Made by a program: the position numbers and the translations under genes. The notes below the pieces were generated by a model. It ran no database searches. It worked only from the letters and a program-made list of their open reading frames with translations, and had not been told where the DNA came from. From Imbricaverruca yamaguchii (lineage: Eukaryota > Arthropoda > Thecostraca > Neoverrucidae), in contig JAOTOL010000855.1 of NCBI GenBank assembly GCA_034440575.1, positions 46,001-110,000 on the forward strand: DNA of 64,000 bases. Direction: 5' to 3'. Position 1 is the first letter of the stretch, and each line of letters opens with the position of its first letter. Shown here in pieces: positions 1 to 64,000 of the stretch.

Positions 1-1640
1 CGGCTGCGGACGCGACTGGACGGTCCCGGCGGTAAGATGTAGCCGAGCGGGTCAAGATGTGGACGTTGGTACGGCTGGTGCCACTGTTGTGAAACTGTTG
101 CGCAAGTTGTCGCTGTTTGGTTGCCTTGTCATCCCGGCTAATATCAGGGCATTAGCGGCCGTTGTGTTTCAGAACTTGGTGGTTGAGAAGAAGTGGAAAA
201 TGAGAATCAGTTATCGTGCACGCGAGGCAAACCCCGGACTGTGACTGACAGGCGAGAGAAAACTTGCCTACAACTGGTTGCCGTGACCCGGCAATGATTA
301 CAACTGTCGTTGATCCAGAATCTGATATACGTCGCTCGACAACTGGTTGTCGTGACGCATAACAGTGACAACCACAACCACAGTGACAGTGACAAACAGA
401 CTCCCACGCATAACAGTGACAACCACGGGTCGAATCTAACGGTCATATTTCGAGTTGAGCGACAGGGTGCGGCAAAGAACGACGTCTCCCGCAAAAGAAG
501 ACCGAGCAAGTCTGACGACCAGACATCAGCATCTGGCGACCTTCAGACGATCACCACGTCTGATGACCAGACCCAGGGTCACAGATGGTGACCTTGGGTC
601 ACCTGACCCAGGGTCACAGATGGTGACCTTGGGGTCAGGTAGCACCCCGCGGGTGTGTCACCGACGTCAAGCGCACATCTGTTAACACCATGGACATATT
701 TTGCTTGCACGTCAGATAACTGTGTTTTTGATCGGCCTGGACTTTTGAGATCCATCCATCCATCTCGTAGACGGGTTTGTCATGAGATAGTCACGTTCTG
801 CCTGAGATGTCATGAGCGTTGTTGTAATGACATCTTGCGACTTCTTTGCACATTGGTAAGCCCCTCCAAAGCAGAGGTAATTAATAAATATATGGGTTAA
901 AATAGGCACTGCCGGGTACAGAGTCGACTGGCCAACAACCGACCACCCGTGAATTCCCCTCCACATTGTACTTTTTTGCTCATAGCTTCATTATTTTCCG
1001 AGATCATAGGGCGGTGGATCCGCCCCCTCCGTATCGCGCCATACGAGAGCCCCTGCGGCGAGTGTGTTAATGTGTTAGTCTCAGCATCAGCATTAGTCAT
1101 AAAACAAACGGCGACAAATGCACTGGTCAATATGAAACCGTACTAGAATACGATATAGATTGAACATTTGGAACAGTGTCTTGGTAAAATAAAATACGTG
1201 TTCGAAGCGTTCCGAATATCTCAAACAATACAAAACACTAATACAATTGATTCAGTCATGCTCTACTGCAGAAAGTACCGATAAATTGTTACGTCAAATC
1301 GACTAGCCTATACTGCAACACAATTATATAGTACTCGCGTGTCAGTTTTTCAACTTAACTAGCTCTTCGTGATGTGGCTAATAGTAATGAATATGCAAAT
1401 GAATGCATATACATGCTAATAATGATTCAGTCTATTTTATGAGGAACTGAGAGCAACTGAAGCGGTTTGTTCTTTGGATGTGCTACAAACAGGAAGATGT
1501 AAACAATGTGATCATGCGACTAACAAGGTATGCATGCAAATATGAAATATGGGAGACCGGGTTTAGTGGACGCAATTTTGGCGAAGCTCAAAATAACTCG
1601 TCAGTTTGGAAGGATAGCGAGGAGATAGTCACACCTATGC
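1..1640. other. No recognised gene; short duplications
   Basis: No coding similarity or RNA gene was recognised. There are two small local duplications: a roughly 21-bp stretch around 355-375 and 405-426, and a roughly 33-bp stretch at 570-600 and 605-637 containing CCCAGGGTCACAGATGGTGA. Open frames here are short and look like chance. Confidence 0.6.
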
Positions 1641-1910
1641 AGGCGCGCGCCCAGGAATTTTCCATGGGGGGCCCGGACCGAAAAGGGCACTTGGCCGGCT
1701 CCAAAAGTGCACCTGGCCGGCTCCAAAAGGGCTCTTTGCGGCGCGGGGCACTCTGGAAGGTTTGTTGACCGGGGTGGGGGACGTGAAAAATGTGTTGGCC
1801 AAAAGGGCAGTTTTGGGCCCAAGGGGCACCTTTGGCACAGGCGGGGCACATAAGGCAGGTGATTTTTTGGCTGAATTTGGGACATTCCGGCCAAGAGGGC
1901 ACCTATGCAC
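1640..1910. repeat. GC-rich irregular repeat segment
   Basis: The segment is GC-rich with short irregular repeats of the type GGCCGGCTCCAAAAG and AAAAGGGCA, set in an AT-rich surround. It resembles a decayed low-complexity repeat rather than a gene. A similar texture (GGGGCAAAT, GGGAGGGACACAT) recurs near 28620-28790. Confidence 0.35.
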
Positions 1911-4600
1911 CTATGTCAAGCCTAAAGCCTCTATTATCACTTCCAATATTTTTCCATGGCATCATCTGCTTCTGCGCTTTCCACCAGAGAGCCAAGCATC
2001 GCGCAATTACTGGTTCATCAACTTACCCTGCTATAGGGGTAAGTTGTTACTGACGATGGGGTAAGTTGATGAAATATAAGCTAGATAAATTATATTATCT
2101 ATATGTGGCATTACTTTATGCCATTTGAAAGGTCCATGTTTCACCTTTACAGTAAACATACTGTTTTGAGTACAGGCCGATCATAGCTCATGGCTTATGC
2201 CATTAATGACATGGGTGAACGTTCATTCAGAAGCTGTACCTTATCCTTCGTTCGGTTTTTTTCCGTCAGATGATGCATTCCGGTAGAAATATTGGATAAC
2301 ATTATCTTGAAACAGTTTTAGCAAACACCTTAACACAAATGAGCAATTGTGTGGATATTTGGTTACAGTACCAGTCCACAAAACGTCGAAAAAGGTTGAT
2401 GTTGATACAAGCTAATTATGTTTATGCAGGCTGTATTAATTTACCCCGCGGACTTTCTGGTGCAGGCCGTAACATGATATGCAACATTGCGAGTACAGTT
2501 TAGCGCAAATGATAAAGGGAAATTTCACCTTTGTAATGTTGAGAGAACATGGCAATGATAACCGATACCTAAATGTTAGTGAGTGTACAAGTATAACTTA
2601 AGCGAGAAGCACAAACATTGAAATTATACTTTTGACCCAAAAAATGTCACCATTTCGCAGCAGCGAGTCGAAAGGACTTCACCTTGTTCTTGCCGCGAGA
2701 AGAGGGTGCCCATCGCAGCATCTGTGGCAGCCATATAAATCGGCTTCGTACTTGTTAAGAAAATGTTGTTGTATCAACCATCCCGTGTATCATATAGCCC
2801 CGGTCTCCCCTATACATTTAAAACAGGTTCCGAAAACATAATGTAAAAGGTATCATTGGATGTTGAACTCAATGCTCAGAGAGCCATTTGAGAACTTTAC
2901 GTTTTTCAAACACGGTATCTGAAACCCTCCATGCAACTGAAAATGTTCTCTTAACCTCCAACAGCCAAACGCTGTTCTCAATGAAGCTCTCCGACACCAC
3001 CATATGACATTGCCTATTGTAAGAACCAAAGGTGCCGCCAGGATTTTCTTAAGGGGCGCCGACGAAAAAATGTGATGAAACAAAGATCGTTTTCGGTGGG
3101 CGAAGCGCACCGAAAATTTCTTGTTTTGTGCGGTGAAACACTCACAATTGATTGCTTGGTCTAGTGTATTTTTGGTTGCTAGGGGGGGGGTTTGTTCTCC
3201 CCTTGGCTGCGCCTCTGGCGAGAACCCTGAGTGATTTAGGCGTCAACAATTTCGTACCACTTCGCTCGTCCGTCATTTACCGCCGTCCGCCGGCGCGATG
3301 CAACGCTTTGAGTTGAGGATTCATAACATCCAAAATAAATTTACTCCCGATGTTCATAACCTTCAAAGCTCACATCCCGAAATATGATAACCTCCAAAAA
3401 GGCGAAATAAAGTGCAAAGCTGCCTGGGTAGGATGCCGTCCCAAACCCAAAGGTTCATAACATATAATTATCGCAACCTCTAAAACTGGCCTGAAAGGGA
3501 GCATTCACAACCTTCAAATCTCTTTTGCCTCTAAGGGTCATCATTGCCAAAAATGGTTCCGCAAGTCCGCTAAAGGAGCCGATATAGTCCATGGTGGTGG
3601 AATCTTGCAACTGTGTCTTTGCTTTCTGCTGTCAACAGATCGCAGCAGCATATGGTCTGTGCATCTGCAGCTTCTTTGGTGTGTTATCAAGCGTGGTCGT
3701 GTAATATATTTTGATTCTAACAAGGTTTATCTAGGCGTGGGGCGATGACGCTACAATTGCCTCCCATGGTGCGAAATGTCAGAATATCGGGGTCCTCCAG
3801 CAATTTATAAGCAATGGGAAATGCGACTTTATTGGAGGCCCACGGTTACGAATCGGTGGTAGCCCGGTTGGCCGGCCATGGCTCCTTTATGCAGGAAGTA
3901 TGTTGCAGGAAGCTTACGCACGTGGCCGCTACACTGCTGGCCGGTCAGACGGGGATATTTCCCTTATGTGCTCATCAGTGAGTTGTAAGTTATCAGCGAC
4001 AGCTCAAATCTGACGTGCCAAGGGGTGTGATGCAAAAGGTAGGCTTCAGAAGGGGAAGGGGAGGAGGAAACGAGTGTTTGCGCCACGGGCCGAGTTTCGA
4101 CGCCAACACTCTATAAACATGAATGCATGCATGGTGGTCGTGAAAAAGGTGCGCATCATGGAAAGGTAGTCGCCATGTCGAACGAAGGTACATACGTCAT
4201 TTGAACAGGAACTTGAAATTAGCCTCCGGATATGAACAAACATTTCATTCATATGCTATTTATGCATAGCTCGACTGAATAAAATGGCACAGGTTAGGTC
4301 TGAATTGTGTGGCAATGATACAAAGCCGTGTGCATTGGGTACCGGTTGTAATTTCATACTACAGATGTGATACTGTTGTGATAGATATAGCATTACGGTG
4401 TACAATATAGACATGTATAGTGGAAGGGCATCATAAAACAGATGCGAACAAGCCCAAATACTCTATTTCAAACGATCTAGATGTGCATCCGATGCCCTAG
4501 ATTGGTGCCAACATAATTGGTCGTAACATAATTCAGAAACGATATTCACCATTTTATGTTTCTGTGAGAAGCAGACCGAAGTATTTATTAGTGCGCATGG
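1911..4600. other. No recognised feature
   Basis: This is AT-rich sequence without recognisable genes. Only short open frames occur on either strand. No tRNA-like or transposase-like signal was seen. Confidence 0.5.
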
Positions 4601-4639
4601 CTATATAACGTGTATATATGCATATATGTATACATGGTA

Positions 4640-4813
<174 letters not shown>

Positions 4814-4861
4814 ATATATATGTACATGGTTCTCTCTCTATCTCTATATATATGTATATGT

Positions 4862-6724
4862 ATACCGGTAGGCATGAAATATTTGATAAATTTCCCTGAG
4901 TCTACGTAGAATCGTCTAGTCAAGTGGCATATTTCCTTCCCTTCGGCAATTATCTTTCATAAAACAACCCTTCATAAGTTACGGTCAGTGGAGTTTCGCT
5001 TACAGAACTAAATCTACAAATAAATATGTCAAAACCGTGAGTTCCAACTCGGTCTGAGAGCCTGGTCTTCACTTGCGGACACCGCGTCTCGCTGTGTTGT
5101 AGTACTGTCGGCCTCTGAACCAACACAACCGTTGCACGATTTATCTGGCTCTGAAGATGAAGAGCTAACAGGATCAGAACCGATTGGAGATGTGCTGCAT
5201 GGATGGCTCCTTAGCGGCACAAAATATATTTGGTGGCTAATATCGGCAGCCGAATATTATAGCGCAGTCTGTATGACAGGATTTTAGTGTTAAGACTGTG
5301 ACTTGACTCGGTTAAATCCTTTTTTCTTTTCGCTCGCATTACATTTTCCCAAAATAGCTGATGAAAGCACATGTACCCACCACTTCAGACACCTTTTCCC
5401 ATTTATTCCTGTGGTCTGTGCCCCGCAATAAAAACAAAAAAAACAAAACGACCCGGCCGACTGGATGGTTGAAAGTCGCCGGAGGCGGCAGCAAACCGTG
5501 AGCCTCGTAGGTGCTTCGCTCGTTCATCTTTAGAATACATTGCAGGTGATCCGAAGACATCCAGATATTTGAATTTCGGAAACGTGCATGTTCTTTGTAA
5601 TAGCTTGGTCGAGACCTTATCACTGGTGCTTCTGCATCTCCTGGAAAACTTGCTTTAGGGATACATGGGCATGCTAGTGTCCGGACAAAAATTCCAGTCG
5701 CTCGCATAAATAATTTAGGATATGTTTCGGCTTTGCTCCACTCTCGCGTTTGCTTTGGGTGAGCTTGCAAAATGTGTTGTAAGAAATGTGTCATTTCTTC
5801 GAACATAAAATTCCGATCAGTGATGTGAAACGAATATGAAAGTTTGGTTCTGCGATTAAGTTCAATCCATCGAATGACGACGTACACTACTCAAGTGTTG
5901 CATCATATTTTTCATAAAAATGTTTATGTAGCTGTCGGAAATCGTGGTTACTTGCATGCAGATTCACTGGAACTGAACATAAATGTAAGTTGTCATACTT
6001 GGTACCTGAAGCATGTTAGGTTATCATTTGATATTATACCACATCATTATAGAATCAAATAGTGATCAAATAGTGAATGCTATATTTTGTTACGTGCTCA
6101 GCGGCGATGGTCAAGAACATGGTGTCATTATATTTACGTCGATTAGACTGTACGTCGACGACGTAGAGTACTGCAAAATCGAACCCAACTGATTAGCAGT
6201 AATACACGGAATAGCGGCAGCTCACTGAACAGTGGTCAACACTGCACGGAACAATGGCAACTCACTGCAGTTGTGAGAACTAGACGTGGCACATGGCAAA
6301 CATTTTACAATGTGGGGTTGGCCCTTGCCTGGAAACTGAAACCGTGATGTCATTGTCCGCAGCCGCATTGTCAGTGGCTGCTCATGTCTAGGTGACGGGG
6401 AGGGGGCAGCTGGCCTCAGCATAACCGCTGTATACTCTGTTGTTCACTACCCCCAAACTCGGATATCACCGGGTTTACGGTCAGTGAACTGATGCACATC
6501 TGTAGCTGCCTGATGAACGGTGTCTGGAAAACGCTGTCCATGACCAGCGCTTGACAATCGGAAGACGGGACTTTCAGGTGGACGACAACGCGAACACGAA
6601 TTCGTGCAGTGGATGGGGAAATCCAGCACGTGGCCTTCTTCAACACAATACCCAGAACCCAGCGGAGCAGACGGGTTCAGATTAGAAGTGGCAGATGTCC
6701 AACATTTTAGGACCCAAGCCCAGA
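4862..6724. other. No recognised gene; one unrecognised open frame
   Basis: No family was recognised. The only notable item is the 182-codon minus-strand open frame at 5339-5887, listed separately. The rest looks like ordinary intergenic sequence. Confidence 0.45.
5339..5887 (-). CDS. Unrecognised open frame, 182 codons
   Basis: This is the longest open frame in the window that is not built from a tandem repeat. The translation is compositionally mixed (Phe, His, Arg and Trp present) and has no motif I recognise. There is no clear signal peptide, and the run FLFLL near the C-terminus is too short to call a membrane segment. No splice or promoter context supports it. It may be a chance frame, a fragment of an unrecognised transposon, or an exon. 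No function is proposed. Confidence 0.15.
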   Translation of the reverse strand: MYVVIRWIELNRRTKLSYSFHITDRNFMFEEMTHFLQHILQAHPKQTREWSKAETYPKLFMRATGIFVRTLACPCIPKASFPGDAEAPVIRSRPSYYKEHARFRNSNIWMSSDHLQCILKMNERSTYEAHGLLPPPATFNHPVGRVVLFFLFLLRGTDHRNKWEKVSEVVGTCAFISYFGKM

Positions 6725-6868
6725 CAATGACCCATGGCCAGGCCCAGCTGAAGCCGGCTACCATATCCTGATGCGCGGCCAAAGTGACCAGGCCCAGCTG
6801 AAGTACAGATACCATATCCTGATTCCCAGCTGGAGTCCGGCTACCATATCCTGATGCGCGACCGAAAG
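6725..6868. repeat. About 52-bp tandem repeat, about three copies
   Basis: Three imperfect copies of a unit containing CAGGCCCAGCTGAAG and ACCATATCCTGATGCGCG. No gene was recognised here, although the array lies just upstream of the P450 relic. Confidence 0.7.
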
Positions 6869-7199
6869 ACCGGCACTGCATGCAAGTCGGTCAATGAGCT
6901 CACAAACTACCGAATGGATGTCTTAAATATATTCCGAGGACCAGTTAGAGCGCCTGCCTGGCTTCAATGGGTTTCCTGAATGGGCTTCCTGGATGGGCTC
7001 ACTGGACGCATTTGCGGCTTTTACGTTTGTCATCTCGTTCAATTTTTATCGGTCGCATGCTGTCCGGCGCACGGCCGCCGCTAACGTCACGTGCACTGCG
7101 TCACGGAAGCGAAGCACGTCCGCCAGGCCGCTTCACTGTGGGAAGACGGTGTGCAGCAGACGGCTGTTGACCCACGCGATCTGCAGGCCGGCAGGCCGG

Positions 7200-7376
7200 C
7201 ACGTTCGTGGAGCAGATGCGAGCCACCAAGGCCGACCCGCCATGGCGGGCGATGTATGTCATGGCGTCCCGACATCGTCATGTACTTCTGGCGCCCCGAT
7301 CTCGTCGTGTATGTCGTCATCTATGTATGTCATGGCGCCCCGACATCGTCATACAATTATAGCGCCCCGACCTCAC
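7200..7376. repeat. Imperfect repeats before the P450 I-helix segment
   Basis: CGCCCCGAC-TCGTCATGTA type segments recur about three times (7260-7376). One copy shares ATGTACTTCTG with the start of the P450 I-helix coding stretch at 7378. Confidence 0.45.
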
Positions 7377-8024
7377 CATGTACTTCTGCGACTTCGTCGA
7401 CGCCGGCTGCGAGACCACCAGCGCGTTCTGCGAGTGGGCCATAGTCCACCTGCTGCGACAGCCGGCCATCCAGCAGCCACTGAGAGAGATGAGCGCCGCT
7501 ACCGACAGCGCGGCAGCATTGTCACTTTCTCACCGCAACAGAATGTCGCTCACGCGCGCATTTGAGGCCAGTGTTGCGCCTCAGCTCGCTTACCCCCCTC
7601 CCAATCGTGCCGCGTCATGCCCTGGAGGATGTCGACATCGGCGGTTTCCGCATCTCGCGCCACTTCGGCGGACCGTGCGCAGAGGCGGCTCCAGGTACCG
7701 GGTGGTGTCACATCATCACAATCACCACCCAGTGGAGCAAGGCGCTGTGGCAGGAGCCACACCAGTTCCGGCTGGAGAGGTTCCTCACCGACGGCACGTC
7801 CGTGCCCAGCGACAGTCTGGTGCCGCACATCGGGCTGCGCAGGTGCGCCGGCGAGGCGCCGGCCGAGGCGTACGACTGTCTGACGCTGGCCAGCCTGGTG
7901 GGCGAGTTTGAGGTGACGTCCCGCCTGGCCACAGCCGCCCACGGAGGAGGCGACTATGGGGCTGACGCGCAACTGCCTGCCGTTCCAGGTGTACTTCAGG
8001 CCGGTGGCCGGACACCCCAGATAG
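7375..8024 (+). pseudogene. Cytochrome P450 C-terminal half, frameshifted
   Basis: A stretch with the order of P450 landmarks but spread over three reading frames. The I-helix motif AGCETTS starts near 7402 (family consensus [AG]Gx[DE]T[TS]) and is followed by HLLRQPAIQQP. After a frame change near 7560 comes LRLSSLTPLPIVPRHALEDVDIGG without line-up of the K-helix ExxR: the Glu falls in the previous frame. Next is a PERF-like ALWQEPHQFRLERFL, then the haem loop PHIGLRRCAGE, where the invariant Phe is His and one residue of FxxGxRxC is missing. A second frame change near 7950 gives a typical P450 terminus (GLTRNCLPFQVYFRP) with a stop at 8022-8024. No N-terminal half was found. Clan not assigned. 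Several independent lesions indicate a dead copy, although assembly errors could account for some. Confidence 0.72.
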
Positions 8025-8395
8025 TTCGCCGGAGCTCGCACCGCGGCATTGGGCGGCACTGACTAGCCGCTCGTCTCATGGTGGTTTCCAAGTGTGGTTG
8101 GTCGGTTGATTATTGGTTTTACGACACATGGACCGTTGAGTCATGCAGCGTCGTCAAACTCTCACGCCGATCGGTCGCGGACGAAGAGTAGCGACAGGTG
8201 AGACTCGAACCCACAACCTTTCGATTGTGAGACGGGCAACTTACCCCTAGGCTACTAGTCCCCCAGGCCTGCTTCAGGCCGGTCGCCAGTTCGCCAGACG
8301 ATCCGGTTAGTTCGCTAGAGATCGCACCGCGGCGTTAAGCAGTGCCGACTAGCCGCTCGTCCCATGATGGTTTCGAAGTGTAGGGACGGCTTTAA
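7996..8395. repeat. Duplicated P450 3' end flanking a SINE
   Basis: About 95 bp from the P450 terminus (7998-8092: TCGCACCGCGGCATT, GACTAGCCGCTCGTC, ATGGTGGTTTCCAAGTGT) recurs at about 8274-8385 with roughly 85-90% identity by eye. A SINE lies between the copies. Confidence 0.75.
8093..8265 (-). mobile_element. tRNA-derived SINE, family A, copy 1
   Basis: Read on the minus strand, the element starts with a tRNA-like head holding an A-box-like stretch (TAGCCTAGGGGTAAG) and a canonical B box (GGTTCGAGTCTC). A shared body follows, ending in CCAATAATCAACCGACC. The anticodon-loop region (CTCACAA) is vaguely Val-like, which is only a guess. Copies at 37778-37944 and 38127-38287 share head and body. 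The unrelated body and lack of a 3' acceptor stem argue against a functional tRNA gene. Confidence 0.85.
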
Positions 8396-9580
8396 CATTT
8401 TTGGGATATTTTGTGGAATTGCAAGTATTTTTTATTTGTGCTGAGGTGGCTTAGATAGGTACCGCCACAGAGACCGAACATGCCACGTGCGATTGGTATC
8501 TCAAAAGTACGGTGTTTAAATTAATGAACCGATCCCAATAATGTTGAAAAAATGATGGGTGAATGACATAACTTCCGATATAATCAGTGAACTACACATC
8601 ATGTCTAAGAATCCCTACATCAGCTAATATCCTAGAATGTATCCCAACCAGATCATCAAGGGTGCACCTGCATAACTAGATCTGGTCTCTACCAGCCAAT
8701 TGCTGCCAAGCATTGCGAACGGTATTGGTCGCAACTTAGGCACACACTGGTGGTTCGGCCTTCCCGGCGGCCGTCTTGCGACACTCGGCTACCACTCCGC
8801 CATCTAGCGAGGACGGGAGGAACCGCACCATCATACCCGTCCGTGCGAGGGCCCAAAGCTCAGCCAGTGCTCGGCCGAGATCCCATCCAAGAGAGCAAAA
8901 ATAATCGCAACACGGGACCATACGAACAATCCCAACGAACACCTTTTTGTTCAATATATTCATAATTTGCGGATCGTCGCAATATTGTACTTTAATCTCC
9001 ATCACCGTCTGGCAAGTCGACGATAACTCGTCATGGTCACAGTTCATTATTGTACGCTGCATAACGTTGACACCTTACAAACGAAGCTGCAGTCGTAAGT
9101 GAAACGGAAGCCTATAATTATGCAATGACTGTATTAACTGCGTGCAAGTTTCGGTAAAACATGTCAACACCCACGATCGCCATGAGGGTGAAAGAGGCTG
9201 CATCCGAAACAAGCCGCCACACAATGGTCGGAATCAAATACAACGCACTGGAACAGGTGATATACAAGGCAAATGCAACAAACTGGAACAAGTGCTACAC
9301 AAGGTAACACGGTTTCAAGGCTTCCAGATTTATCCGGCAGCACCATTCATGATCAGCCTGCGCCTGGCACTGGCCGCTGACGTTCCATACACACTGGGCC
9401 ATGCGCGCAGGCAGTGCACACACTATGGAGCCGCGTAGAAGGCGGAGCAGCATGAGCCCCGGCGCATCACGTGTACAGAGGATCTATATGGGCACGGGCA
9501 TGGGGCGGACTAGGGGGAGGGACACGGGCACCGCCTGTCCAACGTGACACTCGCATCAGCTGGGCACCACTTGCCCCGAG
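8396..9580. other. No recognised feature
   Basis: Intergenic sequence between the P450 relic and the CXXC1 3' end. No gene or element was recognised. Confidence 0.5.
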
Positions 9581-9584
9581 TCGT

Positions 9585-9770
9585 CCACTGGTGGTGTGGT
9601 CTGGAGTGAGCCGGCTCACACCACGACGGCCTCCACACGGTGTCTGTCCCATCACTGGCCGCGAGTCGGTCCACTGGTGGTGTGGTCTGGAGTGAGCCGG
9701 CTCACACCACGACGGCCTCCACACGGTGTCTGTCCTACCACCCGCCACTGGCAGCGAGTCGGCCCAGTAG
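9585..9770. repeat. About 86-bp tandem duplication downstream of CXXC1
   Basis: Two copies, spaced about 86 bp, of a unit containing GGTGTGGTCTGGAGTGAGCC and ACGACGGCCTCCACACGGTG. It lies within 350 bp of the CXXC1 stop codon, probably in the 3' UTR or just past it. Confidence 0.8.
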
Positions 9771-9772
9771 TC

Positions 9773-9925
9773 CAGTACAGGTCAGACAGCAGTGACGGTC
9801 GTCCAGTGCCACCGGCAGGTCCAGGGCAGACAGCAGTGACGGCCGTCTAGGGCAGACAGTGACGGTCGTCCAGTGCCACCGGCCAGTCCAGGGCAGACAG
9901 CAGTGACGGTCGTCCAGTCTCGACA
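9773..9925. repeat. Short tandem repeat, about three copies
   Basis: Repeats of CAGACAGCAGTGACGGTCGT and CCAGTGCCACCGGC immediately downstream of the CXXC1 stop codon, likely in its 3' UTR. Confidence 0.8.
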
Positions 9926-9932
9926 GCTAGCT

Positions 9933-10115
9933 CTACGACACCTTGACTTTGACCTTCTTGGCCATCTTTTTCTGCTGGCTCTGCACCTTCTCCATGACGT
10001 CGTGATCGTACGTGGAGTGCAGCATCAGCGCCAACACCCCGGCCCGGTTCGCCATGCTCTGCCGACACTGGCGCTCTTGCTCCAGCAGCTCGTCCATCTT
10101 CATCGCCCACCGCAC
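9933..10115 (-). CDS. CXXC1 coding exon 6: C-terminus and stop
   Basis: Acceptor CTCCCTACAG; encodes residues 565-624, VRWAMKMDELLEQE to KVKVKVS, then TAG (9935-9933). It matches the family end RVWYKLDELFEQERNV...NRAGLLALMLH but has a divergent Lys/Val-rich tail. Confidence 0.95.
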   Translation of the reverse strand: MRWAMKMDELLEQERQCRQSMANRAGVLALMLHSTYDHDVMEKVQSQQKKMAKKVKVKVS

Positions 10116-13100
10116 CTGTAGGGAGCACCACCACAATTATCATCGCCATCACCATGTCACCTGTCAGGAGCACCACCACTATCACCCTTACCACAATCAG
10201 CATCGCCATCACAGGAGGCACGGACCAGCACCATGTCACCTGTCAGGAGCACCACCACAATTATCATCGCCATCACCATGTCACCTGTCAGGAGCACCAC
10301 CACTATCACCCTTACCACAATCAGCATCGCCATCACAGGAGGCACGGACCAGCACCATGTCACCTGTCAGGAGCACCACCACAATTATCATCGCCATCAC
10401 CATGTCACCTGTCAGGAGCACCACCACTATCACCCTTACCACAATCAGCATCGCCATCACAGGAGGCACGGACCATCACCATGTCACCTGTCAGGAGCAC
10501 CACCATAATTATCATCGCCAGCACCATGTCACCTGTCAGGAGCACCACCACTATCACCCTTACCACAATCAGCATCGCCATCACAGGAGGCACGGACCAG
10601 CACCATGTCACCTGTCAGGAGCACCACCACAATTATCATCGCCATCACCATGTCACCTGTCAGGAGCACCACCACAATTATCATCGCCATCACCATGTCA
10701 CCTGTCAGGAGCACCACCACTATCACCCTTACCACAATCAGCATCGTCATCACAGGAGGCACGGACCAGCACCATGTCACCTGTCAGGAGCACCACCACA
10801 ATTATCATCGCCATCACCATGTCACATGTCAGGAGCACCACCACTATCACCCTTACCACAATCAGCATCGTCATCACAGGAGGCACGGACCAGCACCATG
10901 TCACCTGTCAGGAGCACCACCACAATTATCATCGCCAGCACCATGTCACCTGTCAGGAGCACCACCACTATCACCCTTACCACAATCAGCATCGCCATCA
11001 CAGGAGGCACGGACCAGCACCATGTCACCTGTCAGGAGCACCACCACAATTATCATCGCCATCACCATGTCACCTGTCAGGAGCACCACCACTATCACCC
11101 TTACCACAATCAGCATCGCCGTCACAGGAGGCACGGACCATCACCATGTCACCTGTCAGGAGCACCACCACAATTATCATCGCCATCACCATGTCACCTG
11201 TCAGGAGCACCACCACAATTATCATCGCCATCACCATGTCACCTGTCAGGAGCACCACCACAATTATCATCCCATGTCACCTGTCAGGAGCACCACCACA
11301 ATTATCATCGCCATCACCATGTCACCTGTCAGGAGCACCACCACAATTATCATCGCCATCACCATGTCACCTGTCAGGAGCACCACCACAATTATCATCG
11401 CCATCACCACGTCACCTGTCAGAGCACCACCACAATTATCATCGCCATCACCATGTCACCTGTCAGGAGCACCACCACAATTATCATCGCCATCACCACG
11501 TCACCTGTCAGGAGCACCACCACAATTATCATCGCCATCACCATGTCACCTGTCAGGAGCACCACCACAATTATCATCGCCATCACCATGTCACCTGTCA
11601 GGAGCACCACCACAATTATCATCGCCATCACCATGTCAACTGTCAGGAGCACCACCACAATTATCATCGCCATCACCATGTCAACTGTCAGGAGCACCAC
11701 CACGCAGTCAAATCGGCAAATGTGCAGGATGTCCCGACTTATTTAGCCAGTCATAGCAAACCGCGGTGGCGGCCAGGCTTTTCAAAGAGCAGGACTGAGG
11801 AGCATGCAGCAACTAGCCAATAACCAGTCTGGACAAAGCACTGGTCACAAGCCACAAGCCACTTCACTAAACAGACTATTAAAAAATAAAACCCTCAGCC
11901 TATTAGAGCTGAAATTTATAAATTTCGTCACAATAGTGCGGAAATGAGGATACATCGCTTAACAAAAAGCTAAAACAACAAACTCAAGCTAACCAAATCA
12001 AAAACAATAATTCCACACAACTTGAGGGTGAAAGCATTGGCGAAGCCTTGATATACATAATTCATGGATATTAACTATTAACGTATTGACCGGAAGTAGC
12101 CAGTCCAAAATTAATCTTGGTTTCACGCCATATGCAAATAAAGCAAGCTTTTGCTGAGGATGCAGATACGATGCCTAATTGTACACACATCATTTTCATG
12201 CAAATGCATAGTACAAGGTGAGTTCGGTACATCACTCAAACACACCACACATACCCTGAATTCAAGTAAATCTGCTAGCCGCAGCTGACACATTGCGGAA
12301 TATATTCGATGAATATGATACAGCCCGGCGAATGACACTAACAGGGCAAAACATTACACGTATATGTACACTTCTTCACTTCAGAGAACGGCTTCCACCG
12401 ACATTTCGGAAGTTGCACCAACACTAACGGCAAGTCATACAGGGTGTTGAACTCCCACCACCCACGAGTCCGCACACACGAGTTGGATGAGTTTAAGGGC
12501 GCATCGACTGTGTCGGTCATGTAGCAGACACACACGCGTATTCTGTCCAAGTCTGGCCGGCCCGTCGGCCTGGGCCACCTGAGCCGCAGGCAACACAGCC
12601 GACACGGCAGCGCTCGGCCGAGCCTCGCCGCACTCACACACAGTGCAGAGCAAACTCGTCGGCAGGACTCGTGCAATGTGGCGAAGGCGCCAGTATTGCA
12701 CGACACCAATCCAATGCCTGGATAATTACAGCGCCAAGTGTAATTAATTATTCGAGGAGAATTAACAAGGCCAACAGGCAAAACACGGAGCTAGAGTTGT
12801 GTCAACAGGTCCTAAACGCCGAGCATGCATTCCAGGACAATCAACAAGATCAACGGAGTACGCTGTCGAGGTCGTGCCAACAAGTCTTACCCGCTCCATG
12901 TCCAGCTCGGCCCGGCGTAGCTTGCCCCACGCGAAGTGCTTCAGACACTTCTTCTTCGACGCGCGGCAGAACTTGCCGGTCTCGGAGAACACGTCAGACA
13001 CCAGAGGGTAGCCGCACACCTCGTCTTCCGACACCTGTCAGCCGCCGCACGTCAGATATGGGCCGGGTCCGTGACTGATATAGGCCGGACCCACGTCAGA

Positions 13101-16100
13101 CTCAAGAGGGCAGCCGCACACCTCGTCTTCTGCCATTTACAGGGGCGGGGATGGCCAAGTGGTTAATGTGTCGGGCTATGGGTACCAAAGGTTCCGGGTT
13201 CGAATCTAGCGCCACTCAGGACATTTCCCAATCCCGCGACCCACCGGCGAAACAGTGTGGGCGGCGCCATTAGCCGTGAATGTGCATAAAGTGTGTCGTA
13301 AACCGACCAATAAACAAACAAATCGTCTTCTGCCACCTGGCGGAAAATGAGCCACCTGGCGGAAAATGAGCCACCTGGCTGGCCCGCGGATATTAACCAG
13401 CTTCACTGCGTTTCCGCCACCTCCACTAACGCAGCTACAAAACGTCCGGAACGGCATCTCCCGACCAACACAACCTCGGTCTGGAATATGGTATTAAACA
13501 GTATTGCTGTGCACTGACTATAAGTGTTGCCATGAGCAAAAGAAAAAACTTTCCTTCAGATTCGCGCATTCATCTTTTTGAGGCTTATCGTCGCATTGCA
13601 TCTCCCGAACGAATGTGATATCGAATTGCAGCGTTTTGAACCAGCAAAAAGGTTCCTTCGCTTGGATTCTGGGCGGCCGCCTTTTAGTCCGTTAATGCTG
13701 ATGGAATCTATTTTAACTTTATTTTGCATCCAAATTACCGGACACCTGAATAGCGTGTGCTGCGAGCCGGTGGGGGTTGGGGATACATGCAGGTACTGAT
13801 CACGCAAGGAAAAACGCTCCAATGTAGGACAAGGTTATCAACCTCCTCCAAACACAAGCTCCAAATCATACAGCAGAACACGAAACGCCCACCCAATCTC
13901 CTCCACACCTATCCGCACTATCATTACCATCTGCCACGCCCGAGACCCGGATGGGACGGGGCGGCGACCTGACGGGTCCACCAACATATAACACACGACA
14001 CAAACAAGACTAGTGTCAGATGCAGGCTGGACCAACGGCAGTCAGTAATGCACGCTTGTGTGGACCCCATCGAAATGCAACAGCTGCCTGAAGGAGCACT
14101 TCTGCGCAAGCTCGATCAGCGCCGAATGGCCACAACAAACCTTGGGATTTTTGCAGTGTTCCGGGCACAGTACACGCAGTCGTTTGCAGTAGGTGCGCTG
14201 CGCCGGGTTGAAGAAGTCGCAGAACATGTTGAAGCCCTCCACGCGGGTCTGGTAGAGAGAGCCGAAAGACGTCTGACTCTCGTACTTGCCGAAACACTTC
14301 TCCATGTGGCGGACGGCAATGCGCGTCGATACCTGGTTGTGACCACCAAGTGGTTAGTCAGGTGGAAGGTAAAGGTGGAGCCAGGCCGTGACCATCAGGT
14401 GGTTGGTCAGGCCGAATCTAAGGGAGGAGCCTGGTTGTAAACATTCAGGCCGCAGGGCGCATCGGCTGCCTACGTCATAACCTTGACCAGGCTAAATGCC
14501 AGAAAAGCGAAAACTACGGGGATTCTAGTTTGTACCTCACACTTCGAGGTCAGCCTCAGCGGCTACACAGGTGCGTGGCCGAGCCCTGACCAATCAGTGC
14601 ACCGAAGCAACGTGATCGCGTCATTCGGCAACACAACTTCGTGCTGGGACATATCGCCACATTATCATGACACACGCAGAGATGTACCGCCGGAGCAGTC
14701 ACGAATCTCAAACCATGTGTGTCAGCTAGATCCCAGCCGGACCTGGCGGCCACAGGCAATCCTTGACCAATGAACACACCCACACACGGCCACACGTCGC
14801 TATAGTCGGTCTGATACATGCTCTACCTCGTCATCGGGGCCGATCATCGTCGGTTGGGTCCACATCCCACGGGACCAGAGCTCACCATCGTTGGTTGGAC
14901 CCACACTCCACCTCGTCACAGGGCTCACCACCATCGGTCGCACCAGCAGCCCACCTCGTGGCCGGGGTGGTGGTGGTGGATTGAAGTTTAGGGGCGCGTC
15001 GACATCTAGGGTCATTTTGCGCCCATAACTGAATTATAATCAATCTACGGTGCTGCTATCATAGCTTACTATCCATCTTCACGGGTGGGGTGTATATCAC
15101 GTCAAGGCGAGCTTGTCGAATGAACATGAAAATATTCCCAGACGACACGGCCTCAGAGTTGTTCCCTATAAGCATACGTAAAGAAGAGTCGGTATTCAAC
15201 CGTCCTAAAATCTAGCGTCGTAGAGGATCTCGTGGGCAGGGCTCCTCATCGCTAGCCGGATCCACACTCCACCTCGTCACAGGGCTCACCACCGTCGGTC
15301 TGACCCACGGCCCACCTCGTGGCCAGGGCTCACCATCGTTGGTTGGACCAACAGCCCACCTCGTGGCCAGGGCTCACCATCGTCGGTCGGATCCACGGCC
15401 CACCTCGTGGCCAGGGCTCACCACCGTCGGTCTGACCCACGGCCCACCTCGTGGCAAGGGCTCACCATCTTCGGTCTGACCCACGGCCTACCTCGTGGCC
15501 AGGGCTCACCATCTTCGGTCTGACCCACGGCCTACCTCGTGGCCAGGGCTCACCATCTTCGGTCGGATCCACGGCCCACCTCGTGGCCAGGGCCCACCAC
15601 CGTCGGCCGTACTCACCTCGTGGCCAGGGCTCACCACCGTCGGCCGTACTCACCTCGTGGCCAGGACTCACCACCGTCGGTCTGACCCACGGCCCACCTC
15701 GTGGCCAGGGCTCACCACCGTCGGCCGTACTCACCTCGTGGCCAGGGCTCACCACCGTCGGCCGTACTCACCTCGTGGCCAGGACTCACCATCTTCGGTC
15801 TGACCCACGGCCCACCTCGTGGCCAGGGCTCACCACCGTCGGCCGTACTCACCTCGTGGCCAGGGCTCACCACCGTCGGCCGTACTCACCTCGTGGCCAG
15901 GGCTCACCACCGTCGGCCGTACTCACCTCGTGGCCAGGGCTCACCACCGTCGGTCGTACTCACCTCGTGTCCGCAGGTGACGCAGTGCACGCTGTGCTGC
16001 TCCTCCTCCGAGTCGTCCTCGAGCGCCGCCGGGTCGACGACACCGCGGCGGCCGCGCTCCATCAGCGCGTCCAGCTGGCTGTGGGCTCGCGTCAGACGCT

Positions 16101-19100
16101 CCAGCTGCGACTGCGCCTCCATCTGGTCGCGCCGGATGCGCTCCAGAGTGCGCATGTTGCGGTCCTCGGCCACGCAGCGCGTCATGTTCCACTCCTGGAT
16201 ACGCTGCGGCAGCACCTGTTGGAGAGGTAGCGGTCGTGGTCCAATTCTAGATGTACCGCGGTAGTACCTATGGGGGTATAGAGGTCTTGTTCCACCCCTG
16301 GGCACTACGTAATGGTGCGTGGTGGAGGCTCTCAAGACTCGAATATGGCGCTGTTACACCCGAGGGAGTAGCTAAAGCTGTGTTCCGCAGTGATAATGTC
16401 TGAGGAGATAATGGTAGGTTTTCTCTGGCGACGCAGTGCTAGCGCCTGAAACGTGGGTGGAAATCGTGCTCCCGGTAGCACATGAAGGAGATAGGAAATA
16501 CTTGAGCATGGTGGGAAAATAGACTCTTTCTGGGTTTTTGGCATCTAGAAAATTATCCTCTTGTTTGTCTAATTTGGAGACTAAATTGTGCTGGTTGGCA
16601 ATGACTGTTGTAAAGTGATTAATCGCAACTGGAAAGTGCACGCTGAGAGTCTGATGTCACAGGTTTTACGAAAAACATCCTCTTTGCATTCAGTTGCCCC
16701 AAAATGTCCCTTTCTACATCCAGGATTACAAAGTGCAAATCCAACCCCAACATAGAGAAGTTCAAGCTCCACTGCAGGATAAGGCGCGGTGATATCACCT
16801 CTGGATATATTAGATGGGGTGACTACGAGAGGGGTCGTGGCCCGCATGAGGATGCCCTGGGTTAGCGCTCGAAGGGGCGGTGCGTGGGGTTGCGGGCACC
16901 CGAAGGTAGCCTGGACATCCCTGCATGCTCCAAGGTAACATATGAGGATGAGGGGTGTCACCCCTGAGGTGGTAGGCCACTTCCGAATATGCTATATGGG
17001 TTGAAACGGTGTTTGATGGATTTTTTCAGCACAAAAATATATAATCCACAGGACGCATTTATCCGCTAATGTAAGCAACGATGTAGGCAACAACGATGCA
17101 TGTGCTAACCCATAGAGGTGGTGTTGACTGGTGGTTGGTGGTGATGGTGATGGTTGGTGGTGATGGTGATTGGTAGTGATGGTGACTGATGATGGTGCCT
17201 GGTGGTGATGGTGACTGATGGTGATGGTGCCTGGTGGTGATGGTGCCTGGTGGTGATGGTGACTGGTGGTGATGGTGACTTGTGGTGATGGTGACTGGTG
17301 ATGATGGTGACTGGTGGTGATGGTGACTGGTGGTGATGGTGACTGGTGGTGATGGTGACTGTTGGTGATGGCGACTGATGGTAATGGTGGCTGGTGGTGA
17401 TGGTGGCTGGTGGTGATGGTGAATGGTGGTGATGGTGGATGATGGTGATGGTGTTGATTGGTGGTGATGGTGACTGGTAGTGATGGTGACTGGTAGTGAT
17501 GGTGACTGGTGGTGATGATGACTGATAGACAGACAGGGGTCGTCGATTGCGTAAAGCGAATCGTATTCTACGGAGGATACGACGCTGTAGTACCTGAGGA
17601 AGAAGTAGATCATTAAGAGCTTCAGGATGCACTACAACAGCGTCCAGGGAGTGGACAGGAGGCTTCATTTAGAGGTACCCTGCTAGAGAAGCTGAGGAAG
17701 GGTTACGAGCAGTAACCTCTCTTGCACATGGTGTAGCAGCAGGTGAGCAGCAGCATATGGCACTGAATGTAATCAGCAGCGAACAAAGATCATTACAGAC
17801 ACCGAAAGCAAGAGGACTGCAGGAGACGATATACATTCACCAGTCACCGATGCAACCAGCGAACGAACATCACACGACGCGCGCAGTGGCAGTCAGGCGG
17901 GTGACAGTCACGCACCTGGAAGATCCTGTTCCTGGCCAAGTTGAGGCCACACTGGTTGGAGCAGTAGCGGCTGCCGACACGGTTCGGCTTGACACACTGC
18001 GGGCCGCAGCACTGCTTGGCCGTCACGTCCGCCTCCTCCTCGGCGTCCTCGGAGAGCGGCCTCTTGCGGCGGCGGCGGCCGGGCCCGGCCTCCGCCGACT
18101 TCTTGCGGTCGACGGCTCTCTGGCGCAGCGGCGTCGGCGTCGGCGCCGTCTCGACCGGCGGCGGCGTGGCCGGCCGCTGGTTGGACTCGCGCAGCGGCGG
18201 AGACGCACGACTCGCCGGCGGCTCGGGCGACGGGCAGCCGACGCACAGCCGCTTCTTGCAGGGCCGGCCGAGGTGGCCGTCGCCACCGAAGGCGGGCATG
18301 TCGCGGCAGGCGGCGCAGCGGCCACACTCCGAGGCGCGCTGGCACGGCACGCAGCGGCCGCAGCCGGCCGGCGGCGCCACCCTCTCCTGCGGCCGTGCCA
18401 CACGCACCTCCTTCCTTTCGCGCGCCTTCTCGCGCTCCTCCTTCGACTTCTTGTCGAGCTTCTCCTGCTTGCCCTGCTTTTCGTGCTTATCTAGCTTCTC
18501 CTGTTTGTCGTGCTTGTCATGCTTCTCCTGCTTGTCATGTTTCTCCTGTTTGTCATGTTTCTCCTGTTTGCCATGTTTCTCCTGTTTGTCATGTTTCTCC
18601 TGTTTGTCGTGCTTCTCGTGTTTGATGATATGCTTCTCCTGCTTGTCATGTTTGTCGTGTTTGTCGTGCTTGTCGTGTTTGTCACGCTTGTCATTCTTCT
18701 CGGAGCTTCTATCGGTTTTCTCGACCTTATCTGATTTCTCGACTTTTTCTGACTTCTCAATTTTCTCGTGCTTCTCGTGCTTCTCACCCTTCTCACGTCC
18801 GCTAGGCTTGCTCTTTTCTTTGTATTTTATTTTTAGGTTTGGATCCTTCTTGCGACAGAGGTGACAGAAAAAGCGCTGTGGAATAAATGCGCGTAATTAG
18901 CAGATGCTAGCCTTCGCCAACTACTGCGATCGGCAGCCATAAACAAACACTTGTAACCTTTAAGCTGGAACAAAACAATTGTACCCAGGGAGCGAAAGGG
19001 ACCCCCTAGTGTCTAAGGAAGGGGCACTCTCCCCTCCCCAGGATCCAAATTCTACCCCTGGCTCGGCCCCATGCAAACACTGCTGCTCTGAAGGTACCTC

Positions 19101-20190
19101 CCCTTAGTTCCTGGAGATTACCTCGATAAGAACGAAAACATATCCGCAAAAGTGCATGACTAAAGGTAGCATCTAGCGTTGTTCGATTTCACTTCACTAC
19201 AGGGATTTAAAAAAGGAAAGAATACACAGATTGGATCATTTTCAGGATTAAAATTATCCAGCGTACCAGCTGTTTCACTCCACACAACCCACATGATGTC
19301 ATGTGTACCAGATGTTTCACTCCATACAGCCCACATGATGTCGTGTGAACCTGCTGTTTCTTCACACAACCCACATGATGTAATGTGTACCAGCTGTTTC
19401 ATTCCACACAACCCACATGATGTGTGTATCTGCTGTTTAACTCCACACTCACAGTTCCAGTGTACGATCTAGAATCGATTAGGTTTCCACAAATGCAAAA
19501 ACACATGCATGCACAAGTACACACAGCAACAACCAACGGAAGCACTTGTACACACAGCAACAACCAATGGAAGCACATGTACACACAGCAACAACAAACA
19601 GAAACATATGTAGAGTTAAATTTTGTAGATGAAATACAGAAATCACGCGTGGAATGCCTATCCGATATCATTTCACAGCTCTGACACTTTGTTTGAATTT
19701 GCCATGAAAATGTTAAAACAAACATGTGTAAGGAGGCGGTGGTACGCCTGCCTCCGCCCGTGCCCGGCGGTGCGCGGCGTGGTGACCGGGCTAACGCATG
19801 GAAGCAGCAGCGGCGTGGGCGGGGCCGGCGGTCCGGCGGGCGCCTCGTGTTGTGCGCACGTGCTGTGGCTGAGTGCGCCTCTACGACGGCGCGCCCGGGG
19901 CCATCCGGTGGAGACTTCGGGTCGCTTTGGCGGAGGACCCGAGGTCGGGCCCGGGACGCGATGGCGCCAGGTTGTGGGTGCGATGCGCTATCCATGAGCG
20001 ACTAGGCCGGATACAAATGGAAAGTGTGCCTCAAATACAAGAGCTGTGGCCAGGAGACTCAGGTTTGCAACCGAGCAGTAAAACGTAGCCTACCATTGGA
20101 GCCTACACATGCATACCACAGCATTATGCCTACATGAAACACAATGACCAGTATATAACAAATCAATGTTTACATACACCATATTATGCT

Positions 20191-20248
<58 letters not shown>

Positions 20249-20627
20249 GGCATATGTATGTATGAATGTATGTATATTACATTACATAACAAATTTGCAC
20301 ATACCATGCATCACATTTCGACATCCATCATATTGTTGACGTCACACGTCTAACTCGGAGTCTAACTTGAGTGTTTTAAACCCTGCACCAATGCGCACCG
20401 TGGGCGCACTTTCCAGCCCCACTGCTATGCATTGTTGTGCTGCTGTAAGCAGTAAGGCAGACGAGCTTTGCAGCCCACCTTGATGTACTTGGCCTCCCTC
20501 TCAGTAACGCTGATGCAGTCGCCATGATACCACTCCTCACACTCGTCGCAGCCGATCATGAAGCGCGAGCTGTCCGATGAGCGACACACGCAGTACACCT
20601 CTTCTTCGTCGTCGGTCGCCATCACAC
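9933..20627 (-). CDS. CXXC1 (CFP1), CXXC finger protein 1, whole gene
   Basis: This is the CpG-binding subunit of the SET1/COMPASS histone H3K4 methyltransferase and acts on chromatin at unmethylated CpG. Six coding exons, all with GT-AG introns and in-phase junctions (every intron is phase 0), give 624 residues (human about 656). Domain order matches the family: PHD finger (about 10-62), a Lys/His/Glu/Asp-rich linker, the CXXC zinc finger (about 219-263), a basic RRRRKRP stretch (about 315), a Cys-rich motif (about 336-355), a coiled-coil-like helix with acidic tail (about 380-445), and the conserved C-terminal SET1-interacting Cys/His-rich region (about 446-600). The ATG at 20622 is chosen because the PHD finger starts 9 residues later and MATDDEEE resembles acidic N-termini of the family; an acceptor (CAG) five bases upstream implies a 5' UTR intron. 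The first noncoding exon and promoter were not identified. Four of its junctions carry tandem duplications (see repeats). Confidence 0.95.
10116..11703 (-). repeat. 45/79-bp acceptor-site minisatellite, CXXC1 intron 5
   Basis: The array abuts the exon 6 acceptor. On the minus strand every unit carries GGTGGTGCTCCTGACAG|GTG followed by ACATGGTGATGGCGATGATA, closely matching the true junction GGTGGTGCTCCCTACAG|GTG and CGGTGGGCGATGAAGATG. The 45-bp A unit and 79-bp B unit alternate as a 124-bp higher-order repeat from about 10140 to 11200. From there to 11703 only A units occur. Long open frames on the plus strand are by-products of the repeat. Confidence 0.95.
11704..12890 (-). other. CXXC1 intron 5, non-repeat part
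   Basis: No coding or RNA feature was recognised. The dispersed core GAGTTTAAGGGCGCATCGAC occurs near 12488. The remainder of the intron is the 10116-11703 array. Confidence 0.5.
12891..13034 (-). CDS. CXXC1 coding exon 5
   Basis: Acceptor GGCTGACAG; encodes residues 517-564, VSEDEVCGYPLV to RRAELDMER, matching the conserved DEVCGCPLVRDVF...CWEKLRRAEVDLER segment. It ends at donor CGG|GTAAGA, phase 0. Confidence 0.95.
13035..13142 (-). repeat. Duplication of CXXC1 exon 5 start
   Basis: About 50 bp of exon 5 (12981-13034) recurs at about 13091-13135: GAGGTGTGCGGCTGCCCTCT against GAGGTGTGCGGCTACCCTCT in the exon. The copy lies upstream in transcript sense, is preceded by CCTGTAAATGGCAG, and has lost the original CTGACAG context. 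A SINE inserted into it. Confidence 0.8.
13136..13322 (+). mobile_element. tRNA-derived SINE, family B, copy 1
   Basis: Plus-strand SINE with A box TGGCCAAGTGGTTAATG and B box GGTTCGAATC, body GCGACCCACCGGCGAAACAG, and tail CCAATAAACAAACAAA. Flanked by a 13-bp target-site duplication TCGTCTTCTGCCA (13123-13135 and 13323-13335), which makes the borders firm. Confidence 0.93.
13336..14140 (-). other. CXXC1 intron 4 remainder
   Basis: Starts with two copies of a 19-bp repeat (GCCACCTGGCGGAAAATGA, 13333-13375). Nothing else was recognised. Confidence 0.5.
14141..14332 (-). CDS. CXXC1 coding exon 4: SET1-interacting region
   Basis: Acceptor CACAACCAG; encodes residues 453-516, VSTRIAVRHMEKC to CPEHCKNPK. 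This is the best conserved part of CFP1 (KYESQTSFGS, YCKRLRVLCPEH). It ends at donor AAG|GTTTGT, phase 0. Confidence 0.96.
14333..14455 (-). repeat. About 49-bp repeat at CXXC1 exon 4 acceptor
   Basis: Two to three imperfect copies adjoining the acceptor at 14332. Minus strand: GTCACAACCAG|G at the real junction, and ACAACCAG|GCTCCTCCC or CACGGCCTG|GCTCCACC in the copies. Confidence 0.6.
14820..14964 (-). repeat. Detached segment of the 37-bp array
   Basis: Degenerate units (GCTCACCATCGTTGG, CACCTCGTCACAGGGCTCAC) related to the 15240-15963 array. They are separated from it by about 270 bp containing the short cassette at 14965-15031. Confidence 0.7.
14965..15031 (+). repeat. Dispersed short cassette, copy 1
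   Basis: About 65 bp with GGATTGAAGTTTAGGGGCGC and GTCATTTTGCGCCCATAA, almost identical to 39752-39812. The core TTTAGGGCGCATCGAC recurs near 12490, 35785 and 45260. Possibly the tail or terminus of an unrecognised mobile element. Confidence 0.6.
15240..15963 (-). repeat. 37-bp donor-site minisatellite, CXXC1 intron 3
   Basis: Units of about 37 bp, with 44-bp variants, begin at the exon 3 donor. On the minus strand each proximal unit contains CACGAG|GTGAGTACG, i.e. the last six exon bases plus the donor, then GCCGACGGTGGTGAGCCCTG. About seven extra copies of the GTGAGT donor lie at 15600-15955, in a higher-order pattern of two GTGAGT units and one GTGGGC unit. Distal units carry only the GTGGGC variant. 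Confidence 0.93.
15964..16215 (-). CDS. CXXC1 coding exon 3: coiled coil and Cys motif
   Basis: Acceptor CTCCAACAG; encodes residues 369-452, VLPQRIQEW to CVTCGHE. VLPQRIQEW matches the conserved start of the CFP1 C-terminal region. The middle (RTLERIRRDQMEAQSQLERLT) looks coiled-coil, followed by an acidic DDSEEEQ. It ends at donor CACGAG|GTGAGT, phase 0. This exact junction is the seed of the 37-bp array that fills the adjacent intron. Confidence 0.95.
16216..17915 (-). other. CXXC1 intron 2 content
   Basis: Apart from the GTGATG/GTGACT microsatellite at 17113-17525, no feature was recognised. The microsatellite does not touch either splice site. Confidence 0.6.
17113..17525. repeat. GGTGGTGATGGTGACT microsatellite
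   Basis: About 410 bp of a 15-18 bp degenerate repeat of GGTGGTGATGGTGACT, in CXXC1 intron 2. Minus-strand frames through it encode only His/Ser/Pro/Thr repeats. Confidence 0.95.
17916..18875 (-). CDS. CXXC1 coding exon 2: PHD end, linker, CXXC finger
   Basis: Acceptor TTATTCCACAG, then CGCTTTTTCTGTCACCTC (RFFCHL) completes the PHD finger. It encodes residues 49-368 and ends NRIFQ at donor CAG|GTGCGT, phase 0. Residues about 75-190 are a charged linker with a degenerate Lys-Gln/His-Glu/Asp-Lys repeat (KQEKHD type). The CXXC finger reads CGRCVPC, then CGRCAACRDM, then CKKRLC, with the usual eight Cys. The motif normally KFGG is AFGG here, so the Lys is missing. A basic RRRRKRP may be a nuclear localisation signal. 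The C-terminal CCGPQC and YCSNQCGLNLARNRI match the conserved post-CXXC Cys motif. Confidence 0.95.
18480..18700 (-). repeat. Coding repeat, Lys/His/Asp/Gln/Glu-rich
   Basis: A degenerate tandem repeat inside CXXC1 exon 2 on units of 12-18 bp encoding HDKQEK, HDK and QEK. It stays in frame and replaces a longer non-repetitive basic linker of vertebrate CFP1. Confidence 0.85.
19258..19450. repeat. About 42-bp tandem repeat, 4-5 copies
   Basis: Imperfect copies of a unit with CCACACAACCCACATGATGT and ACCAGCTGTTTCA(C/T)TCC inside CXXC1 intron 1. Not linked to a splice junction. Confidence 0.85.
19490..19605. repeat. About 28-bp tandem repeat, three copies
   Basis: Three copies of GTACACACAGCAACAACCAA plus GGAAGCAC, in CXXC1 intron 1. 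Confidence 0.8.
20195..20242. repeat. TA microsatellite
   Basis: Uninterrupted (TA)n followed by TGTGTGTG, in CXXC1 intron 1. Confidence 0.95.
20479..20627 (-). CDS. CXXC1 coding exon 1: start and PHD finger
   Basis: Acceptor GCCGCAG then GTGTG and ATG at 20622-20620. Encodes residues 1-48, ending ...REAKYIK at donor AAG|GTGGGC, phase 0. Holds the first PHD ligands YCVC, CDEC and the H-x2-C of WYHGDC. The last Cys pair is in the next exon (FFCHLC), so the finger is split by the intron as an intact C4HC3 set. Confidence 0.95.
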
Positions 20628-21900
20628 CTGCGGCAGCAGCACGAATTTCACCAGACAGAAAGGACCACCTATCCAGGTACAGAATACCAATTGTTTGATT
20701 TGAGGGAGAAATGACATTTAGATGAGTAAGTCTATCCACGTCTACCTCAGAACATGATGTATCATACCTCAGAATATGGTGTTCAATGTATAATCTACAG
20801 ATTCTGGATCATGTGCAACACATGACTGCTGATCATTATCCAACCCGACCTCATGCATACCTCTACCAGAAATAAAATGGCTGGCAAGCTCATCCAGCAA
20901 GCTCATCAAGTTCTTAACTATGACTAAAACCAGTTTGACAGAACTAGTTGATCATCAAGATTTAGTTTAGCAACTTACCAAAAATGTATTACTACACAAA
21001 CTGCATTGCTGCTATCCACTTTGGAACCATCAAATCCTAACATCACTTGCACTGCCATTAGTAATAACAGCAGTACCCAGAAATTCTGGCCTTAGTCCCA
21101 ATTTCTGGCCAAATGTGATCTGGGTGGGAAGCAAGGGGATGTGAAACTAAGGGAATGAAGGGGAATTAAGGGAAGTAAACATTTTTGCACTCTGGATTCA
21201 TACTGGATAGAATGGGCATCACATGTACTCCTGCACAAATGTGGGAACAAATATGTCAATAAAAACAAACAGATAATAACACCCACAAAAATGGTGGTTA
21301 TTCCACTTCCAGTTCCCACTCAAATTAACCACTTTTCATAGTAGTTAGCAGCATGACCACAGCCTCCCACACTTCTCTGAATCTAACCACTGGAATTGCA
21401 CACCACAATGCACCAACAGCACATGCAAAACAGAGACCATGCACACTGAGTACAAAGTTATCAGGCTCTAGAGCTGTGCCACTGAAAATCTGCATTCTTG
21501 CCATCCATATAGTGGAATACTTGGCAGTTTTAAGAGACATCCTCTGGAGTCCCAGAGGTAGTCAATCAGAAATTGCTTTATCTTTTATTCTTTTGAAATT
21601 TGTCTGTCAACCAATTGATGAAAATGTATTTTATATGATGGCATAACCATTAGCAACTTTGAACACATGGTTAATGGTGTCATAATGCAAACACAAGACC
21701 TTAACTGATCCTTTGCTTTGCTCATAGCTAAATGACGTAACATCCAGCCATGGTATGAGCAATAGCAGTGTTGGGTCCATATTACAATGGAAATTGGCTT
21801 CATAGGTTGCTATGCATTTTGAGCTGAAGTTAAAGTGTAGATTAATTTTGTTTGTTTTTCATATGGCTAGCCATGTACTGAGACCAACAGTGGAAGCATG
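20628..21900. other. CXXC1 upstream region, no recognised feature
   Basis: It should hold the 5' UTR exon and promoter of CXXC1 (minus strand), since the ATG exon starts at an acceptor, but I could not identify either. No coding similarity was seen. Confidence 0.45.
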
Positions 21901-21904
21901 TACT

Positions 21905-22255
21905 GTACAACAGTCATGTACTGAGATATAGAAGGCTAAAAGGAGATCTCATTGAGGTCTTTAAATTTGTCCATGGTCTGGAGAGGGGATATCTTGTGGA
22001 AATGTTTGAATTGAACAGAAATGATGCAATTAGAGGTCATAAATTCAAAATTAAAGTAAACCACAGCAGAACAAGGTTAAGGCAGACTTTCTTCACCAAC
22101 AGGGTAGTAGAACACTGGAACCAGCTACCAGAAAACATTGTCAGTAGCAGCACATTGAACATCTTTAAAAACAGCATAGACAATCATTATAAGAAGAGGG
22201 CTTGCTTTTCAGTATTACAGGGAGGGCTCATTGACAGATTTGGTGGGCAACTGGT
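21905..22255 (+). mobile_element. LINE reverse transcriptase C-terminal fragment
   Basis: Plus-strand translation from about 21921 reads LRYRRLKGDLIEVFKFVHGL, then RGHKFKIKV, FFTNRVVEHWNQLPENIV and NIFKNSIDNHY. This is the typical C-terminus of CR1/jockey-like non-LTR retrotransposon ORF2 (RR.RGD.IE.FK ... FF..RVV..WN.LP..VV). No catalytic domain is present, so it is a 5'-truncated copy. A mariner follows directly. Confidence 0.85.
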
Positions 22256-22261
22256 TCAGTA

Positions 22262-23575
22262 TACAGAGTGCAACCATGCTTTCCAGCGTGCGCTGTGATT
22301 GGTGGCCAGTCTGCCAATGGCCGCAGGCGTGACCCTCGCCGACCCAGTCAGCCAGGGGGCGTGCAAATATGACCTTTGAATCGCGTTCAGTCATGGATAA
22401 ACAGATGAAGCGGCACCTTGCCGCTGGCTGCCTGCGCGTGGCGGCCGGGTCCGGCTTAACTGAGGCGCAAGTTGCGGAACGATGCAGCATTTCTCGGCGA
22501 ACGGTTCAGGGGATAAAGGCGAAGATCCGATCTGTGGAGTCCTTAGAAGATGCCCCCAGGTCAGGTCGGCCGGGATCGCTCAGAACTGCCGAGAACGTAG
22601 CCGCTGTGTCAGAAGCAATGGAAGAAAATCCACGGCAGTCAATCAGAAAACGGGCGAAGAAGTGCAGCCTTCCCAAGACATCAATGTGGGAATTGATCCA
22701 CCAAGACTTGAACATGGAGTCCAGAGTGATCCATAACAGGCCGCATTTAACCCAGGCCACGCGTCTCCGCCATCTGGAGAAGAGCAAGCTGCTGCTCAAC
22801 TTCTTGAAGAGCCGGTGACCACCGGCTTCGTTCGGATCTTCTCCGATGAGAAGCTCTTCCACATCAACGCCCAGCTGAACAGGAGGAACTCCTGCTACCT
22901 GTCCGACCAGCCTGTTGATGAAGTGGACCCCCGGATTCGATTCAACCCCGTGAACAAGCGCCCGCAGAAGGTGATGGTCCTGGGTGTCATCAGGTCCGAC
23001 GGCAGAAATGCCCCATCATCTTCATTGACACCAATGAGAAAATCAACAGGCAGGTCTATGAGGGGCTCCTGGACACGCACATCATCCCCTGGGTCAAGGC
23101 GACCTACCCGGAGGGCAATTTTGTCTTCCAACAGGACAGAGCACACTCCCACAACGCCACCGCCATCCAAGCCAAGCTGACAAGAGGAGCTCGGCGGGCC
23201 AGATCACTTCTGGCGGAAGGAGATGTGGCCGCCTCAGTCGCCCGACCTCAACCCGCTCGATTACAGAGTGTGGAGCGTTCTGCAGGACGAGGTCCAGGCC
23301 ACTTCTCATCCCAACCTGGAGTCACTCAAGGCTGGCATCATGGTGGCATGTGAGATGCTGGAGGCGGCCTACATCATCAGGACCTGCAAGGGCTTCAGCT
23401 CTCACATTGAGGCCGTCATCGCCGCCGAGGGCGGCTACATCGAGTGAGCGGTTGGTGAAAGGATGTGGCTTGTTGTTCCCAGTCACTGTTACAACCTGTT
23501 GTTGAATATATATGAGCCAGTTGCATTTGTTTGCGAAAAGGTTGAAAAGCGCCAGGACTTTCTGCTCACCCTGTA
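22262..23575 (+). mobile_element. Mariner-type transposon, about 1.3 kb
   Basis: Ends are imperfect inverted repeats: TATACAGAGTG at 22260-22270 and CACCCTGTATA at 23567-23577, with TA at both borders as expected for the Tc1/mariner superfamily target site. The interior encodes the frameshifted transposase listed separately. Confidence 0.88.
22369..23447 (+). pseudogene. Mariner-type transposase, frameshifted
   Basis: The N-terminal part (22393-22818) has a helix-turn-helix region (LTEAQVAERCSISRRTVQGIKAKI) and a GRP-like motif (RSGRPGS) linking two DNA-binding domains. The catalytic part lies in other frames: FSDEKLFHI near 22840, FVFQQDRAHSHNATA near 23120, and WPPQSPDLNPLDYRVW near 23225. 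These supply the three acidic residues of the DDE/D domain. If the frame slip near 23180 is ignored, the last two are separated by about 41 residues, as in DD41D-type mariners. At least three frame changes make it inactive. Confidence 0.88.
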
Positions 23576-23579
23576 TATT

Positions 23580-24580
23580 ACTCATGCATATTCTATAGGT
23601 ACTGACCAGGTGCATATGCTTTTCCATCAGTTACAAGTAAATGGATTCCATGCATGAAAAAATATTATGTCCTTGAAAATGTACTCTGGAGGAAGTCCGT
23701 TTGCACTCTGACTTCCAACCCAGAAGGTAAGCTTCCCACTCTGGATTTGATAGTACATATTCTGTGTGCAACAAATTGATAGTACATCTTCAGCATTAAA
23801 GGGTGTAGAACAAATTGAAAAGAAGTGTTGAATTTGCCTTGATTACATCTGTGAAACACAATGCACACACATGAATAAGCTACAACATGGTGAGGATGAT
23901 GATGCAGTCATTTTTTCCCACTGAAAAGTGAGCAGTTGCAGAGGAAATAAATGGTCACAAACGTGTCCACAAACTCACAATTCACACATTTTTTTCCAAG
24001 AATTACAGCATTACCTGAACATACAACAATACCAGAGAAAATGCATGACCAGAAAACATACAAAATAATGTGCGAAGTTGAGATCCCAGAACATGAACTA
24101 AGAGGCCTGGATTGCTACTAATCATCCGCTTAGTTTTTTATGCATTTTGTAATTTTTCTTCAATGCAACGTTCACTAAATTGCAGCAAGCAAAAAATACG
24201 CACCAAGCAATTACCAAGCAAATGTCTGCACTTATCTTGAAATTAAAATAAATACCAATAAAACACATGTACGCCCCTTACCGTTCTTTGAGAAATGCAG
24301 AAATGCCCCGGCCACGGATTACAAGAAAACAATGTAATATAAATTGACGCACTTGTTCTGTATATACGAAAGAGGTCATACGAATTCTAACGATGACGTC
24401 TGAAGTGAAAACTTCTCTGCTCTTATTTCTTTCCTTAACACTCGCACGTCCGGCGGTCCGCGCCAACTTCGCATGTCCGGGGGTGCCCCATAAAATCTCT
24501 GGAATCATGCTAGCTAGTAACAAACGGAAAACGGCGTTGGATAGCTGGTGACGGGCTCTATCGAAAGTGTTTTGGTAATT
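23580..24580. other. No recognised feature
   Basis: AT-rich intergenic sequence. Nothing was recognised on either strand. Confidence 0.5.
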
Positions 24581-24587
24581 TTTCCGC

Positions 24588-25232
24588 TCAGGTCAACATT
24601 CAGGTCACTGGGCCATCATAGGTCACTAGGTCATCATAGGTCAAATTCGACCAGATCAGTTGGGACTCAGATATTGACAATATATCAGGACCTGTAACAG
24701 ATAGAAACAAATGGCGAACGCTATTCGACAATCCTTGAAATGCGCTACCGACAATAGGCGGTGTAATTTAAGGTCAGGTCAACCGAAACTCAGGTCAAGA
24801 TCATGAAGTCATGACCTCAGGTCAAGGCTTAGGGAGATTATGTAAGGTGTCAATCAACACGTATTGACGATACAACCACAATGACGGTAATTGCAGCCTT
24901 CTAGCTCAATGCAGTGCGATGTAATGCGCATATATGTGTATTGATTTCAGGTGACCTCAGAGACCTTGGTGAGGTCACTGAGCAAAAATGTCAGCGGTAG
25001 CATTGAGCATAGCTTCCATTTACATACCACAACCGTTGTGGGGTCATTCCGAGCGCAAATATGTAACAAGGAAACAATTGTATATTTTACCATAGCCCCA
25101 TGGGGCTATGGTAAAATATATTGCATAATTGCATTATGCATAATGGGGAAGCCATGGCAGCGACCTGATCTAAGGTCAATGCAACGAAAAAAAACAGATA
25201 TATATGTATATCATGGTCCCTGATGAGGTCAT
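24588..25232. promoter_or_regulatory. Cluster of AGGTCA half-sites
   Basis: AGGTCA occurs at 24590, 24602, 24620, 24628, 24638, 24771, 24776, 24792, 24819, 24972, 25173 and 25226, plus TGACCT at 24812. 24620/24628 form a DR2 and 24628/24638 a DR4 arrangement. This is the nuclear-receptor half-site. The density could be regulatory or could reflect a decayed repeat. Confidence 0.35.
25081..25120. repeat. 40-bp perfect palindrome
   Basis: TATATTTTACCATAGCCCCA followed by its exact reverse complement, with no spacer. It is flanked by a weaker inverted repeat (GCATAATTGCATTATGC, 25123-25139). Confidence 0.97.
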
Positions 25233-25872
25233 GACATGCTATAACTTTGAAATCAATCGTCATAGAACTTCAGCGGGGTCTGAGGAAACATATGATGCAG
25301 TGCGAAAAATAAGTGCTTGACGAGTACGTTTAAGCGCCAGGAGGTCTACATGAGGTAAAACCAATAGGGGAGAGTTGGGTAAGACGGGCACGCTAGTGTT
25401 TGACGCTTCATATCTCAGGAACCGGTGCCACGATAGCGTTGCTATTTGGCCTCAGACATGCCCACACATTTATGCAGGTATGTCCGAGGTTGCAACAGTT
25501 TCCATGCATTAGTGTGCAAATGGGAGCGTTTCCCGCAAGAGTCTGCAAAAACCCGTCTTACCCCACCAGGTGGGGTAAGATGGGTTTCCATGTGGGGCAT
25601 AACGGGCATACATTTATCTGATCACATATATGTGTTTTTGCGCGCTTTAAATCCTGAAAAGCAAGACGATATGTTAGCGATCATGATAGCATAATAGGCG
25701 AATGTTCCTTGGTCAATAAATGTACATTCTCAACGACATAGGTTTTCATTATAATACATACCTACTGGGGGGCCTAAATTACGAAAATTGTATGTATCTG
25801 AACAGCTCTTGTTGCTTTTGTATTAGCCTTGTTGCTATACTACTGACATGAACCCTCGACCCGATTTTTGTA

Positions 25873-25875
<3 letters not shown>

Positions 25876-25932
<57 letters not shown>
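25876..25932. repeat. TA microsatellite
   Basis: Uninterrupted (TA)n inside the pogo-like element. Confidence 0.95.
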
Positions 25933-25936
<4 letters not shown>

Positions 25937-26352
25937 AGCTTCCGTGCTGTATTTCATTTTAAAACGGCATCTGTATTTCAGAGAAACGCTTTACGAAACG
26001 AAACTCCTGTGAAAATGCAGGCTGATTTGTGAATGCCAAATGCACACAGACAGCTTGAGAATCCAAAGGACTCAAGCTGAACAAGCTACGCAAGCTGCCA
26101 AACTGAACTCAGGCAGGAGCGTAAATTCAAAATGAGATCGAAGACAACCAAACATGGGTGCCTGAACTTCCACAAATGACATATTTCTTCGGCGATAAAC
26201 ACTACATTTTGAACGCCAAATGTGTATTAGAAACATGTGAATCATCAACGGATTTTGGCTGTGATTATTCGAAAATTTTGTGATGAAATAGAGAACAAAT
26301 CATGACGTATGTGACAATCGGCTCAATATGCACATCAGTTCATAAAGCCAGC

Positions 26353-27000
26353 TCAGGAGGAGCAAAACTCGCACTCGAAGCTGGTGTCGTTGTCACCCAA
26401 TCCAGCACATTCATCATGAGCCCATTTTTTGCAGCCAGAGCAGCAAGCCCATCCTTCACCGGCGACTGAATCACCGAAGGCTCCTCGACAGTATAAGCAG
26501 GGAACCATTGTTTCGTCTTCTTTTTTGCGGCTCTTCAGCCCCCTTGTCTTCGGCTTTTCGACTAGTTTTGCCTTTTTCTTTGCGCCTCCTGTCTTCTTTG
26601 ATGATGATGATTGTGCCAGGTTAGCTTCCAGTTCCTTTTTGCTTGGAGAGCTGGTGAGAATGACTGGCGCCGATGGTTTCCTCTTCTTCCTTGAAGAAGC
26701 AGAGGGTCCTGAGAGGTTTGCCTTCGGAAGCGGCAAAACATCCGCGGGACTGTACTCCAGCGTGCCCCTATCTGCCGTGGTCGGTGACCCAATCGCTGCC
26801 GTGGTCGGTGACCCGATCGCTGCCGTGGTCGGTGACCGAATCGCTGCCGTGGTCGGTGACCCAATCGCTGCCGTGGTCGGTGACCCGATTGCTGCTGATG
26901 TCGGTGACCGAATCGCTGCCGTGGTCGGTGACCGAATCGCTGCCGTGGTCGGTGACCCGATCTCTGCCGTGGTCGGTGACCCGATCGCCTTTTTGACCCG
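26353..27000 (-). pseudogene. Pogo-like transposase C-terminal fragment
   Basis: The minus-strand frame through SPADVLPLPKAN, a Lys-rich linker, then CLYCRGAF, GWACCSGCKKWAHDEC and FECEFC. The PHD-like zinc finger at the C-terminus is characteristic of many pogo/Jerky-type transposases of invertebrates. Upstream in the same frame is an eight-residue repeat (IGSPTTAA, about nine copies, 26768-26995) from a 24-bp tandem repeat. The CENP-B-like DNA-binding and DDE domains are missing. Confidence 0.8.
26768..26995 (-). repeat. 24-bp tandem repeat inside pogo-like fragment
   Basis: About nine units of GATCGGGTCACCGACCACGG plus CAGC, encoding IGSPTTAA in frame with the zinc-finger fragment. It was probably expanded after or during decay of the transposase gene. 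Confidence 0.9.
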
Positions 27001-27569
27001 TTACCACCTCGGAGCCGGTGACGAAAAAACCAACATCCGGCTCCGAAACACTGCTTTTAACTACTACTTTTTCTTCTTTTAGGATTTAATGAGGAAAAGG
27101 TTACATTTGATCTTATTGACTCATACTACAACACATTTTGTGCAAAAGTAATGTGATGGGGCAAGACGGGCAATTTTTTCATATTTGTCCGTCTTGCCCC
27201 ATTCGAGCATCACCAAATACAAAACGAGTTCCTTCGTCGCCATCTTTCCGGAACAAAACACCGATATACACAGCTTATCAGACCCCTTCAAATTAAGCCT
27301 CTGTAAGAGGCTGGGCGAAAAAGTCTCAAACACACGATCGTAGGACACTACAAAACAATATTTTTCAGTTCGGAAAGCAATGTACAGTTTTAGTTTATGA
27401 ATAATATCTCGAAAACGACGGAATGTCCATACCCGTGGCTTTGCTAGCCGAAAGACAGTCAGCTTGCTAATTGCTTCGCTAAGTTGGGGATAGATGTCGT
27501 TACTAGTTTAGGCTACAGGCCTGGTGCCCGTCTTACCTACCCTGCCCGTCTTACCCAACTTTCCCCTAC

Positions 27570-29390
27570 TGTATAAGCAGGATAGGATAGGACCCAAATA
27601 GAAAGTGATCTAGCTTCATTAGAAGTCAGCTTTCTGATGTGTAAGCACCAACCTAGAAGCATTCCGGAGGTAAACTACTTCCACGATTGACCGTCGTCCA
27701 TAATAATATGGGGGCAACATTTATCAGAATAGTTGATACTACTTATACGCGTCTTCAGGGGGCCCTTGCGTTCATTTCTTAGTCCATATTTCCTCCCAGC
27801 ACTTAAAGCCACTCGCTGAACATCTATTTATCCTACAGCAGCACTAATTTCCTCAGCTCCTTATTGAAGGTATATTGCAAGTGCTGTAAGCTGATGGAAC
27901 CTAACCTACACCTATGTGTAAATTATTAACCTAACATGGACCTCTGATAATTGACCCGATTGTGCTAAACGATGGTGATGGTGATGGTGTGAAATGTGTG
28001 AATGGGTTGGTGATGGTGATGAAATGGATAGTTGCTGACAAAAATGATCGATAGTTCACTCTAATTGATGCGATCAGCTATCTGCTTGTGTATGCTAGGT
28101 TAGCTTGTAGCACTTTCTGTAGCATGTGGCGATGGTCCGAGGAAATAAGTGCCGCATTAGGGGAAATAATTCCTTGGTATGTGTGTTTAAGGGCTTGTTG
28201 GCAACCCAGGTTGCAATGTGTTGAGATTTAAGTGGGAATCAGTGAGGAAAACCAATCAGGTTCTGGCTGTCTAATTTGAAAATACCAAGGTCTTGCCCGC
28301 TTACATCCGAGTTAAATGGAAGCCTGAGAACAAACACTAGAAAGAAGGGTCTGGCTCTGAGTTCTGGATAAATGGAAGCAAGTGCTTCACTAAATATCAT
28401 CCGAAGTATATGATATGCTATGTATGATAACACTATTCCAAACCCTTGTTTCCTTATCAGACCCATATTCAACACTCTTCGGCACTTACATACCTGTCTG
28501 AAAATTGACACTTATTCCCCCAGCATATTTCCCAACCAACGAGTCATGCACATACTTCTCGACACGCAGGCACGCTTTAAAAAAAAAAAAAAAAAAACAT
28601 TCAGGGGCAAATTCCGAAATTTCCTTTGGGAGGGACACATTTGGTCGGAGGGACGCTTGGGCAGACAAATTCGTAAAGCGAAAGGTGTGGAGTATACCCG
28701 AGCACACTGAAGGGGTGCTTTTTCGCCTCTGGCCTGTCCAGCCAAAGGGGCAAATTTCACACTTCCATGGGGAGGGACACATGCCCCTATGCTTATTCCC
28801 TATATCCTTCCATGCTTTGTGGGTGTTTATGGTGCCGGACAGTAAATGAAGTGCTAACAAGGACATGCGCTTATTTAGTCATAGTTATATCGGATCTATG
28901 GGTATTGCGAGCGCCCTGAATAGCCATGGACTCGTGTTTGCAGCCATTCCGCCACTCCCCTTCTCCTCTAGGAACCGATTATTTCCTATATTTTGCACTA
29001 AGATTGTATTTTCTCGAAGTCTAACAACATTATATATAATATATATGGTATCAAGCAAATCCTATGAATGTCAGCTGTTCAAAAAAATAGAATAATTTTT
29101 AAAGGAAAATAACTTGGAGATTTGTTATAAAAGTTCATCCCGCCAGGCTTCTGGATCCGTTCCTGAGCTCGCAGATTCACCACCTGGCTCGGCCGCATTC
29201 CGCGAATGCATCTATAAGCTCAATAGTCTTGCTTTAGCCATCGCACCGTGTTTGTAACGCTAAGCTCCGCGTTACGAGTCACCGGCTCGTTGCAGGACCT
29301 GATTAATTTGAATCAACCTTAAAACCCGACTGTTGTGTTCCGATATTTCCATCTCTCTGCGTTGGCGCAGCCCACAGTCCAACAGCACTC
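27570..29390. other. No recognised gene
   Basis: Contains a short GATGGT microsatellite (27972-28020), an A run of about 19 (28579-28597) and a GGGGCA-rich low-complexity patch (28605-28800). No coding similarity was seen. Confidence 0.5.
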
Positions 29391-29399
29391 GTCGTTTCA

Positions 29400-30750
29400 G
29401 ATCAGCTCCACCTGTGCTCAGTAAGGGCCGCTCGGCAGAGACGCCACCAACACCGGTCCGGTCAGCTCCCCCAGTACCCAGTAGTGGCGGTTCGAGAGAA
29501 ACGCCACCAGCACTGGCCTAGTCAGCTCCAACGGCACTCAGTAGGAGCCGCTCGCCACGTGCCCCACCAGCACCATTTTGGTCAGCTCCCACGGTACTCA
29601 GCGACGTCAGCGCTACCACCAACACCCGTCAAGTCAGCTCCAACCGGAACTCGCAGAGACAGATCGGCATGGGTACCACCAACACCGGTCCGGTCAACTC
29701 CCTTCGGTACTCAGCAGAGGTCGATCGGCACGGACGCCACCAGTATCAGTCCGATGAACTTCAACAATACTCGGCAGGGACGACCGGCTTAGACGCAACC
29801 AACACCGGCTTCCCGGCACTCAGTGCGAGCCGCTCCACATGGATGCCACCAGCAACAGTCTGGTCAGCTCCCCGGTACCCAGTAAGGGCAACTCGGCAGG
29901 AACGCCACCAGCACCGGTCCGATCAGCTTCCCTGGTACTAAGGGGGAGCCGCTCGGCTGAGACGCCATGATCACCGGTCCAGTCAGCTTTCTCGGTGCTG
30001 AGTGAAACGCTCAGCAGAAGCACCATCGGCACCAGTCCGGTCAACTCCCACGGTACCGGTATTCATCGGTGGCTGCTCGACAGGGACGCAACCAGCGCCG
30101 GTCTCATCAGCTCCCCCGGTACACAGTAAAGGTAACTCGACAGGGATGTCATCAGCATCAGTCCGGTGAACTCCCACGGTGCTTAGTAGTGTCGGCTCGA
30201 CAGAAACATCACCAGGACCGGCTCGTTCAGCTTCCCCGGTATTCAGTAGGAGCCATTGGGTTCGCACACTGCCAGCATCGTTCGTGTCAGCTCCCATGGT
30301 ACTTGACAGGGATGTCAGCACGGGTCCAGTCAGCTCCCACGGTGCTAGTAGGAGCCGCATGACTTGTACGCCACCAGCGTCGCGCGGCCAGTACCCCCAC
30401 ACTCAGCAAGCGTCGCTCGGCAGGGATGCCACCAACACTGGTCCGATCAGCTTCCACGTTACGCAGTAGGAACCGTCCGGTCCTTATGCAACTAGCATCG
30501 GTCGGTCGACTCCACCGGTACTCAGTAGAGATGACTCAGCAATGACACCGCCAATGCTGGTTCGCTACTCTGACGGTATTCAGGCTTGGCAGGGACGCTA
30601 CCAGAACCTATCCAGTCGGCTCCCGCAGTAGTCAGCAAGGGCCGCTCGACAGAGACGCCATCACAGTTCGGCCAGCTCCAGAGGTGTTAAGTAGGGACGG
30701 CTCATCAGGGATTTCATCAGCACCGGTTCAGTCAGCCTCCACGATACTCA
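29400..30750. repeat. Old about 60-bp satellite array, about 23 units
   Basis: Units of about 59-60 bp share GGTACTCAGTA, GCCGCTCGGCAGAGACGCCA and CCAGCACCGGTCCGGTCAGC. Divergence is high and uneven. Flanks are AT-rich and no exon was recognised next to it. Confidence 0.88.
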
Positions 30751-30759
30751 GCAGGGCAG

Positions 30760-31960
30760 AGTATTGTATTATGTTGGCGGCGGGAACAAATCCTTGCAAT
30801 GATCCCAAAAGGTCACATTATCGTAAAAGTTGCTTAAGTTTTCCAGATTAGTGCATGCTGTTTTCGTTTCCGTTCCCAAGTATTTTTTTGTTTGTTAATT
30901 CCCCACAGCAGGGGGATTCGGTAAAGGGGCCACCAGCACTTATGCAGTCAGTTCCCCTGTGTCCGGCAGGAGGCGCTCGATAGTCCTCCAAACTTGGCGT
31001 AGAGCTTAACGTGCTTCAAGGTGAAATGAGAGACGGATGAGGGAAGATGTGTCTGTATCGTGTCATATCGCATGTTTTCACATTGTGTCCGACGCATTCG
31101 GGTTTGAAGAATTAATTGAAAATAATTGTATATATTATGGAATGCTTCCCGTTGCCGCTCTCCACTACTGCGCAAGCTGGGTAGCCGCGGAAAATGAAGG
31201 AGAACACATTGTATTTCAAACAACATTATTCAAGTATTTCAGTACGGTCGCACTAAGGAGCATCTGATGTAGTACACAATTTCATGATGCTCCGTGATCG
31301 TGACTCCGAATTACTGAAACTAAGTTACAAGGGAAGTATTCGACGTCACCAGAAAATATACGTTGCTTCCTAGCGGATGTCAAGTTGCGTCTTGCTGCTT
31401 GATGCCAGGTGCCAGACTCATAATCATATACTTGTGGCTGTGATCAGGGTCGATACCGCACAGAGCGTCTGAGAAGACAACGTGGACGGGTATAAAGCGG
31501 TCCTCGCATGTGGTGGATGGTAGGAACCCTTCACACACGGTCCTCGGTATTCACAGCACGTTCGCACAGTTCTCACACCGGCAGGTGCGGATGAAGGGAA
31601 TTTGATTATTATAGTATTTTTTTCTGGAGGCTCACCATTTTTACGGATGTGACACCATTTCCCTGGATGAGGTGCCTTTTCTACTCTGAGAGGCGCCTTC
31701 GCTTGAAAAACGTTTTGAGCAGGGAAAGGAGCAAACGCCCGCAGTTGTCCCCCTGGTTGCGCCCGTGTGAAATCGGTCCTCGGTATTCAGTTTCACTCTG
31801 ATGGCCTGTCATATTGCTTTTCTCCATAACTCTATAGGCAGAGCATGACTAGACATGCACGACTACTACCATTCCAAGTCTGAGCCTTGTCAACTGGTGC
31901 CTTCACATGGTCATCGATAGTCGGTGACGAGTCACAGTCCTCGCTTTACACGCTTTACAC
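30760..31960. other. No recognised feature
   Basis: Intergenic. Nothing was recognised. Confidence 0.45.
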
Positions 31961-31967
31961 GTATAGG

Positions 31968-32085
31968 TGTGTGTTTTGTGTGTGTGTGTATGTGTGTGTG
32001 AGTGCGTGTGTGTGTGTGTGTATGTGTGTGCGTGTGTGTGTGTGTGTGTGTGTTGAGGTGGTATGTGATTATGTATATGTGTGTG

Positions 32086-32122
<37 letters not shown>
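31968..32122. repeat. TG microsatellite
   Basis: Interrupted (TG)n with TATG, GCG and GAG variants. Open frames through it are not genes. Confidence 0.95.
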
Positions 32123-32123
<1 letters not shown>

Positions 32124-34222
32124 ATCTGAATTATGTATAAAGTTGAAAACACCCAACCACTGGTTCCTCCCACATTTCACCGAGCAACAAGCCCATGGTT
32201 AGCTGGGTGGAGTCGTGGGAGGAGCTAAAGTTTAAACAATCCTTACAAACCAGGAGTGCTCACTACCATCTGGCCACAAACCGGCTGCTAACATTCCAGT
32301 TTAGACCCTAATTTCTTGTTGGGATGGATCCAGGGTCAGTCATATGCCTCCTTTTGGTATGACTACTAACAGCATTCTTTATCATTAGTTTTATTGCTCT
32401 AATACCCGATGCTTTGTATGCTTATTTGTTTTCCATCTCTTAGCTCGTAGTTCCGCGACTTTACTGTTTATTTTATGTTGTTAATGTAAGGTGCTTGCAG
32501 CCATTGGGTAAGAGGAGAGGGCTGTCCTGGTCACCTGATTTTGGGTGGCGGACAAAAAATGGCTTGTCCCGAGTTGGGACTTTTTGATCCTAATCGTAAT
32601 ATAATTGTGTGCATTGTCCCGTACGAAATAGGTGCATGCGCTGAGCCCACATTAAAAAGGGGCCCACGCAGCTGGTCTCAGTACTTATTGCACTCTGAGA
32701 TGACCTATGCCCTCCGATAAAGAAACATTACTTCCAGCCTTTTGCAGTTATAGGGTTGTCGAATGCCATTTGAATCGGCGTAATCATTTCATTGGTTGCG
32801 AGGGGGATGGGGAGGAAACCAGTGTGGGTGCGAATAGCCCATGGGCTGCCGGGCTAAATGCACTTTACTTAGCTCCTTAAAACGGCTAAAACTTGAGTCA
32901 TTTTTCCAAAGCGAGAGGCCAGCTGCCGATGTACCTGTCCACCTAATAAGTAAAATGAAAAAGCCATACGGCATGTTGCAGAATTTTTATTCATTCTTTT
33001 TTAATTGAATGACTTACTTTTGGTCAAATTGCTTTACCGAGAGATGTCATCTGTCATTTTAATTGAAACGCGACCTTCGGATTTCCCATTGAAATGCAGA
33101 ACATAAAAACGGAGATAAATGCGGGACATGTATAGCAGGCATTTCTAGCCCAAAAGCTCACTGCCCCGGTACGAAATATTTGTACGTTAAAAAGTACACA
33201 CCTATTTGCGAATTATCAGCTCCAATGCATCTTCTGAGAACATCATTTCTGCTCTTTCATGTATATTATGCTCGCCTCCGCACACCGAAGAATGATAGAC
33301 GGTATACCTTGTGACCATTTATTGCCTTCAATCATTCTCACACGCATGGCATGCACTGAATACCACATGTACCCTGGGTCGACGTAAGCCCTTCCATATA
33401 GCAAATACCAACCACTTCTACAATCACGTGTACAGGTTCTCCCGAACATGACTCAAAGCATCGTATCACAGCGTAAATGTCGCAACTGTAGACCACAGCA
33501 GCTCAGTTAAACACAGGAAGGCAGTTTGTACCGGGGCCGACCTCGTCAGGTGCGCTATAGGTCCTCTCGAGTAGCTCACGTTGGCGCCACCTCTTTGGTT
33601 GCAATAACTGTGTCTCAGATCGCTGCGTAATCGTCGGTTCCCTTGAGTGGCATGCATAGCAAAATCGGACCCGGGGCCGGAGAAGAGGTACACAGGCGGG
33701 TAATCATCATCGCTGACACATTAATGGTACAGATCGCCCTCCAGCCATAGGGCAAAGACTGGCGCCTTACTCGGCTAGACTGCTCCGAATAGAGCACCCG
33801 GCACGACCTCAGACATGGACGCATACCGAGCGGCAGCAGAGGCCACAGCGGGACCCATGCAGTGACCGCCAAAGCCACTCGCTCACTTACAGCTGACTCT
33901 GAGCGCCCCTGGCGGCGACTGTCGACACCACACGATCACCGGCGGCGGAGTACAGCGCCACTGTCGACAGCCGCTCCAACTAATCATCTCACGCGGCGGA
34001 ATGAAGCGGCCCTGGGTGCGGTCGCCGACACCACATCCCTGCGGCTGAATGCCGTGGAGCCGGCGGCACACGAGCCCAGGCACACCTGCAGACGGACGTG
34101 GCGCGCCCCGCGGCGGCAGCGGACGCCACTCACGCGGCCGATGCCTTTGACCGCCCGACTTTGAGCACCCTGGCGGCGGTGGCGCGCACCGCCTGCCGGG
34201 GACCGAGCGGCCGCGGCCGCCA
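32123..34222. other. Downstream region and 3' UTR of TRAPPC9
   Basis: The TRAPPC9 stop is at 34223. GC-rich sequence with CGGCGG repeats at 33880-34222 is probably 3' UTR. A minus-strand AATAAA occurs at about 33317-33322 and could be a polyadenylation signal (weak). No other gene was recognised. Confidence 0.45.
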
Positions 34223-34581
34223 CTACACGATCTCCAGCGACTGGAGCCGGCTCCAGCTGCTGCCGTCGCCGGCCGTGCAGGTCAGCCGCAGCGTGTACTG
34301 GCCGGCCGAGAAGAACAGCAGGCCCACCTGGTGGCGCAGCGCGGCACCCACCGGCAGCCGGCCGGCGCGACAGCCGAGCGCACCGGTCACGGCCATCTTG
34401 TTCTCCAGCCGGTAGCTGAGCGCACCGTTCTGCTGGTCCTGGTACACCGTCACGCACAGCATCACGTCGCTCAGGGCCGACTGCCCGCAGTTGATCAGTC
34501 GCACGTCCGCGTGGATGACGTCACCGAGACGATGCGGACTGTCGCCTTGGCTACCGGCTGGTTCTTCATTCACGAATATCT
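34223..34581 (-). CDS. TRAPPC9 last exon
   Basis: Acceptor TTATGTCTGGCAG. With the G from the previous exon it reads EIFVNEEPAGS to LQSLEIV, stop TAG. It matches WDVLVDGQP ... VGDPVRLEVRLTN ... QDHQNG of vertebrate TRAPPC9. Phase 1 in. Confidence 0.94.
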
Positions 34582-37500
34582 CTGCCAGACATAAAATGAA
34601 CGTAAATATAACATGCAAAACCTCCTAAAAGCACTTTGTACGCGGCGCAAATAAAGTGAATTGACACAAGCTAGTTCTGCAATGCATTTCTTGCATTGTA
34701 TTCAACTGAATTTCAAAAGAACAACGTGTATAATCGATCAACAAAAATACAGTCCTTGCTACTTTCATTGACCGCTAGGTAAAGCACGAGAAGCAGAGAA
34801 AGGGGGCATAAGCAAGTCAGATGTGAACTGTGAAAAGGCGAAGTATCCACAGTGCATTTTTAGAAGTGTACAAGTGCAAGACCAATATACATTCAATGCT
34901 ACATTTCACTACTGACCAGCCATTCAACAAGCATGTTTCTTACACCATATACGGCGAAATATGAATCAAAACGCTGAAGCGAAGGATTCGGCAATAGGTT
35001 GGAACAAAAGATTAGATAGATGATGTCCGTGGTGAGCAATATTAAATGCATGAACTTGAGAAAAAAGGTTTGCTAGTTGAATCAACCATATAATAATTCT
35101 AGAGATCAAATAATATAAAAAACAAATGGAAATTAAAAAGTGAAGTATGCTGTGTTACACGCCATGAAATTAAACACTAAACTTAAGTAGGATCCCTACA
35201 AATAATTGCAGGTAAAACATGATCACAAGCAACATCATGCAAAATCATTAATGATCGAGCTCTGAAAATACAGAAGAGAAATAAAATCCTCCAATTTAGC
35301 CGACGTGGCAAAAGCAGGCCCACAAACGGTCCAAACGTTTTCGGCTGTGTCAGCCATTAGATCTTGTGGCCATGCGCCGTCAGCCGTCAGCCGTCAGACA
35401 TCAGCCGTCAGACGTCAGACGTCAGACATCAGACGTCAGACGTCAGACGTCAGACGTCTGTAGCCGGTAGCCGTAGGTGACGGCCGTCGGGACGGGCACT
35501 CACCCCACCGGACGGGACACATGCGCAGCGCGTCCAGCATGGCGGCGCTCCACGTGACGCCTCGCAGGTCGGCCACGCCGTGACGCCCGCCGTCACACAC
35601 ACGCCAGCCGAGCGTCACGCGGCTCGACACGTGCTCGCTGACGCCACAGCCGGCCGGCGGCTCGTCCGACTCGGTCGGCGTCTGAGGGTGGCAGGCGACG
35701 TCACTGCCGGATCGGCGCACCTGGGCGGCAATACAGGCAGCGGATGGCCGACTACTCCATGTTGGTTGGTCATTTGGGCTTACGGGCGCATCGACTGCAT
35801 TGGTCACACAGCGCCCAGGACTACTCAATGCATGCCTGCCATTAACCAATACACCGGCAAGAGCACAGCATCAAGGCACTTTAGACAATGATCATACACG
35901 AACAACCGTCTCGTAATCTACACAATACATGTCCGCTGGCCGCCAGCCTACAGAAGAGCACGAGAACGAGAGCACGAGAGCACGAGAACGTACCACGTGG
36001 CGCACGTCCAGCGGGCACCTGTCGACCGGCACGGGCACGCGGCACGTCTCCTGACTCTCCATGAGGATCCGTTTGCCCTCTGTGTACGTCATCTCGAGCT
36101 CGTGCTCGGTGGCGTTCAGCACGTCCAGCACCAGGTAGCAGGAGGTCGGCCTGGGGCGACGGGCGCGCATTGTCAGCCGACATGTCTGCACACTTGACTG
36201 ACACGCACATTGGTGTGGTGGCTGATGACCGCCGTCAAAAACTCCGTGCGAGTTACAACCCAACAGCTTATTCCGGCTGTAATTAACCGGCGCCACCTGC
36301 AGCGATAACTCCCCGGAACATGGACGGACTCTGGCTAACGAAAACAAGAGCCTGTGGGAATACTTCCCTATACATACTGGGTATTGTCCGCTTGCAAAGC
36401 CAAGATGCACATTAAGAACCCAACATACTTCCATTGATCTGTCCTGGTTTTTTAACGCCCGTCAGCTGGCTAAATATGGACGTCAAGATCTGATCGTCAC
36501 TTGGGCACGGAAAGGAGAGGATGTGGACAAGAACATTGCAGTTGAATCATGACACATCAATGGGAAAACACCGCAAGATGTGTTTCTTTACTATCATGTC
36601 CCGTATCATTTCATCAACCTCTAAACAAAAACGGGGGGGGGGGGGGGGGGGTGTCCTTTCCACTTGACCAAACAAACAATCAACATCAAAATTAACTCAA
36701 ATTAGCCGTAAACTATTGGACATCCGTATGTGAGAGATGGCACTCTCAGGAATGCAAGGACGTGATGCAACAGTATCCCAGTGGCAAGGGAGTGGTATGA
36801 CTGAACCACACCAGTGATGCGGCAAAAGTACAACAGTAGCGAGACACAAACTGACTGGTGGTGCAGTTGAGCACGTAGTGCAATAGCAACTTGGCTGACC
36901 GCTAGTTCACATAGGATGCCGCCTTCACTGTACCAGCTCTCAACGCACTCAAATCCGGCCTATCCGGCAGGGAGCGGCAAGAAATGGCAAAACATTGCCG
37001 CGCGGCAACGACTAGAACCAAGCCGTGGACTGCTTGCTGAACCATTGGCGACTCACGTCTCGGCGGGCAGCACGTCCCACTTGGTGATGAACACCGACGG
37101 CAGCACGTCCAACTGGATGAGCACGCTGAAGGCGCGGCAGAGACCAGCAGTCATCCCCGGCCCGCCCGAGTACCGCACAGCCAAGATGCACTCGACGGCC
37201 TGCCGAACATGCCACACCAATGGTGGTGACATCTGTTGAGCGCGTTATGTCCTGGCGTACCTTCTGTTCTGACGTTCTTGCATAGTGGCAGTGTTGAGCC
37301 AACCGAGAACGAGACTCGACAACTATTCTTAGCCATATGTTCACATTAACTACTCGGACATGGACGGCACTTCCATGACAGTACGAGACGATACCTAACG
37401 GATAAGCGACAGCTTAAGTTGAGACGAATCAGAGCAATATAAGCACAGCTGTAGATACACTGAAATAGTGCACGTGGCAAGCAATGGTGTCGCTTACCCA

Positions 37501-40500
37501 TCCTCGGTCCGGCGCGCGCACACACCTTGGACGAGTACCGCATCTCCTGCACACTGGGCCGCCGAGCCGAGCCAGAGGCGGGCGTGCGGCCACCACTGCT
37601 GCCGGACCGCACACTGCCGCCCCCCAGCGACGGCGTGGACTCGCCCGGCGCCCGGCGGCTGCGGCCCGACGAGAGCGCACTCGAGAGCCTCGAGGGGAAG
37701 GATGTGGCGGCCGAGCTGACCAGACTGGGCGCCTGGCTGCCACTCAGGCTGGCAGAGTCGGCCGCTGCGGGAAGGTGGTTGGTTGGTTATTGGTTTTACG
37801 ACACATCAACCGTTGAGTCATGCAGCGTCGCCAATCTCTCACGCCGATTGGTCGCGGGCGAAGAGTAGGGGCATGCGAGACTCGAACCCACAACCTTTCG
37901 ATTGCGAGACGGGCATCTTACCCTCCGGCTACTCGTCCCCCTGGGGGAAGGTGGGAAAACACACTGCCAACACACAACCCGCTGGATTGGAACTATCCGC
38001 ACACCGCACGAACTTGATGGTATTACCACGTGTGGATGCACATTTCAACCCATTCGAGGGCTCTATCCTCTACGCATGTATGCTTATGGACAATGTCATT
38101 TGGTTAGCTAACACGTCAATGAAGATTATACTGTTATTGGTTTACGACACATCTACCGTTAAGTCATGTAGCATCGCCAATCTCTCACACCGATTGGTCG
38201 CGGGCGAAGAGTAGCGACAGGTGTGACTCGAACCCACAACCTTTCGATTTGGAGACGAACAACTTACCCCTAGGTCACTCATCCCAAAAGGATAGCGATT
38301 TAAATATTCGACCAAAGCACTGTATAAGGGCTGACTCATATGGCAACAATAAACACTCAACATACTTCAGAGGCGGCTCAGTGCCTCCGAAGAGATAGGA
38401 AACTATCATTTTGCTAGGCGTCAGATGTAAGAAAACGGTGTCAAGAATGACGAAGATAAGGAAAGATGAAGGTACTCAGACAAACATTTTTGGTCAGCCT
38501 GGCCATTTCTCTTTTGACGATTAAAACAATTCTATTCTGGACACATGGAGTCTCCGAATCGACTGTGGATTTGTCCAAATGGCATATATGGTGACATCAC
38601 TCACATCAGTTGGTGATATGCACTGCAACACCGAGGAGCTAGAAGATATCGCACAGCACATGCTACTATTACAGAATATCAGACGCCGTCACCAACACCA
38701 AGCCCAATCACAGCCATGCATATTGTCTACCAAGCAGTCAGTGCCCGACATCCACTGACGTTCACATTAAAGAGATCAAAATGTCCATCCTACGCAATCA
38801 CCACCATTCCAACCATTAACATACCCTACCTTGCTCTCACCAGACATAGCCTTCATCACGCACCAAAACACAACCACTGACGCTTTCAATCTACTGTGCA
38901 AACTGCAACTACTAACGTGACTAACACCATCCAAACGACGGCCACACGTTCATCACCATAAACACGACCAGCTTGAACAAACCCATATCCATGCCATCGA
39001 GCACGACTCGACCTCGATGTCGCCCAGAGTCGAGCGCGGCATCACGCTATCTGACAGCGTGCAAACAATCGGCCACCACCACCACCAGCTAACCTTCCAC
39101 ATCGTTGCAAACAATCGGCCACCACCACCACCAGCTAACCTTCCACATCGTTTCCGTGCAGCACGAAGTCGCGCGAGGCCGTGATTCGCAGCGTCAGCTG
39201 GGCAGCTGCTCCGGGCGCCAGCGGCAGCTGCTGGTGCAGCTGGTCGGCGCAGAATGACAGCAGGTGACCGTCGTGGCGCGGCTCGAGCGTCACCTCGAGC
39301 AGCTCCACCGGCTGCGACGACGCGTTGTGCAGGCTGAGCGTCACCTCGTGACTGTACGGGCAGAGGTCACAGGTCACAGGTCGCACGTGGAGGTCAGCAC
39401 CGTCGAAGCTCCGCGACACAGATCACAGGCCCGAGGTCGCACGTGGAGGTTGGTACCAACCCCTCCTCCCTCATCAAGACAGAAACCAGAAATATACCGG
39501 TGCTTTAAAGTGTTGCTTTGCAGGGATGCAGCGAAGGCTACATTGGGACCATCCGGACATACGTCACAGAGCAGAGACGGAGGCCAGCAACAAAGACACG
39601 AACAGCGGAAAATAAGAATCGATGACGAAACACTGGGCCAAAGTGGGGGATCACGGACCAAATAATCAGACTGTAACATAGCAGTGGCAGACGAAGGCAG
39701 AAAGTATTAAACATACTTAACTGTGAGACTTGTGCGCCAGACAACTTGGGTGGTGGTGGTGGATTGGAGTTTAGGGGCGCTTCGACATCTACGGTCATTT
39801 TGCGCCCATAAAGACAACTTGGGGGATACGACGAAGGACCAACTATGCAAAACCCGGAAGATCCCCACCAACAGAACACGGTCGTTGTTGTGCACCGCTG
39901 AAGCTGACGGCTGCGCGGCAGATGCGGCGGCCAGCTGGCCGTCCACCGGCACCCACCTCTCTCCGGCGTACAGGCTGAGACTGGCGCCCACCACGAAGCC
40001 GCAGCTGTCGAACGGCGCGGGCCCGCCCAGCTTGGAGACGGAGGTGGACAGCTGCAGCTGCGGCAGCGCCGGCACCACGTCCACCACGTACTGCGACACG
40101 TCCAGCCAGCTCATGTGCTTCAGCCGGCAGTTGGAGCGCACGCCCAGCACGGTGCCGCTGTAACCTGGACAGCGAGCGCGAGGTCACAGAGCGGCTACCG
40201 CGGGCTCAAGCCGTTACAACGGCAGCGGGCGGACGTGACGAAACATAGTAGCGTGACACAAACTTTGAAATCTGACCCACACCCTCGTCGCTCCTACACC
40301 GATGTCCGCGCCCATGGCCGTCGGGGGGCTTCAGGACGCATCGACTGACCTTGGCCTTGTCACGTGACCGTTGGCCAGGATTCGAAACTTGCCCTCATCC
40401 TGGATGTCCGTGATATAAACCATTATCCCTTCCTGAAAATAGTCTGTCCAAATTCGTTGCCGAATACTGAATGGTGTTTTCAACTGAATGCAAACTTGTT

Positions 40501-43500
40501 GCTATTTGACAAACATGCTCAAACTGGTTGGAAAGGATAAAAAGGAGTGTTCAATGTGTCAGAAACAGGAAGAAAATGCACAAATATCTTCGAAAATGAC
40601 ATTTCACAACAATTCCCCTTGAAACTCAGGATTCCAAAACACAGACATAACCCTGAAAGGATACCCACCCTGTCCTGGTGCAAACGTCTGTCACCTAACA
40701 CTGAGCTGAGTCATCCAACCCCATTTTTACTGCGCTGACCTCAGCTACATCTCCGTTCACCTTCACCATTCTCCCACTAACTTCCTCTGTTTTCCACCAG
40801 CCTCTATCACCTTTCACTCATACCAATCACTGCCCTCTAACGTGAATCACACCCGCTTGCTTCCACGCTGATGCTTCCACTGCACACAACCCGCTGACAT
40901 CCACACAACACAATGACCACACTGATGACCACACCATCCCTCGACGTCCACATCATCCACTGACGCCTATACCACCCACTGACGTCCTCACTACCTGTTA
41001 CTTCTACACCACTCACTGGAGTCCATCATCACCCATTGATGTCCACGGCACGTACCGAAGTCCATGCCACCTACTGGTGTCCACAATCACCCACTTACGT
41101 AAACACCACCTACTGGCGTCTACCCCGTCCAATGACGTCATACACTACCCATGACCTACCTGGCAACTTCCCTGAATCTACGCCACCCGCCAACCCCAAA
41201 CTAACCCTGTACACCTACCCCACAATCCGCCTGCTACGGCATCCGACCGCGCTCTCGCCGTTACCGCCGGGCGCCCCGTCCCCCCGACCCACCGGTGATG
41301 ATGACCTGTCCGGAGCGACCCACCGGTGATGGTGGCCTGTCCGGAGCGACCCACCGGTGATGGTGACCTGTCCGGAGCGACCCACCGGTGATGGTGACCT
41401 GGTCGGCCCCCGACCCACCGGTGATGAAGACCTGTCCGGGCGACCCACCGGTGATGGTGACCTGGTCGCCCACCCACCGGTGATGAAGACCTGTCCGGAG
41501 CGACCCACCGGTGATGGTGACCTGTCCGGAGCGACCCACCGGTGATGGTGACCTGGCCGGAGCGACCCACCGGTGATGGTGACCTGGTAAGGCGACCCCT
41601 CCCCGACCCACCGGTGATGGTGACCTGTCCGGAGCGACCCACCGGTGATGGTGACCTGTCCGGAGCGACCCACCGGTGATGGTGACCTGTCCGGAGCGAC
41701 CCACCGGTGATGGTGACCTGTCCGGAGCGACCCACCGGTGATGGTGACCTGTCCGGAGCGACCCACCGGTGATGGTGACCTGTCCGGAGCGACCCACCGG
41801 TGATGGTGGCCGTCCGGGCGACCCACCGGTGATGGTGACCTGTCCGGAGCGACCCACCGGTGATGGTGACCTGTCCGGAGCGACCCACCGGTGTGGTCTG
41901 TCGACCCACCGTTGAACCTGTCGCGACCCCGTGTGGTGACCTGGTCCCGACCCCCGTGATGAAGACCTGTCCGGCGACCACCGGTGTGGTGCCTGCCGGC
42001 GACCCGTGATGGTGACCTGTCCCGACCCGGTGATGTGCTGGCGCCCCGACCCACCGGTGATGGTGACCTCGCGCCCCGGTGTGGTGACTGTCGGGCCCCA
42101 CCGTGTGTGCCTGTGCGTGATGTGCCTACCACCGTGATGGGCCTGTACCCACGTGTTAGCGACCCACGTGATGGTGACTGTACAGTGTGTGACTGTCCAC
42201 CACGTATGGTGACCGTCCCCCCCGTTTCCCCCCCCCTCCCCCACCGTTGTGACCTCCCCCCCCCGTTTCTTCCGCCGTATGGTGATCACCCACGATGGTG
42301 ACCTGAGCGACCCACCGTGTGGTCCGGCGACCCACCGGTGTGGTGACCTGTCCGGAGCGACCCACCGGTGATGGTGGCCTGTCCGGAGCGACCCACCGGT
42401 GATGGTGACCTGTCCGGAGCGACCCACGGTGTGGTGACCTGTCCGGAGCGACCCACCGGTGATGGTGACCTGGTCGCCCCCCACCCACCGTTACCCCACC
42501 CGTCCTGCCCCCCACCCCTTGGACCTGTCCGAGCACCCACCGGTGATGGTGACCTGTCCGGAGCGACCCACCGGTGATGGTGACCTGTCCGGAGCGACCC
42601 ACCGGTGATGGTGACCTGGTCGGCCCCCCGACCCACCGGTGATGGTGACCTGTCCGGAGCGACCCACCGGTGATGGTGACCTGTCCGGAGCGACCCACCG
42701 GTGATGGTGACCTGTCCGGAGCGACCCACCGGTGATGGTGACCTGTCCGGAGCGACCCACCGGTGATGGTGACCTGCCGGAGCGACCCACCGGTGATGGT
42801 GGCCTGTCCGGGCGACCCACCGGTGATGGTGACCTGTCCGGAGCGACCCACCGGTGATGGTGACCTGTCCGGGCGACCCACCGGTGATGGGCCTGGTGCC
42901 CCCGACCCCGTTTCGCACCCCGGTGTGGTGACCTGTCCACCCCCGTGTGAAGACCTGTCCGGAGCGACCCACCGGTGATGGTGACCTGTCCGGAGCGACC
43001 CACCGGTGATGGTGACCTGTCCGGAGCGACCCACCGGTGATGGTGACCTGGTCAGGCCCCCGACCCACCGGTGATGGTGACCTGTCCGGAGCGACCCACC
43101 GGTGATGGTGACCTGTCCGGAGCGACCCACCGGTGATGGTGACCTGTCCGGAGCGACCCACCGGTGATGGTGGCCTGTCCGGCGACCACCGGTGTGGTCG
43201 GCCCGGTGTGGTGCGTCCCCCCGTGGCGCCCCCGGTGTGGTGACCTGTCGCCCCCGACCCCCGGTGATGAAGACCTGTCCGGAGCGACCCACCGGTGATG
43301 GTGACCTGTCGGAGCGACCCACCGGTGATGGTGACCTGTCCGAGCGACCCACCGGTGATGGTGACCTGTGCCCCCCACCCACCGTATTGACCTGGCCGGG
43401 CCCACCGGTTGTGCCTGGGCGCCCCCCCCGGTGATGGTGACCTGGCCGGCCCCACCGGTGATGGTGACCTGTGCCCCCCGACCCACCGGTGATGGTACCT

Positions 43501-44883
43501 GGCCGGAGCGACCCACCGGTGATGGTGACCTGACCGGAGCGACCCACCGGTGATGGTGACCTGTCCGGAGCGACCCACCGGTGATGGTGACCTGTGGCGC
43601 CCTCCCGCCCCCGGTGATGGTGCCTGGCGGGCGCCCGTGATGGTGCCTGGTGGCCCCCCCGACCCACCGGTGATGGTGACCTGGCCGGAGCGACCCACCG
43701 GTGATGGTGCCTGACCGGAGCGACCCACCGGTGATGGTGCCTGGCCGGAGCGACCCACCGGTGATGGTGACCTGGTGCGCCCCCCGACCCACCGGGGGTG
43801 CCTGGCCGGAGCACCCACCGGGATGGTGACCTGGTCGGCCCCCGACCCACCGGTGATGAGACCTGTCCGGAGCGACCCACCGGTGATGGTGACCTGTCCG
43901 GAGCGACCCACCGGTGATGGTGACCTGACCGGAGCGACCCACCGGTGATGGTGACCTGGCCGGAGCGACCCACCGGTGATGGTGACCTGGTAAGGCGACC
44001 CCTCCCCGACCCACCGGTGATGGTGACCTGGCCGGAGCGACCCACCGGTGATGGTGACCTGGCCGGAGCGACCCACCGGTGATGGTGACCTGGTCGACCC
44101 CCGACCCACCGGTGATGGTGACCTGACCGGGCGCCTGCGGGGCGCCCACCAGCATGACATGCTGGCTGGAGCGACCCACCGGTGATGGTGACCTGGCCGG
44201 GCGCCTGCGGGGCGCCCACCAGCCGGACCACGTGCTGTCCGGAGCGCGCCGCCAGCGTCAGTGTGGACGGCAGTGCGTCGAGCGGCGCGCCGTCCGAGAG
44301 CAGCGCCACGGCCGACACGCGCAGGTCGGCCGACAACAGGTTCTCCACCGACAGCTCCACCTGGCTCAGCTCGCCCTCCACCCATTTGAAGTCTGCCGAC
44401 AGGCGCCGTGCCCGGTTACACATTGGTCAGGCCTAGCCAGCGTGTATGTCACGTCTGAGCTATAGCTGGGTCGCATGTGCACTCTATCTGCATTCCATGC
44501 GGATTGCGCCGACTTAAATTATTTACACCCATAAATAATTTAATGCCGCCGATGAGCTAAATTATTTACACCCATAACCACATTAATTTCATTATCTGAT
44601 ACAATCATTTTTTTCAGTACAATCATTTGAAGGCGAGATACCTCGCTTGAAATATCAAAATCATCAGCAACAAATCAAAGAATAGGGAATGAAATGATAA
44701 TGGGGAGGGAGTGCAAGTTTCAATATAATGTGCGACTGTCCAACATCGAAGTTATCAGCATCCATTCCGTGCATAGTCCAATGAAGTAACCCTTCCCGAC
44801 GCCGTGGCTGGTCTCGGCCACAGGAGCCAAGTCGGAGGTTCTCACATGAACACTACCTGGTGCACTGTAGCATACGATGCACA

Positions 44884-44954
<71 letters not shown>

Positions 44955-47900
44955 TTGGACATCAGAGCTGAACAAACAACTTCGACGTTTGCTACACAAG
45001 ATGCAAATACATATGCCACGTTTCATAATTTGCATGAATCAACACGCAATATTAGTACTGTTTAATTTCCAACAGCTGCACAAAACATGCCTGAACACAA
45101 AGACGATCACCATTGGTCGCAAACACATCACACCGAAGTCATACATCGGATCAGTTCGAATGAGTCCGCAACGGCAGTGATAAAATAATGCACTGTTCGT
45201 CAGGTGTAAGATGTCGAAACGATAAGTTAGATGCTGAAATTCGCCATTGGAGTTAGTTATTGGGGCTTTAGGGCGCATCGATCATTCGCCATTGGAACAT
45301 GCTTAAACATCGCTTAGTTCTTTTAAGCTTTGGGTCAACAGCGTGCCATCAACAGCATGTGTTAAAAAAAAGTACATTTCGGAAGACACCAATTGTCAAA
45401 ATAGGGGTAGCTATCTGAACATGAAATGCATCATGGCATACATTTGAAACGTTAACATTCCATGCGTCTGTAGGATGCGGTGGCATGATTATTATGTTGC
45501 GATGTGAATAGGAGAAGCATGTCTCTCCCAACATGCCAACATTTCACCACCACGTGTCGTTCTCCACTCAGACCTCCGGCGATAGACACATTGGTAACGC
45601 GCGCACGCTGGACGCCCTGCTGCTGCGAGCCCCGGCCGCCACCCACCCAGCTTCTCCTTGTCCCTCTTCTGTCGTCGCAGACTGGCGAACTGCAGCGGGC
45701 TGAAGATGAACGGGCCGTGGTCGTCGGGCTTGGGTTGGCTGAGCGGCAGCGGCCTCAGCTGCGGCGGGTACTCGAGCGGACGGAACCGCCTGCCGACACG
45801 CGAGCGCACTCTCACGACGACGCACGCTCGGACACGAACGGCACGCGCTCCAGTCGAGGTGGGACCTGCTCTTCCATGGCGGCTTCACAAGTTTGAACAC
45901 ACCACAGAAACCGCGTTGCTCGAAAGCTTCGGGAAATGCAAAAACTTAGAGCATAGAAAAACAGAGTGAACGGACAGAAGAGCAGCAAGCGACACACAGG
46001 CAGGCGACTTCATGGTTTACAGGCAGGCGACTTCATGGTTTATTTGTTTATTGGTTGGTTCACGACACACTTTATGCACATTCACGGCTAATGGCGCCGC
46101 CCACACTGTTTCGCCGGTGGGCCGCGGGATTGGGAAATGTCCTGAGTAGCGCTAGAGTCGAACCCGGGACCTTTGGTATCCATAGCCCGACACCTTAACC
46201 ACTCGGCTATTCCCGCCCCGGCGACTTCATGGTGTGGGTGCTGTACAACATCTGCAGTTGATGCGACCCAAAACCAAAACAACAACAGCGACTTCATAGT
46301 GATCGATCACCACCCGAACGGCGACACCGGCTTTGCCAGAAGGAGACGCGGGAGACGTCAACCGGCACCGCAGACCCGACCGGCGACAGCCAGCCGACCG
46401 GCCGGCGCCACTGACCTGACCAGAGGTAGACAGTAGAGGTTGACGGGCGGTATGATGAGGCCCGTCTCGAGCGCGATCGGTCCCGGCGCTATCGGCTGGC
46501 ACAGCCCCGCCAGCGCCTCCAGCTGGACGGCGAACTCGGACCGCTCCTGCTCGCTCAGCGTCGAGAACATGGTGAGCAGCAGGAACGTCAGGTGACGCAC
46601 GGCCAGCGCGATGTTGCCCATGCGGCGCGACGAGCCGGCCAGCTCCTGCAGCAGCTGGGTCTGCAGCGCCGACCAACCAGACACTTGACCTGCAACACGG
46701 CCACACAGGTCACGGACTCCACTAGAGGGATGTCCAGCCTCTGACCGGTACACTCTGCATACCGCACTGACCTCACGTGACCTGCAACACGGCCGCACAG
46801 GTCACGGACTCGACTAGACAAACGCCCAGCCTCTGACCGGCAAACTCTGCATACCGCACTGACCTGACCTGACCTGACCTGATCAGCATGCGCGCCACAC
46901 ACACGAAAGCCAGGTTGATACTTGATATGCACTTGGGCCATACAAGATCCATATATTTTACCGCAACGGGACCACAAGGCTCACGGAGGTCACATACCAG
47001 GCCAACCAGATACTGACCTGCAACGGGTCATGCGCACAGATACTGACCTGCAACGGGTCATGCGCACACCACATACTGGCCTGACCCGATGCTTAGCCTG
47101 TAGCGGGGTCGGATGCACACCAAGCAGGAGCATACACAAGATCAGTTCAACTTTATCCATTAAAGACAGTGCTAAAACAGTAGGCTATTCTTTAGGTACA
47201 AGATGCCAAACAAGGATAGTAGAATGTCACAATTTTCCATGAAAACATGTTTAGATATTCATAGTCCTTGAAGCTTAATGTTGGATCGATAGCACACAGA
47301 CCAGAGTACGATTTAGGTATATTCTGGCAGACACCAATTGCTAAAATATGGATGGTATATTAACGACAAGGATAACAAAACCACGCTATCAACATATGAC
47401 ATTGCATAATAGACCACATGACAGGTAATTTACTCACTTGGAACTGTGCTACGTGATCGTTTTGTATCACGATCTTCAATGGGGAGCATAAGCATGACAC
47501 TATATCCACACAAGATACCGTTAGACGATCCACTTCACAAATACACATCAAGAAGCACGACGTAGATACTTCTGCGGGAAGAATGTCTATTCAGTGTTAA
47601 ATAAGTGGTGCATGCCACCATATCTCACACATCACTCATAACGGCATCACAGAGGTAGCACACCGTGGGCCCAGCCTCCGCCTGGTCTACAACGGAATCG
47701 GAGCTCACACACCAGTCGCCCAGCCCCGGCCTGGTCTACAACAGAATCAGGCGTCACGCATCAGGGACCGAGCCTCCACCTGGTCTACACCGGAATCACA
47801 CAGGAAACATAAGTACCACTCTCCAGTCGTGGTGGAGGTGCGAACAACTGATCGGACGCATGCAGAAAGGTAACAAAAAGTCGGAGCGTACCTCCAGAAA

Positions 47901-50900
47901 TCTGCTTGCTCACCGTCGGGCACTTCAATAGTCACCGTATGATACGAACATGTAATGCAGCGCCCAGCGTGTAATGTACACTGCAGGGGCCCGCAAACCA
48001 AATTATCAATGTTGACAACACACGAATAATCTCCAGAGGCTAGACATTCACACACAACATACACATCGGACATGTCGCGTTGGACGTTTTCGAGACGACC
48101 ATCACAATCACCGCCTGCTCCCCTTATCACAGCAACGCTCACTATACGACATCCACGATCCAGCCAAAGCCCAAAGCTTTCAGCAACCGTTCAGCTCAAC
48201 GCTCATTCGGGATCCACTCTTCCCCTCTAGGAGCGCCTCTGCAGAGCATATCGTGACGGTGAGCCGACCCCGGCCACTATGTCACGAGGCACACAGAAGA
48301 CGGACCGGTCTCCACGGCCGATGCTAGCAGGCGGCCAGAACGACACATCGAATGTGCCGGGCGCACCAATCACTGGATACGTAGCGAACCGATGCCCATG
48401 CTCCTCCTACACTGATTAAGCTGACGATATTTCCACCGGCCGTGGGAGACTTCGCAGGCCATTTTCTCAGCATTTAAACACATTTATGAACACATCAATA
48501 ACATTCCTCCCCGATGCTAACTGAATAGCCCGGAAAGCGAAATCACAACGGTCCAAATTTTCCTAATTACATTATTAGTTCACAAGACACAGCCTAAAGT
48601 GAAGAATTGGTGATCTGGGTGTAATGAATGAACTTGATCGCACATCCACCTTAGATTCGCACGAATGCCAATTACTTAATTTGCACAAGCTACATATAAT
48701 ATAATCATGAAGCAGCTTCGCGCCTCGGTTCAATGACTTATTACTAACCCTCGGAGTTGGTCGATTTATTTTGACGCATTTTATCGCAGTGACTAGACTG
48801 CCCGACTGTCTGCTTGTGACTACTAGATTGCCTGCTTTGTGCCCATAGACCACCGACTGCCAACACTGCGTCAGCTATGTTGTGGGAAGGACGCTGCAGG
48901 CTACAATGGTGATTTGATGTGGAAGAGCGCGTCCGTCATGCACGGCCAGTTTACGTCTATATTCTGCAGGCTACGCTTCCAGTATGCGGCTACCTTCCAT
49001 CGGAACCAACCAGCGCGGCTGGGATGCCGGGACTGCTGTCACGCCAGCAGCACAGATCCAACACAATCCGTATCGGCACAACAATTAACACCGGTGCGCT
49101 CCACGGCAGCACAGAACAGCACAGCACAGGACATCACAGTAAAATGGAACACTCTATAGCACACTACACAACACAACATCTGGGACACTAGACACTGACG
49201 CTCTGCTGAACCTGCCCAGGCAGACGAAGTACAGGCAAACACATTACAGCACAGCACAGCACAGCACAGCACAATACAGCGAAACACGCTACAGCACACT
49301 ACACAGGACAAGAGACCACACCGGGATGTGCCGCTGCAGATGGTCAGGTGTGAATCCAGAGGACGCGGAAGTTTGTCCAGACTCATTGGAGAAGGGCGTA
49401 GTTTTTGATACACTAATCGGTCTGGAAATGGCATGGAACGCCATGTGTGGTGGTGCCGTCCCTGCCATGAGTTCCAGCCTAACAGTGGACAGAACGACTG
49501 GTCAGAAGCAGCTAAGCGTACCCGAGCACAGGACAATACAGCGTGCAACCTCACCGCAGAAAGCCAAGTACCCCGGACGACTCACGTACATGGCATGAAA
49601 CATAGCACAGCACAGCACAGCTCATCACATCACAGCACACACCAGACTGGCGAGCGCGCCGCGGGCCGACACACCAGGCAGAAGGCGCGCCGTCGCCATG
49701 GTTACCGGCGGGGAAGTCGGCCGGGTCGAGGCCCAGCCGGTAGCCGTCCATGGCCTGCAGCAGCAGCTGGTAGCACTGGCCCCAGGACGGCTGCGGGTTC
49801 TGCGACGCCACGAACCGCATGGCCGCCACCCGCCGGAAGAACGCCGCCTTCCGGTGGAAGCCGCACTGGGCGTACAGCTCCGACAGCGTCGTGAACCGCT
49901 GGATCTGCCGACGGCCGCCCACACAGTGTAACACATCGGATCAGTCGACAGTACCAGGTGGCAGCCACTGGATCAGTCAGCGGCCGCCCACAAAGTATAA
50001 CACATCGGATCAGTCGACAGTACCAGTTGGCAGCCACTGGATCAGCCGGCAGCCGCCCACAAAGTATAACACATCGGATCAGTCAACAGTACCAATTGAC
50101 AGCCATTGGATCAATCGTAGTCTATCAATTCTAACCCACTGGATCATTTGCCGGGCATCAATTGTGAGCGAACGACTCAGATATCAGCATGGTAGGTTGT
50201 GAACCGATGGACCAGGTCCAATTTGTGGCCCGTGGGCCGTTAGATCTGCAGGTAAATGTTGATTATGAGCCTCCACTGATCCAGCACAATAGGTAGGTTG
50301 TGAGTCGTTAGACCTGTAGGTGGAAGTTGATTACGAGCCACCGAACCAGTACATGGGGTGGACTGTGAGCAACTCGATTTATCGGCAGGGCTAATGATGG
50401 TCCGAGGAGCGTCGTGACGCGTCGGTCACACACTACTCAATCAGCGGAAGTCACCGTCATGATATACAGGCTGACTGCGCGAGACGGGGACCTTGCCGTC
50501 ACATGCTGTGGCCAGCCCTCCTCAATGTAGCCCTCTAGTCGTATGATGCCTTGCCTTGCCTTGCCACAGCCCAGACATTCCTCACACAGACTCATATTGT
50601 CTGAACATGACGCATGGCACGCGCGCAGTAAGGCCTTTCACATGACGCAAACCGGATGGGGCGGCGCGGGGGCGGGGAGGGGGCTGGGCGGGGCGGATTT
50701 CAGCCGTCGTTAGATCAACTCCTGAAACTATGAACATACACATTGGAAATGAAATTAAGGCGGCGTGATTAAGGATCTCTGCAGTACAAATTTGATGACC
50801 CTAGAGCGACATCTTCAGAGACAAATGAGGTAAAATGCGTCACATGTTATAATTTCATGGTTGATAGGGTGGGTGGTGCATGGTTATGGGTGGTGCATTG

Positions 50901-53900
50901 AAGTGCAATCAAAGCGAAGCTGCTAAAACGCATACATTCACGAGTATTGCAATGCGCAATACACATGACGGGGTCAACTGGTGACAGCTGGACCGGACGC
51001 GATCCCAAGCGGGAAACACCAGGGTAGGGAAAATGGACTGTTCCTGGATTCACAACATCATCCTCCCCAGCAAATAATCCTCTCATCTTCCCCATTTTGA
51101 AGTTGAATAGTGTCTTTGACAATGAACTGACTGACTCACAATGAACTGCTGTGTGATGAAGTGCTCAGCCCTGTCAGTAGTCGATTGCCTTAATTTTCCT
51201 CTCCGCATCGATGATACAAAACACAAATTCAGCCTTGGTCGACACCCGGCTGCAGCGGGCTCAACCGGCGCGACGCCTGACCCACCGCCTGATCACCGCC
51301 TGACCGCCGCCTGACCGCCGCCTGACCACCGCCTGACCACCGTCGGACCGCCGCCTGACCGCCGCCTGACCGCCGCCTGACCGCCGCCTGACCGCCGCCT
51401 GACCGCCGCCTGACCACCGCCTGAACACCGCCTGACCGTCGCGCCGGCGAAAGCTTGTTGGCGGCAGGTCGGCCGCAGGTCGGTGGAGTCTGCACCCACA
51501 TGGCTTCCATATTTTCTAACTGATTTAAAAAGACATTTTGTATTGAATGCGATTTTCAATTTGCAACAGTAATTAACTCGCATTGCCATGTGAGATGCCT
51601 TCGAAGAAGAGGAAGAGCACCCCATCGGTTCGGTTCTGATGTTAAGGCCACTATTTGAAAGATATACGAATGGAGCCACTACACGGAATTGGAACTCGTA
51701 GCTGGGAGCACTGGCTCGTTGAGTTGAGAGCCTTGGGAAGCTTTGAATTGAAATACCATCTGTCAATTAGCTATCGGCTGGTACTGGTGAAGAAAAAAAC
51801 GCTCACTTCCTGCACCGCCGTTAAAAATCGTCCAGCTATTTCCTGCCGCGCGGTAAAACACAGCGGGGACGTGACCATTACTTGCCACACGAACAACCCG
51901 GGGCGCCGCCTGCCCGTGAGTCTGAGTCATCCTTCCCCGTGTACGACTGATGCAGTCGTGACGTTCAATGTGATGTACCGAGCACTCGCTTGAAGTCAAC
52001 TCCAGACCAAGTAAATTAAATAAAATAAAATAAAATAATGCGGCCAATACGGCGTAATACGGCGTCAATACGGCGTCAACGATGCGGCCAAAACGGCGTC
52101 AATACGGCATCAATAATGCAGCCAACGCGGCGTCAATACGCAGTGTTCCTCGGTACCGCCTGACCATAACTTGGTGACAGGTGACAACGACAAACTACGC
52201 ATCAACAACATGGCGGCTAACAGCAGCAGAATCATACACCGAGCCGCAAGGTCAGAGGATCCAGTACCAGTCAAACGGGGCACAGTGGCAATGCCATCGT
52301 TAGTCAGAGAGGGTGCAGGTGATGTGACAGTCCGGGTAATCCACCACATCGTGACCAGCGACATGCCATGTCATAACGAGCTCACTGGTCACACACATTC
52401 TGCACAAGAACTAACACCAATATGGCAGCGTGACACACAACGACCAGTTTCCAGTCAGCAGAATATGGGTTTGTAAGGATTCAAGGTGAACAAAGCTTGC
52501 ATGACCCATTGCCTTCCTTTCACCACCTAAGCACTGCCGGGCCAATCTGCCGTAGATGTTAACTGGCTGAGTTTAGTGTGCCTAACCCTGAAGATGCCAC
52601 TCTCCAATAGCCTGCGTGTCTGTTTGCTGCTGGACATCACCTTGAGTAGTCATAAGCTGACGAATGGCAACATCGGGTCATTTCTTACGATCAGGCGCAC
52701 TTGGCTCCTCGCCACCCCGGACCGGCCGGTTATGGCACGACCCGTCCCGCGCCCACATGTGACCGGTCTCGAGATGACTGGCACTGGTACATGACCTGCC
52801 GACCTGACCGCTATGATGTCTGACCTCGCCGATACGTGACTGCCTTTTCACCGAGTCGAAACTGACAAGTCACTTCACATCATGGCTGGAGATCCCGGGT
52901 GGGCCGCGAAATCCGTTTTGATACCCTGCTAATCAGTGATAAACCATGCGTGAAATACGGCGGAATATACCACGTATTGAACAATGAATCGACATCCTTC
53001 CAAAGAGGTATCGACGTGCTTCTTGGTGTGTGCTTGTAAAGCTATCCATGCCTAGTTTCTAACAGTATTCAGCTTATAAGCATCATGTTCATACTCACCA
53101 TAACGGATTTTGGATTGTGACAGCGAACATCCCGTGGTGCAATGCCAGGTAAACGGATTACCTATGCCGTGCTATGCTATACATTGCCAGTTGATAGTTG
53201 ATAGCATATAGCATATAGGCACCGACCTTCTCATCGTCCGACAGCTGCAGGTTGATGAAGACGACGTTCTGCAGGAACTCAGCGGCCATCAGGTAGCGTC
53301 GCTGCTCGATCAGCACGTGCACTGCCTTCAGACTGCACTCGGTCTCGATCACACCGGCGTGCCGGTACTGGCGGCGAGGACAGCGTCAGTCGCCAACCAC
53401 TCGGTCTCGTGCCGGTACTGGCGGCACGGACAGCGTCAGCCGCCAACCACTCGGTCTCGTGTCGGTACTGGCGGCGAGGACAGCGTCAGTCGCCAACCAC
53501 TCGGTCTCGTGTCAGTACTGGCGGCGAGGACAGCGTCAGTCGCCAACCACTCGGTCTCGTGTCGGTACTGGCGGCGCGGACAGTGTCAGTCGCCAACCAC
53601 TCGGTCTCGTGTCGGTACTGGCGGCGAGGACAGCGTCAGTCGCCAACCACTCGGTCTCGTGTCGGTACTGGCGGCGAGGACAGTGTCAGTCGCCAACCAC
53701 TCGGTCTCGTGTCGGTACTGGCGGCGCGGACAGTGTCAGTCGCCAACCACTCGGTCTCGTGTCGGTACTGGCGGCGAGGACATTGTCAGTCGCCAACCAC
53801 TCGGTCTCGTGTCGGTACTGGCGGCACGGACAGCGTCAGTCGCCAACCACTCGGTCTCGTGTCGGTACTGGCGGCGCGGACAGTGTCAGTCGCCAACCAC

Positions 53901-56379
53901 TCGGTCTCGTGTCGGTACTGGCGGCACGGACAGCGTCAGTCGCCAACCACTCGGTCTCGTGTCGGTACTGGCGGCGCGGACAGTGTCAGTCGCCAACCAC
54001 TCGGTCTCGTGTCGGTACTGGCGGCGAGGACATTGTCAGTCGCCAACCACTCGGTCTCGTGTCGGTACTGGCGGCACGGACAGCGTCAGTCGCCAACCAC
54101 TCGGTCTCGTGTCGGTACTGGCGGCACGGACAGTGTCAGTCGCCAACCACTCGGTCTCGTGTCGGTACTGGCGGCGAGGACAGCGTCAGTCGCCAACCAC
54201 TCGGTCTCGTGTCGGTACTGGCGGCGGGGACAGTGTCAGTCGCCAACCACTCGGTCTCGTGTCGTATGGCCACCACCACACCGGTCTCGTGTCAGTACTG
54301 GCGGTACGGACAGCGTCAGTCGCCAACCACTCGGTCTCGTGTCGGTACTGGCGGCACGGACAGCGTCAGTCGCCAACCACTCGGTCTCGTGTCGGTACTG
54401 GCGGCACAAACAGCGTCAGTCGCCAACCACTCGGTCTCCACCACCACACCGGCGTGTCAGTACTGGCGGTACGGACAGCGTCAGTCGCCAACCACTCGGT
54501 CTCGTGTCGGTACTGGCGGCGCGGACAGCGTCAGTCGCCAACCACTCGGTCTCCACCACCACACCGGCGTGTCAGTACTGGCGGTACGAACAGCGTCAGT
54601 CGCCAACCACTCGGTCTCGTGTCGGTACTGGCGGTACGGAGGGCAGCGTCAGTCGCCAACCACTCGGTCTCGTGTCGGTACTGGCGGCACGGACAGCGTC
54701 AGTCGCCAACCACTCGGTCTCGTGTCAGTACTGGCGGCACGGACAGCGTCAGTCGCCAACCACTCGGTCTCGTGTCGGTACTGGCGGCGCGGACAGCGTC
54801 AGTCGCCAACCACTCGGTCTCGTGTCAGTACTGGCGGCGAGGACAGCGTCAGTCGCCAACCACTCGGTCTCGTGTCGGTACTGGCGGCACGGACAGCGTC
54901 AGTCGCCAACCACTCGGTCTCGTGTCGGTACTGGCGGCGGGGACAGCGTCAGTCGCCAACCACTCGGTCTCGTGTCGGTACTGGCGGCACGGACAGCGTC
55001 AGTCGCCAACCACTCGGTCTCGTGTCGGTACTGGCGGCGAGGACAGCGTCAGTCGCCAACCACTCGGTCTCGTGTCGGTACTGGCGGCGCGGACAGCGTC
55101 AGTCGCCAACCACTCGGTCTCGTGTCGGTACTGGCGGCGCGGACAGCGTCAGTCGCCAACCACTCGGTCTCGTGTCGGTACTGGCGGCGCGGACAGCGTC
55201 AGTCGCCAACCACTCGGTCTCGTGTCGGTGCTGGCGGCGCGGACAGCGTCAGTCGCCAACCACTCGGTCTAGTGTCGGTACTGGCGGCACGGACAGCGTC
55301 AGTCGCCAACCACTCGGTCTCCACCACCACACCGGCGTGTCAGTACTGGCGGTACGGACAGCGTCAGTCGCCAACCACTCGGTCTCGTGTCGGTACTGGC
55401 GGCACAAACAGCGTCAGTCGCCAACCACTCGGTCTCTTGTACTGGGGACACCACCACACCGGCGTGTCGGTACTGGCGGCACGGACAGCGTCAGTCGCCA
55501 ACCACTCGGTCTCGTGTCGGTACTTGCGGCGCAGACAGCGTCAGTCGCCAACCACTCGGTCTCGTGTCGGTACTGGCGGCGGGGACAGTGTCAGTCGCCA
55601 ACCACTCGGTCTCGTGTCGGTACTGGCGGCGAGGACAGTGTCAGTCGCCAACCACTCGGTCTCGTGTCGGTACTGGCGGCGCGGACAGCGTCAGTCGCCA
55701 ACCACTCGGTCTCGTGTCGGTACTGGCGGCACGGACAGCGTCAGTCGCCAACCACTCGGTCTCGTGTCGGTACTGGCGGCACGGACAGTGTCAGTCGCCA
55801 ACCACTCGGTCTCGTGTCGGTACTGGCGGCGGGGACAGCGTCAGTCGCCAACCACTCGGTCTCGTGTCGGTACTGGCGGCACGGACAGCGTCAGTCGCCA
55901 ACCACTCGGTCTCGTGTCGGTACTAGCGGCACGAACAGCGTCGGTCACCAACCACCAATGGGAAAAAATTCAGTATGGCTTGATAATGCATGCTTAATGG
56001 TAATACATTCCCTCATCATCTGAAGCTCACATCATTCTCAACCTAATTTTAGTTTCCGTTCTTGAGAGCCTATCTTTTATTTTCTTACAGTCCTTCAGTA
56101 TTCTCGACATTTTGATCTTCATCTGCACAGTTAATGGAAAGGTAATGTTAAGGCGCTGCCAATTACTCTGGATCTTCACATCGACTAGCAGTACTAGTCG
56201 ACAATGTCAGAAGGTCAGGAGTCAGACGGTGCCGATGACTCACCTTGCTGTAGTGCACCACCGACTCGCGGTACTTGTCGACAATGTCAGAAGGCGTGAG
56301 ACAGTTCTTGGACGCCTCCAGAAACTCGGTTGGCTCGATTCCGTGCGGCAGCGAGTTGGTAGCGGCCACCGCCGGCCGG
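34223..56379 (-). CDS. TRAPPC9 (NIBP/Trs120), 3' part of gene, 13 exons
   Basis: A subunit of the TRAPPII tethering/GEF complex acting on Golgi and recycling membranes (Rab activation). Thirteen exons with matching phases encode about 879 residues of the C-terminal portion; vertebrate proteins are about 1100-1250 residues. Recognised in order are KNCLTPSDIVDKY, GVIETECSLKAV, AAEFLQNVVFINLQL, GFHRKAAFFRRVAAM, SSRRMGNIALAVRHLTFLL, GPFIFSPL, FKWVEGELSQVEL, VVDVVPALPQLQLSTS, a Ser/Arg-rich insert, VRYSGGPG, CYLVLDVLNATEHEL and VYQDQQNG, each matching the family in order. It covers the helical-repeat middle and the beta-sandwich C-terminal half. The N-terminal part (longin-like/TPR start) is not in the recognised exons. 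Introns total about 19.5 kb and hold many tandem arrays that begin at splice sites. Confidence 0.94.
34582..35503 (-). other. TRAPPC9 intron
   Basis: Contains a GTCAGAC-type microsatellite (35383-35458) about 45 bp from the donor. Otherwise nothing was recognised. Confidence 0.6.
35383..35458. repeat. CGTCAGA microsatellite
   Basis: About ten copies of the 7-10 bp unit CGTCAGACGTCAG. It lies near, but does not include, the donor at 35503. Confidence 0.93.
35504..35720 (-). CDS. TRAPPC9 exon with WSAAMLDALRM
   Basis: Acceptor TTGCCGCCCAG, then VRRSGSD; conserved HVSSRVTLGWR and LDALRMCPVRW correspond to IHSKLGICWRI and LEHLQLAPLQW of the human protein. Donor GG|GTGAGT, phase 1 out. Confidence 0.92.
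35994..36150 (-). CDS. TRAPPC9 exon with LDVLNATEHEL
   Basis: Acceptor GTCGCCCCAG. Encodes TPTSCYLVLDVLNATEHELEM to CPLDVRHV; matches CHLLLDVFNSTEHEL. Donor GTG|GTACGT, phase 0 out, agreeing with the next exon. Confidence 0.93.
36151..37056 (-). other. TRAPPC9 intron
   Basis: Includes a G run of 18 (about 36635-36652). No other feature was recognised. Confidence 0.55.
37057..37199 (-). CDS. TRAPPC9 exon with VRYSGGPG
   Basis: Acceptor CATGTTCGGCAG; encodes AVECILAVRYSGGPG to KWDVLPAE, matching LEAVLNFKYSGGPG and VEVEPSVFFTRVSTLPA. Donor AC|GTGAGT, phase 2 out. Confidence 0.94.
37526..37764 (-). CDS. TRAPPC9 exon: Ser/Arg-rich insert
   Basis: Acceptor CCACCTTCCCGCAG. Encodes AADSASLSGSQAPS, a run of Ser/Ala/Arg/Gly, then SVQEMRYSSK. 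Phases fit both neighbours (1 in, 0 out, donor AAG|GTGTGT). Low conservation here is usual for this linker. A SINE ends 13 bp upstream of its acceptor side. Confidence 0.88.
37778..37944 (-). mobile_element. tRNA-derived SINE, family A, copy 2
   Basis: Same head and body as 8093-8265 (B box GGTTCGAGTCTC, tail CCAATAACCAACCAA). Target-site duplication GGGAAGGTGG at 37768-37777 and 37945-37954. It lies 13 bp from the acceptor of the TRAPPC9 exon starting at 37764, in the same orientation as the gene. Confidence 0.92.
38127..38287 (-). mobile_element. tRNA-derived SINE, family A, copy 3
   Basis: Third family A copy with B box GGTTCGAGTCAC and the same body (CGCGACCAATCGGTGTGAGA), same orientation, 180 bp upstream of copy 2 in gene sense. 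No clear target-site duplication. Confidence 0.88.
38288..39060 (-). other. TRAPPC9 intron
   Basis: Loose CCACTGACG/CACCATC repeats at about 38690-38960, resembling those at 40890-41160. Nothing else was recognised. Confidence 0.5.
39061..39152 (-). repeat. Perfect 46-bp two-copy duplication across a donor
   Basis: Two identical 46-bp units (39061-39106, 39107-39152). On the minus strand each holds AACGATGTGGAAG|GTTAGC, i.e. the last 13 bases of the TRAPPC9 exon at 39140-39351 plus its donor, then GGTGGTGGTGGTGGCCGATTG. Confidence 0.96.
39140..39351 (-). CDS. TRAPPC9 exon with LSLHNASSQPVELLEV
   Basis: Acceptor TGCCCGTACAG. Encodes SHEVTLSLHNASSQPVELLEV to DFVLHGNDVE; matches [20 protein letters not shown] and the PLQPGKVATFTINIK block. 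Donor GAAG|GTTAGC, phase 1 out. Confidence 0.93.
39352..39956 (-). other. TRAPPC9 intron
   Basis: Contains the 18-bp duplication GAGGTCGCACGTGGAGGT-like at 39380-39450 and the dispersed cassette at 39752-39812. Confidence 0.6.
39752..39812 (+). repeat. Dispersed short cassette, copy 2
   Basis: Near-identical to 14965-15031: GGATTGGAGTTTAGGGGCGC, then TCGACATCTACGGTCATTTT and GCGCCCATAA. Confidence 0.65.
39957..40164 (-). CDS. TRAPPC9 exon with VVDVVPALPQLQLSTS
   Basis: Acceptor CGCTGTCCAG. With G from the previous exon it reads GYSGTVLGVRSNCRL to LYAGE; matches GYHTTVFGVFSDCLL and VEVIPALPRLQISTS. Donor GAGAG|GTGGGT, phase 2 out. Confidence 0.95.
40165..41282 (-). other. TRAPPC9 intron, non-array part
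   Basis: Irregular decayed repeats with CCACTGACGTCCACACCACC themes at 40890-41160. No coding was recognised. Confidence 0.5.
41283..44179 (-). repeat. 31-bp donor-site minisatellite, TRAPPC9 intron
   Basis: About 2.9 kb of a 31-bp unit. On the minus strand each unit reads CAGGTCACCATCACCG|GTGG, then GTCGCTCCGGA: 16 exon bases (coding QVTIT) plus the donor of the exon at 44180-44392. The first copy beyond the exon (44112-44160) is longer and repeats more of the exon (GTGGGCGCCCCGCAGGCGCC). Segments at 41890-42300 and 43190-43860 are irregular with many indels. No stop codon occurs in the minus frames over long distances because 31 is not a multiple of 3 and the unit lacks stops. Confidence 0.96.
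44180..44392 (-). CDS. TRAPPC9 exon with FKWVEGELSQVEL
   Basis: Acceptor GCCTGTCGGCAG. Encodes DFKWVEGELSQVELSVENLL to GAPQAPGQVTIT(G); matches FQWVQGDVCEVQLMVYNP and LVGVPQTTGTITVNGY. Donor ACCG|GTGGGT, phase 1 out. The exon end is the source of the 31-bp array. Confidence 0.95.
44393..45646 (-). other. TRAPPC9 intron
   Basis: TA microsatellite at 44888-44952 and a cassette core (TTTAGGGCGCATCGA) near 45267. Otherwise nothing was recognised. Confidence 0.6.
44888..44952. repeat. TA microsatellite
   Basis: Uninterrupted (TA)n in the TRAPPC9 intron. Confidence 0.95.
45647..45789 (-). CDS. TRAPPC9 exon with GPFIFSPLQFASL
   Basis: Acceptor GTGTCGGCAG, completing an Arg codon. Encodes RFRPLEYPPQLRPLPLSQPKPDDHGPFIFSPLQFA...KEKL; matches the KSPFIYSPI segment before FQWVQGD. 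Donor CTGG|GTGGGT, phase 1 out. Confidence 0.92.
45998..46039. repeat. 22-bp duplication beside a SINE
   Basis: GGCAGGCGACTTCATGGTTT occurs twice in tandem (about 45999-46020 and 46021-46042). The second copy contains the SINE target-site duplication. Confidence 0.85.
46040..46219 (-). mobile_element. tRNA-derived SINE, family B, copy 2
   Basis: Minus-strand copy of the 13136-13322 SINE: A box TGGTTAAGGTG region, B box GGTTCGACTC, same body and (AAAC)n-like tail. Target-site duplication GGCGACTTCATGGT at 46026-46039 and 46220-46233. Confidence 0.93.
46416..46689 (-). CDS. TRAPPC9 exon with SSRRMGNIALAVRHLTFLL
   Basis: Acceptor GCCGTGTTGCAG. Encodes (G)QVSGWSALQTQLLQELAGSSRRMGN to YCLPLV(R); matches [27 protein letters not shown] and LTLPPVPFTKLPIVR. 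Donor TCAG|GTCAGT, phase 2 out. Confidence 0.95.
46687..46870 (-). repeat. 92-bp two-copy duplication across an acceptor
   Basis: Two copies offset by 92 bp. On the minus strand both contain GGCCGTGTTGCAG|GTCA, the real acceptor plus the first exon bases (GTCAAGTG in the exon, GTCACGTG in the copy). Confidence 0.88.
47011..47072 (-). repeat. 29-bp duplication with acceptor-like sequence
   Basis: Two copies of ACTGACCTGCAACGGGTCAT plus GCGCACA. Minus strand reads CCGTTGCAG|GTCAGT, resembling the 46689 acceptor, so it may be an outlying part of that duplication. Confidence 0.75.
47665..47800. repeat. About 47-bp repeat, three copies
   Basis: Imperfect copies of CCAGCCTCCGCCTGGTCTAC plus AACGGAATC. 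Confidence 0.75.
47890..48142 (-). CDS. Unrecognised open frame, Cys-rich
   Basis: Minus-strand open frame of about 84 codons with SDVYVVCECLASGDYSC, NLVCGPLQC and GRCITCSYHT: seven Cys with regular spacing, inside a TRAPPC9 intron. It could be a fragment of a secreted Cys-rich protein or a chance frame. No family recognised. Confidence 0.2.
49110..49275. repeat. CAGCA microsatellite
   Basis: Stretches of (CAGCA)n at 49115-49132 and 49240-49275 in the TRAPPC9 intron; a further short stretch is at 49603-49640. Confidence 0.85.
49706..49904 (-). CDS. TRAPPC9 exon with GFHRKAAFFRRVAAM
   Basis: Acceptor GGCCGTCGGCAG. Encodes IQRFTTLSELYAQCGFHRKAAFF to LGLDPADFPA(G); matches [29 protein letters not shown] and the YSLSLDPKDFSRG end. 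Donor GCCG|GTAACC, phase 1 out. Confidence 0.96.
49905..50115 (-). repeat. 69-bp tandem repeat at an acceptor, about three copies
   Basis: Units spaced 69 bp. Minus strand: real junction GGGCGGCCGTCGGCAG|ATCCAGCGG; copies read GGGCGGCTGCCGGCTG|ATCCAGTGG and GGGCGGCCGCTGACTG|ATCCAGTGG. The junction context is repeated but AG is TG in the copies. Confidence 0.9.
51280..51445. repeat. 11-bp minisatellite GACCGCCGCCT
   Basis: About 14 units with GACCACCGCCT variants. Stop-free minus frames through it are by-products. Confidence 0.95.
52015..52140. repeat. TAAAA run and AATACGGCGTC repeat
   Basis: (AATAA)n at 52012-52037, followed by about eight degenerate copies of AATACGGCGTC with AATGCGGCCA variants. 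Confidence 0.85.
53227..53367 (-). CDS. TRAPPC9 exon with AAEFLQNVVFINLQL
   Basis: Acceptor CTCGCCGCCAG. Encodes YRHAGVIETECSLKAVHVL to LQLSDDEK; matches YKNAGVIELEACIKAVRVL and [21 protein letters not shown]. Donor AAG|GTCGGT, phase 0 both sides. Confidence 0.95.
53368..55965 (-). repeat. 50-bp acceptor-site minisatellite, TRAPPC9 intron
   Basis: About 52 units. On the minus strand each reads GCCGCCAG|TACCGACACG, then AGACCGAGTGGTTGGCGACT: the acceptor plus the first exon bases of 53227-53367 (TACCGGCACG...GAGACCGAGTG) with 11-12 bases removed. A few units (near 54440, 54550, 55320, 55450) keep extra exon-like bases (CACGCCGGTGTG), so they are closer to the exon. Plus-strand open frames of up to 862 codons are by-products. 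Confidence 0.96.
56180..56243 (-). repeat. Duplicated exon segment past a TRAPPC9 donor
   Basis: Minus strand CCTTCTGACATTGTCGACTA plus GTACTGCTAGTCGATG copies the exon stretch CCTTCTGACATTGTCGACAA plus GTACCGCGAGTCGGTG (56244-56379), offset about 80 bp, on the intron side of the donor. Confidence 0.85.
56244..56379 (-). CDS. First recognised TRAPPC9 exon, KNCLTPSDIVDKY
   Basis: Acceptor ATGTGACCGACAG. Encodes (.)RPAVAATNSLPHGIEPTEF...KNCLTPSDIVDKYRESVVHYSK; matches [22 protein letters not shown]. Begins with the third base of a codon (phase 2 in). Donor AAG|GTGAGT. The preceding exon was not identified. Confidence 0.93.
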
Positions 56380-57195
56380 CTGTCGGTCACATGCGGTCAC
56401 GAGTCAGTATTAACGACCGGTTGTCGGTCACATGTAGTCACAAGTCAGTGGTAACGACCGGCTGTCGGTCACATGCGGTCACGAGTCAGTATTAACGGCC
56501 GGCTGTCGGCCATACGCAGTCACGAGTCAGGGGTAACGGCCGAATGTCGGTCACATGCAGTCACGAGTCAGTGGTAACGGCCGGCTGTCGGTCACATGCG
56601 GTCACGAGTCAGTATTAACGGCCGGCTGTCGGTCACATGTAGTCACGAGTCAGTGGTAACGGCCGGCTGTCGGTCACATGCAGTCACGAGTCAGTGGTAA
56701 CGGCCGGCTGTCGGTCACACGCAGTCACGAGTCAGTGGTAACGGCCGGCTGTCGGTCACATGCACATGTAGTCACGAGTCAGCGGTAACGGCCGGCTGTC
56801 GGTCACATGTAGTCACGAGTCAGTGGTAACGGCCGGCTGTCGGTCACATGCAGTCACGAGTCAGTGGTAACGGCCGGCTGTCGGTCACACGCAGTCACGA
56901 GTCAGTGTTCAGGCCGGGTGTCGGTCACATGTAGTCACGAGTCAGTGGTAACGGCCGGCTGTCGGTCACATGTAGTCACGAGTCAGTGGTAACGGCCGGC
57001 TGTCGGTCACACGCAGTCACGAGTCAGTGTTCAGGCCGGGTGTCGGTCACATGTAGTCACGAGTCAGTGGCAACGGCCGGCTGTCGGTCACATGTAGTCA
57101 CGAGTCAGTATTAACGGCCGGTTGTCGGTCACATGTAGTCACGAGTCAGTGGTAACGGCCGGCTGTCGGTCACACGCAGTCATGAGTCAGTGGCA
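56380..57195 (-). repeat. 41-bp acceptor-site minisatellite, TRAPPC9 intron
   Basis: About 19 units of 41 bp. Minus strand: ACATGTGACCGACAG|CCGGC, then CGTTACCACTGACTCGTGAC. The real junction is CATGTGACCGACAG|CCGGC followed by CGGCGGTGGCCGCTACCAAC, so unit and exon share the acceptor and the first exon bases with a small deletion. Confidence 0.94.
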
Positions 57196-59325
57196 ACGGT
57201 CGGCTGGGGCTAGATGGCACGCTTGCCATGGAGGGAACACAGCGACACGCTTCATCACGTTGTGGAAGCTTGTACATGACGCTGCGACAGAGTAGACGCG
57301 GAGGCAAGTTTTAGCGGGTTGTAGTAGCAAGGCCGTTGTGATTGCAAGGCTGTTGTGGTAGCTTATACAACGTATGTGAGAGGAGTCGATACGAAGTTAA
57401 TCTCGCAGTGCCGCAGAACTCCCTTCCCCTCGCATTGCCGGGAAAGTGGAGTGGTCAACTTGACCACCATTGACTTTTCTTCTGAACGAGACAGATACGG
57501 TAAACCACATGACGTAGCTCCATCCTGAAACGCTCAGAGCTTCTTGCAATATGGTTATCTGTTTCATTTATCCGACCTTCCTGGTAATGTTACACAGTTC
57601 AATGTAGTCGGTCACCATGTCCGAGCCGTAGCTGTCGGATCCTGGTCGGCAAGCAAATGCAATTTCGTGCTTCAATATCGGTGATATGCAAACTGAAGAT
57701 CTATTCTAACGCAATACGTACAAGGGCACCCATCAGGTCAAAGTCAATCACCAGGAAATGCGAATGATGAACCGTTGACAGTGACGATTTTTGGAAAAAG
57801 ATAGTGCTCAAGGTAAGGAAAGGCGATGAAGCGAAGTGATGGGAACACGATGTCACGAAAACGAAGTTATATGACTCTTTGTTGGATAATGTTTCGGGGA
57901 AAATATCATCAAAAAATCGATAAACATCAAATAGAAAACTCCACATTTAATGGTAGAATGCTGGAGGGGCGGGGCAAACATGCATGCTAACCACCGACGT
58001 ATAACACAGTTAAGAAGCTATAACCACATACACAAAACATTTGTTTTTAGCTGAACTCCGCTGGACCTGGTAACATGATCTGACGTTACTTTATTGCATT
58101 CAGTTATTTGGTAATTTGTTTACACACCGCCATCTCACTTTTAACTATACTGTACGGTCTTGTTCATACTATGGTTCAATGTATAGGTAAAACCGCACTG
58201 AGACGAGGTCATCACCAGAATTCAACCTATTCTTGCCCTGATATTCCATAATAGACCATAATCTCATTCTTGCACACAAGGCAGGCTAATCGCCTATCGA
58301 AAGGGGAGCTGAATTTCAAAGCGATATTTTGTACGGTTGCGCTAGCTCAGAAAAGCCTGAGGTCATATTAAGCCCCGGCACTGCGAATTAATAATACAAT
58401 ACTTTCTAACATTTGGTGATACACGTCCACTTGATGCAATGCTATGCTATCGCTTTCACACAGAGTAGGAATTGATCAGTTGACAATGATATATCTAGAC
58501 ACCTAAAGGTTCCCACGGGTTAAGCTCCTACAGGCCAGTTAAGTTCCTACAGGCTAAGTCTTCGAAAGCGTTAGGGTTGGGCCATTTATCTTCTTTTTTC
58601 CTCTCGGAAGCTTGGGGGAAGTCTCACGACTTTGGGGCTCGCTCGCAAAAAAAACCCAATGTTTGCTCGTGATGGTGACATCTTTTCAGCACGGTGGATA
58701 CTAAATTCAGCTGAGATAATTTACCAGACGTGACCTGGGTAACCAGCGCTATATCGTGTCATCACTCTGTGATACGGTGTGCCGACGTGGAAGTCTAAAG
58801 CCACACTTTCCCTGATCTTTAGCACGTACGCTGATCCAAAGATGATAGGCAATGTCTTATCAGCATGGCCTTGTGAATTCAGCTTAATGAATCGAGACAT
58901 TGATCATGGATATCACGACCAGGTTGCACGATTTTTCTGCGCAGAAACAAAATAACCACTCCGAGACCAGTCGCCACCACTTTCCTCATATTCTTACCAC
59001 ACCTAGACCTTCAGCAGCAGCATACTTACTCACCACACACACACACCAGGAATGTCCCGACGAAGGCATATTTAGACTTGCAAGTGCAACAGCATGCGTA
59101 CCATCTGCGCAACTTGACCATAGGAAGAACGGAGAGCACTTATCACAAAGGGGGAAACATAGGGGAATAGCAGACACCTCCCCACAGGAAGCTATCAGCT
59201 TCGGCAGCCTGTTGTTGGGAATTGTCGGGGATCACTCGCATGCCCTTTAGACCAAGCGGTTCTCATTCTGCCAGCACCGTCCCACCCCTCTTCTCCAGTG
59301 TGCGAACACCATGTGCGGCTTTCAA
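57196..59325. other. No firmly recognised feature
   Basis: Probably TRAPPC9 intron or upstream sequence. A possible short minus-strand exon at about 57601-57649 (acceptor GCCGACCAG, reading SDSYGSDMVTDYIELC, donor GTAACA) has no family support. Confidence 0.3.
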
Positions 59326-59329
59326 TCTG

Positions 59330-59605
59330 CGTCTACAGTAGTTTTTCCTTGGTCTGGCAGGACCAATGAGGTAGCGTTTCCTCCGCCTGGCAGGACCGAT
59401 GCAGAACTTTTCCTCCGTCTAGCGGGAGCAATGCAGTAGCCTTTCCTCGGCTGGCGGATATTTCTGAGCGTAGCTTTCCTCCGCCTGGGGAGCAAGCAGT
59501 AGTCCTGTCGGCAGGACCTGACAGTAGCTTTTCCTCCGTCTAGCGGGAGCAATGCAGTAGCCTTTCCTCGGTCTGGCAGGACCAATGCAGGGCGATCGAG
59601 CCTTT
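59330..59605. repeat. Irregular repeat around GCAGTAGCCTTTCCTC
   Basis: Copies of CGTCTAGCGGGAGCAATGCA and GTAGC(C/T)TTTCCTCGG spaced 45-120 bp. No gene was recognised. Confidence 0.75.
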
Positions 59606-60011
59606 CCAAAGCTTGGTAAACTGCAATTGTGCCATGCAGCGTCGCCTATGGCCTCGCCAACCAGTCCAAACCATACCTCAGGTCTCCACGTGATACAACT
59701 CCAACCAGACAGATGCCAGTCCTCCAAAAGTTTACAATCGATCCAGCTATGACATTCAGTCCGGGGTTTGGCAAACAATCTAAAAATAAAAGTGAAGGTA
59801 CAGCCAGTCGAGCGAGGGCGAAGTCTGAGCGTATCTACCGCCGAGTGTGCGTCCGGTGAAAGTTCGCCTGAGCCGGTCCTGCTCGGACCAGACCGGTACC
59901 GGACCGATAGTCAACTGAAACACCCGGTCAGACCAGGACCGACAGTCCTCTGAGCCACTCGGCCCTGACCGGACCGACAGCCATCCCAGCCATATTACAG
60001 TCATCTGACCA

Positions 60012-60265
60012 TATTGGCCTCCTAACAATGTCAGTTTTAGTGTAGTAGCGTTTGACGGATTGAAATTGGCCTCTTCATAATGTCAGAGTTTGAGTGTAGT
60101 AGCGTTTGTTGGATTGATATTGGCCTTTACACAATGCTGTCCGTTTGAGTGTAGTAGCGTTTATCGGATTGAGATTGACCTTCTCACAATGTCAGCTTGA
60201 GTATAGTAGCGTTTGTCGGATTGAGATTGGCCTCCACACAATGCTGTCCGTTTGAGTGTAGTGGT
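60012..60265. repeat. About 57-bp tandem repeat, four copies
   Basis: Copies of TGAGTGTAGTAGCGTTTGTC plus GGATTGAGATTGGCCTC and ACAATGCTGTCCGTT. Confidence 0.9.
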
Positions 60266-62600
60266 GTAATCATGCAATTTGAAAGCCATGTTCCCAACAG
60301 CATCGTGTGAATAGACTCGGAGGGGAACGCGATGTAAAACCTACCAGCATGACATCGAACAAAATGTATGATATGCATCCTTCCTTGGATATATGCGCAT
60401 GTCAGTAAGCAACCAAATTTGATGTGAATATTCGACCTACTGAACAACTGAGGCCATATGGCACCAAATTTGATTCAAGATGATCTAATCGACACTGCTG
60501 TGTTATTGTACCCCACTTGCCAACAGGAATTCCTGGCTAGGCAAGAACGAGCGTTCAGGTTAGCCATAGTTTACCGTAGGTGGTGCACAAGCGCGATGGA
60601 ACTTCTGGCAGCACGGGTGAGGCAGGGTGGTGGGGGTTGCACTTTATGAAGCTAGGTAATGTGTTTATTATTTCTTATATGTACATTACCAATGGTGAAT
60701 GCACAATGCTGGGAGAAGCCAACCCACACTATGCTATAGCGACCAGGGTGGAAGGGATCAAGCGCACCGTCACGGTGGTCTCAGATAGACGAGCCAGGGT
60801 TAGAGAAGGAACGAAGTATTGGCGACGCGCATGCCACTTTACAAGGGGTAAATGGGAAACCTTACCGTGAAAATTTCCACGCATCCACGCATGCTACGAC
60901 CCGCGGAAATTTTCACAAATAAGGTTGGTCTCTGCTGGTTATGGAATACACCTTTTCTTCATCATGTGAGCATTGACCGGCACCGAACCGGGCGGGAGGA
61001 CGTTGCAGCCTGCAGCTTTTGTATTGCACACGAAGCGGCGTGATGCGGAAACACGCCTAAGTTTTGCATGACATCAGGATCATTCATTGTGACCATTGAT
61101 GTGCAAGCTTTGCATAGCCTACGCAGTGTTCTGGCTGTGTTTTGCACTGAACACCGAACCGGACATTTCAATCCCGCGTATATTCGGCTCTCCAGCCTCC
61201 CGCAGCTAAATCACAAACGGTACGAGCTCAAAACAGAATGGTGAAAATAACACGGCTGACGGGGGCGGGATGGCGGCGTCTTCTATCAGATGTAAGGGTG
61301 CAACAAGCTAACACCACAACCGGTCAGGACGGAAAAAACTCCATTAGTCGTTCATCACCAGTGACGGTTTTGAACAGGTTCACGTCCCAGTGAACTTTTC
61401 CATCGGGGGCGACTTTATGGAGCATGACAAATGTACTGAACCAACGCCGACAACGTCCCAAACGTCCCCAGAGCACGCCGGCAGGTCGCCCAGCTTCGTG
61501 ACACTAGTTTTGCAGGTAGGCACATGTGGACATGAGTCGAGTGATGCCGGCGAGAAAGCAAAACAAAATGCAGGCGCTATGTAGGACGACATAACACCAT
61601 CTCAACTGTCTGGATTCCACATATGCACACCCAATCCTCCTCCATCCTGAACACAACGCCGCGATAGCCGGACTGAGATGTGCTCTGACCTTCGATAGTG
61701 TCCCTTGTTCTGGCACGATACGGTTAGAGTGGCCACATTTTGTCACCAACTGACGGTGTCAGCTGGCAGTCATGGTCACGTTGGGAGAACAGCAACAGGA
61801 AGGTCGTATCGGCTAAGATGTTCCACACCGATCAAAATACGCCATTCAATTATTTGGGTTTGGGTTTAAAATGAAATAAGCACCCCCCTGGTGGGGGGGG
61901 GGGAAGGGGGGGGGAAAAGGAATTTACGATTCAAACGATGGTCCTGAGTAAACGCCACGATCGATGTTCGGTGTGGAGCCTGCTCCAAGATTATCAAGTA
62001 CTGCACGACAAGTGGAAGTCCGACCAGATGTCAGGTGCTCAGCGTCAACCACCAAGCACATTCAGATGGCTAACTCGTCAAACACACAAAGCAAAATGAT
62101 TGTAGGAAGCAGTTACAAATTATTCGCGAAATAGGATGGAATATACCACTTTCTTTACATCCAGTCGGCAAATCGACATCCTTGTCCAAGAAGTATTGGC
62201 ATCCTGATCCTTTATGCGTGCTTATGAAGTCCTCGTGTTTCCTTAAAAAAATATGTTCTTTATAAGTATCATGTTCGTGCTATCGATAAGAAATTGTGAT
62301 ACACGAATATTTTGCAATGCAATTTGAGGTTAAGGGATTATCTATGATGCGATATGGCACACAATACCAGTTTGTAGCATAGGAATTATTTTCTCGATCC
62401 AGAATATAGCTGTTCATAAATTATGAGTCTGAAAACAAATCATAAAGGTACAGTCATCAATGCCATTCGTTCAAATTTGATTCTGAAAGACGTCAAAATC
62501 ATTATAAATGGCACTAGTTCCATGTCAAATTTCGACATCCTACTGTGCTCGTTTCGACATCTCACACCTAACGAAAAACCAATATTTTAACCCTGGTCGG
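60266..62600. other. No recognised gene; one hairpin and G runs
   Basis: Inverted repeat at 60859-60924 (listed separately) and G runs at 61887-61915. No coding was recognised. Confidence 0.5.
60859..60924. repeat. Inverted repeat, about 20-bp arms
   Basis: ACCTTACCGTGAAAATTTCC and, 25 bp later, GGAAATTTTCACAAATAAGG. The inner 12 bp of each arm are perfectly complementary. Confidence 0.85.
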
Positions 62601-62639
62601 TAGTTGCGATGCTATCGCGCCAAACCACAACACATCAGT

Positions 62640-62823
62640 ATACGCGACACAGAACCTTTCGCTGTAGTGCATAACGGCCAAGTCGTCCCCCGGGGTGCCT
62701 GGGCGCACACAGCGTGCCCATCTGTCTCCCTCCATTGAACTGCGCTGGCCACTTTCACCCGGCGTGCCGACTCGGTCCGAGACCAGATTCCGCGCGGTCT
62801 CCGCTCCACAGCACAATCCGCCC
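62640..62823 (-). CDS. Possible TRAPPC9 exon, weak
   Basis: Minus frame RWARCVRPGTPGDDLAVMHY then SERFCVAYTDVLWFGAIA can be laid without gaps on the family segment [20 protein letters not shown] then ELLRSVNDFLWLGAAL, with about 11 identities in 34 (C, G, D, L, H, S, D, LW, GA). It lies after an acceptor-like CCGCCCAG|TGCGG at the edge of a tandem array, as other TRAPPC9 exons do. Flanks do not match, and no good donor was found. It may be a diverged exon, a relic, or chance. Confidence 0.22.
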
Positions 62824-64000
62824 GGCACCGCACTGGGCGGACCCACACAATCCACACTGGGCGGACCCACACAATCCACACTGGGCGGACCCACACAATC
62901 CACACTGGGCGGACCCACACAATCCGCACTGGGCGGACCCACACAATCAACACTGGGCGGACCCACACAATCCACACTGGGCGGACCCACACAATCCACA
63001 CTGGGCGGACCCACACAATCCACACTGGGCGGACCCACACAATCCACACTGGACGGACACACAACCGAGAAAACAATCCGCACTGGGCGGACCCACACAA
63101 TCCGCACTGGGCGGACACACACAATCCGCACTGGGTGGACCCACACAATCCACACTGGGCGGACACACACAACCCACACTGGGCGGACACACACAATCCA
63201 CACTGGGCGGACCCACACAATCCACACTGGGCGGACCTACATGACACACACTGGGCGGACCTACACAATCAACACTGGGCGGACCCACACAATCAACACT
63301 GGGCGGACCCACACAATCCACACTGGGCGGACCCACACGACACACTGGGCGGACCACACAATCCACACTGGGCGGACCAACACAATCCACACCGGGCGGA
63401 CCCAAACAATCCACACTGGGCGGACCCCACACAATCCACACCGGGCGGACCCACACAATCCACACTGGGCGGCACACACACTGGGCGGACCACACAATCC
63501 ACACTGGGCGGACCCACACAATCCACACTGGGCGGACCCACACAATCAACAATGGGCGGACCCACACAATCCGCACTGGGCGGACCCACACAATCCACAC
63601 TGGGCGGACCCACACGACACACACTGGGCGGACCCACACAATCCACACTGGGCGGACCCACACAATCCACACTGGGCGGACCCACACAATCCACACTGGG
63701 CGGACACACACAATCCACACTGGGACAGGCGACCCACACATCACAATGGGCGGACCCACACAATCACATGGGCGCCACACTGGGTGGCACAATCCACACT
63801 GGGCGGACACACACACCACACTGGGCGGACCACAATCACACTGGGCGGACCCACACAATCCACACTGGGCGGACCCACACAATCCACACTGGGCGGACCC
63901 ACACAATCCACACTGAGCGGACCTACACAATCCACACTGGGCGGGAACCCACACAATCCACACTGGGCGGACACACAACCCACACTGGGCGGACCCACAC
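62816..64000 (-). repeat. 24-bp minisatellite running off the window
   Basis: About 48 units of CACTGGGCGGACCCACACAA plus TCCA with CACA variants. The edge nearest 62816 shows partial unit similarity in the flank (GGCGGATTGTGCTGTGG, minus). Units at 63720-63840 have many indels, possibly assembly noise. Confidence 0.95.

Follow-up and report, generated by a model that had tools for sequence, protein, structure and literature searches.

The question raised by this stretch of the Imbricaverruca yamaguchii genome (64,000 nucleotides; contig JAOTOL010000855.1, positions 46,001–110,000 of the forward strand; hereafter the window) is why exon–intron junctions in two neighbouring genes lie inside tandem arrays that repeat terminal exon bases into the intron. 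A preliminary description offered two answers—that splice junctions themselves seed the duplications, or that duplications are tolerated there because splicing hides them. We find that arrays straddling junctions are a real and common class and that the excess of array edges at junctions is only modest, and conclude that the arrays probably reflect a turnover of minisatellites that is general to GC-rich genes, with splicing acting as a filter.

We modelled both genes, which lie on the minus strand (as do all window arrays described below), with a purpose-written spliced protein-to-DNA aligner. The first gene is CXXC1/CFP1 (9936..20613; coding exons found, first residues unplaced), as identified by Pfam matches (zf-CXXC, PHD and CpG_bind_C), by tblastn with the Pollicipes pollicipes CXXC1 (exon-by-exon match at 37–95% identity) and by spliced alignment to the P. 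pollicipes homologue, which gave a model of five introns. The second is the C-terminal two thirds of TRAPPC9/Trs120 (34229..56379), supported by PF08626, 42 homologues and an exon-by-exon tblastn match to the Amphibalanus amphitrite protein (54–80% identity); spliced alignment to a 12-protein profile (columns 342–1143 of 1156) gave 12 introns. The tblastn identities mark the DNA as that of a barnacle distinct from both P. pollicipes and A. amphitrite. The draft TRAPPC9 protein had no match in the PDB at 1e-3. Models were edited by eye: donor 39140 was restored, a bogus last intron was removed and three bogus introns within a CXXC1 coding repeat were deleted. The window thus contributes 17 introns and 34 junctions, plus acceptor 56379, the upstream exon of which is unplaced.

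TRF placed an array edge 3–80 bp into the exon, with the array extending into the intron, at 7 of the 34 window junctions (donors 15964, 44180 and 39140; acceptors 53367, 49904, 46689 and 10115). The array at CXXC1 donor 15964 (15269..15969) has a unit in which GTGAGTAC follows the 6 terminal bases of the exon, so that the donor CACGAG/GTGAGTAC recurs at a spacing of approximately 37–44 bp. At TRAPPC9 donor 44180, a 31 bp unit is repeated in up to about 90 copies over 3 kb (41285..44246), and the junction word was matched in 52 copies, 51 of which keep GT. Donor 39140 represents the other extreme, with a perfect two-copy duplication of 46 bp that includes 13 exon bases (39060..39152). Among the TRAPPC9 acceptors, the array at 53367 (53358..55955) spans 2.6 kb with about 50 copies of a 50 bp unit and keeps AG in 49 of the 49 intronic copies found; that at 46689 (46682..46876) comprises 2.1 copies of a 92 bp unit; and that at 49904 (49899..50113; 69 bp unit, 3.1 copies) repeats the exon bases, yet keeps AG in neither of the two copies found. 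Acceptor 56379 carries an array of about 20 copies of a 41 bp unit (56373..57206), in which direct alignment revealed a 100% copy of 27 bp spanning the junction, 7 bp of it exonic. Direct alignment also identified an extra copy of the exon start at CXXC1 acceptor 13034—44 bp at 89% identity (13092..13135), its start lying one base into the exon—and a further, incomplete copy containing CAG (22 bp at 82%; approximately 13318–13339).

The remaining two junctions proposed by the preliminary description are less secure. At CXXC1 acceptor 10115, the array (10113..11703) includes only about 3 exon bases and is marginal, although direct alignment also gives a 57 bp match with gaps (74% identity). At acceptor 14332, the best upstream matches hold intron bases and a single exon base, and a repeat of the exon edge was not confirmed. 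Eight of the ten proposed junctions are therefore firm as repeated exon edges, one of them (49904) without an intact AG in its copies. The accompanying account was borne out as well: unit lengths differ between junctions, the exons are intact, the arrays grow into the intron, and units are present in as few as 2 and as many as about 90 copies.

Given that the window was chosen for showing the pattern, kinesin genes elsewhere in the genome provide a fair test. A search of the 767 Mb assembly (1,430 contigs) with the Pfam kinesin family recovered 126 exon matches, from which we took 20 regions (73 of the 126 matches; 19 genes) with matches lying within about 10 kb (in one case, 19 kb); about a dozen longer or weaker loci were omitted, so the sample is biased towards compact genes. 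These loci contain 77 introns, as determined by spliced alignment against a kinesin profile. One locus, L038, closely duplicates L037; it was left out of the subsequent counts, which cover 18 genes with 75 introns and 150 junctions. Arrays were called by TRF with a period of at least 15. An array edge lay 3–80 bp into the exon at 12 of the 150 junctions (one of which, in L051 at 6667, belongs to a dubious intron) and within −80 to +20 of the junction at 19. In L037, a single exon carries arrays at both its acceptor and its donor, with 50 and 52 exon bases in the respective units. Including the window (C622), straddling arrays occur on eight contigs (C1411, C1362, C1247, C1407, C1308, C1123, C1403 and C622).

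The structure of the units differs from that first proposed. Rather than starting at the junction, as the preliminary description had it, the repeated unit straddles the junction, and the exonic share of the unit is broadly distributed (median, 0.35; Kolmogorov–Smirnov test against uniform, p = 0.10; 20 hand-entered values). TRF periods of junction arrays range from 23 to 224 bp, the exons at the arrays are intact, and an exon edge within a unit usually comes with its splice site. As a result, introns are filled with decoy splice sites, as had been predicted: the junction word has 190 intronic copies across 19 arrays, 177 of which keep GT or AG, and at acceptor 56379 the AG is kept in 14 of 19 copies. 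This degree of retention, together with the better preservation of splice bases when copies are measured against the functional copy (13 arrays up and 2 down of 18, p = 0.007), would be expected if the extra sites were under selection, serving for instance as spares or as splicing regulators. The latter measure is an artefact, however, because the constrained functional copy served as the reference. When copies were compared with one another in the nine arrays with at least four copies, the excess was gone (conservation of 0.976 at splice bases versus 0.952 at other positions; mean rank, 0.52), and the decoy splice sites are neither removed nor kept by visible selection. We consequently reject selection for decoys, which we regard as very improbable. 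Maintenance of units that keep the reading frame is likewise rejected, given that unit length is a multiple of three in only 8 of 20 arrays.

The arrays are also unrelated to one another. Nothing was found in favour of a mobile repeat or a scattered satellite with a preference for splice sites. The one array searched genome-wide was that at 53367: a 201 bp stretch of it has 16 matches in the assembly, every one within the array itself. Comparison of 20 junction arrays against 253 kb (the window and the kinesin regions; array pairs within the window excluded) matched only L037 with L038, apart from a weak 55 bp match between L044 and L046. With no unit common to the compared loci beyond these two matches, we reject a single repeat family, in agreement with the preliminary description, and assign this explanation a negligible probability.

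The near-identical loci L037 and L038 bear on the age and reality of the arrays. They share an exon identical over 371 bp, whereas both of its arrays differ in unit number: the first has 10.7 versus 9.7 copies (a surplus of 71 bases; unit, 74), and the second has 8.3 versus 10.0 copies according to TRF (58 extra alignment bases; unit, 57), between copies that may be paralogues rather than alleles. These differences are signs of the continuing turnover that had been suggested. The pair also bears on whether the arrays are assembly artefacts or collapsed or expanded repeats. Copy numbers of the long arrays in the assembly may indeed be inexact, but the same two arrays are found in separate copies, the two- and three-copy cases are short, and the arrays are unrelated and occur at many loci, those of the kinesins on seven contigs of 0.75–3.9 Mb each. 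An artefactual origin is thus highly unlikely.

Introns are reportedly gained by tandem duplication of AGGT (the Rogers model, potato RdRp and others), and the arrays could in principle be remains of such births. The resemblance lies in the duplicated segment, which bears a splice signal; many units hold AG–GT as the model requires, and such an origin was proposed for amphioxus globins (PMC3087553). Unlike introns gained in this way, the barnacle introns carry arrays at one end, and no listed array spans to both intron ends. Moreover, in three paralogue pairs (L044/L046, L047/L049 and L034/L035), an intron is common to both members at the same place and phase and the array is present in only one, indicating that those arrays are younger than their introns. 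Since the arrays are one-ended and the introns of these three pairs are shared by paralogues without arrays, we reject intron gain by duplication, to which we give hardly any credence.

The central issue is whether junctions are true hot spots, at which breaks or re-copying linked to transcription, splicing, R-loops or chromatin boundaries between exon and intron start duplications. At first sight, the density of array edges favours this explanation: among all genes, it is 1.40 per kb within −80 to +20 of junctions versus 0.45 per kb beyond (26 edges versus 8.3 expected, p = 7e-7), with a sharp fall-off to the lowest density (0.37 per kb) in the first 21–200 bp of introns. The excess is strongest in high-identity arrays and in those with units of at least 30 bp (21 versus 4.6), is absent at shorter units (5 versus 3.7) and persists among arrays of up to 3.5 copies (14 versus 4.8). 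A comparison of junctions with random intron points gives a similarly strong result (14 of 154 versus 3.8, p = 3e-5; L038 included). However, random-point and uniform-density nulls overstate the effect because they ignore array length and GC content. Measured instead as base coverage at a score of at least 20, there is no excess—junctions lie in repeats in 12 of 150 cases in the kinesins and 7 of 34 in the window, versus 55 of 396 and 22 of 90 random intron positions, respectively.

The preliminary description had called for array ends to be compared with shuffled intronic positions genome-wide. We used a null in which each array is moved randomly inside its intron, with an exon overlap of up to 80 bp allowed. 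Junction edges still exceeded expectation under this null in all genes (26 versus 12.6, about twofold) and in the kinesins (19 versus 10.2, p = 0.002), including when six dubious kinesin introns were removed (18 versus 9.4, p = 0.0015; without GC weighting). Arrays straddling kinesin junctions numbered 12 versus 7.9 expected (p = 0.08; within-gene null, 7.1, p = 0.04), and the difference was clearer at units of at least 30 bp (11 versus 5.3, p = 0.008; within-gene null, 4.9, p = 0.005). Composition is a further factor. Mean GC is 0.61 in junction windows versus 0.49 in the intron interior, and the edge rate in introns rises to 1.20 per kb at a GC of at least 0.65, versus 0.21–0.50 per kb in lower bins. 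A null weighted for both length and GC, the GC weights of which derive from few edges, left 26 versus 13.6 in all genes (p = 0.0005) and 19 versus 13.1 in the kinesins (1.45-fold, p = 0.038; range, p = 0.027–0.038). In the independent genes, array edges are thus only modestly enriched at junctions.

The residue outlasts GC weighting, which speaks for hot spots, and may signal that duplications are born more often immediately at exon edges. On the other hand, it is small in the independent genes, arrays are not anchored at a fixed offset from the junction, and no single splicing signal is prominent, as 12 donors and 14 acceptors carry arrays (L038 excluded, edges within −80 to +20), which is close to parity. 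We therefore consider junctions unlikely to be true hot spots. The proposal that they seed duplications is weakly supported: array edges are enriched, but the corrected kinesin counts show a small excess and base coverage shows none. The broader claim that exon edges are birth hot spots for duplications of 30–100 bp genome-wide, beyond what GC and tolerance by splicing explain, and so lengthen introns with copies of splice sites, seems to us doubtful. The approximately 1.5-fold residue at junctions may come from duplication-prone GC-rich exon DNA. It could fit either duplication-prone exon DNA or duplication-prone junctions, and the data do not separate the two.

General minisatellite turnover filtered by splicing, the second of the two initial suggestions, accounts for most of the pattern. 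The junction arrays belong to a wider load of minisatellites, given that about 14% of kinesin intron bases lie inside arrays and 48 of 74 arrays are interior; permutation within introns alone yields 10.2 of the 19 kinesin junction arrays, or 13.1 with GC weighting; and the broad exonic share, the lack of a common unit, the decay of decoys at the pace of other positions and the differences in unit number between L037 and L038 all point the same way. Under this model, tandem duplications of approximately 30–100 bp would arise often in GC-rich gene DNA, presumably by slippage or error-prone repair at microhomologies. Those falling wholly within coding sequence would be lost and intronic ones would persist. 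Duplications that straddle a junction could survive, as the exon-proximal copy would supply a full exon edge and a working splice site; the spliceosome would probably use this proximal site, and the further copies would leave with the intron. Slippage and unequal exchange would then grow, shrink and homogenize the array as in any minisatellite.

This kind of array is not new. In amphioxus, arrays named 'mirages' are described as minisatellite-like duplications of intron–exon boundaries in Adh3, the globins BflGb6 and BflGb9, PGBD5 and TnC, and as showing length instability (PMC3087553, PMC3902484). The barnacle arrays resemble the mirages: they are boundary-spanning tandems at donors or acceptors, at both 5′ and 3′ boundaries, with AG or GT in many copies (except those at 49904) and varied unit lengths. 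They differ in belonging to another phylum, in the presence of several arrays per gene, in reaching about 90 copies and in being counted per junction with controls, in a single genome assembly. In chicken, a genome-wide screen found 'exon stuttering' or 'sequence stuttering', in which an exon edge and its donor or acceptor are copied into introns; of the 236 introns concerned, 190 belong to the GC-rich dot chromosomes, length variation was measured in populations, and replication stress, G-quadruplexes, repair and meiotic conversion are given as possible mechanisms (PMC12954441). As in chicken, the barnacle arrays are imperfect, strictly local tandems (on the evidence of the one array searched genome-wide) that lie beside purely intronic arrays, are associated with GC-rich coding DNA and leave exons unaltered. 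Unlike those of chicken, they are on eight contigs without an assigned chromosome class and are apparently spread out, affecting 12 of 75 kinesin introns with a less strict cut-off of at least 3 exon bases, as compared with 190 of 5,572 dot introns in chicken.

In the open-licence literature, we found no report of such arrays for barnacles or other crustaceans, and the terms 'tandem repeat' and 'minisatellite' were not found in the text searched of the genome papers for Capitulum mitella, Balanus improvisus and Pollicipes pollicipes. In Daphnia pulex, repeats with units longer than 8 bp are in one place said to be much rarer in introns than elsewhere, and in another the density in introns is given as the highest for every range of unit size (PMC3152781); as these two statements differ, we draw nothing from them.

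A phenomenon of amphioxus and of special bird chromosomes is thus now present in a crustacean genome, on eight contigs of a small sample. Its occurrence there opens to testing the idea that exon DNA of high GC is duplication-prone everywhere, with splicing deciding what is visible. The arrays, a trap for gene predictors and assemblers, are also natural constructs with dozens of near-identical donors or acceptors in a row, through which the choice of the exon-proximal site by the spliceosome can be approached. If junctions were true hot spots, they would provide a common mutational source for both intron growth and decoy splice sites; and if exon edges proved to be such hot spots, amphioxus, birds and barnacles would share one exon-linked duplication process.

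An open frame of 756 codons (42156–44426, minus strand) spans both a TRAPPC9 exon and the tandem array of 31 bp units at its donor (44180). The open-frame listing of the window showed that, in this exon-containing frame, the array is free of stop codons, and failed splicing would therefore be translated far into the array. Outside the window, open frames of 500–1,080 codons also surround several exons of myosin and kinesin genes; the cause may be the same as at the 44180 donor array.

Tandem units also occur within coding sequence. In the minus-strand gene CXXC1, units of 18–36 bp (18435–18692, minus strand) lie inside a long exon and form an in-frame array that encodes a stretch rich in Lys, His, Asp and Glu. 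The tandem-repeat listing includes a separate array, with a 24 bp unit, at 62831–64000, reaching the end of the window. Judged by eye, open frames on the plus strand at 22333–23353 and 21882–22298 look like a candidate mariner/Tc1-type transposase and the candidate end of a non-LTR reverse transcriptase, and those at 7363–8062 (plus strand) resemble candidate cytochrome P450 exons.

Two kinesin loci fetched from the same assembly (L037 and L038) are near-identical copies separated by approximately 570 kb on one contig (G000:C1362), and the exon common to both is identical at 371 of 371 positions. Either the locus was duplicated recently, or one of the two is a second haplotype that the assembly has misplaced. 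These loci constitute a natural pair with which the turnover of arrays can be measured.
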